In this document: in pieces, positions 1 through 64,000 of the stretch | How the letters are laid out: the number at the start of each line of letters is the position of its first letter | How positions within the stretch are numbered: position 1 is the first letter of the stretch | Assembly: GCA_964035545.1 (NCBI GenBank) | Contig: OZ037768.1 | Location: forward strand, 19,962,700-20,026,699 | Direction: 5' to 3' | DNA from: Bugula neritina | Taxonomy: Eukaryota > Bryozoa > Gymnolaemata > Cheilostomatida > Bugulidae | Length of the DNA stretch: 64,000 bases | Program-made: the position numbers and the translations under genes | Notes under the pieces: generated by a model | Databases searched by the model: none | Told to the model about the DNA's origin: nothing | The model's input: only the letters and a program-made list of their open reading frames with translations

Positions 1-3000
1 GTTGAGTTATAGTATTGTGTGTTGAATCATAGTAGTATTATAATAGTATTTTTAACGGCCTACTAGTTAAAGAATTTGCTATTTTTATTAGTTAGATCAT
101 TAATTTAGAATTGTATACTTTAGAGCTTTGCATTTATCTTTTAAACTAATAATTCTGACCTCTGTATTTCATATAGAATGCAATATCTTAACACGACATA
201 ATGTGTTGTTTTGTATATCTTAGGCTTTGATTTTGCCAACATTTCTCTCTACACCACCAACATATTGGCAGCAGAACTCTGGGGATTGGATCCAACGCAA
301 CATGCAGATGTTTGGTCAAGTGGTTATTTTATTCAATCAACAAATGCACATTATGCCGTGTTTGATGGAAGGATTTTAGCACAAGGATTAGCTCTCTATG
401 GAATGACCAACTCCGAACTTGTTGTTGAAGAGCTTGTTGTCTTTGGAGCACCGTTATCAGGTAAAACCTTTGCTAAATAATATTCTGGTAAATTGCTAAT
501 AGTTATTTATACATTTTGGTGGATTTTTCTACAGACATATTATTTAGGAACCATAATGTCACTAGAGCTAAAAGTTTGCTAGCACCACATCGCTAGATAA
601 GATGTGCATGAAATTCGAAGCGCTGATGACCAGTAGGCAATTATCTTCAATATTAGATGCAGCTCTAGAAATCTCTGAAAAGTTGAAATAAGTTACAAAA
701 AACCTGACATTCCCTCACCTTTTAGTATCTGGGTGCAACGCTTATCACAGTTTAGCAATGACCATTGAGGTCATATTAACATTCAAGAATTAGTAGATGA
801 AAAACAAATCAAGAGTACAATGCAAACTAAGATAAATGTTTTTTATTTTAATACTGGAATAGCAGGCTGTCTCTAGGTCCAAGTTTGTGCTCAAACTTTA
901 CAATTACAAGCAACTGATGAAATATTTTTAATGTAACAGTATTCGGCATTTTCCAGTCAGTTTTGCATTTATCTAATTCGCTTGGTCTACCAGTCTTGAC
1001 TGCAATTTAGTCATAAGTTTATTCATTTTCTCAGAGAATCTGGCAACAAACAAGGAAACATATCAAAGTGTGATGCAAGGAGAAGGCAACTCTTCATTAG
1101 CTATAGATGGAGATATAATGACTGCCTCCAGCACGCAGCCTGGCACCGACCAATGGTGGCAACTGGACTTGGGCTCCAACAATTTAGTTAAGCACATCGC
1201 CATCTTGTTTAATCATGGCAATTATGGTGAGTGTAATTAGAATGTAAAGTTGCTTAATTTAGGAAAATATTATTGGGTGATGAAATCTATATTTAGGAGC
1301 AATAGTGGAAAAATTGAGATAGCCTACGTTCTGTAATTTTAATATTAAATTTTGGTTTGGTGCGCGGGTTGAAATTTTAGCGAGAACATGATTTTTTATG
1401 CTACAATTTTAATTTAGAACACAGGCTTTTCTCACTTTCTCCATTACTGCACCTACCTCGAACTCTATGGATTCAGTATCTAGTTTATGAACCATTGTTA
1501 TGTACAATAACATTATAGCCCAAGTATATTCTGTCTAATATGAATTTATATAAATTTTAGTTACATAATCTCACACTGCCTTTATTATTACTAAGCTTTT
1601 CTAATACATACATACATATGAGCAATACTATCAAACCAATTACTATTTATCAATATTTTAATGTTTTTGTTTCTTACATTATATAATCATTGTGAGTTTT
1701 TTATCACTTGCCATTTTATTTTAGTTGTCTTTTTCTTAAAAAAAATAAAATTAATTTCGTTTCTCAGTACACTCGGTACTTTTGGTAATAAATTCAAGCT
1801 CTTTGAACCTTGGAATGAAAGTGCCATTAATTATTGGTTACTTTTGAATTGTATTGTATGTGTATGTCATGTAACTTATGATAAACCAGGTGTCTTGGCA
1901 TCTCTTCATGCCCCGGACATGTTACTAACAATGTAGACTTAGTTCCTTACTTTACTAGCCTGTGTACTGTTATTGGTTGTGGTATTGAATAAAGAGTGAT
2001 ACATATTATGTGGAACTCATTCCTCTTTAAGAAATATAGAGCATTTTCTGTAATTAGAGTTGCTATTTACAATAATTGACAAGGAGTTGTGACAACTTAA
2101 TAGAATAGTATGTAAAGATGAATAGTACTGTATGCTATAATTCTTGCTACTATTGCTACTGTCTGTATATGGCTTCTACATGTGATTTCCTGAATATTCC
2201 AATTTGAGAATCTCTTGTGATGATTTTCTTAAAACAACTTTTTTTCTTTTCTCTGTCAAAATAGGAATTGTTTACTGGGATTTTGGATTAATTGATGAAA
2301 AATTAATATAGCTGATAGTAATCTCTATTTATAAATGTCTTAATAAATAATAATTAGTCAATAGAATATAAATAAATTTTTGCTGCTGAAAAATATCTTT
2401 GTGAGACAGTTTAACCCTTGAAAGTTTGAACCTGCACAATTATTTAATTATCGCCTATTCTCACTTTTTTTATTATCTTTTAGATGGAGTATTTTCTATA
2501 TACACATCTGAAATAGACACTGTCTCACAGCAAGTACCCAATAACTCATGGCACTTGGACTTTACCCAACTATTGACAGCCAACTCCACAGTAAACTTCC
2601 AGATGTATGATGATTTCAAGTACGCTAGGCATATAAGAATTGCGTCTAATAGCAGCAACAGTTTTAGCATCAGAGAGGTTCAAGTTTATGGTAATGGTGA
2701 GTATCTCTCTAGTGTGTAGTCTTCCAGCTCTTCTAAATGCTAAACATAGTGTCACTGGTGTGAAACTTCTTGACTTTGCAAGTTAGCGGTTGATGACATA
2801 GGTCTACATGTTTCAACTTTCCACTTATCTTTCTAGCTTATCTCAAGTATTTGTATTTTGTAGCCTTCAACTTCATTTTTAGTAACGCAGTTGTGAAGTT
2901 ATTAATTTGTAATTTGATCTACGTAACTGAAATTTTACTTTATGCAAGCGCACTGACATCGGGTTATCCTGCGATTATATATTAATAGTTGTTTATACGG

Positions 3001-6000
3001 TCACGCCTAATGGTTTTAGGGGCGTGGCTTAAATACTTTTGAACTCATAGTCGACTGCTTATTGGGTAATTAAGTTCGTCTGCAGCATTTTTAAAATAAG
3101 CAGACGAACGGCTTGCAGCTTACACTTCATTAGGTAGCTTTGACTTTGTACGTGTTCGATGTCTCTAAATAACTCTGCAGCCAGTTATATGTAAGTAAAG
3201 TGCATATACTTTGTACATATACTACAGTAATAATTTTATTTTAAATACTTTGACTAAATTTCATTGTAGTTATTACATTTATGTGTCAATAGTTTTAATT
3301 TTAAAAGTAAAATGCAAATAAAATTATCATAAATCTTGTAGTTATACTTTTCACATTATTATTTTAGGCTCATAATTTAAATGTACAGCTTTTTCAGCTA
3401 GTGCTTTAAAAGGGTTTTGAGTGAATTTTCTTCTCCGTTACAATATAATTTATTCAGTTACCTGATTTTCACTCTTGTAATAGAGACATGGTTTTGTGAA
3501 AAAGAGTTAATTATTTTTATTGGTTGTAAATTTGGGGCTAAATTGACTCTAAAGTCTAAAGTCTAAACCATTCAGAAATTACTATCTTCTGCATTTTAGT
3601 TTGTTTTTCCACTTGTTCTTCAGATTACCTAATCTAATTATTTTAGTCGCCACAACATTAACTTGCTAACTTCTAATTTGTATTTCAATTTTAATATGGA
3701 GTATTTTTCCCCAACGGTGTAATCATGATAATGTAATTGAGAACAGCTACTCTACACGAATAGACAAAAAGATCCAATTAGGTTAGCTACAAATTCTTGT
3801 AAGGAAAAAGTTTATGTATGCACATGGGTCTTGTAACATGTTTAGAATTATCTTACGTTGATGGATTGTAATTATTTGAATGACTGAGTGACTGTTTTGA
3901 ACGATCCTGTTCACGCTGCTCAGTTTTATCTTTTATAAGCAAATTACACTGCATGCCAAGTTTATTTAAGAAAAGTTGTTATGAAACTTGGTCTAGAATT
4001 TTCAACTTATCTAATAATCTAAGAACAGTTAGCAAGGAATTTTTTATTCTTTTACATATTTTTATACCAATTTGCTTGTTTTGATAATTTTAATAAAGAT
4101 TCTAGATTTGTTAGTATATTTTTAAACTATTATTGGTTTAATGTTAGTTTTGTACCCTGAGGTTTCCTGACTATTTTGACAAAAGTTGCAATTATAATTT
4201 AATGTTGGTCCTTTGACCCATCATAATTTTGCTTGAGCTATGACAGAGTATTTTTTACAATCTATATCAAAATTAATTTGAAATGAAATGATCAAATTGG
4301 TACTTGATTGAAAAACCACCACTTTGTTCCAATTGGTTGAAATTGGTATGAAAAGTAGCATGTAGTTTAACTGTTTCTTTTGTTGCTTGTAGTGACGCTG
4401 GACTGGGTGTGTGTAGTGTCTGATATAAAGAGTCAACTACCTTTACTAAATATTGACAATATGGTGATATTGGGAGAGTCAGCTCTCGCTTATGTTAAAG
4501 TAAATGAGCTGTTGCGTGTCTCATGTGCTGATGGAAGAAGTCCTGGTATAACCAACAATTTACAACCAACTGTTGAAGGGCTGAGATGCACGTAAGTTAA
4601 ATTTAGTTAGTTTATAGCAAGATAGTTAGTGCAAGTATAATGTTGAACCATACTAATAGAGTGATATCAATACAATACAAGTTGCAAGAAAAATCAAATG
4701 CATTTTAAAAGATCATTTATTTTAACTGTAATACAAGTAAAGATTTAAATTATTTAAAGAAAGCTAAAGATAATTTGCATCATTTCAGGTATGGTGGGCA
4801 ATGGCAAAGAGGTATCCCAAGACTGCCCAACCACTGTCAAGGTAAGATTATTCTTATGCTATTGGCTATGTAGTATAATATTATGTTGTAGTATGTGTTT
4901 ACAAATGGCTCTCGATAAAAGCATTTTTACTTATCAACCGCTACTTATTTCGTTAATATGATGACTAAGTTAAAAAAGTAGTGTTTATGTACGTAACATC
5001 TTGCTTTAATATATTCTGTTTGTAGAAATAGCCTGTGAACCACCATCAAACAGTTCAATGTACGAGTACTCTGGTAATGTCACAATAGATAACTTCATAC
5101 CTCTAAATCAGACTCTACTGCTAACATGTGATAATGGAATATCATATGAATCTCAGTGCAGTAGAAATGGTAACATGATATTTGGACAGTGGATTCCCCC
5201 TCTTACATGTGGTATGTTTTTGTTAAACTTGTAATACTTGTGATATTTTGCAGGTAATTGCTCTAAAATGATATTATTTTATTATAAACTGTTGACAGTT
5301 GTTGAGTGTAGTGTAGAACACCAGAATTTAAATTTAACAGTTTAAAGCAACTATGTGCTGCAGTTCATTTATGAAAACATGAACGTTAGGTAATTTATCA
5401 TCTGTAGAAAATTATCTTGCTTTTCGTGTTTTGATTTGTTCTATTGTATTGTTATAGTCAACCAGCAGTGCGACAGTAAACAGCAACTGTCTGTTTGGGG
5501 TACAGAATATGCAAACAAAAGAGAATACATCTCGCAGCGTTTAACTGTTTCTGTGGGAGAAACTGCTATATTTCAGTGTATGGAAGGCTGCACTGGTCAA
5601 ATTGCTCAATACTCATGTACTATGTAAGTTATATGACTGCACTGATGAAACTAGAATACAACCATTAGCCTACATAATGAACAAAAGAAAAATACATCCT
5701 TATAATATTGTAACTGATATTATATAAACAAACATTGTGAACATGAGCTCATAGGGGTAAATTATGTATGAAATATATATGAAAGCATGCTTAACTTTTA
5801 ACTTCTTTGTAGTGATACTGATGGTATAGCTAAACTTCAGGCTCATGGTGGTAATTCTACCTTATGTGATGGTAGGTGGTTTTATTTATACATCACATAT
5901 TGTTTATTTTTCTCTTTGTTGTTCAGGCAAATAATTTTTCATAAATTTCATTCTGTAATTTTTTTAACAGAAATACGCTGTCAAGCACCTGCTATAAGTA

Positions 6001-9000
6001 CAGAAGGTCACATAACATACAGTCAAACGCTTGACTGGGAGTGTCATCAAGATGGAGGTTCTTGTCAACTAAATGAAAGAGTTGAGGTTTTCTGTTCACA
6101 TGATGATACAACTCCAACTCATCATTTCTGTCTGTTATCAGACAACAACACTGCTGAATGGTTTCCTTCCTTTTCTTGTGGTAAGATAGTAAATAATCTA
6201 TACGATTGAATGAAACTTTGTTGGTGTGTTTGCTTTTTTGCAATATAGCATATGACCAGTGAATATGTCAATTTTTTATATGTAAGTCATGCATGTGGTT
6301 GCCAGCAAAGTACAATTTCTCCATAACTGTGACGAAGAATAAAAATCTGGCTAAAGTCACTTGGCTAAAGCATCTTGACTGTGTTAAATCTAAATTTTAT
6401 ATTTATAGAAATTGTGTTGCTTTTGGTACACAAACTTTGTTAGCCGATTCAGGCTATTGACTTTGATATGCATAATAATTACTGCTGATTTTTAAATGAA
6501 GAGTTTTCATGCTGAGTAACTGAAATGTATATTTTTAGAAAACAAGGCGCTGTCCTGTGGAATTCCTGGTGATATCTTTGGTATGACATGTACAGATTCT
6601 ACTTTGGCAGCTGACACTCCTGACTGGCAGCGTTACCCTGATGGCACAGAACTCCCTTGTAGTTGTCAGTCTGGATTTCATCAAGGTGAGCAAAACTGGG
6701 CCGTATTTGAATATAAAAGTTTTGCATTAAGTAACTTCCGCCGTGGTTTTTGACGAAATAGCTTCTTCATGAATCTGAATTTTTAGCAGTTTCTTTACTT
6801 TCAGTGTCTGAAGAGCCAATCATTGTATGTAATGGAACAACCAGGCAGTGGACACCAACATATGGAATGCCTTGCATTGGTAAATATCTTGAAGACTCCT
6901 GTTTAAGTGTTTTCAGTTCTGCAAACAGCTCTGTTTTACTTGTTTTACTTTGATCGTGTTTTTACCACTCTTTAACCAGTATTATGTTCTACTTGCTTTA
7001 CTTGGTATAAAAAAACTCACGCAAGTTTACAGTCACTATCCCTGTGAGAAACCCCAGATAGAAAGGGTTTTTGTTGAAGCGGGCTACGGACTTACTTGCT
7101 TTACTTGGCATGTGATTCCTGTATTTACAGCTGATACCAGCCCTTCAAACCTAATAGAGGATTCAGAGTCGCAGCTAATCAGTTTAGACAATGGACTTCA
7201 TCTACTTGTGGAATGTAATGAAAATAGCTCCATGTCACCATCTTATCCTTCTAGAAGGGAACTTCTTGAGGTTCAGAATTTGACAGATTCTCCTATCAAC
7301 TGTTACAGTAAGTGTTTAAATTCATTAACTTACAGCTAAAGTAAAACTGGATCTTAATTATTTTCTAAAATTTTATGGATATAAATTCAGAATGGTTTCA
7401 CTTTTAATCCCCATTTTGTGAAATTTTAGCTGGATGCAAAGCAGATTTCATAACATCGAATATCCCATATTCAGAATTGATTCCTCCTCACCATGTTCAT
7501 CCCGTTGGGGCTGAAGCTGTGATAAGCTGTGAAGAAGGCAAAGCAATAGATAATGAATTAGGTGAGTCAATTATTGTAACTCTACGAGTATAGCATTCAA
7601 ATTATTGGCCTTCCTAACTTCTTATGGTGTTCAATACTGATGCAGGCAACATGTTGCACTTTTTTCAGGTTTTGTGGTTGCAAAATGTGAGGTGATGGCT
7701 AACAACACAATTGGATGGTCATTTCCATCTAATATATCTTGCAGAAGTGAGTTTTTAAAATTTTGTTTTGCTTTTGTTTGCTGCCTGTAGTAAGGTGCTT
7801 GCCTAATCTTTTAGAGTAGTAAAATCACCAATACTGCTTACTTGATGCTTGTGCTAGACGATATGCAAACATTGTTGGACTACTGTCAACCAATTCCTTT
7901 ATCAATTATGTTTCAAGAATAGTGTCTGTACTCAACTTCATACTGAGTTGTATAGTTATGCTGTTGATATATCATATATACATTTAAGTAACCCTCAAGC
8001 ATCTTGCATTTACTAAAGGCACTACTGCTCAGGCTCCCTGGTTTGTTGTAGATTTTATATATCATTCTTCATCCACTACGACTGTACGGAATGTCAAGTA
8101 AGTATTACTAATGTAAATAGAGTATTTACAAATAAATAAATTCTTGTGCAGCTGGGAATCATTTGCAGCAAATACATTTCAAAGTTATTTCTTTATTTTA
8201 AAACTTTTTGTCTGAAGAAATCTTGCTATTCAAAGTTTTTGTTTATTTCAGGAGCCTTGGACCACTACACTATACTGGTTTGCTTTTAATATTATTTTAA
8301 ATACAAACTCATTTGCATAAATCTATATGTATTTGTGAGATTCTTTTTTTCTTGCTGCTTCATTGTAAATAGTTATGAGCTAATAATTGAATTACTAACA
8401 TAACGATTGTCATTTTAGCATTTCAAAATTTTTGATCTCTAGAGGGTCTATTATCTAAAATGCGCGTTACAAAATATGCAGATTTTGATGTGTGTAGTAC
8501 ATTTCTTAGACAAGTTAACAAAGATAGCTATCCAAGTAGAAGTCAGTTCAAATGCCGGTCATAAAAACAGATTAACCGACACTGCTCTGAGCAACTCCTG
8601 GGTTTCTGAAGCTACTTCACAACAATGGCTTATGGCAACATGGACTGGGATACATTCTGTAACAGTTATTAGACTCTATTTACCAGGGATACTAGGTAAA
8701 TCAGTTAATTCATGATTACTGGGTTATAAGTACTGTGATTGTATTGCTTTATGCGCATCTATCAGTGCTTATCGAAGTTCCACAGCCTGCACAGGCTTGT
8801 ACTGGTAGTTGCACTTCACTAGCTGTTCTGTGAAGCAGAATCATGTTTTAAGTAAGTAATTATTAAAAACGCGCTCAAATAGTACCAGAATTCCATAGAA
8901 ATAATAGTTCAGATTAATTAGATGATTTTTAAATCAAAACACTGTAAAAATTTTGTCACACACTGGTAGTTTGGCAATCAGCTACTATAGAAATTATGAG

Positions 9001-12000
9001 ATAATGCATATTTATAAACTATTTGCTTAAAATGCTTATCATTGTTTGTTTAAAGGCTGCGCTGCAATTTTTCCAATGTAATATTTGTAGCAAACATTCA
9101 TGTGATGTCCACGATGGTATCCAACACTACAGATCCACCTTCTATAAACAGTAATAGTTGGATAGTAGATGAATTCATAGAGGGCGCATTTACGCAGAAT
9201 ATTACAGACCTCCACTATGATGTAGGAGACATACAGGGATACGCCGTAGCTCTTTTGTCTGGATACAGTGAAGGGTTGGGAGTGAAAGAGCTAGAGGTTT
9301 ATGGCATTGGTGAGATTTAGACTAATTTGGTTATACAGTTGAATATTGTTCATCAACAGTAACTTATAAATGACATAGAAATTGCAGATCAATTTTTTTT
9401 TCAGTTCAAGTTGGAAATTTTCAATTTGATGTATGGTAATGCTTTCTGGTGGTATAATTTGTTAGTATTGTAGGTAACCTCTTAACGAACCAACATTCCG
9501 TCTCATCTAAGAGTGGAAATCCGAACCTTGCAGTAGATGGATTGTTAGTGAGAGTTCCAGAAATTACATCTGTGTTCAGATCAGATCCTGGTCTGAATGA
9601 GTGGTGGTCTGTGTTTCTTGGAGATGTCTACCAGATTGGTGTTATATCTGTCATCAACACTGACAATGGTGAGATTGAAGATCTCATTTTCATAAACTTG
9701 TTTCTGGACACATCAATATCTACTACTTTCTGTGCTGCATTACATGTTAGTCGTGACGCTCTTTAGTTCATGTTATGAATAAAATTTTAAATTAATTGTT
9801 TTGAGTCATCAGTTAACTGAATCGATATTAATTTATACAAAGCTTATTTTTTCAACTGTGCTAGAAGGTGACCTAGCTCCATATAGTAAGATGACAAACA
9901 ATAAAACGAATGAAATCATATTTTCAGAGCTGGACTTGCCGATAAAGATTCTGGTAGCAATAAGCACTACTGAAACACTAACGCCATCACTGAATGGTTC
10001 TTGGAATGAAGTTCATATTCAGGAGAGACCAGTTTTACATACATTGACTGTGAAATATTCTCCTGCAATCAGTGCCTCACACATCGCTCTGTTACATGAA
10101 GGAAATGGAACTTTAATTATAGAAGAGGTCTTTGTTATTGGTTACAGACTAGGTAAATGTTTTTACTATAATCAGTTTTAACAAGCATTGTAGTATCGCG
10201 AGAACTATTACTTCTGTTTAATGTATGCATTTAATGGCATAAAATTTGTAATTTACTTGTATAGATGACTACACTGCATTACCGACTACCACCATTCAGC
10301 CTGGAACACATGGCAATACAGTTTGGTTGACAGTCAACTTGGGGGTTTCCAGACGAGTTTACACTATCATTGTCTTTCCAGACAGCTCAAGTAAGTGGAC
10401 AGTTTCTGCGTTTTATTTTTGTTGTTTTTGCAGCTATTATTGGAGTCAGATGCCAATATTTATTGCCCACAAGATATATGTTGAACGGTTTATTGATGTA
10501 TGTACACCACACCATGCTCTATGTTTGTACTGTTTTTAAAATTCAATTCAAAGAGAAATTAAATAAATATAATCAACAATAAAGAGAGCTGTATGGAACT
10601 TGTGTGTTGTGTTTGTAGATTCTCCTAGCAGTACAGCTGATGTGCATGTACTGACATCTCAAGCTAAATCTATTAAGAACATTGTATTGGTGAATGACCG
10701 AGTCTGGTCGAGAAAATCTTTGGAAAAAGAATTACTTAGAGCTCCATATGGAGTTGTGTCACTCAGTCCTCCTCAGTATATTCAACATATTGCTCTACTT
10801 ACATCTTCTGATAGTAACTTGCGAATATCTGAAGTGATGGTTCTTGGGAGAGGTTAGTGTAGTATTCTGTATATGTCAGCATCAATTTTTAGAAACTGAT
10901 GTTTTGTATATTGTGCTTGTAAACTGAGTAAAGCTTTTGCTTTTGTGATTCTAGGCAAAGCCTCACAATTCTTTGCCTACCCCCCACCCCCCCCCCCCCC
11001 CCCCGTTGTTCTCTTGCATTTTATATGTTGAATTTTCAAGGTAACAGAGGTATATTGTATTGTATGGTCTGTTTCTAGGACAAGGGTGTATGTTTAAAAA
11101 TGGCATGGAGAATTTTGCTTCCTATGCTGAAGATAACTTTGACTTGAACAACAGGCATGTTGGTAGTAGTTTTAATCTGGATTGTAAATCAAAACTCTGG
11201 CAGAAGAAGTGTGAAAACTGTTCCTCAAAAGTATCCTGTGTATACAAGATTGGCAGTGATGGAACCAGCTTTGATATGGTGTGGGATGTGACTGAGCAAC
11301 AGAAACTCTACTGTAGAAGTAGGCGTCTATTTTTAGTCTCAGTCCACTAAAGGTTTTTTGATCAAAAAGTTTAGATATTATTTACATATATATAGTTGTA
11401 CAGACTTTGTTGCGAGACACTTATTTCTACAATGACTCATTTGACGCTGATTCGTCATATTACAGTTGTATTCATATAATTAAACTAACGGAGTTACTAT
11501 ATTGTCAATGAAGAAGATTATAGCACAATATCACTAGTTGTTTAAAGTAATAAAATACTCAAATACATAATAGGGCTGGTAATCTTAGGTTATCACTAGT
11601 CAAATCTATTTAAAGTTATGATTACTTGAAAACAATATTGTCAATGTTGTAGTCTTACTAGTCTTAGAATACTTCTATGTTTTCAGATTCCAGTGTATGT
11701 CTGGTCAATGATATTCAGTTCTCTGCTATTTCTCTTCCTTCTCAATTTTCTGTAAGATCTGAGGCTGAGTATATTTTTCCTGGAGATTTTATTCTTGTCT
11801 ATTGTCCTGGTTCATCCGCAACACCACGTTACACACTGCTTTGCTCGTAAGTTCATTAATAAAGTGTATCCAATTACCTGCTATTATAAGAATTTAATTA
11901 AACTGCTACATTTAATACATATGTTATACAATGCAGGTCTTTATTAACATGGCAACTGAAATCAAATCTCTCAACATCTTGTCCACAAGAAGACATGACT

Positions 12001-15000
12001 GGCAAGAATCTGGCTTCTTTGGGCTCTGCCAGTCAGAGTTCAATATCTATAGGAAATGCTGATGTAGCGATTGATGGTGTAACTAATTTTACTAAAGGTG
12101 GGGCCGTGTACACAGCAACTTTGTGGGCACCAAACCAATGGTGGAAAGTAGATCTTGGTCAGATCATTGGACTATCTAAAGTCACTATCGTCTTCCCTAA
12201 TGATCAAGGTTTGCTAAATCAAATGATTTTCCATAGAAAACGTAACATAACTGAATCCATGCATCTATTGGTTGATACGTCACTGCACTACTTATTCATT
12301 TGACTGTAGGTTTCAGTTTTACATTGTTTTGAAATACTTTAGATTATCTTTTGTTGATTATTATTCAATTTGCATTCTCCATTTAGTTTGAATTGTTTTA
12401 ACAGAGTTCATGCTCTCTATTTATTATGTAATTTTTAGACACTTACATTGTGGGCCAAGATCTTCACATTCTCACCTCAGTAGTGACAGAATATTATTCT
12501 GATATTTCCCTGAATGCTCCCTCCTGGTATTCTTCATATCTGTACGAAGGAACTCCTACTGATCAGATCCTCACTCTGAGTCTAGACCAGGAGGCACCTG
12601 CTAGACACGTTGCACTCTTCTCAGTCCAGAACTCTTCATTAGCTCTGCAAGAGGTTGAGGTGTATGGCAAAAGTATGTACTCAAACATATTGATCTTCAA
12701 AGCTTATGTACTATTTTATAACCTTGTTGTCATTTTGTTATTTAATTGTCTATGTATCTCTGTTGAAATGTGAAAGTAGTTTGTAATAATAGATCCAAAC
12801 CAATCAAAGATTTCTGTCCTTCTTGTAATTTTTCTTCTCTGCTGAAGATTTTTTCTCATAGCCTAGAACCATTTATGCTTTGTCTTGTGATTGCTTTTAG
12901 CCATCATTTTCTTACATGTATGCAAACATTAAAATTCTAAATCATGATTTTTTTTGCGCTACTCAAATATGGATGATATTTTTTATATGTATAATTGCGA
13001 TTATGTTCTGTTGCAACGAAAAATTATCTGTTTAGGTAACTTGGCTCGGTTCGGTGCTGTATCAAGCAGCACCGGTTCTCCTCCCAGTGGCTCTCACAAA
13101 GCCAATGATGAAGTGATTGGTTCACACAGGTACTTTATGTCACAGGATGAAGTTTCTAGGTCATGGTGGATGGTGGATCTTGATCACCTCTCGTGGTTAT
13201 CTTCAGTTTATATTTACACAGCCGGTTAGTTGCTTTTGTGTTTTACATAGTTTAGCCAGCTCTCCATACACTGCTTGCATTTCTCTGCATACTGTGTGTT
13301 ATAGCCAGTCAAATTTTAAAGTGGTTTGTTTTTTTTCAGGTATTCTCGATCAGCAATTTGATGTCTACTCATCAGTGGATGAAGAGAGAAGCTGTTGGGG
13401 AAAAACTCCATTAACTTGTGCATCTATGTTTCTTGTGTTGAATGAAAGTACACTTGGTCTGTTGGAAGAATCTGTGTTGGCTAGAGTAGTAGCTGTAGTG
13501 TCTGAATCTTCTAGACTAATACTTGAAGAAGTACTGATATTTGGTGAAACTCCTTCAGGTATGTGTATTGATTAAATGGTTTAATTTTCTTGGACTGCAA
13601 CCAAATAAATTTTAATGGACTTTTAGCTGTTTTGCATTAGATTTCAAAAGCCTTTAAATATCTAACTGCAAGTGAAGTATAACTGTTCAGCTTTTCCAAC
13701 TTGATCTTCTTAGCATTGTTGACATGTTGTTTTCAGAGAATCTAGCACTAGGGAAACCTACAGCAATGAGATCTACTGCTGGAAATGAAGCTAGACTTGC
13801 TGTAGATGGCATGTGGAGTACATTTTGTCAAAGCGACAGTCTCAGTACCCAATGGTGGATGGTGGATCTAGAGAGGTTGTATCTGATCAGTGAGATTGTT
13901 GTTTTTTGGCACCAAAACCAAACAGGTCTGTTGCAAATGTTTACTTTAGAAAGCATTTCAAAATATCTACATGCACAGTGGTTTTTTGTTCATTAAAACT
14001 AATTTTGTAGGAATATATTCCACTTTCTGATTTCCCAGCACAAACTAAACAGAAACATTTGTCGAATATGGACATGATTTGCAACAACTGCTTTTGTTGA
14101 ATTTGTTTTTTTTTTCTTTCAACAATCAACTATTTGTGAATTTCAGTCACAGATTCTGCTCCACTAATTTATATAACAACATCTTGGGACAATGCAACTG
14201 GAAATATGTCCGACTTTATCTGGAATGATGACTTCACAGAGTCTTTGCACCAGCCAGCAATTAGTTATTTTAGATACGAGAAATGGAGCCTGTCCAGAAG
14301 AGTGAAAACATCTGTTGGCTTTGGTTTTGGAGTTCACATTAGAGAAGTCTTGGTTTTTGGTGGTGGTGAGTTGTTTTCTGCAACATATATGATGTATGTT
14401 ATACTCGTGCATTTTAAATATCTTGCATTTTCCTTGTCTTTGATGTTAATCTGTTTATGTATGGATGAGAAAAGTTTTGTAGCTTGTTCTTTTAATATTT
14501 TGCTGTGCTTTTTCAATAGTACAAGTTTGGATGTTTTTCTTGCAAATATTTCACTGTGACCCTACAATATTTTTTTAGATATCAGCAGTGTATGCCTGAT
14601 AGAGGATATTGATTCTAACCTCCCTGAAGTTCATGTTGATAGTAAGATTATGCTAGAGTCAGTGTCTGACTATATCCGGCCGGGAGAGAATATTTCTCTT
14701 GTCTGTCCTCAAGGTCAAGGTTTCAACACATCGTCTCAAGATCTCTCATTGGTTGAAACTCTTGCTTGCCGGTATGTTATTCAATGGTTAATTGTCAATT
14801 ATTAATTTTATTTAATTTTTGTCATATTTTAGTATTAATTCGCTACAATTTTTACAACATGCCCCACAATTTAGAAGTCTATTTATATTATTAATTTTCT
14901 ATATTAGTATATATTTATCTCCTATAATGATCTAGCTGTAACAACTATATAACCTATTTTCTTATTGTTAATTTTTAGGGAAGGAACGTGGATAAGTCAA

Positions 15001-18000
15001 ACTGGAGCTTTCAGTTGCATGGGTAAAATAACAAGTCTTTCTTTTACCTTTTTTATCTCATCACAATTGTTTACAAAATCAAAAGGTGTTAACTGCGAAT
15101 GGCTGTGTTAGTAATATATATACTCAAATTACAGATTTTACTGATTTTGTACTTGTTTCTAGAAATAGCCTGTGAACCACCATCAAACAGTTCACTGTAC
15201 GAGTACTCTGATGGCGTGACAATAGATAAATTGATGCCTTTAAATCAGACTCTACTGCTAACATGTGATAATGGGATATCATATGAATCTCAGTGCAGTA
15301 GAAATGGTAACACGAGAATTGGACAGTGGATTCCCCCTCTCACTTGTGGTACGGTTTTTAGGCTTCTGCTAATGGAAAGTGTCTGAAAACATGATTTTTG
15401 TAACTTTGAGACTAGAAACACGTCTGCAATAATTGGTTTTACAGACTACCAAGAATGCAGCTGGTTCAGTCAACCTGATATATGGGAAAGAGAATTGGAG
15501 AAGTTTAGAATTGATAGAAAACAAGAAAATATTATTCTCCTTCATAACTCTGTGGTATTTGATTGTATGGAGGGTTACCATGGTAACACGTCTGAGTATA
15601 TCTGCATGATGTAAGTCATTTTACAAGTGGTACCTTATGAAATGGGTTGTGTAATAATTTATATGTATGTATCGTCATATATGTGTTGCTGCTTCTAACC
15701 ACTAGCAAGACTCTTTTAATCTTCATTAGATTATTTTACTCTTTCTTGCGATTTTCTTCCACTACCCCTCATTTTACTTGATGGTTACATATTTGTACTT
15801 ACAGTGATTCCTCTGGTCTGGTTTTATTGGCACCTGTTCATCAAAGTTATGACCCTTGTATCGGTTTGTATTAATTGCTTGTCATTACTTTTTTCATATC
15901 CAATTATTATTTTGTTGAAAATTTTGTTTAATATTTTGATTTGGATATTGTTAGCAATTTTCACTTCAACTTTATTGATTAGCAAATCCTTTTCTTGTGT
16001 TTTGTAACTGCTTGCTAATTTTAAATTATTCCAATATTTACAGTGAATTTGTGTCCTGCGCCATCTGTTGCTCACTACACTGGTTACACCAAACAGTATA
16101 CTGCTGACTGTATAAATGGTAACTCATGTCAAGTTGGAGAGACTGTGGAACTCAAGTGTACAGATGAGGAAACAGAAACTCTGAATAAACACATCTGTGA
16201 GAGTTCTTCTAATCAGACAGACTGGTTCCCTCAGTCTACCTGTAGTAAGTTTTTGTTTCGTTTCAGGTTTTACTTAATATTTATGCAATAATACATCTGT
16301 AAAAATATATGCTTTTCGTTGTGTATGGAATTTATATTCACTTTGATCTTTTAAAAAATTACAATAGAGAATGGTAACAGATAAACTGAATGGTTAAAGT
16401 CTATGAATTGTAGTAATGTTCTGCTATCCATAACAATAGCTATACTGCTATACTATCATTGAATAGTCCCATGTCCTATTCTTTTAGACACCCATTGTGG
16501 TCTACCTCCGAGAATCTATGGTTTAGACTGTACAAATAACATACCTATGGAGTTGAACTCAGAACATCAGAAGTTTCCCAACAGTACGAGAATAGAATGT
16601 TCATGTCTTGCTGGTTTTGAACCAGTTAATATATCTCAACTTATCTACCTGACTTGTGATGGTGAAATTGGTGAATGGCTTCTTTCTTCCGTCAACAATT
16701 GCATCGGTGGGTCATAAGTGATTTTATTATGAGCTGCTTGAATGCTCTGCTCATTCTGTTTTTATGAGCATGATTATTCTTTGAATCAGGAGGAGATGGT
16801 TTGATCCGACAGCGGATCTGAAATTTGTGAAAAAGATTTTGAATCATGAATCAGTTTGAAATTATCTTTTAGGACCAGTCACTGATTTATTTTAGTAGTT
16901 TTTAGAATTTTATAATAATCTTTATTTTTACTGCAAAACCATGCTATTCTGTGGCTGTATAGTGGTAGTTTAATGCTATGGCAAGTCTCATCTAATAATC
17001 AATAATGGATTTGTGTAGTGATGACTGAAGAAACATGGTCAGCCAACAGTTCTCAACTGCTGTATGCTAAACTAGATGAATATCCAGTGAGAGCTACAGT
17101 GTGCAATGCTGGGTTTTACATGGATGTGTCATACCCTAACAGACACCTTGTGTTTGATGTCACACCAGCTGAGGATATTGAAGAGACAGAAGTCACATGC
17201 TTGCGTATGTTCTGTTTGTATGAATGATCAAACATTGTGCAAAATCTAATTCTTTTATTTACTTATTTATTTACATAATGTTTGTTTAGGTTGTATAGGT
17301 TTTTCAAGTAAAAAATTTCAACACTGCAATTATGCCCTATAAATGTGTACTTGCACTGATTTAGGTTTATATTAACTTTCCTACAGTCTTATGTGGCAGT
17401 TATTGAAAAGTTTGTTTGAGCATTAAATAAAATGGAGGTTCTGTTTGTTTTTACATCTGTGGTTTGAGTATTAATTTTAACGGAATATTTCAACACAATA
17501 GTTCCACTCTCTATAAAGTACTTGTAATGTTGTCTTGATGTTTAGCTGGTTGTGATATAAATGACATACTCTCCATGGACACCAATCTCACTGCCGAACC
17601 TTTTAAGCACTCCTATGGGCCGAACGAAGAGCTAGTTGTTGACTGTGGAAATGGTAGTAAATTATCTGGGCTAGAGAGTAAGTACATTTATAATTGTTAT
17701 AGTATGTTGTTTTATTATGTTACTTCATGTGCAATATAATATAGTGTTTTTATACTCATTTATATTATTACTATTGCGTTTTTCTATCTCATTGCACAGT
17801 CTGGGAAAGAATTATAAAATGTGTAAAAGTTGAAGTTTATGATGTCCAAACTGGTGTTAATGTGACAGAACTGAGATGGAGTGATCTTCCTTTAACATTC
17901 AATTGTACAGGTGAGACTCTTTATATGTTTTACGTTCAATCTCTTACTTCTGGTGTTTGTTATGCTTTCATCTTATGAAGTGCAAACACCACTGAACATC

Positions 18001-21000
18001 AATTTTGTTTTGTGAACCAATAATCAAAGTTATAATTTTTCTTTCAGAGTCTGTAAATGATTCAACACCCCTTCCAGCTGGCATCAAGTGAGTTTATATT
18101 TAATCATAATTTACTTTATTTTGTTGTTGTAGCGTATAGTGAATATTGTTTGCCAGGAAAATATAATAAACATGATTAACTTGCAATGTTGAACATAAAC
18201 TTTTGCAGGACATTTGAACCAATTATATATGCTGGTAAGATGCTTTAAATTATTGTTTGCTCTGCAAAAGCTTCTGGGTTTTGCTCTTTGCTCCTGACTT
18301 GTACTGGTGATTCAATAACTAAAGTATAATGAGCTAACTATTAATTTATTGAAACTGGTATATATTTGTTACTGTAGGCGACATAAAGCTGGCTATTGTA
18401 TCAGTTGGCGATATAATGGTTAGTTCTAGCGGAGAATACAGAAGTCAGCTGGTTGACTACAGGCTGGATTACATTTGGCAATCACAGGCAACTTACAATC
18501 AATGGGTCATGTTGAATTTAAGAACTTTCATCTCTGTTATCACAGTTCGACTTTTCTTCCCTAATGAAGATGGTGAGTTTTTCTATCTTCTCTGTCAATC
18601 GTATTCAGTTTTCTAGTGTTTTAGCTCAAATCACTGTTTGGGTCAGTTATTAGTGTCAGTATTAGGCCTATACATGGTTGTATTTCACATACTACATATA
18701 TTTTCTATATATCTACCCTACAATATTAGGAATACCACAAGTTGAGACGTTGTCTATCCTATCTACACTCTCCTCCAATGATCAAACGCCCGATTTTGAT
18801 GATGGCTTCTGGGTAAAACATTTCTACTCGGAGCAACCAATCGGTGGTGACATGAAAGACTTCAACTTTAATGTTGGAACTGTTAGATGTTACAAGATAG
18901 CTCTGCATTCAAACAGCTCCCAGGGACTTGCCTTAAGAGAGATTCAGGCATACTATTTAGGTATAGATAAACTGGCTGACACTTGCCTGTATCCATAGTC
19001 TTTTTTAGAACCTTTAAAAAACCTCCCTTTACTATACTTTTTAATTGTGCATGTCTCGCAATCAAATATTTTTTATTTTTAGCTAATCTGCTTCATATAA
19101 ACTCTACCGCTGTTAGTAGCACCTCAGTTGGAAACTCTACCGCGAAAAATGTTATCGATGGAGTAGCTGTTACATCAGATCATAATTCCTATTTTAAGTC
19201 TTTGGCTGGGAGACACCCTTGGCTAGCTTTGTATCTTGGTGATCGATATTTCTTGATAGACATCGCATTGGTGTTAAACAGCAATGGTGAGTATAAGCGC
19301 AGTTGGAGTTTTCTTGAAAAGTTTTACACAAAAACACACGGACATCTTACCAATATTTTGTAATCATTATATGTTTTAGATATAACTGTTACGAACACCT
19401 CTCTCTTCTATAAGCTGGATATAGATACTTCAGCTATTTACGAATCAGGAAACAGTATGTGGACTGATATTGGTTCCTTAAGTGTAGACTCACCAAATAT
19501 TCTGATAGTCAGTCACCCTGTGGAAGTGTTTGCTAGTCACCTGGCTGTGGTTGGACAGAGTAATTGTAGTCTTATTATTAATGAGATAATGGTGTTTGGT
19601 TACACTCTCAGTAAGTCACAGCTATCTTGTTATTTGTTTGACTGTTGTTTTAGTTGAGCCTATTTTACCGTGTTAGCTGATCAAATTTGTTCAGTACTTC
19701 ATCATTTGATTATAGTATTATGAATATCTTACAAATTCAATGAGTCAGAGCTGAGTGTTATAACATTGTACTGATCTGATTTTTTGTTCATTTACAACTC
19801 AACTTATGTTACAGAAAACTTTGCTGGTGATGGTGAGACTATGCAGAGTTCAGAAGAATTGGTGGGAGTAACTGGAGCTGAGAATGCGGTTGACGGTCTG
19901 ATATTTCATGAAAGTATTTATTCTCAAACAGAATCAGGTGGACATCAATGGTGGAGAGTGGATCTGTTGGCTCTACGCAGAGTTTATTTCATTGTCATTT
20001 ACTCTAGTGTGGCAGGTAGGTGGTTGTTTTATTGCTTTTGCAAGGTTTTGCATTTCTCATCATTGCAGTAATAGTATATCTAGTAGTTTAATGTTTTGTA
20101 GTTTTCTTGTGCAATTGTGCCATTTTATTTCAGATTCTCCAGCATCCAATATCCAAGTATTGGGTAGTCAAGGTGTAACTGCTGCCAACCCACATCTGTA
20201 CAAGAATACATGGGCTATAGAGTTATATAATGGCATAGCATCTGTATCTCAATATCGTGCCATTCACTTGGATCAGTCTAAACTACTTCGCCATGTTGCT
20301 ATACTATCTGAAGAGGATGTTGGCTTACTACTGACTGAAGTAGAGCTCTATGGAAATGGTGAGTATTCTTGTAGGGAAATGGCCGCTCTATATTATGAAA
20401 CATTTTCACTATTTCTCTGTATTAATATCTGTAAGTACATTATTACTGGTTGATACAATGGTGACATAGCGCTTTATGTTATTCAGCTTCGGGCACATAA
20501 CATTCAATCTTATGACTGCATACTGCACGCTACGTCAATAGTTAGACTAAAGTTTTATATAGTTGTATAAAGTTAAATTACTTTTATTTCTTAAAATAAT
20601 TTATTCTAAGCCTACACTACGATGTCAATGTTTTCTTTTTCAGTTTAAAATTATTCAATTTTAGATAACACCTGTGTTTTCAAACTTGGTGAAGAAAGCT
20701 ACGCTAATTTAGCTGATGATGCTACAGACTTTAGACGGAGATATCCTGGAGAGTCCTTTGAACTAAAGTGTCCTCAGTCTATGTCAGTTGTTTGTCCCAA
20801 CTGTTCAGCTACAGTGAAATGCTCTCTGAATATTGATAGTAGTACTGGTGTATTTGACATGTTCTGGAATGTAACAGAAGAACAGAAACTTTACTGTCAA
20901 GGTACTGTGGCTCATCCTCTTCTGCTGGTTTGATTGTAATTATTATAGCAAATTGTGTCCTAATATTATAGTGAGCATTTAATTTCGTTGCCATGTTGTC

Positions 21001-24000
21001 TATCAAACAATATTTTATATTTTTATATCTTACTGAGTATCATGTAAATGATGGGTTTTTCAATTCCTTAGATCATGTGATTTGTGATCCCAAGAGCTTG
21101 AACTGGTCAGAGATGGGTTTACCAAGTTCTGTGAAACCACTCAGTTCTGTGAATTTTGTTTTATCTGGTACTAAGTTGTCTTACCAATGTGGCTCTGATA
21201 AGATTGGAATATCTGCTAGTGGAAGGATGTTGATGTTTGGATCAATTGTTTGCAGGTAAATTTTTTAGGGACTTGTTACACAGACATCAACTCTCAATAT
21301 TAAATAGAAATGATTGCATACAATAAGATATAACTAGATACATGAGTGTCCTGTTTCCAGTTCTGAAGGATTATGGATTGCTGGTGACCCGGAGAACACA
21401 ATTACCAGCTGTATTAATCGTACCACATCAGAAATTAACCTGGCTATTAATAAAACTACAGACATTAGTTCCATCTCATCTGGGAATCTTTCATATTTTG
21501 TTGATGGATTATTTGATACTTCTGGAAGTTCTGTCGAGATTCTGTCTACAGACAGTGAAGCTAACCAGTGGTGGAAGATTGACTTATTTGCTATATATGG
21601 TATCCGTGAAGTCATTCTCTATGGCTCTAATGGTAAGGCTTCATGCTTACATATAATTAACTACAGAACGCCTGATAAAATGTTAGTGTAATTCTGTAAC
21701 ACCTTTCATATCCAATTTCTAGACACACTGCACACCATTCAACAACTACAAATACTGACATCTGTTGCCACATACCCTGACAGTGTGCCTTCGGTTAATA
21801 GTGATTCATGGAACTCAATACATGTATGTGATGGACCACCCACACATTGGGTTGTCAATGTGCAGTTTACATATAGAGCACCTGCTAGGCATGTCGCTCT
21901 GTTGTCTCTTTATGATGAAGGATTTGGTCTACAGGAAGTAGAGATTCTTGGGACAGGTTAGTGAATTGGAATACAGGTTCAGGTATGCTAATACCTCCTA
22001 ATTTCTACAGAGATTTAGATTTCCTGAAATTGTTATTAAGCTGTGAAGTTGTATTGATTTGTGGTGATTATTTTCTTAGAGAATCTTGCTATTTCGAGAC
22101 CAACAGCAACTAGCAGCATGTCAGCACATAGCTTCTTCGCAGTTGATAGTTTCATTGGGACTTATGGGCTTTTTGCATCTGAACTTGGCGAAGGACAGTG
22201 GTTTATGGTGAATCTGGTGAATCAGTTTTATCTCGGATCTGTCTTTATTTACACCAATGGTTTGTATACGTTCAACACTAGAGCTTACTCTCATCTTTTC
22301 TATGTTTATACTTTTTATTTACTTTGAATTAAAGATATCTTTTAAATTGGTTAGCCTTGCTGCACACATTTTAAAAAACATTTAATTTGTTTAGGATTAT
22401 CTATGGATGATGCTATTCTCTACACACTTGATGAGTTGCATCCAAAACAATGGAATGTTGATCCTTCTTTATGGCCAAATAACTTCACCCTCAGCAAATC
22501 TTCAGCAAGTGTTTACTATGTTGTGCTCAACAGGATTTTAGTGCAAGGGTTAGCTGTTTACAACAAATTGGAAGATAGACTGGTTATAGAAGAGATTGTA
22601 GTCTTTGGATTTCCACCTTCAGGTAATAAAGCCTTTCCTATACTTTTCATGCTGATTACAAACCAAATTGGGCCAATAAACTGTTAAGCCAATGTTTACT
22701 TGATCTAACTACTTGGATGACAATTTTGATGAAATGTTTCCTTAGCTATGTGTATGGTATCGGATATCGGCCTGTCTTTACCTGAGTTGGATGTAGAGAA
22801 CAGACTTTTACTTCAAAACATGAGTTTTCTGGAACCCGGAGAAGAATTATCTGTTTCTTGCGCCAGCGGCAAAAGTCCAAATATCACTCAACTGGATCAG
22901 CCATTTGCTGAAAACATTAAATGCCGGTATGTTCCCCTAAGTGTCAATTTCAGTAAATTTTTCATTACCAATTGTAGTTGATGCCATCCTTTATTTAATA
23001 TTTAATATTGTTTGCCATCAACCTGAAGTTATAATAGAAGAGTACATTATTAACAGTGACCTTGTTATGTGAGCTCTTTATTATGTGAATCTCTTGTATA
23101 CATATCACTAGTTTGTTCATATTTTTAGTGGAAATAATGTGTGGATCAGAGGAGAACTGGTCTTAAAGTATGAATGCATGGGTAAGATATGTTTAATGGT
23201 TACACACTCATATGTATTGTATTGTATTGACACTATGTAGTTTGATGCTCTCTGTCTGAATGCCTTACTCCTTTATGATGTTCATGTAAAGCCTGTGTCC
23301 TCAATAATTTATATCTGTCTATAGATATAGCCTGTGAACCACCATCAAACAGTTCACTGTACGAGTACTCCGGTAACGTCACAATAGATAATCTGATACC
23401 TCTAAATCAGACTCTACTGCTAACATGTGATAATGGGATATCATATGAATCTCAGTGCAATAAAAATGGTAACATGAGAATTGGACAGTGGATTCCCCCT
23501 CTCACTTGTGGTATGTTTTTGCAATATATTTTCAAATTTTATAATAGTCACTCAAAATTAATTTTGGCTCACAGTCATAAGAGTCAATTATTTATGATTT
23601 AGATCAATAATTTAAAGTTTAAATGTCATGCGTTATTTACAGAAAATCAAACCTGCAGCTATAACCAGCAGCCATCTGTTTGGGGCGAGGAACATGAAAA
23701 GAATAGAGAATATTTGGCAAGCAATGACAGGTTGTTGGTTGGAGAATCTGCTACATTCCGATGTTCAGAAGCTTACGTTGGTCAGCCTGTTCAGTATACT
23801 TGTACTGTGTAAGTAGGATCTCCTAAAACTATAGCATGTGAAGTTTTTCTTACTTGTGGTTGTCGTCATTAACTGCCAATTTTGTGTCTTTTGTAGTAAC
23901 GCTCATGGCAATGCAGAATTGCAACCCAAATCCAATGAAACGGTTCCACCATGCAGAGGTATGTATTCTTCAAATTTTAATTCATGTGAAAAGAGTTTTT

Positions 24001-27000
24001 GCAGAATGCTTATGGTAATGCAAAATTGCAGTCCATTTCAAATGAAGTGATTCCAACGTGCAATAGTAATTTATTTTTGAGTTTTACCTTAATTTATAGT
24101 TTATGTGTATCGAGGTATTGTTTACTAGCCAAAGTCAATGTGTGTATTTTGTAAATGAATAGTTTTTCTGCACGTTTTACCCACTTTTTTCAGAAGTGCG
24201 CTGTCAAGCACCTGCTATAAGTACAGACAGTCACATAACATACAGTCAAACACTTGACTGGGAGTGTCATCAGAATGGAGGTTCTTGTCAACTAAATGAA
24301 AGAGTTAAAGTCTTCTGTTCACATGATGATACGACTCCAACTCATCATTTCTGTCAGTTATCAGATAACAACACTGCTGAGTGGTTTCCTTCGTTCTCTT
24401 GTGGTGAGATATACTTCGTCTATAATTATTTATTCATGCTTGGAGGAACGCAGCAAATTGCTCGGGCGTGATGTAGATTAGAAAAAATGCATGCAAAAAT
24501 GAATGAACATCAATGAACACGTTGCCGCTAACATGTCAGTCGCTAGCAAAAAAAAACTTGCTCTATGACTGTGACCAAAAATAGATAAATATAGATAGCT
24601 GTAGCATCTTGACATTTTATCAAACTTATTATGTTCATGGAGATTGTCTTGCCTCTGGTACATGAAGTTAGGTGGCTGATTCATTTCATTGACTTTAATA
24701 TGCATAATAATTACTGCTGATCTTTAAATGAAAAGTTTTCATGTTGAGTAACTGAAATATGTATTTTTAGAAAACAAGGAGTTATCCTGTGGAATTCCTG
24801 GTGATATCTTTGGTATGACATGTACAGATTCTACTTTGTCAGCTGACACTCCTGACTGGCAGCGTTACCCTGATGGCACAGAACTTCCTTGTAGTTGTCA
24901 GTCTGGATTTCATCAAGGTGAGCAAAACTGGGACGTATTTACTATAAAATTTTTCATTAAGTAACTTACACTATGGTTTCCGATCAAATAGCTTTTCAAC
25001 AATCTGAATTTGTTGCAATTTCTTTACTTTTAGTTTCTGAAGAGCCAATCATTGTATGTAACGGAACAAGCAGGCAATGGACACCAACATATGAAATGCC
25101 TTGCATTGGTAAATATACTGAATACTCCTGCTTAAGTGTTTTCAATCATATGTAAGCAGTATTTTTTATTTAAATGTGGCAAAGCTTTGATGATGTCTTA
25201 AAGTCAGAGGTAGCTTATTCCAATTGCTAGACATCTGGTAGGACACTTGACGATGACCTGCTGCGGAGGTAGAGAGAGGTAAGGGTAAGGAAAGTTCAGA
25301 ATGTCTGGTGAGGTAAGTTGGTGGTTGTTTGGTGAGATAGAGTATAATAAGCTGAATGACCAAGAAGACATAGGCGGTAGATATACAAGAGATCAATAGG
25401 AAGAATTTCTGCTTTGATAAATAGAGGTGACGTGTGTTCAGTAGGTGATTTGTGGAAAATAATGCGAATAATGCGTTTTTGAATTAAAAGCAACTTGTTC
25501 AGATGGGTTTTAGGGGCATTTCCCCAAGCTTCTAAGCAATATGTAAGTTTGCTGTTTATCAGACTGTTATATAATAAAATCAAAGCTTTGTATGGTAAAA
25601 ACTTTGAAGCTAAGTATATCATACCAGTTACTTTGTTGAGCTGAGTCCTTAAAGAATTTATATGAGCACACCAGTTTAAGTTAATGTCAATGTTTGTACA
25701 GCTGATACCAACCTGTCAAACCTAACAGAAGATTCAAAGTCGCAGCTAATCAGTTTAGACAATGGACTTCGTCTACTTGTGGAATGTAATGAAAATAGCT
25801 CCATGTCACCATCTTATCCTTCTAGAAGGGAACTTCTTGAGGTTCAGAATTTGACAGATTCTCCTATCAACTGTTACAGTAAGTGAAGTCATTAACTTGC
25901 AGCTGAAGTAAAACTGGATGTTGATTATGGAATACTTTTACGTCTTCATGTTTACAGTTTCTATAAATGTCACCAACTTTTAATTTATAGCCGGATGCCA
26001 AGCAATTGATATACAGTCAGCAATTCAATATTCACGGTTAATTCCCCATCACCGTGTTTATTCCGTTGGAGCTGAAGTTGTAATAGGTTGTCAGGAGGGG
26101 AAAGCAATAGACAATGAATTTGGTAAATACTTTTGCACATTAGCTTATGGGCGATATTGTGTATTATATTATGTGTAATGTATCTATTGTATTAGAATAA
26201 TATTGTGTTTATTGTTTCTTAGGCTATGTTGTTGCTAAATGCGAGCTGACTGCAAATCAAGCAGTGGAATGGTCATTTCCTTCTAACCTGTCTTGTAAAA
26301 GTAAGTTTTTATGTTCTTTGATTTCATCAACAAAATATGAATTCCGCATATAAATTACTCTTGAATCATTCCAACTGTTTCAGTTGCTGAGTTTACATCA
26401 TTATTTTTTAGACTTCATATTTCATTCATCATCAACAACAACTTTAAGGAATCACAAGTAAGATAAAGCAATTATATTATATTTTTTGTAAATATAGTCG
26501 ATTTTGTGTGTACATTTTTGATTTTTCTATTATGCAGTCACATAATTTCTCTGTCACATTTTACAAACTTTTTAGTTCATATGTTGCAAAAGTTTATGAC
26601 TCTTTGGTATTTGTAGGAACCTTGGGCCACTAGAGTTTTCAGGTTTGTTGGGTTCATTTTGAACACGTTTACAAGTGTTTGTAATAAAAGCAGACAAAGA
26701 TGCATTTTTTATTAAACAATTACCACAACAAAAATAGTTATCCAATTTGTTCTTAGTCTAAAGGTTGCTCCAACCTTATATCCTGTTTACAACTGTTTCA
26801 TAGTGTGTAACCTTGAAAACAACTCTTCTCTATCAAATTAAAACTACAAAAATATGCAGGTTGTGATGTGTGTACTACATTTCATAGATAAGTTAACAAA
26901 GATAGCTATCCAAGTAGAAGTCAGTTCAAATGCCGGTCATAAAAACAGATTAACCGACACTGCTCTGAGCAACTCCTGGGTTTCTGAAGCTACTTCACAA

Positions 27001-30000
27001 CAATGGCTTATGGCAACATGGACTGGGATATATTCTGTAACCGTTATTAGACTCTACTTACCCAGGATGCTAGGTAAATCAGTTAATTCATAAATCAGTG
27101 GATGTTTTACAAGTAACAATAGTAACCTTTATGTTTCAATTATATTTCTACATGCAATTTTGATGTTATAAAAGAATACTATAATGGTTTATTGACCTTT
27201 CGTGTTATGTCTTGCACACTTTTGTTGTAGCTAACATTCATGTGATGTCCACAATGGTATCCAACACTACAGACCCACCTTCTATAAACAGTAATAGTTG
27301 GATAGTAGATGAATTCATAGAGGGTGCATTTACACAGAATATTACAGACCTCCACTATGATGTAGGAGATGTACAGGGATACGCCATAGCTCTTCTGTCT
27401 GGATACAGTGAAGGGTTGGGAGTGAAAGAGCTAGAGGTTTATGGCATTGGTGAGATTCAGACTAATTTTGTTATGAAATCAAATGCCATGTACATGTTAT
27501 ATGCCGACAAAGTGACAGACTAATTTTATTCCAGTTCAAGTTGCAAATTCAGGTTCCCTCTGTTTTCTGGTTGTATAATATGTTAGTATTGTAGGTAACC
27601 TGTTGACCAAACAACATTCCGTGTCGTCTAAAAGCGGAAATCCGAACTTTGCAGTAGATGGATTGTTAGTGAGAGTTCCAGAAATTACATCTGTGTTCAG
27701 ATCAGATCCTGGTCTGAATGAGTGGTGGTCTGTGTTTCTTAGAGATGTCTACCAGATTGGTGTTATATCTGTCATCAACACTGACAATGGTGAGATCGAA
27801 GATCTCGTTCTCACAAACTTGTTTCTGGACATATCAATATCTACTACTTTCTGTGCTGCTTTACATGCTAGTCGTAACGCTCTTTAGTTCATGTTAGGAA
27901 TAGAACTTTAATTGTTTTGAGTCATCAGTTAACTGAATCGATATTAATATATACATAGCTTATCCGTTTAACTGTGCTACAAGGTCACCTAGCTACATAT
28001 GATAAGATGACAAACAATAAAACAAATAAAATCAAATTTTCAGAACTGGAGCTACCGATAAAGATTCTGATAGCAATAAGCACCAATGAAACACTAAATC
28101 CATCACTAAATGGTTCTTGGAAAGAAGTTCATGTTCAGGAGAGACCAGTTTTACATACATTGACTGTGAAATATTCTCCTACAATCAGTGCCTCACACAT
28201 CGCTCTGTTACATGAAGGAAATGGCACTTTGGTTATAGATGAGGTCATAGTTATTGGTTACAGACTTGGTAAGTGTTTTTACCATAATCAGTTTTAACAA
28301 GGACCGTTGTGCCACGAGAACTATTACTTCTGTTTAACGTATGTACTTAATGGCATACAATTTCTACTTTACCTGTATAGATGACTACACTGCATTACCA
28401 ACCACCACCATTCAGCCTGGAACCCATGGAAATACTGATTGGTTGACAGTCAACTTGGGGGTTTCAAGACGGGTTTACACTATCATTGTCTTGCCAGACA
28501 GCTCTAGTAAGTGGACAGTTTCTGTGTTTTTTATTTTTGGATCTCAGATTATAATCGAAGCAGGTATCATTCAAGTTGTTTTTTCACAAGGCATATAATG
28601 TTGAGCGGATAATTATCACGTATGTACCAAAAAACTAAATTATTTATTTTTACTGCTCTCTATATGTTTTATCATATTTAATTATTCTTCTGTTGAATTA
28701 AATTTCTAAATGACTATTAAGTGGAGTTGTGTTCAACTTCTGTGTTGTGCTTGTAGATTCTCCTAGCAGTACAGCTGATGTGCATGTACTGACATCTCAA
28801 GCTAAATCTATTAAGAACATTGTATTGGTGAATGACCGAGTCTGGTCGAGAAAATCTTTGGAAAAAGAATTACTTAGAGCTCCATATGGAGTTGTGACAC
28901 TCAGTCCTCCTCAGTATATTCAACATATTGCTTTACTCACAGCTTCTGATAGTAACTTGCGAATTTCTGAAGTGATGGTTCTTGGAAGAGGTTAGTTTAG
29001 TATGATGTGTGTCAAATTTTAGAGACCAGACCAATATTTTTGCAATTCATACTTGTTAACAAAGTCAAGTTTTGTTTATTTTAAACAAAGCATTGTGATA
29101 AGTTTTCAGTGTCACATGGTGCGTATACATCTTCCTAATAAAATATTTTCTGCTGCTGTTTATTAGCTCCTTCAATATTTTCCTGAAGTTTCATCACTAT
29201 AAGCTCTAATTTAATATATTTGTATTAGGTAGAATGCAGCGTCTCTAACTTTACCCTTCTCTCTTTCTGATGTGTTCTGTCTGTTGAATTTTCAAGCAAG
29301 ATGCTGTGTAACAGAAGTATAATTATTATGTTGTATGCTCTGTTTCTAGGACAAGGGTGTATGTTTAAAACTGGCATGGAGAATTTTGCTTCCTATGCTG
29401 AAGATAACTTTGACTTGAACAACAGGCATGTTGGTAGTAGCTTTAATCTGGATTGTAAATCAAAGCTCTGGCAGAAGAAGTGTGAAAACTGTTCCTCAAA
29501 AGTATCCTGTGTATACAAGATTGGCAGTGATGGAACCAGCTTTGATATGGTGTGGGATGTGACTGAGCAGCAGAAACTCTACTGTAGAAGTACGCCTCTA
29601 TTTTTAATCTCGAAATGATAGGAAGCTAAGATTATGCTATGTGGTTTCACAGAGTTGATTGTTAGACACTCAAGTGTTTTTAGTGACTCATTACAGTACA
29701 ACTCAATTCCTATAATTAAACTTTTAAAATGAATATATTGTCAGTACAAAAGATTTTAACACACTGCCACTGGCTGTTTGTTTGAGGTTGGGGGTTATGA
29801 TGGCTTCTAAACAATTGGCAATCTTTTTCAGATTCCAGTGTATGTCTGGTCAATGATATTCAGTTCTCTGCTGTTTCTCTTCCTTCTCACTTTTCTGTAA
29901 GATCTGAGGCTGAGTATATTTTTCCTGGAGATTCTATTCCTGTCTTTTGCCCTGGTTCATCCGCAACACCACGTTACACACTGCTTTGCTCGTAAGTTTA

Positions 30001-33000
30001 TCAATAAAGTGTATCCAATCACCTGCTATTATAAGCATTTAATTAAACTGCTATATTTAGTAAATATGTTATACAATGCAGGTCTTCATTAACATGGCAA
30101 CTGAAATCAAATCTCTCAACATCTTGTCCACAAGAAGACATGACTGGCAAGAATCTGGCTTCTTTGGGCTCTGCCAGTCAGAGTTCAATATCTCTAGGAA
30201 GTGCTGATGTAGCGATTGATGGTGTAACTAATTTTACTAGTGGTGCTGACGTGTACACAGCAACTTTGTGGGCACCAAACCAATGGTGGAAAGTAGATCT
30301 TGGTCATATCATTGCACTATCTAAAGTCACTATCGTCTTCCCTAATGATCAAGGTTTGCTGAATCAAATTATTTTCCAGGGAAAAATTAGCATAAATGAA
30401 TATATGCATCTGTTGATAAGTCACTGCACTACTCTTTCATTTGTCTGTCAGTTCCAGTTTTAAATTGTTTTGGGATGCTTTAGATTATCTACTGTTGATA
30501 ATTATTTAATTTGCATTCTCTACTTAGTTTGAAATGTTTTACCAGGGCTCATACTCTTTATTTATTGTGTTATGTTTTAGACACTTACATTTGGAGGCAT
30601 GATCTTCACATTCTCACCTCAGCTGTGACAGAATATTATTCTGATATTTCCCTAAATACTCCCTCCTGGTATTCTTCATATCTGTACGAAGGAACTCCTA
30701 CTGATCAGATTCTTATTCTGAATCTAGACAAGGAGGCACCTGCTAGACAGGTTGCACTCTTCTCAGTCCAGAACTCTTCATTAGCTCTGCAAGAGGTCGA
30801 GGTGTATGGTAAAAGTATGTACTCAAATATATTGCTATTTAAATATTTTGCCCATTATAACTTGTTCAACTTTCAATAACCATTTTGTAATTGCACTGCC
30901 ACAGTGTCTCAACCACACCTATTGTAACGTCCAAGTTATGTATAACAACGTAGTTATGCTAATCATTTGATATTTGTTAGCATGCATTCTCACTTTTGCC
31001 GGGTATTTTTATGTTGAAATATTTATGCTGTGTCTTGAAATTATTTTCAGGCCACCTTCTTACATCAATGTGAACAAGAAAAATATAAATCGTACTTATT
31101 GTTTTTGCCATGGAGAAATTATCTGTTTAGGTAACTTGGCTCGGTTTGGTGCTGTATCAAGTAGCACCGGTTCTCCTCCCAGTGGCTCTCACAAAGCCAA
31201 TGATGAAGTGATTGGTTCACACAAGTACTTTATGTCACAGGATGAAGTTTTTAGGTCATGGTGGATGGTGGATCTTGATCACCTCTCGTGGTTATCTTCA
31301 GTTTATATTTACACAGCCGGTTAGTTGCTTTTTTGTTTTACATAGTTTAGCCAGCTCTCCATACACTGCTTGCATTTCTCTGCATACTCTGTCTTGTAGC
31401 CAGTCAAATTTCAAAGAGCTTTGATTTGTTTCCAGGTATTCTCGATCAGCAATTTGATGTCTACACATCAGTGGATGAGGAGAGAAGCTGTTGGGGAGAA
31501 ACTCCATTAACTTGTGCATCTATGTTTCTTGTGTTGAATGAAAGTACACTTGGCCTATTGGAAGAATCTGTGTTAGCTAGAGTAGTAGCTGTAGTGTCTG
31601 AATCTTCTACACTAATACTTGAAGAAGTACTGATATTTGGTGAAACTCCTTCAGGTAGATGTAATAATCATAAGGTTTAGCTTAATTTTGAAGCCTTCAG
31701 ATATCTAGCTTTAAATGTGACAGAGCTGTTCAGATTTTTCTACTTGATTTTCTTAGCGTGGTAAACACATGCTGATCACATGCTGTTTTCAGAAAACCTA
31801 GCTTTCGAGAAACCTACAGCAATGAGATCTACTGCTGGAAATGAAGCTAGACTTGCTGTAGACGGCATGTGGAGTACATATTGTCAAACCGACAGTCTCA
31901 GTACCCAGTGGTGGATGGTGGATCTGGAGAAGTTGTATCTGATCAGTGAGATTGTTGTTTTTTGGCACCAAAACCAAACAGGTCTGTTGCAAATGTTAAG
32001 TATAGGTAGCAATTAAAAATATGTACGGACACAGTAATTTTTGTGTTCACTAAAAATATTTTTGTAGGAATATATTTCTAAACAGAAATATTTGTCGAAT
32101 ATGGACATGATTTGCAACAACTGCTTTTCTTAAGTTTGTTTTTTTCCTTTCAACAATGAACTTATTTTTGGAATTTCAGTCACAGATTTTGCTCGTCTAA
32201 TTTATATAACAACATCTCGGGACAATGCAACTGGAAATGTTTCTGACTTTACTTGGAATGATGACTTCACAGAGTCTTTGAACCAACCAGCAATTAGTTA
32301 TTACAGATACGAGAAATGGAGCCTGTCCAGAAGAGTGAACATATCTGTTGGCTTTGGTTTTGGAGTTCACATTAGAGAATTCTTGGTTTTTGGTAGTGGT
32401 GAGTTGTTTTCTGCAACAGTTATGATGTATGTTATACTTGTGCATTTTAAATATCTTGATGATTTACGATATTTTACTGCGCTTTTCTTGCGATATAATT
32501 TAGGATGTTTTTTTTACCATTTTACTGTAACACTACAATCGCTTTTCAGATAATATCAGCAGTGTATGCATGATGAAAGATATTGATTCTGAACTTCCTA
32601 AAGTTCATGCTGGTAGTAAGATTATACTAGAGTCAGTGTCTGATTATATCCGACCTGGAGAGAATATTTCTCTTGTCTGTCCTCAAGGTCAAGGTTTCAA
32701 CACATCCTCTCACGATTTCTCATTGGTTGAAACTCTAGTTTGCTCGTGAGTAATTCAATGGTTGACTGCCAAATGGGTTTGTTGTAAAAGCCATTTATTT
32801 TCTATCGTTATTTATTCTAGTATTTCATGTAATGGCGTTTATTTAGGAAAATTAATTGATTCTGACTTGGTATTTGATTTATTTTGATATATTTTAATTT
32901 TATCCAACTTTTGAATGTTTTTTATAATTTTTTTTAAATCTTCAGGAGAGGAACCTGGGCAAGTCATGAAGAATCCATCAGTTGCATGGGTAAACTCACT

Positions 33001-36000
33001 ACTCCTTGCTTCATTGAAAAGTGTTTTCTAGTGTTGAGAAGTTTTTTATTATAATTGCTTCCAAGTTGTTTATATATAATGTGACTGAGTTAGCAATATG
33101 TATCTCCATGCATTATGGTATGATTTGTATCTGTCTATAGATATAGCCTGTGAACCACCATCAAACAGTTCAATGTACGAGTACTCCGGTAACGTCACAA
33201 TAGATAACTTGATACCTCTAAATCAGACTCTACTACTAACATGTGATAATGGAATATCATATGAATCTCAGTGCAGTAGAAATGGTAACACGAGATTTGG
33301 ACAGTGGATTCCGCCTCTCTCTTGTGGTACGGTTTTTAGGCTTCTGCTAATAAAAAATGTCTGAAAACATGATTTTTGTAACTTTGAAACTAGAAACACG
33401 TCTGCAATAATTGGTTTTACAGACTACCAAGAATGCAGTTCGTTCAGTCAACCTGATATATGGGAAAGAGAGTTGGAGATGTTTAGAATTGATAGAAAAC
33501 AAGAAAATATTATTCTCCTTCATAACTCTGTGGTGTTTAATTGTATGGAGGGTTACCATGGGAACACGTCTGAGTACATCTGCATGATGTAAGTCATTTT
33601 ACAAGTGATACTTTATAAATCTATAGATTGTGTCTGAAAGATTTATAATTCTTTTTAAGGAAAGTGTGTGCTCTATTAAAGAAATAGTGTGTTAATAATT
33701 TATAAACATTTCTTTACAAAGACAGATAAAAAAATTATGAATATTTCCACCCTCATATATGGCTCCCTGCTTCTAACAACAAATAGAAATGCCAATGTCT
33801 TTGTACTAATATACTCTTTCTTGTAAGTTTATTTCGATACACTTTTTCATTCTATGGTTACACATTTGTACATGCAGTGATTCCTCTGGTCTAGTGTCAT
33901 TGGCAGCTGTTCATCAAAGTTCTGACTCTTGTACTGGTTAGTATCAATTGCATTACATTTAGTTGCAATATATATTTATTCCCGAGTTCATTAAAAAATA
34001 CCCATCTTTTTTAATGCTTTGATTTAGAGATCTTGTTTGCAACTTTCATTCTATTCCAATATTTACAGTGAATATGTGCCCTGCACCATCTGTTGCTCAC
34101 TATTCTGGTTACACCAAACAGTATACTGCTGACTGTATAAATGGTAACTCGTGTCAAGTTGGAGAGACTGTGGAACTCAAGTGTACAGATGAGGAAACAG
34201 AACCTCTAAATAAACACATCTGTGAGAGTTCTTCTAATCAGACAGACTGGCTCCCTCGGTCTACCTGTGGTGAGTTTTTATCTCATAACAAGTTTCACTT
34301 GCTTTTTTGTAATAAATATATAAAGCATGCTTTCTATTATTAAGTTTAATCTCTATGAATTATTTATAACGCAGCAAAATGTAGACAAAAAATATGCTTG
34401 TTGTTATTTATGGAGTGTGTTTTTAGTTTAATCTCTTGATATATTGCATATGATATAATAAACTCTTGCGGCAAGTTCAAGGTTTATAAAATAGAGCACT
34501 TTTCTGCCATGCGTAAGAATAGATATACTATCATTGAATAGTCACTTGTCCTATTTTTTTAGATACAAATTGTGGTCTACCTCCAAGAATCTATGGTTTA
34601 GACTGTACAAATAACATACCTATAGAGTTGAACTCAGAACATCAGAAGTTTCCCAACAGTACGAGAATAGAATGTTCATGTCTTGCTGGTTTTGAACCAG
34701 TTAATATCACTCAACTTATCTACATGACTTGTAATGGTGAAATTGGTGAATGGGTTCTTTCCTCCGTCAACCCATGCATCTGTAAGTTGCAACATTGTTA
34801 ATTTTTTTAAACGCTGCTTGCATCCTCTGCTCATACCATCTCATAAGCGTGTTGGTTTATTGAATTGGGGGAGATGGTACAATCCATCAAAGAATTTGAG
34901 CTCTGTAAAAGCAATTTTTACTTTTGTGTCGTGAAATTATTTCTATGTGATCACAAAGTCAATGATACATTCTGATACATTCATAATTTATTGTCCTTTT
35001 TACCATTTCTACTACAAAATTGTGCCTGCAATAGGTGCATAAAACTTTACTTGTTTGTTTTAAAAACAAACATTATAAGATCATATAATTACAATTATAT
35101 TAAAACTGTCATACATTCAACTCATCATTATGTAAAAAAATTAATCAATAATGGATTTGTGTAGTGATGACTGAAGAAACATGGTCAGCCAACAGTACTC
35201 AACTGCTGTATGCTAAACTAGATGAATATCCAGTGAGAGCTACAGTGTGCAATACTGGGTTTTACATGGATGTGTCATACCCTAACAAACACCTTGTGTT
35301 TGATGTCACACCAGCTGAGGATATTGAAGATACAGAAGTCATATGTCTGCGTATGTTCTGTTTGTAAAAATGATTAAACTTTATGAAAAATGTATTCATT
35401 TTAAAAAGTAATGTCTGAAAATACTTAAAATTAATGCCTGAAAATACTTTGTTCAGTTTACTGGATTTTATTATTGTCATAATTTGCACCAATACTATAA
35501 TGTGTTTCTTTGAATAGGTTCTGACACAATAATAATACATTGGTAATTTAGGCATTTATTCAAATAAGATCGGTGAACACAGTTACTCTTCACTGTATAG
35601 TGCTGCACTTTCATTTTAATTGATGTTGTAATGTGCAGCTGGTTGTGATATCAATGACATACTCTCCATGGACACCAATCTCACTGCCGAACCTCTTAAG
35701 CACTCCTATGGGCCAAACGAAGAACTAGTTGTTAATTGTGGAAATGGTAGAGAACTATCTGGGCTAGAGAGTAAGTTGGTCATGAGATATTGTTTTATTA
35801 TGTTACTTCATTTGTTACAAAAAGTATTTTCATATAAGTATATATGCATTAGCTTTGTGCTATTATTTTGTTTTTCTATCTCATTGCACAGTCTGGGAAA
35901 GAATTATAAAATGTGTAAAAGTTGAAGTTTATGATGTCCAAACTGGCGGTAATGTGACAGAACTGAGATGGAGTGATCTTCCTTCAGGATTTAATTGTAC

Positions 36001-39000
36001 AGGTGAGACTCGTTAGATGTTTTACGTTCAATCTCTTACTTCTGGTGTTGATGTTACTTATGGAGTAATTTATATTTTAAACATTTGTTATGCATTTGTT
36101 TAACTATTTAGTTTTAGCCACTTTAAACCTGGCTCTATGAACTGCAAACACTACTTTGTGTTATCATGATGTTTTAAACCAATAATTGATGCTATTAACT
36201 TTTTCAGAGTCTGTAAATGATTCAACACCTGTTCCAGCTGGCATCAAGTGAGTTTATATTTCATGTAATCATAATAATTTGCTTTATATAATTGATTGAA
36301 AACATGTATAGTGACAAATGCTTGCCTCAAAATTGCTGAAGATGTTATAAAAGATCAGATTTCAATGTCCAACTTTCGTCATTTTGTAGGAAATTTGAAC
36401 CAATTATATATGCTGGTAAGATGCTTTTCATTATTGTTGCTCTGCAAAAGCTTCTGGGTTTTGCTTTCGCTACTGGTTTGTACCAGTGATCCATGATTAA
36501 AGTTCTATAGTATAATGAACTAACTACTAATTTATTGAAACTGGTATATATTTGTTACTGTAGGTGACATAAAGCTGGCTATTGTATCGGTTGGCGATAT
36601 AATGGTTAGTTCTAGCGGAGAATACAGAAGTCAGCTGGTTGACTACAGGCTGGATTACATTTGGCAATCACAGGCAACTCACAATCAATGGGCCATGTTG
36701 AATTTAAGAACTTTCATCTCTGTTATCACTGTTCGACTTTTCTTCCCAAATGAAAATGGTTAGTCTTTCTATTTTCTCTGTCAATCACATTCAGTTTTCT
36801 AGTGTTTTAGCTCAAATCACTGTTTGGATCATTTTTTAGTGTCAACTATTGCTTTAAGTCTTACTTTTGTATTTTATACAATGTTCAGTTGCACATGAAC
36901 TTTGCCTTTTTTGTAATTACTACACTATTAGGGATACCAAAAATTGAGAAGTTGTCTATTCTATCTACACTCTCCTCCAATGATCAAACACCCGATTTTG
37001 ATGATGGCTTCTGGGTAAAACACTTCTACTCGGAGCAACCAATCGTTGGTGACACGAAAGACTTCAACTTTGATGTTGGAACTGTTAGATGTTACAAGAT
37101 AGCTCTGCATTCAAACAGCTCCCAGGGACTTGCCTTAAGAGAGATTCAAACCTACTATTTAGGTATAGATAAACTGCCTGACACTTGCCTGTATCCATAG
37201 TCTATTTTGAAACCTTTAAAAAATCTTACTTTACGATAGTTTTTGATTGCGCATGTCTCCCAATCAATTATTTTTTATTTTCAGCTAATCTGCTTCATAT
37301 CAACTCTACGGCTGTTAGTAGCACCTCAGTTGAAAATTCTACTGCGAAAAATGTTATCGATGGAGTAGCTGTTACATCAGATCGTAATTCCTATTTTAAG
37401 TCTTTGGCTGGGAGACACCCTTGGCTAGCTTTGTATCTTGGTGATCGATATTTCTTGATAGACATCGCATTGGTGATGAACAGCAATGGTGAGTATAAAG
37501 TATAAACACGGTTGGAGTTTGCTTGAAAAGTTACAGACAAACCAAACGCACACACACACGCACACGCACACGCACACGCACACGCACACACACACACATC
37601 TTACTAATATTTTTATTCATATGTTTTAGATGTAACTGGTACAAACACCTCTCTCTTCTACAAGCTGGATATAGATACTTCAGCTATTTACGAATCAGGA
37701 AACAGTATGTGGACTGATATTGGTTCCTTAAGTGTAGACTCACCAAATGTTATGATAGTCAGTCACCCTGTGGATGTGTTTGCTAGTCACCTGGCTGTGG
37801 TTGGACAGAGTAATCGTAGTCTTATTATTAATGAGATAATGGTGTTTGGTTACACTCTCAGTAAGTCATAGCTAAATTGTGATTTGTTTCGTTGTTTTTA
37901 TAGTTTAGCCTATTTTACCGTGTCGGCTGATCAAATTTGTTCAGTACTTGATCATTTTGTTATAACAATATTATGAATATCTTACAAATTCAATGAGTCA
38001 GAGCTGAGTGTTATAACGTGTTACTGATCTGATTTTTGTTCATTTACAACTCAACTTATATTACAGGAAACTTTGCTGGTGATAGTGAGACTATGCAGAG
38101 TTCAGAAGAATTGGTGGGAGTAACTGGAGCTGAGAATGCAGTTGACGGTCTGATATTTGATGAAAGTGTTTATTCTCAAACAGATTCAGATGGACATCAA
38201 TGGTGGAGAGTGGATCTGTTGGCTTTACGCAGAGTTTATTCCATTGTCATTTACTCTAGTCTGGAGGGTAAGTAGCTGTTTCGTTTTATGTTATTAGTGA
38301 TCTGGCCAATTGCTTCTGCAGATTTTGCATCATTGCGGTGATAGTATATATCTAGTAGTTGAAAGTTTTGTAGGTTTCTTTTTCAATTATGCCATTTTAT
38401 TTCAGACTCTCCAGCATCAAATATCCAAGTATTGGGTAGTCAAGGTGTAACTGCTGGAAACCCACATCTGTACAAGAATACATGGGCTCTAGAGTTATAT
38501 AATGGCATTGCATTTGTATCTCCATATTTCGAACTTCACCTGGACCAATCCAAACTACTTCGTCATTTTGCTATACTATCTGAAGAAGATGTTGGTTTAC
38601 TACTGACTGAAGTAGAGCTCTATGGAAATGGTAGCTCTATCTATATCACATTTACAGTGAAATGTTTTTACTATTACTCTATATTGATATTTTTAGGTTG
38701 ATACAATGTTGACATAGCGCTTTATGTTATTCAGCTTCGGGCACATAACATTCAATCTTCTGACTGCATGCTGAACGCTATGTTAATAGTTACGTGTAGA
38801 TTACAATTAATGTATTCTTAGGCTGCACTACAATGTCAATGTATCCTTTTTCAGTTTGAAATTATTCAATTTTAGATAACGCCTGTGTTTTCAAACCTGG
38901 TGAAGAAAGCTACGCTAATTTAGCTGATGATGCCACAGACTTTAGACGCAGATATCCTGGAGAGTCCTTTGAACTAAAATGTCCTCAGTCTATGTCAGTT

Positions 39001-42000
39001 GTTTGTCCCAACTGTTCAGCTACAGTGACATGCTCTCTGAATGTTGATGGTAGTACTGGTGTATTTGACATGTTCTGGAATGTAACAGAAGAACAGAAAC
39101 TCTACTGTCAAGGTATCATGACTCATTCTTTTACTAATCATGTTCTGCTGGTTTAATTGTAATTACTATAGCAAATTGTGTCTTAATAATACAGTGAGGA
39201 TTTAATTTCGCTGTCATGTTGTCTATCAAACAATTTTTATATTTTTACATCTTACTGATTATCATGTAAATGATGGGTTTTCAATTCCTTAGATCATGTG
39301 ATTTGTGATCCCAAGAGCTTGAACTGGTCAGAGATGGGTTTACCAAGTTCTGTGGAACCACTCGATTCTGTGGATTTTGTTTTATCTGGTACTAAGTTGT
39401 TTTACCAATGTGGCTCTGATAAGATTGGAGTATCTACTAGTGGAAGGATGTTGATGTTTGGATCAATTGTTTGCAGGTAAATTTTTTAGGGACTTGTTAC
39501 ACAGACATCAACTTTCAATATTGAATGAAGTTAGGTGCATACAATAAGATACAACTAGATACATGAGTGTCCTCTTTCCAGTTCTAAAGGCAAATGGATT
39601 GTTGGTGACCCAGAGAACACGATTACCAGCTGTATTAATCGTACCACATCAGAAATTAACCTGGCTATTAATAAAACTACAGACATTAGTTCCATCTCAT
39701 CTGGGAATCTTTCATATTTTGTTGATGGATTATTTGATACTTCTGGAAGTTCTGTCGAGATTCTGTCTACAGACAGTGAAGCTAACCAGTGGTGGAAGAT
39801 TGACTTGTTTGCTATATATGGTATCCGTGAAGTCATTCTCTATGCCTCTAATGGTAAGGCTTCATGCTTACATATAATTAACTACAGAACGCCTGATAAA
39901 ATGTTAGTGTAATTCTGTAACACCTTTCATATCCAATTTCTAGACACACTGCACACCATTCAACAACTACACATACTGACATCTGTTGCCACATACCCTG
40001 ACAGTGTACCTTCAGTTAATAGTGATTCATGGAACTCAATACATGTATATGATGGACCACCCACACATTGGGTTGTCAATGTACAGTTTACATATAGAGC
40101 ACCTGCTAGGCATGTCGCTCTGTTGTCTCTATATGATGAAGGATTTGGTCTACAGGAAGTGGAGATTTTTGGGACAGGTTAGTAAATCTGAATACAGGTT
40201 CAGGTATGCTAATACCTCTTAATTTCTACAGAGATTCGATTTACTAAATTTGGTATTAAGCTGTGAAGTTGTATTGATTTGTGGTGATTATTTTATAGAG
40301 AATCTTGCTATTTCGAGACCAACAGCAACTAGCAGCGTGTCAGCACATAGCTTCTTCGCCGTTGATAGTTTCATTGGGACTTATGGGCTTTTTGCATCTG
40401 AACTTGGCGAAGGACAGTGGTTTATGGTGAATTTGGTGAATCAGTTCTATCTCGGATCTGTCTTTATTTACACCAATGGTTTGTATACATTCAACACTAG
40501 AGCTTACTCTCATGTTTTTTATGTTTATACTTTGTATTTACTTTGAATTAAAGATATCTTTTAAATTGATTAACCTTGCTGCACACATTTTAAAAAATAT
40601 GTAATTTGTTTAGAATTATCTATGGATGATGCTATTCTCTACACACTTGATGAGTTGCATCCAGAACACTGGAATGTTGATCCTTCTTTATGGCCAGATA
40701 ACGTCACCGTCAGCCAATATTCAACAAGTGTTTACTATGTTGTACTCAACAAAATTTTAGTCCAAGGGTTAGCTGTTTACAACAATTTGGAAGATAGACT
40801 AGTTATAGAAGAGATTGTAGTTTTTGGATTTCCACCTTCAGGTAATGAAGCCTTTCCTATACTTTTCATGCTGATTACAAACCAAATTGAGCCAAGAAAC
40901 TGTTAAGTCAATGTTCACTTGATCTAACTACTTTGATGACAATTTTGATGACATTTTTCCTTAGCTATGTGTATGGTATCGAACATCGGCCTGTCCTTAC
41001 CCGAGTTGGATGTAGAGAACAGACTTTTACTTCAAAACATGAGTTTTCTGGAGCCCGGAGAAGAATTATCTGTTTCTTGTGCCAGCGGCAAAAGTCCAAA
41101 TATCACTCAACTGAATCAGCCATTTGTTGAAAACATTAAATGCCGGTATGTTCCTCTAAATTTGCGTTTATACCTCTACTGAAAAATTTTCCAAGTTCCA
41201 GTTACTAACACTTGTCCGAGTACCCCTTTATAGTCAAACTGAAAATCGTTGAAATCATATTGAGGCGGAAAGCTTGCTTTCTAAAATTGAAATCTGACTC
41301 GCATAATCGTTATTTGTTGCCCTTTCTTTAAACGTCGTGAATTATTGAAGCTGACAGCATAGGCGATATAATTATTAACATATATAAGTGCGTCGTCTAA
41401 TCACCAAAGTCATAACTGAATAAAGATGTTTACAGGGAGTTATTACTTCTATTCTGAAATCGGCCGATTAAGTTATCACAATACAAAAGTTTCTACGTTT
41501 GGCTTTTACAATGCAATGCAACCCTGAGAAATGTCAACCCCGCCAAATTGAATTTCTTACCTAAAATCGTAACGGTATAAAGGCAACTTAAGTGTCAATT
41601 TCAGTAAATTTTTCATTAGCAATTGTCGTGGATGCCATCCTTTATTTAATATACTAACATCGTGATGAACTCATTTGTTAAAAATGCTATTGCTTTAAAT
41701 ATTCGCGAGCATAAATCGATTGAAATTTACTTGATTTTCATTATGTTTTCCTTTGTTTGTCATCAACCTAAATTTATAATAGAAGAGTACATCAATAACA
41801 GTGACCTTGTTATGTGAGTTCTTTATTATGTGAATCTCTAATTTTTTCATATTTCAAGTGGAAATAATGTGTGGCTCAGAGGAGAACCGGCCTTAAAGTA
41901 TGAATGCATGGGTAAGATATGTTTAATGGTTACACACTCATCTGTATCGTATGATGAACTCATCCATTCTTTTGTGATTTGAATTTCGTAAGTTTCGATG

Positions 42001-45000
42001 CACTACTGCTGGGATTATTATTGACTGTATAAAGTTTAGTTATTTAACAAACCCTGCTTTCTTCATTAAATTTATTTTTATCTACTAATATGGACTGGTA
42101 ACATTTTTGGTTTGAAACTGATCATTTGTTTATCATAAATGAGAAAGCTTCTAGCAACTTATCAACTTATTGCCTTACTCCTTTATAGTGTTTATGTGAA
42201 GCCTGTGCCCTCAATAGTTTATATCCATTTATAGATATAGCCTGTGAACCACCATCAAACGGTTCACTGTACGAGTACTCTGGTAATGTCACAATAGATA
42301 ACTTGATACCTTTAAATCAGACTCTACTGCTAACATGTGATAATGGAATATCATATGAATCTCAGTGCAATAAAAATGGCAATATGAGAATTGGACAGTG
42401 GATTCCCCCTCTCACTTGTGGTATGTTTTTGCAATATTCTTTTAAATTTTATAATAGTCACTCGAAATTAGTTTTGGCGCTTAGTCATAAGAGTCAATAA
42501 TTTAAAATTTAAATGTCATATGCGTTATTTACAGAAAATCAAACCTGCAGCTATAACCAGCAGCCATCTGTTTGGGGCGAGGAACATGAAAAGAATAGAG
42601 AATATTTGGCAAGCAATGACAGGTTGTTGGTTGGAGAATCGGCTACATTCCAATGTTCAGAAGCTTACGTTGGTCAGCCTGCTCAATATACTTGTACTGT
42701 GTAAGTAGGATCTCCTAAAACTATAGCATGTGAAGTTTTTCTTACTTGTGGTTGTCGTCATTAACTGCCAATTTTGTATCTTGTAGTAACGCTCACGGCA
42801 ATGCAGAATTTCAACCCAAATCCGATGAAACGGTTCCACTATGCAGAGGTATGTTTTCTTCAAGTTTTAATTCATGTGAGAAGTGTTTTTGCAGAATGCT
42901 CATGATAATGCATAATTGCAGTCCATTTCGAATGAAGTGATTCCAACGTGCAATAGTGAGTTATTTCTAAGTTTTAACTTAATTTATAGTTTATGTGTAT
43001 CGAGGTATTGTTTACTAGCCAAAGCCAAGGTGTGTATTTTGTAAATAAATAGTTTTTCTGCATGTTTTACCCACCTTTAACAGAAATACGCTGTCAAGCA
43101 CCTGCTATAAGTACAGAAGGTCATATAACATACAGTCAAACACTTGACTGGGAGTGTCATCAGAATGGAGGTTCTTGTCAACTAAATGAAAGAGTTAAAG
43201 TCTTCTGTTCACATGATGATACGACTCCAACTCATCATTTCTGTCAGTTATCAGATAACAACACTGCTCAATGGTTTCCTTTGCTCTCTTGTGGTGAGAT
43301 ATACTTCGTCTATAATTATTTATTCATGCTTGAAAGAACACAGCAAGTTGCTTGGGCGCGATGTAGATTAGAAAAGTTGCATGCAAAATTAAATGAACAT
43401 CAATGAACACGTTGCCACTAACATGTCAGTCGGTAGCAAAACAAACTTATTTATTCACGCTTGAAAGAAAATAGCATTATTAGATTATAAGAAATGCATG
43501 CAAAAATGAATGAACATCAATGAACACATTGGCGCTCACATGTTAGTTGCCTGCAAAAAAAAATTTCTCTACGATTTTGACCAAAAATAGATAAATATAG
43601 GTAGCTGTAGCATCTTGACATTTTATCAAACTTATTCTGTTCATGGAAATTGTTTTGCTCATGGTACATGATATTAGGTAGATGATTCATTTCATTGACT
43701 TTGATTTGATTACTGCTGACTTTCAATGAAGAGTTTTCACACTAAAAGGCTGAAATGCTGAATAACAGAATTATGTATGTATTTTTGTGGTTGCCAGCAA
43801 ACTACAATTTCTTTGTAACTGACAAAAACTAAAAATCTGGCTAAAGTGTTTTGGCTAAGGCATCTTGACTGTGTTATCTAAATTTTATATTTATAGAAAT
43901 TGTGTTGCTTTTGGTACACAAACTTTGTTAGCCAATTCACGCTATTGAATTTGATATGCATAATAGTTACTGCTGATTTTTAAATGAAAGTTTTCATGTT
44001 GAGTAACTGAAATGTGTAATTTTAGAAAACAAGGAGTTATCCTGTGGAATTCCTGGTGATATCTTTGGTATGACATGTACAGGTTCAACTTTGTCAGCTG
44101 ACACTCCTGACTGGCAGCGTTACCCTGATGGCACAGAACTTCCTTGTAGTTGTCAGTCTGGATTTCATCAAGGTGAGTAAAACTGGGACGTATTTAACTA
44201 TAACAAATATTCATTGAGTAACTTGCACTGTGGTTTTTGATCGAATGGCTTTTCAACAATCTGAATTTGTTGCAATTTCTTTATTTTTAGTTTCTGAAGA
44301 GCCAATCATTGTATGTAATGGGACAAGCAGGCAGTGGACACCAACATATGGAATGCCTTGCATTGGTAAATATATTGAAGACTCCTGCTTAAGTGTTTTC
44401 AATCATATGTAAGCAGTATTATATTTTACTTGCTTTATTTTGCACCCGATTCCTGTTTGTGCAGCTGATACCAACCTGTCAAACCTAACAGAAGATTCAA
44501 AGTCGCAGCTAATCAGTTTAGACAATGGACTTCATCTACTTGTGGAATGTAATGAAAATAGCTCCATGTCACCATCTTATCCTTCTAGAAGGGAACTTCT
44601 TGAGGTTCAGAATTTGACAGATTCTCCTATCAACTGTTACAGTAAGTGAAGTTATTAACTTGCAGCTGAAGTAATACTGGATGTTGATTATGGAATACTT
44701 TTATGTCTTCATGTTTACAGTTTCTATAAATGTCACCAACTTTTAATTTATAGCCGGATGCCAAGCAAATGATATAAAGTCAGCAATTCAATATTCGCGG
44801 TTAATTCCTCATCACCATGTTTATTCTATTGGAGCTGAAGTTGTAATAGGTTGTCAGGAGGGGAAAGCAATAGACAATGAATTTGGTAAATACTTTTGTA
44901 CATTAGCTTATGGAAGATATTGTGCATATTGTGTATTATATTATGTGTAATGTAGATATTACATTAGAACAATATTGTGTTTATTGTTTCTTAGGCTATG

Positions 45001-48000
45001 TTGTTGCTAAATGCGAGCTGACTGCAAATCAAGCAGTTGAATGGTCATTTCCTTCTAACCTGTCTTGTAAAAGTAAGTTTTTATGTTCTTTGATTTCATC
45101 AACAAAATATGAATTCCGCATATAAATTACTCTTGAATCATTCCAACTGTTTCTGTTGTTGAGTTAACATTATTATTTTTTAGACTTCATATTTCATTCA
45201 TCATCAACAACAACTTTAAGGAATCACAAGTAAGTTAGAGAGCAATTGTGTTATATTTTTATGTATATAGTTGATTTTGTGTATATAATTTTGATTTTTC
45301 TATTATTCAGTCACATAATTTCTCTGTCACATCTTACAAGTTTTTAGTTCATATGTTGCAAAAGTTTATGACTCTTTGGTATTTGTAGGAACCTTGGGCC
45401 ACTGGAGTATTCAGGTCTGTTGGGTTTATTTTATTATCTCCTCGTGTCTGTAATAAAAGTAGATGAAGATGCAGTTTCTTATTAATTAATTTTCGCAACA
45501 AAAGATATCTTTTTAATTAATTCTTTCTTAGTCTAAAGTTTGCTCCAACCTTATATCCTGTTTACAACTGTTTCATGGTGTGTAACCTTGAAAAAAACTT
45601 TTCTCTATAAAATTAAAACTACAAAAATATGCAGATTTTGATGTGTGTAGTACATTTCATAGACAAGTTAACAAAGATAGCTATCCAAGTAGAAGTCAGT
45701 TCAAATGCCGGTCATAAAAACAGACTAACCGACACTGCTCTGAGCAACTCCTGGGTTTCTGAAGCTACTTCACAACAATGGCTTATGGCAACATGGACTG
45801 GGATATATACTGTAACCGTTATTAGACTCTATTTACCAGGGATACTAGGTAAATCAGTTAATTCATAAACCAGTGGATGTTTTACAAGTAACAATAGTAA
45901 CCTTCATGTTTCAATTATATTTCTACATGCAACTTTGATGTTATAAACGAATACTATAATGGTTTATTGACCTTTCGTGTTATGTCCTGCACACTTGTGT
46001 TGTAGCGAACATTCATGTGATGTCCACGATGGTATCCAACACCACAGACCCACCTTCTATAAACAGTAATAGTTGGTTATTAGATGAATACATAGAGGGT
46101 GCATTTACACAGAATATTACAGACCTCCACTATGATGTAGGAGATATAGTGGGATACGCCGTAGCTCTTCTGTCTGGATACAGTGAAGGGTTGGGAGTGA
46201 AAGAGCTAGAGGTTTATGGCATTGGTGAGATCCAAACTAATTTGGTTATACATTTGAATATTGTTCATCAACAGTACTTTATAAGCAGCATAGAAATTGC
46301 AGATCCATTTTTTTCCAGTTTAAGTTGGCAATTTTCAATTAAATGTAGTGCTTTCTGGTAGTATAATATGTTAGTATTGTAGGTAACCTCTTAACTAACC
46401 AACATTCCGTCTCATCTAAGAGTGGAAATCCGAACCTTGCAGTAGATGGATTGTTAGTGAGAGTTCCAGAAATTACATCTGTATTCAGATCAGATCCTGG
46501 TCTGAATGAGTGGTGGTCTGTGTTTCTTGGAGATGTCTACCAGATTGGTGTTATATCTGTCATCAACACTGACAATGGTGAGATTGAAGACCTTGTTTTC
46601 ATAGACTTGTGTCTGTACATATCAATATTTACTACTTTCTGTGCTGTATTACACATCAGTCATGACGATCTTTAGTTCATGTTCTGAATAGAATTTTAAA
46701 CTAATTGTTTTGAGTCATCGTTTAACTGAATCGATATTGATATATACACAGCTTATATGTTTAACTGTGCTACAAACAAATGTCAAACAATAAAACTAAC
46801 AAACTTGCATTTTTAGATCTAGGCCTGCCGATAAGGATTCTGCTAGCCATAAAAACCAATGATTCTTGGAATGAAGTTCATGTTCAGGAGAGACCAGTTT
46901 TACATGCAATGGTTCTGAAATTTTCTCCTACAATCAGTGCCTCACACATTGCTCTGTTACATGCAGGAAATGGAACTTTGGTTATAGAAGAGGTCTTTGT
47001 TATTGGTTACAGACTAGGTAAATGTTTTTACCATAATCAGTTTTAACACGCATTGCTGTACCATGAGAAATATTACTCCTGTTTAATGTATGCATTTAAT
47101 GGCATAAAATTTGTAATTTACCTGTATAGATGACTACACTGCATTACCGACTACCACCATTCAGCCTGGAACACATGGAAATACAGTTTGGTTGACAGTC
47201 AACTTGGGGGTTTCAAGACGAGTTTACTCTATCATTGTCTTTTTCGATAGCTCTAGTAAGTGGACAGTTTCTATGTTTTATTTTTTTTCTTTTCTGGTTT
47301 TTATTTTTTTTTTGCAGCTATTTAAGTCAGGTGCCAATATTCATTGCCCACTGGATATATATGTTGAACGGTTTATTGATGTCTATATATACCACATCAT
47401 GCTCTATGTTTGTACTCTACTTTATTGTTGATTATATTTAATTAATCTTTCCTTGAATTGAAAATTTAAAAAATATAAAGAGAGCTAGCTGTATGGAACT
47501 TGTGTGTTGTGTTTGTAGATTCTCCTAGCAGTACAGCTGATGTGCATGTACTAACATCTCAAGCTAAATCTATTAAGAACATTGTATTGGTGAATGACCG
47601 AGTCTGGTCGAGAAGATCTTTGGAAAAACTTAGAGCTCCATATGGAGTTGTGTCACTGAGTCCTCCTCAGTATATTCAACACGTTGCTCTACTCACAGCT
47701 TCTGATAGTAACTTACGAATTTCTGAAGTGATGGTTCTTGGAAGAGGTTAGTGAAGTATTCTGTATGTCAATATCAATATTTAGAAACTGATATTTTGTG
47801 TGTTGCGCTTGTAAACTGAGTAAAGCTTTTGTGATTTGGGCAAAGTGTCACAATCCTTTGCCTACCCTAGTTGTTCTCTTGCATTTTATATGTTGACTTT
47901 TTAAGCAAGTTGCTGTGTAACAGAGGTATATTGTATTGTATGTTCTGTTTCTAGGACAAGGGTGTATGTTTAAAACTGGTATGGAGAATTTTGCTTCCTA

Positions 48001-51000
48001 TGCTGAAGATAACTTTGACTTGAACAACAGGCATGTTGGTAGTAGTTTTAATCTGGATTGTAAATCAAAACTATGGCAGAAGAAGTGTGAAAACTGTTCC
48101 TCAAAAGTATTCTGTGTGTACGAGATTGGCAGTGATGGAACCAGCTTTGATATGGTGTGGGATGTGACTGAGCAGCAGAAACTCTACTGTAGAAGTATGC
48201 CTCTACTTTTAATCTCAATTCTAACATCAAACCAATCAATACAGTATTTATTTTAACAAGTTCACATGTTGTAGTTTTCAAAAACTTCTATGTTTTCAGA
48301 TTCTAGTGTATGTCTGGTCAGTGATATTCAGTTCTCTGCTATTTCTCTTCCTTCTCACTTTTCTATAAGATCTGAGGCTGAGTATATTTTTCCCGGAGAT
48401 TCTATTTCTGTCTATTGTCCTGATTCATCAGCAACACCACGTTACACACTGCTTTGCTCGTAAGTTTATTAATAAAGTGTATCCAATTACCTGCTATTAT
48501 AAGCATTTAATTAAACTGCTACATTTAATACCTATTATGTTATACAATGCAGGTCTTCATTAACATGGCAACTGGAATCAAATTTCTCGATGTCTTGTCC
48601 ACAAGAAGACATGACTGGCAAGAACTTGGCTTCTTTGGGCTCTGCCACTCAGAGTTCAATATCTCTAGGAAGTGCTGATGTAGCGATTGATGGTGTATTT
48701 AATTTTACTAGAGGTGTTGACGTGTACACAGCAACTTTGTGGGCACCTGACCAATGGTGGAAAGTAGATCTTGGTCATATCATTGCACTATCTCAGGTCG
48801 TCGTCGCCTTCCCTTATGATCAAGGTTTGTTGAATCAAATCATTTTACATAGAAAAAATAGCATACAAGTTGCTATATTTTGTTATTTAGAATACTTCCA
48901 TTCAGCTGTTGATAAATTCACAGCACTACTTATCTATTTTACTTATGGTTTTGGTTTTGCATTGTTTTGGGACGCTTTAGATTATATTTTGTTCATGAAC
49001 TATGTTTTAACATAGTTCATGCTCTCTATTTATTATGTAATATTTCAGATACTTACAATTGGAGCCTTAGTTTTTTCATAAAAACTTCAGTTTTGGTAGA
49101 ATATCATTCTGATATTTCTCGAGATACGCCCTTCTATTATTATTCATATTTGTACGAGGGAACTACCACTAAACCGATCCTCATTATGAATTTACCTGAG
49201 AACGCACCTGCTAGACACGTTGCAATATTATCACTCCAGAACTCTTCATTAGCTCTGCAAGAGGTTCAGGTGTTTGGTAAAAGTATGTACTCAAATATAT
49301 TGCTCTTTAAAGTTCATGTACTGTTTTATAACTTTGCCAAAGTTTCTCTGTCTTAATTACAGCTATTGAAACATGCAAATTGTTTAGAACTCATGTAGCA
49401 TTCATCAACATGTTTGGACTTTCGGTAATTGTTTTATGATGTTACTTCATTGCAGGTGTTGAAATGTGCAAGTTTTTTCTATTAACAGATTCGTACTATT
49501 AAAACTTGTCTTTTTGTTCAGATCTTTTTATCGTGGGTTTCAACTATTTATATTTCCCTTATGATTATCTTTATTCCGTCATTGTGTAAATTGTAATGTG
49601 TATATAAACAAGAAAATGTAAATCCTGCTTTTGGTGGCACTCAATTATAGATAATTATGAAGAAATTATCTGTTTAGGTAGCTTGGCTCGGTTTGGTGCT
49701 GTATCAAGTAGCACCAGTTCTCCCCTCAGTGGCTCTCACAAAGCCAATGATGAAGTGATTGGTTTACACAGGTACTTTATGTCGCAGCTTGAAGTTTCTA
49801 GGTCATGGTGGATGGTGGATCTTGATCACCTCTCGTGGTTATATTCAGTTTATATTTACCCAGCTGGTTAGTTCCTTTCAGTTTTACATAGTCTTGTCAG
49901 TTTTCCAGACACTGTTAGCATTTCTCTGCATACTCTGTCTTGTAGCCAGTCAATTTTTGAAGTGTTTTGTTTCCAGGTTTTCTTGATCAGCAATTTGATG
50001 TCTACACATCAGTGGATGAAGAGAGAAGCTGTTGGGGAGAAACTCCATTAACTTGTGCATCTATGTTTCTTGTGTTGAATGAAAGTACACTTGGCCTGTT
50101 GGAAGAATCTGTGTTGGCTAGAGTAGTAGCTGTAGTGTCTAAATCTTCTACACTAATACTTGAAGAAGTACTGATATTTGGTGAAACTCCTTCAAGTATG
50201 TGTATTGATTAAAGAAAGAGTTAACCTTTGTTTCACAATAATCAAAGTAACCTCGATAAACTTCATATTGTTTCACATTGAATTTTACAAACATTTCAAT
50301 AATTTTTATTAAAGTGGCAGCTCTTCTAATGACTCATTTTAGTACTTGTGATAGCTGTTCACAGCAAGCATGGATATAATCTTTTCAAAATTAATTTTGT
50401 TAAAATTGTAAACACGCGTGGACATGCTGTTTTAGAGAACCTTGCACTAGGGAAACCTACATCAAATAGAACTACTGCTGGAAATGAAGCTAGACTTGCT
50501 GTAGATGGCATGTGGAGTACATTTTATCAAAGTTTCCCTATTGGTACCCAGTGGTTGATAGTTGATCTGGAGACGTTTCATCTGATTAGTGAGATTGTTG
50601 TTTTCTGGCACCAAAACCAAACAGGTTTGTAGCAAGTGTTATTTTAAGTAGTATTTCAAAATGTCTGCATTTTTAAGGAGCATACCAAAATTAGGGTATA
50701 GGAAATTAGTTTACTTTCTAATCTCTCAGCACAAATTATGAAATCAGCATTAGTTGGTAAGTATGAACTTTATTATTTATATATAGTAATATACCTATAT
50801 AACTATTGTATTTATTGCTAAATAGCTAATATGCTAGTAGCTATAATAGCTATTATAAACTATCTGGAGTAATTTTCAATTTGCATGAATTTGTGTGGGA
50901 CAAAAAATAGTAATAAATTAATAATAGACATTATCTGTAATAAATACTTATTATCGAAATATTTTTTCCAACAGCAAGAAGTATAGAAAAAGCAAAATAA

Positions 51001-54000
51001 TTAAGTTAATGCAGATTAAAGAAATTTATTTATGTGCTAAATAACAAGCAATTGATCCAAGTTTATTTAAATGTACATATATTTCAATAATATTCAATTA
51101 AAATGCACATATAATATATATTGTATCAAAATAAATAGTGTCTAGCTGGGAAGCGTCCATGTGTGAAGTGTCTAAGTGGGAAATTTAGCCTATTCTTATA
51201 TCTGTCTACTTAAGATGAAACCTTCCTTTTATCAACTAAATATATTTTTCTTTCAACAATGAACTTATTTACAAATGCAGTCAAATCTTCTCCTCCACCA
51301 ATTCGCATAACAACGTCTCGGGACGATAAAGATCATGGAAAAATGTGTGACTTTGCCTGGACTGACGACTTCACAGAATCTTTGGACCATCCAGGCAATA
51401 GTTATTACAGATACGAGAAATGGAGGTTTGCCAGAAGAGTGAAGATATCTGTTCCCTTTGTTCGTGCTTATTTTGGACTTCACATTAGAGAGGTCTTGAT
51501 TTTTGGTAGTGGTAAGTTGTACTTTATACTTTTCAAAAAGTTTAAATGTTTTGCATTTTCTGTATATGAATGAGTAAGAAAAGTTTTGCAGAATAATAAT
51601 GGTATTTTACTGTACTTTTCTTGCGATATAATTTAGGATGTCTTTTTTACTATTTCACGTGTAACACTACAATCGCTTTTCAGATGATATCGGCAGTGTA
51701 TGCATGATGAAAGATATAGATTCTGACCTCCCTGAAGTTCATGTTGGTAGTAAGATTATACTAGAGTCAGTGTCTGACTATATCCGACCTGGAGAGAAAA
51801 TTTCTCTTGTCTGTCCTCAAGGTCAAGGTTTCAACACATCGTCTCAAAATCTCTCATTGGTTGAAACTCTAGTTTGCTCGTGAGTAATTCAATGGTTGAT
51901 TGTCAAATGGATTTGTTGTAAATGCCATTTATTTTCTGCCGTTATATTATATTCTAGTATTTTATGTAGTGGTGTTTAGTTAGGAAAAGTAATTGATTCT
52001 GACTTAGTATTCGATTTATTTTGATATATTTCAATTTTATGCAACTCTTGATCGTTTTGATAAATGCTTCTTTAAATCTTTAGGAGAGGAACCTGGGCAA
52101 GCCATGGAGAATCAATCAGTTGCATGGGTAAACTCACTACTTCTTGCTTCATTGAAAAGTGTTTTATAGTGTTGAGAAGTTTGTTATTATAATTGCTTCC
52201 AAGTTATTTGCATTTAATGTGACTGAGTTAGCAATATGTATCTCCATGCATCATGGTATGATTTGTATCTGTCTATAGATATAGCCTGTGAACCACCATC
52301 AAACAGTTCACTGTACGAGTACTCTGGTAGCGTCACAATAGATAACTTGATACCTCTAAATCAGACTCTACTGCTAACATGTGATAATGGAATATCATAT
52401 GAATCTCAGTGCAGTAAAAATGGTAACATGAGAATTGGACAGTGGATGCCCCCTCTCACTTGTGGTATGTTTTTTAGTCTTCTGCTAGTGAAAAGTGTCT
52501 GAGAACATGATTTTTGTAACTTTGAAACTAGAAACACGTCTGCAATAATTGGTTTTACAGACTACCAAGAATGCAGTTGGTTCAGTCAACCTGATATATG
52601 GGAAAGAGAGTTGGAGAAGTTTAGAATTGATAGAAAGCAAGAAAATATTATTCTCCTTCATAACTCTGTGGTGTTTAATTGTATGGAGGGTTACCATGGT
52701 AACACGGCTGAGTACATCTGCATGATGTAAGTCATTTTACAAGCGGTACTTTATAAATTTATAGATTGTGTCTCTAAGATTTATAATTTTTTCTAGGAAA
52801 GACAAAAATTATAAATATATTCTCCATATGGCTCCCTGCTTCTAACAACTAATGTCAACGTCTTTGTACTAATATACTCTTTCTTGTAAGTTTATTTCAA
52901 TACACTTTTTCATTTTATGGTTACATGTGTGTACTTACAGTGATTCATCTGGTCTAGTCTCATTGGCAGCTGTTCATCAAAGTTCTGACTCTTGTACTGG
53001 TCAGTATCAATTGCATTACATTTAGTTGCAATATATTTATTCCCGAGCTTATTAAAAAAAATATCCCTCTTCTTTAATGCTTTGATTTAGAGATCTTGTT
53101 TGCAATTTTCATTCTATTCTAATATTTACAGTGAATATGTGTCCTGCACCATCTGTTGCTCACTACGCTGGATACACCAAACAGTATACTGCTGACTGTA
53201 TAAATGGTAACTCGTGTCAAGTTAGAGAGACTGTGGAACTGAAGTGTACAGATGAGGAAACAGAACCTCTGAATAAACACATCTGTGAGAGTTCTTCTAA
53301 TCAGACAGACTGGCTCCCTCGGTCTACCTGTGGTAAGTTCTCTCTCTCTCTGGGGTGCAATTTTTCAACGAATCATCATTGGCTATGCCAAACGCGACTA
53401 TTCATTGTAAGATTGCTACAGTTCAATAACACTCACTGATGTAACACCTGATAAGCATGATTGTGCTTAAAACAATGACTTTATTATTTACTGTGATCTC
53501 TATGCATTACGTATAGGATATAGGGAAAAGTACGCAGGGAACCTGAAGTTTATAAAGCATATCATTTTTCTGCCATGTGTGGCAATAGCTATACTGTAAT
53601 AACTTGCATAGGCCTATACTATAATAAAAATACACATGGAGCTTAAAGTTTACAAAATATTTCAGTGTTTTGTCTTCCATTACACTAACCATACGATCAT
53701 TGGAAAGTCACAGGTCCTATTCTTTTAGATACACGTTGTGGTCTACCTCCAAGAATCTATGGTTTAGACTGTACAAATAACATACCTATAGAGTTGAACT
53801 CAGAACATCAGAAGTTTCCCAACAGTATGAGGATAGAATGTTCATGTCTGGCTGGTTTTGAACCAGTTAATATATCTCAACTTATTTACATGACTTGTAA
53901 TGGTGAAATTGGTGAATGGGTTCTTTCCTCCGTCAACCCATGCATCTGTAAGTCTTTTATTTTATCTGCATCTTGTTCTCATCTGCTTAGGTTATTTCAG

Positions 54001-57000
54001 AGTTTTTAGACACATCAATCAAAAAATCCTGAAAACATGGAGTCTCACTCTCTTGCAATTATTCATTCTATCAAGTGCATCAGACTTCATGTTTATTCTA
54101 TTACTTTAGCATAAGTCAATCATTCTGAATACTAAAACTATATAGTGGCCAGTGGCTTTTATTTCAAAATTCCATCTGAATATTATTCTGTTTTTTTATC
54201 CATTTCAACACACAATTATAGTTGAATCATTATAGAAAAGAGTTGAGCTACCAGAATTGAAGTCTGCACTATCTGCCTTTCCCTCGGTTATCTCTTATGG
54301 GTGTTCCTCAGTCGTTCACATGTTTTAATTTATTTTTAATAAATAATAAATTAACACTGTGGAACATTCAAATAATTACCATAATTATATTAATAATGGA
54401 TTTGTGTAGTGATGACTGAAGAAACATGGTCAGCCAACAGTTCTCAACTGCTGTATGCTAAACTAGATGAATATCCAGTGAGAGCTACAGTGTGCAATGC
54501 TGGGTTTTACATGGATGTGTCATACCCTAACAGACACTTTGTGGTTGATGTCACACCAGCTGAGGATATTGAAGAGACAGAAGTCATATGTTTGCGTATG
54601 TTTATTTTTTGTTGTTTCAATGTTAAATTTTATTTTGTGTTTGTAATGTCATGCTGTTCTTAGCATCTTTAGCTAATTTACCAATATGTTGTAGGTGGCT
54701 GTGATGCTAGTTCTCTTTTGGGTGAGAGTAATAACTTCACACTTCAACCTCTCAAGCAGTTTTATGGACCTGGCGAAGATGCTGTTTTTGATTGCAAATC
54801 TACCAACAACACTTTGATGGGTTTATATGGTATGCATTTTAAAATAATCTTCTAATGTTGATTTCTCTAAAAGAAAAGTCAACAATCAAATATAATAGTA
54901 ATTTATGTTTAATCTAGTAAGTTTTTTCTTTCTCATCAGCATATTAAGTTTCTTTCTAAACATACACAAAAACATTTTAGTTGATGAAAGAATATTCAAA
55001 TGTATTGTGACCATTCAACTGAACATCGAAACTAACTTGAATGAGACTACCTTGCAGTGGAATACTCTGCCCCATGATGTTTACTGTGAAGGTGAATGTT
55101 TTTTCTATTTAATTTTTATAGTTATCTTCTGCTTGTCTAAAAAATTTGAGGTTACTTTAATGTTGCTTAGCTTTTAATGGATGAACGTTTCGTCATTTTA
55201 GCACAAGTCCTAAATACAGAGCCGGAGGTCATCACCAGGAAGTAAGTTGACATTATCTTTAATTATCTTTATTAATATAACAGTTTCAACATAAATATTT
55301 AAAATTTACCCGCAATAATTTAAAGTTACGATCTAATAAAGCAGAATAATTTGTAACTTGTAACTTGGGTGTGTTTTATTTATTTGTAGATCATACGGGT
55401 CAATCAAGTTTGCTGGTGAGATCCTGAATTCTCTCCTTACTAATTCAGCTGACACAACTTCTATTGTACTCATTTTAGTAAAGAAAATGTAGATTGTAGA
55501 TATTCTTATTCAAGGCAATATAGTAAAAAATATAGTAAATTTTCAGAAATAGTGGAGTATTCATTGACTTATCAGTGAGTTCCATTATATATTTGCCTTT
55601 ATACCTGTGTTATAGACCAGGTAGAAGTTGCTCTCTTGTCACTGTGGGACATTACTGTGAGCTCTTCAGATGAATCCAGAGGTGTATTAGTCGACCACAG
55701 ATTAGATTATGTCTGGCAATCACAGGCTACTACTGGCCAATGGGCGATGTTGGAATTTCAAAAATTTATCTCTGTTGTCACAATTCGACTCTACCTTCCA
55801 AAGGCAGCTAGTGAGTTTTTACGTCACCAAAGTATGGCAGCTATGCTGTATATGTTAATAGTCTATGTAGCTTCAAGACATGAATCGCATATATCCGTTG
55901 TTTTATGCGTTCATCTTGCAATATTAGGAATACCACAAGTTGAGAAGTTGTCTATCCTATCTACACTCTCTTCCAATGATCAAACACCTGATTTTGATGA
56001 TGGCTTCTGGGTAAAACATTTCTACTCAGAGCAACCAATTGGTGGTGACATGAAAGACTTCAACTTTAATGTTGGAACTGTTAGATGTTACAAGATAGCT
56101 CTGCATTCAAACAGCTCCCAGGGACTTGCCTTAAGAGAGATTCAAACGTACCATTTAGGTATAGATAAACTGGCTGACACTTGCCTGTATCCATAGTCTA
56201 TTTTAAAACCTTTAAAAAGTCTCACTTACTATACTTTTTGACTGTGCATGTCTCATAATCAATTATTTTCTATTTTTAGCTAATCTGCTTCATATCAACT
56301 CTACGGCTGTTAGTAGCACCTCAGTTGGAAACTCTTCAGCGAAAAATGTCATCGATGGAGTAGCTGTTACATATGATCATAATTCCTATTTTAAATCTTT
56401 GTCTGGTAGACACCCTTGGCTAGCTTTGTATCTTGGTGATCGATATTTCTTGATAGACATCGCATTAGTGATGAACAGCAATGGTGAGTATAAAGTATAA
56501 ACACGGTTGGAGTTTGCTTGAAAAGTTACAGACAAACCAAACGCACACCCGCACACATACATCTTGCCAATATTTTGTATTCATGTGTTTTAGATGTAAC
56601 TGGTACAAACACCTCTCTCTTCTACAAGCTGGATATAGATACTTCAGCTATTTACGAATCAGGAAACAGTATGTGGACTGATATTGGTTCCTTAAGTGTA
56701 GACTCACCAAATGTTCTGATAGTCAGTCACCCTGTGGATGTGTTTGCTAGTCACCTGGCTGTGGTTGGACAGAGTCATAGTAGTCTTATTATTAATGAGA
56801 TAATGGTGTTTGGTTACATTCTCAGTAAGTCACACTTATCTCGTTATTTGTTTGGCTGTTGCTTTAGTTGAGCCTATTTTACTATGTGTCAGCTGATCAA
56901 ATTTGTTCAGCTCTTCATCATTTTATTATAATATTATGAATATCTTACAAATTCAATGAGTCAGAGCTGAGTGTTATAACATTGTACTGATTTAATTTTT

Positions 57001-60000
57001 TGTTCATTTACAACTCAACTTATGTTACAGAAAACTTTGCTGGTGTTGGTGAGACTATGCAGAGTTCAGAAGAATTGGTGGGAGTAACTGGAGCTGAGAA
57101 TGCAGTTGACGGTCTGATATTTGATGAAAGTGTTTATTCTCAAACAGAATCAGATGGACATCAGTGGTGGAGAGTAGATCTGTTGGCTTTACGCAGAATT
57201 TATTCCATTGTCATTTACTCTAGTCTGGCAGGTAAGTGTTTCCTTTATTTTAAGCTATTTCCTATTTGGCCAATTGGTTCTGTAGGTTTTGCATTTCTCA
57301 TCGTTGCGGTGATAGTATATATCGAGTAGTTTAATGTTTTGTAGTTTTCTTGTTCAATTATGCCATTCTATTTCAGATTCTCCAGCATCCAATATCCAAG
57401 TATTGGGTAGTCAAGGTGTAACTGCTGCAAACCCACATCTGTACAAGAATACATGGGCTATAGAGTTATATAATGGCATAGCATTTTTATCTCCATATCA
57501 TGCCATTCACTTGGACCAGTCTAAACTACTTCGTCATGTTGCTATACTATCTGGAGATGATGTTGGCTTACTACTGACTGAAGTAGAGCTCTATGGAAAT
57601 GGTGAGTACTCCCGTAGAGTGCGTTCCCTATTCACTTCCAAGTATTTAGGTATAATTAGTTTACTCTTGTAGTCCTTTTAATATATTTAGTACTTCTTGA
57701 TAGGTGGTTATTTTTGCATATTCGTTTTGATATTGCCACCTGTTTGTTATATCCTAATTAGAATAAAAATATTGGCAAATTAAGTGTGAGGAAGTTCAGT
57801 GCCTGATTTATTTTGTATTACTTCATCAGCTCCATCACTATACCTTTCTGTTACTATGATTTATTCTTCAAGGAGAATCAGTTATAGTGAATAGCTATAA
57901 TATCAGTAATAAAATTATTCAGCCTAAGTACTAGATTAAGCATATTTTTTGTTAAAATGTATATAATATACATATTATGTATTATATGTATAATTATATC
58001 ATACTTATGTAAGTACTCTGTAATTATACATTCATTGCTTATAAAATCGTGTCTCTGGATATTTTAAGCTACTGCATCCAGTGTTTGCATGTTAAGTCAT
58101 ACCAAGCGGAAAATAAATCATTGGTTTTTATTATGCAAATTAAATTAATTGTTATCTTTTTTTAGATCAAGTGTGCATCTTTCGAGATGGTGATGAAAGT
58201 TATTCTCGTTTGGCTACTGATGAGACAGACTTCAGACGCAGATATCCTGGAGAGTCCTTTGAACTAAAGTGTCCTCAGTCTATGTCAGTTGTTTGTCCCA
58301 ACTGTTCAGCTACAGTGACATGCTCACCGGATATTGATAGTAGTACTGGTGTATTTGACATGTTCTGGAATGTAACAGAAGAACAGAAACTTTACTGTCA
58401 AGGTACCGTGGCTCATCCTGTTTTGCTGGTTTGATTGTTTTTATTATAGCAAATAGTGTTCTAATATTATAGTGCATGAGCATTTAATTCTCAAAATACT
58501 TTACATAAGCCTGCACTACAATGTCAATGTTTCCTTTTTCAGTTTAAAATTATTCAATTTTAGATAACGCTTGTGTTTTCAAACCTGGTGAAGAAAGCTA
58601 CGCTAATTTAGCTGATGATGCCACAGACTTTAGACACAGATATCCTGGAGAGTCCTTTGAACTAAAGTGTCCTCAGTCTATGTCAGTTGTTTGTCCCAAC
58701 TGTTCAGCTACAGTGACATGCTCTCTGAATATTGATAGTAGTACTGGTGTATTTGACATGTTCTGGAATGTAACAGAGGAGCAGAAACTTTACTGTCAAG
58801 GTATCATGACTCATTATTTTACTAATCATGTTCTGTTGGTTTAATTGTAAATATTATAGCTAACAATGGTTTTCTAATGATACAGTATCGCTTTTTGGAC
58901 TGAAGGATTTACTCAAGTTTTCCATCAATTAATGCGTTGTCTGCTGGTATTATTACTGTTAGGCATGATTTGGTTAACTTGGTTTAAAATTATAATTCCT
59001 CATTGGATGGTGTCAATTATCAGTTTACCTGTAGCATATTCTTTCTTTTTATATTATTATAAAAACCTTCTCACTAATTTGTGAACTGCCATTTGTTGTG
59101 TTTCCAGATATAACTTTGTGTACTCAAAGAGATGCTAATAATGCTTTGCCTGCGGCTCTCAGTCTTGTGAAGCCATCGAAATATTTGATAGCTGGTAGTC
59201 TTCAACCATACCAGTGCAGCTCTCACCGTTCAGGAGTTTCAAGTAGAGGAATTCCACTGGCCTACAGTTATTTTATTTGCAGGTACTTTATTCACTTTTA
59301 AATAACAATTTAATTATTGATAATATGTTACCATTTAGCAAGGCACTATAATCTTCTATTCTAGTTTTATCCAAGTTAAGCAGAAGTTTTAGTATTATGT
59401 TAACTTCAATAATACTATATAATCAGTAACTTATTATTAGGGTGACTTAAATGCTCAAGAGTTTAATTAAATTTGATGGGTAAATTTTAGGGACACTTAA
59501 TATTGTTAAAACTTTGAATTTAATATTCTATTTACTTCAGCAAATTGATCCAAAATGTTTTGCTGCCAAAATAAAACTACATTCACAGCTCACTGTGTGG
59601 AACTCTTGAGAAATTCACCAAATAAAATCAGGGTGTTAGGGATGCGTTTTTCAACTTGCAGCTCTGAAGGAAAGTGGGCTGTTGGTGACCCGGAGAACAC
59701 GATTGCCAGCTGTATTAATCGTACCACATCAGAAATTAACCTGGCTATTAATAAAACTACAGACATTAGTTCCATCTCATCTGGGAATCTTTCATATCTC
59801 GTTGATGGATTATTTGATACTTCTGGAAGTTCTGTCGAGATTCTGTCTACAGACAGTGAAGCTAACCAGTGGTGGAAGATTGACTTATTTGCTATATATG
59901 GTATCCGTGAAGTCATTCTCTATGGCTCTAATGGTAAGGCGTTATGCTTACATATAATTAACTACAGAACGCCTGATAAAATGTTAGTGTAATTCTGTAA

Positions 60001-63000
60001 CACCTTTCATATTCAATTTCTAGACACACTGCACACCATTCAACAACTACACATATTGACATCTGTTGCCACATACCCTGACAGTGTGCCTTCAGTTTAT
60101 AGCGATTCATGGAACTCAATACATGTATATGATGGACCAACCACACATTGGATTGTCAATGTACAGTTTACATATAGAGCACCTGCTAGGCATGTCGCTC
60201 TGTTGTCTCTATATGATGAAGGATTTGGTCTACAAGAAGTAGAGGTTCTTGGGACAGGTCAGTGATAGAGCTTGCATTTATATTTTGAGGACTACATAGC
60301 ATTTTTTTGATACTTTAATGTTTTATGGTTTGTTTGGAAATGAAAGCACTAAAATTAATCAATTGTGTTACACAGTTTACATTCATGCAATGTATGCCTC
60401 TTTTTGTAGAGAATCTTGCATTTGGTACGCCGTTTGAAGTTAGCAGTGTCTCTCCATACGACAGGCGCCATGCAGCTAAAGTTATTGACGGAATAGTTGG
60501 AGCCATTGAATGTTTTAAAACGGATGTTGGAAAGGGCCAGTGGTTTATGGTGGATCTGTTGAGTGAATATCAACTAGAATGGGTCTATGTTTATTCCGTT
60601 GGTAAGTTCTTATTAAACATCTTTCAGTTGATATTCTATTCTATGCCTTTGTCTATTGTGATTTATGGTATGAGTGTTTACTAGCTTCTCTGTATTATGT
60701 ACTATCATTCTCATCTTGCAGAATTGGCAGCAGATTATGCTACCCTTTATGCTGCCAGTGAGATTCGATCTACTCACTGGGGCGTAGATCCAACCGAACA
60801 CCCAGATCACTGGGCTGCTAATTTCACTCTCAATCAACTATCTGCTGGTCTGCTTTCAACTATGTTCAGGGAGAAGTTCTTTGCTCAGAGCCTTGCGCTC
60901 TACAGTCTATTGGACTATGGTCTGGTCATAGACGAGCTTATTGTTTTTGGATCCCTTGAACAAGGTATTTCCTGCTCTTTTATTCATGCACTCATATTCA
61001 ACATGATTGGCAATAGCTGCTGTTCTATGCAGCCAATTAAACATTTTTTTAAAAATGCTTTTAAGCTGATGAGTTTTTGTGTGTATTCAATTTTCATTAT
61101 AGTTCTACTATAATTGTATTTGCCATTGTAATGAAATTGTACTGATTTAGGTTATAAATACAATTTATATTAACATTTATTACAGAGCCACTTTGTGGAG
61201 AAGATCTTCAATATAGTATTTGGGAAGCCGAACGCCTCAATCATAGACTTCTTGGTGGAGAGCCGAGAAAACTACCAATCAACAAATCTGTAACATTTGT
61301 CTGTCAAGATGGGTACATTGGGGACGCTGTGAACTACACCTGTACTTGGTAAGTTCTACATGTCATACTGTATGGATAACTGTACTAGCTGCAGTTGTGG
61401 TGGCACTGCAAGTGTTTTATAATGTGCCCTTGCAATTTCTATTTGCATTTGAATGGCTTGCGGTTGTAACCTTTATTTCACTGTTTGAAATGTGATTGTG
61501 AAACCCCTAATAAGCACTTGCAACTCTGTTAGTCCTATGCACAGCGATAATTACTCGAGATGTTTTGTATGGGCAAGGTTTGCGAGTTAAAATGGTACTA
61601 TACTTTTACTCTCTTCTATTTCTACTTAGTTACATATCATTTTTTCTTCGCAGGGAGGCATATAAAGGGCCTGTATTGAAGCTTCTTTCTGACAGCAGCT
61701 TTGCTTCCTGCCAAGGTTTGATAGTAATACTCAGCTTTTTTATTTCTGCAACTGTCACAACATTTTAGTTGTGTGATTTACTTACAACTGAAAGGTTTAG
61801 TGTGTATTCTTTGTTTTCTCCAATTGATGTTAAAGAATGCAAAGTAGTACAGTTAGATGGTTTATGCAAAAATATAATTTTTTTTCTAGGTTGGTCTTAG
61901 CCTTGACAGTTTTTCTTAAGTCATCAGCTTGTAATACAAAATATCAACTTTAACTAATTTTCAGTTTGTATTTTTATTAACCAAATGTATTGTCAAGGTA
62001 GCTTTTTGTTTACAGAAGTAAGTGTATGTCCTGCACCATCTGTTGCTCACTACGCTGGTTACACCAAACAGTATACTACTGACTGTATAAATGGTAACTC
62101 ATGTCAAGTTGGAGAGACTGTGGAACTCAAGTGTACAGATGAGGAAACAGAAACTCTAAATAAACACATCTGTGAGAGTTCTTCCAATCAGACTGACTGG
62201 TTCCCTCAGCCCACATGTGGTAGGTTTTTGTCAAGAATTGTTATAGAGCTTTCAGTTTATCATTTTATTGAATAAATTTACAGATACTATGTAATTTTAT
62301 CACTTCTTACAGCGCCTATTATTTTGTATTTTTCCTTGAGTTAGCCTGCTATACTTATCCCTATTTATGTTCTTTGCCAAATTTTGCTACATCTTTTTCT
62401 TGTAATTTAACATGTAATCCAAGTGAATAATAATTATGGTTTCTATTTGCATTGTTTGCAAAACATTCTATCTAATAATTCTGGCTACATTTAGGTGCAT
62501 ACTGCAATGCCCCTCCTCACGTTCACTCTATTGACTGCTCAAGCTCTTTAGGAGAGTTTTCTCCAGGCAGATATGCGCACGGAACAGTGATACAATGCAC
62601 CTGTGCACCTGGATTTGTGAAAGGTGAGCATTCTATGGGTGATGCTTCTATAATAATTTGTCTATTCAAAGATTCTGAGTTTTATACCCAATTACAGTTC
62701 CTTCAGTCTCTTAGCAACTTTTATTTAAAAGATACTGGTGATTTGGCAGTTTTTAAATGATATCACACAGCATAAGCCTGAAAATCAACGCGCTCTACGT
62801 TCTAGGGCAGAAAAAGTTCATTTTGAGGATATCAATGTGGTATATATACTGGTTAGAATCATAGGTCGTATGCTTTTCAACAACTCAAGTTCAGTTGTAA
62901 AATTTAAATCATACCTTGTGATTTTGAGTTGCAGCTGCTATGGTAATTTTTAAATTAATCTGTTTAGGTGGAAATGCTGATGATCCTACTATGACATGTG

Positions 63001-64000: not shown

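Follow-up and report, generated by a model that had tools for sequence, protein, structure and literature searches.

A giant predicted gene with two levels of tandem repeats in Bugula neritina and the tethered modular glycoprotein that it may encode

Introduction

Giant membrane mucins such as MUC16 are very large proteins with Thr/Ser-rich repeats in one long exon and C-terminal tethering. The modular surface proteins of colonial animals include Hydractinia Alr and Botryllus fuhc and fester, the last of which carries sushi domains. Drosophila furrowed and CG9095 are mosaic F-type lectins that combine an F-type domain, a C-type lectin domain, CCPs and a transmembrane segment, with CG9095 also deviating from the basic triad, and oyster sperm bindin has tandem F-type repeats that undergo recombination and change in number (PMC5712786).

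A locus of the bryozoan Bugula neritina, apparently on chromosome 4, is described here from a 64-kb stretch of DNA (the window, in which position 1 is the first letter and negative positions lie upstream). Like furrowed, CG9095 and sea urchin SpCRL, the predicted product is a putative surface protein in which F-type-fold modules are joined to CCP-like modules, but it is far larger (~113 modules), is built of two-level repeats, possesses a mucin stalk and a GPI-like end, and retains fucose-site residues in 0 of 42 modules; no C-type lectin domain was found in the B half-unit that was scanned, unlike in those proteins. Tandem F-type repeats are shared with oyster bindin, an acrosomal protein with 1-5 repeats and positive selection at its binding sites, whereas the Bugula protein has 42 such modules and purifying selection between units. 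The protein resembles MUC16 in its very large size, its Thr/Ser-rich repeats in one long exon and its predicted tether near the C-terminus, but ~11,280 residues of folded-type modules come before the mucin, and the end is GPI-like whereas MUC16 is transmembrane with a tail. As a modular surface protein of a colonial animal it is comparable to Alr, fuhc and fester, but its module set is different, and it lacks positive selection between units in the one haplotype analysed, a second haplotype being deposited as GCA_964035465.1. A search of titles and abstract openings in a limited library found no paper on the gene, which is not proof that it is undescribed.

Results

Extent of the predicted gene

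The window is predicted to be the central portion of a larger gene of 201 exons, modelled with a purpose-written small gene finder and homology correction, that extends over ~88,000 bases from -15976 to 72170 and encodes 13,517 residues. The chain comprises 13,517 codons with a stop codon at the terminus only and 200 GT-AG introns, an openness that is partly built in, since the finder is biased towards open exons and homology was used to fix some of the boundaries. The initial prediction of 208 exons was curated to 201 by discarding seven exons with no counterpart seen in other units (five of 24-42 nt, one of 73 nt and one of 77 nt), and nine exon boundaries were moved, eight to the homologous position and one, in the last exon, to the in-frame stop. 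Both gene ends were placed by inference, the finder locating them only with help: with open borders it linked the chain via tiny exons into an aldo-keto-reductase-like gene upstream and extended downstream to weak exons, one of which has an in-frame stop, and the signal-peptide exon was spotted by eye and became the finder's start only after the stretch was cut at -17200. The features of the gene model and homology table are as follows.

-15976, upstream of the window: signal-peptide-like exon (gene model)
224..2711, + strand: end of an upstream, older B-like half-unit that starts at -10095; its final exons form two F-type-like pairs, of which the first begins before the window does (gene model, homology table)
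4393..22622, + strand: unit 1, half-unit A 4393-14365 and half-unit B 14579-22622; 51 exons, 2,886 aa (gene model, homology table)
22623..22745, + strand: intron joining units 1 and 2, 123 nt, phase 1 (gene model)
22746..40841, + strand: unit 2, half-unit A 22746-32398 and half-unit B 32550-40841; 51 exons, 2,878 aa (gene model, homology table)
40842..40964, + strand: intron joining units 2 and 3, 123 nt, phase 1 (gene model)
40965..60964 (unit span to 61185), + strand: unit 3, half-unit A 40965-51511 and half-unit B 51684-60964; 52 exons, 2,962 aa (gene model, homology table)
58166..58402, + strand: additional copy of the block 12 exon, unit 3 only (gene model, homology table)
61186..64000, continuing to 64378, + strand: truncated terminal half-unit with cysteine-rich blocks only (gene model)
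64763-71110, outside the window, after the terminal half-unit: mucin exon (gene model)
After the mucin exon to 72170, outside the window: C-terminal exons, the last at 72016-72170 (gene model)

The window contains 163 complete exons coding for 9,252 residues, in good agreement with the ~9,260 residues of an earlier note on this DNA, and 154 exons (8,726 aa) lie within 4393-60964. The phase-1 exon chain of that note does not hold throughout, as 59 of the 201 exons are 1-2 or 2-1 and 140 are 1-1. Searching the genome with 732 aa taken from the first part of one B half-unit gave 46 matches, all 46 inside this gene, and an Rfam scan of the window returned 0 matches. A sponge or other non-bilaterian source was considered and rejected: COX1 contains internal TGA codons and, in a by-eye comparison with conserved COX1, AGR is consistent with Ser and ATA with Met. 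A tRNA scan of two mitochondrial loci gave no hits.

Organisation and divergence of the units

Self-alignment reveals repeats at offsets of ~18.2, 19 and 37 kb throughout the window. Each of the three units (18.2-20.2 kb in length) consists of two older half-units, A and B, with a block order common to both, and contains 29 blocks (18 cysteine-rich and 11 F-type-like) by count from the homology table, rising to 30 in the third unit, rather than the ~27 first estimated. Self-alignment and the gene model together uphold the earlier claim of three units at 4393-60964 that agree in block order, exon phases and frame, and the reading frame does cross both unit junctions, through the two 123-nt introns. 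The description of the units as near-identical is overstated: some blocks reach ~97% identity between units, and several upstream exons lie at a dS of just 0.02-0.06 from unit 2, but 9/51 (U1-U2), 19/51 (U1-U3) and 11/51 (U2-U3) exon pairs are strongly diverged, defined as a dN of 0.15 or more or a dS of 0.5 or more. Exon lengths are mostly equal, as had been stated, but differ in 22 of 153 unit-to-unit pairs (excluding the extra third-unit exon at 58166), always by a multiple of 3, a pattern beyond chance. Among 150 intron pairs, 21 are equal in length and the others differ with remainders of 0, 1 and 2 in 41, 41 and 47 cases. Aligned intron distance is 0.12-0.16, with 3,717-5,862 gap columns per comparison, and is a lower bound, because identity comes out too high when poorly matching introns are aligned with gaps.

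The protein is under purifying selection between units. Where paired exons are equal in length and differ by no more than 12% (103 pairs), substitutions at the three codon positions number 277, 202 and 458. Recent blocks have a dN/dS of 0.32-0.38, and pN/pS exceeds 1 in 2 of 51 exon classes. Positive selection was not found between the units of this one haplotype, and no hypervariable module class was seen in the between-unit comparison, where purifying selection is even across classes.

An exception to the divergence of the half-units is the cysteine-rich exon of block 2, copies of which lie at the following positions.

5026..5211, + strand: block 2 exon, A half-unit of unit 1 (homology table, flank comparison)
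15163-15348, 23325-23510, 33141-33326, 42235-42420 and 52279-52464, + strand: the other five copies (homology table)

Block 2 exons are 91-96% identical between A and B, whereas the adjoining 40-nt flanks are only 0.30-0.55 identical (nine A-B pairs, ungapped), and the introns and most other exons of the two half-units have drifted far apart. Such identity between unrelated flanking introns points to homogenisation of block 2 by exon-sized gene conversion.

Modules and termini of the predicted protein

The predicted protein possesses 42 modules that the earlier note called discoidin-like, a label that profile search narrows to the F-type-lectin branch. A profile of 10 modules searched against the PDB retrieved FBP32 (5.3e-18), Sm-hPAF (1.1e-12) and fucolectin-related proteins, and PF22633 and PF00754 matched 8/10 and 6/10 modules, respectively, which identifies the modules as F-type-lectin folds at the level of profile similarity. 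None of the 42 has both the His before and the RxD after the WW core of the fucose motif HX24RXDX4(R/K). A loose fucose pattern matches the entire protein just once, at residue 9318 (module 50436/51281), and the His of that match lies outside the canonical site. Canonical fucose binding is thus unsupported, and any binding by these modules is probably by another route. A loose pattern for the cation motif (two small hydrophobic residues followed by DG) matches 22/42 first exons.

The CCP identity that the note had assigned to the ~71 cysteine-rich modules is weakly supported. Of 21 distinct sequences scanned alone, 2 gave a Pfam Sushi match, in sets of 2/12 (best 6.3e-5) and 0/10 with one sequence common to both, and a scan of a whole B half-unit reported no Sushi match at E up to 1. 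A PDB profile search placed C4BP and CD55 at ~7e-4 with an antibody fusion ranking first, hhalign against a clear sushi domain gave 1.7%, and AlphaFold2 models of two cysteine-rich exons were too poor for use (mean pLDDT 54.3 and 51.4).

The mucin exon encodes 2,116 Thr/Ser-rich residues (31.5% Thr) in 49-residue repeats, and all 41 genome matches to the repeat fall at this locus. The signal peptide and C-terminal tail score 2.19 and 3.07 on the hydropathy scale and the next stretch 1.71, above which no other hydrophobic stretch is present in the predicted protein. As the sequence stops at the C-terminal hydrophobic stretch with nothing after it, the C-terminus reads as a GPI-anchor signal, and the two ends as placed in the model are best read as those of a GPI-anchored protein.

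Discussion

A single continuous giant extracellular protein, as proposed in the earlier note, is well supported by the genome: the chain is open across the units, there is no convincing internal start, and the 123-nt junction introns leave no room for one gene to end and another to begin, suggesting one gene and one transcript spanning all units. A separate gene for each unit, making three or more, would account for the likeness of the units in size and content but is very improbable given these phase-1 junctions and a signal-peptide scan of the introns (47,242 nt) that yielded a single candidate, away from the junctions and matched by one on 88,101 nt of reverse strand. Duplication of one unit during assembly could explain the blocks of ~97% identity and the low dS of several upstream exons, but can hardly be credited and was rejected on the intron divergence, the indels and the diverged blocks; dN/dS and the multiple-of-3 exon differences argue the same way, the window lacks any N, and the assembly is chromosome-scale from PacBio and Hi-C (PMC11480708). 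Symmetric modules or units might be skipped through alternative splicing.

The reading slightly favoured, with real doubt, is a giant multivalent adhesion or recognition glycoprotein from one gene, tethered on a mucin stalk. The single secreted, membrane-tethered chain of ~13,500 residues would run from signal peptide through the F-type-lectin-fold and cysteine-rich CCP-like modules to mucin stalk and hydrophobic tail, forming a very long filament that the stalk keeps at a distance from the cell surface and that displays related binding modules in many copies, by which it would adhere to or recognise cells, matrix or microbes. The gene grew by duplicating first an old half-unit and later the 18-kb A+B unit so formed, and is partly homogenised, probably by gene conversion with exon-sized tracts included; the tandem structure makes unequal crossing-over that changes unit number plausible. 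A putative adhesion, recognition or immune function fits this anatomy. A mainly structural or mucus/glycocalyx protein, its modules acting as spacers or cross-linkers without a specific partner in the colony surface coat or feeding mucus, is a less likely but serious reading that suits the large mucin domain, the loss of fucose-site residues from all F-type modules and the even purifying selection without a hypervariable class, but a module order that is both conserved and diversified, with every class under strong purifying selection, would exceed the needs of a spacer. A receptor-ligand role in colony allorecognition or immunity, its diversity arising from unit number and exon-sized conversion, is improbable: purifying selection between units, with so few exon classes above a pN/pS of 1, tells against it, and in its favour are the colonial host, this architecture at a single locus, the tandem units with mosaic divergence and exon-sized exchange, and the recombination and splicing among F-type repeats described for oyster bindin (PMC5712786).

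Two repeat levels, a half-unit of ~8-11 kb within an 18-kb unit, lie inside one predicted coding gene, and routine annotation may well have split the gene into pieces. Its length of ~13,500 residues would put the product in the company of the very large animal proteins. The block 2 exon offers a direct handle on the recombination that shapes modular proteins. In the available portion of the B. neritina draft-genome paper, allorecognition comes up only via weak similarities to Alr1 (PMC7576161), and a surface-tethered, repeat-rich, single-locus gene is therefore a concrete allorecognition candidate in a colonial animal. There is a slim chance that it encodes a bryozoan self/non-self recognition molecule, varied by unit number and by exon-sized conversion among two-level repeats; if so, its parts and its mechanism would both set the recognition system apart from Alr, fuhc and MHC.

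Gene model of the three-unit locus

A small purpose-written gene finder, followed by homology correction of some exons, was applied to the window together with 80 kb of upstream and 120 kb of downstream sequence. The resulting model is a plus-strand chain of 201 exons extending from window position -15976 (negative positions lie upstream of the window) to 72170. Its predicted coding sequence of 40,554 nt carries one stop, at the end, and encodes 13,517 residues (1.48 MDa), and all 200 introns are GT-AG and 86-1,681 nt long (median 181.5). The 163 complete exons inside the window encode 9,252 residues, close to the approximately 9,260 predicted in the earlier note, and the span of the three tandem units, 4393-60964, holds 154 exons and 8,726 residues.

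At the DNA level the unit junctions show no gene boundary, as judged from the junction introns, which are 123 nt each, and from a scan for signal-peptide-like first exons. The scan recovered the -15976 exon as a control and, across 47,242 nt of introns, yielded one low-complexity candidate, 57957-58008, inside unit 3. The reverse strand gave one candidate in 88,101 nt, taken as the chance level.

The ends of the predicted gene are less secure than its middle. With open borders, the finder linked the chain to an upstream gene resembling, by eye, an aldo-keto reductase, and on the downstream side continued into weak exons, one of which carries an in-frame stop. A signal-peptide-like exon at -15976 (MQLELLLAFLVTVVLF), of fitting phase, was spotted by eye in raw translations and was chosen as the start by the finder after truncation of the sequence at -17200. 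Further upstream, -66999 to -62000 consists of 5,000 consecutive N, either an assembly gap or a stretch that was withheld. At the other end, a truncated half-unit (61186-64378) precedes a mucin exon, a single exon of 6,348 nt (64763-71110) encoding 2,116 residues, of which 31.5% are Thr and 13.6% Ser, with a repeat period of 49 residues (autocorrelation 0.87). When the genome was searched with this Thr/Ser-rich repeat, all 41 matches lay at this place. We ended the chain where the exon starting at 72016 first reaches an in-frame stop, which immediately follows a hydrophobic stretch. The hydropathy of this stretch (3.07) is the highest in the protein, followed by the signal peptide (2.19), with all others at or below 1.71. 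The hydrophobic tail reads as a putative GPI-anchor signal; a tail-less membrane anchor would be less likely.

Repeat hierarchy

Long self-alignment matches occur in the window at offsets of approximately 18.2, 19 and 37 kb. When all exons were compared with the unit 2 exons, each unit resolved into two half-units, A and B, of 8.2-10.7 kb and common block order: a cysteine-rich run, three F-type pairs (two-exon modules of F-type-lectin fold), two cysteine-rich blocks and three further F-type pairs (two in B). Protein identity between A and B is mostly 20-45%. The same comparison identified two additional segments upstream of unit 1:

-15534 to -10615, + strand, last part of another half-unit
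-10095 to 2711, + strand, extra B-like half-unit

The gene contains approximately 71 cysteine-rich blocks, by our count from the exon comparison table, and 42 F-type pairs, listed and counted. An ACGCAC microsatellite of 8.3 copies lies in a unit 2 intron (37546-37595), and simple repeats of this kind probably account for unit 2 BLAST matches far upstream of the gene.

Module identity

A profile of ten F-type pairs matched FBP32 (5.3e-18), Sm-hPAF (1.1e-12), fucolectin-related proteins (7.2e-12) and chain 1k12, annotated 'lectin' (9.3e-8), which we take to be the eel lectin, in the PDB. Among the same ten pairs, Pfam PF22633 was found in eight and PF00754 in six. In none of the 42 F-type modules is a His ahead of the WW core combined with an RxD behind it, the residues sought being those of the fucose-site motif in an excerpt of PMC5712786. 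Across the entire protein, a loose full-motif pattern occurs once; this match falls in module 50436/51281, and its His lies elsewhere than in the canonical place.

The cysteine-rich blocks are CCP-like in their cysteine and tryptophan pattern. Pfam Sushi was assigned to 2/12 blocks in one set and 0/10 in another (one sequence being common to both), and no Sushi match was reported for an entire B half-unit up to an E-value of 1. A cysteine-rich profile matched C4BP and CD55 mixed with antibodies in the PDB, an antibody being the top match. The hhalign figure against an unambiguous sushi domain was 1.7%, and confidence was low in each of two structure models.

Divergence between units

Exon pairs between units differ in length in 22 of 153 cases, in all 22 by a multiple of three; intron pairs are of equal length in 21 of 150, the remaining differences being 0, 1 and 2 modulo 3 in 41, 41 and 47. 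Substitutions at codon positions 1, 2 and 3 number 277, 202 and 458 (in 103 length-matched exon pairs differing by no more than 12%). Recent exon pairs, defined by dN below 0.15 and dS below 0.5, make up 42/51, 32/51 and 40/51 of comparisons between units 1-2, 1-3 and 2-3, respectively. In the same order, their dN is 0.037, 0.044 and 0.034, values that the cut-off itself pulls down somewhat, and their dS is 0.116, 0.115 and 0.105. Distances over aligned introns are at least 0.158, 0.151 and 0.123, and the alignments contain thousands of gap columns. Under a similar filter, pN/pS is 0.37 in F-type exons and 0.34 in cysteine-rich exons, and exceeds 1 in 2 of 51 exon classes. The open-frame argument is partly circular, because the finder prefers open exons and some boundaries were placed by homology. 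The exon and intron length pattern, codon-position bias, dN/dS and intron divergence make an assembly echo of one unit unlikely, and the units read as true duplications under purifying selection.

Strongly diverged exon pairs number 9/51, 19/51 and 11/51 between units 1-2, 1-3 and 2-3. The unit-to-unit exon comparison places strongly diverged stretches, among others, at:

4393-5871, except 5026-5211, + strand
54695-55810, + strand
59108-59282, + strand
60410-60964, + strand

The exempted exon, 5026-5211, and its five further copies, one per half-unit (block 2), are 91-96% identical in all nine pairings of an A with a B copy; the neighbouring 40-nt intron flanks reach only 0.30-0.55. The A and B copies are intermixed, since dS is 0.08-0.19 between A and B and 0.22 between the A copies of units 2 and 3, although these values are noisy for an exon of just 186 nt. 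Exons at -10095, -7702 and 62016 are likewise islands of similarity amid older surroundings. Exon-sized gene conversion is the simplest reading of block 2 and the islands, with unusual constraint on synonymous sites a possible alternative.

Related loci in the genome

A query of 732 aa, taken from the beginning of a B half-unit, had 46 matches in the genome (55 candidates scored), all of them inside the giant gene. F-type-like modules also occur in other genome clusters, with at least 66 and at least 37 matches. On assembly sequence C5, 464001-484000 appears to carry smaller predicted receptors in a tandem array. Their two F-type pairs have the exon-pair layout of the giant gene and are joined by a region that looks FN3-like by eye, a single sushi domain (Pfam 5.9e-10), one hydrophobic segment and a tyrosine-bearing tail; the array is a possible immune or recognition receptor cluster. 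On C3, approximately 470 kb (7647006-8118473) contain many F-type-like first exons in arrays, mostly on the minus strand, and may hold further very long genes; at 7750001-7760000 are three F-type pairs, one of which retains, by eye, the fucose-site His and RxD. Clear sushi domains cluster densely at C5 0.47-0.95 Mb, C1 2.81-3.46 Mb, C7 7.13-8.00 Mb and C2 28.07-28.11 Mb, on the basis of at least 150 matches of 480 candidates.

COX1-like genes were observed on C17, C196 and C65: one bacterial-looking, without TGA, one with TGA codons and interrupted by a reverse-transcriptase-like reading frame, and one more with TGA codons. These are probably symbiont or contaminant contigs. A second, near-identical host COX1 copy on chromosome 6 (C6:11174072-11175412), with two residue differences by eye, reflects either recent insertion of mitochondrial DNA into the nuclear genome or a misassembly.

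Possible function

The predicted anatomy suggests a long multivalent filament tethered at the surface. A module is about 4 nm long and mucin extends about 0.2 nm per residue; from these sizes, the filament could, as an estimate only, measure several hundred nanometres. A coat or mucus role is the main rival to a function in adhesion or recognition. Allorecognition would be attractive since the host is a colonial animal, but the selection between units is purifying and does not favour it. The leading reading, rated slightly better than even since both gene ends depend more on our placing than on the finder, is that this locus would encode a tethered giant surface protein for adhesion or recognition.
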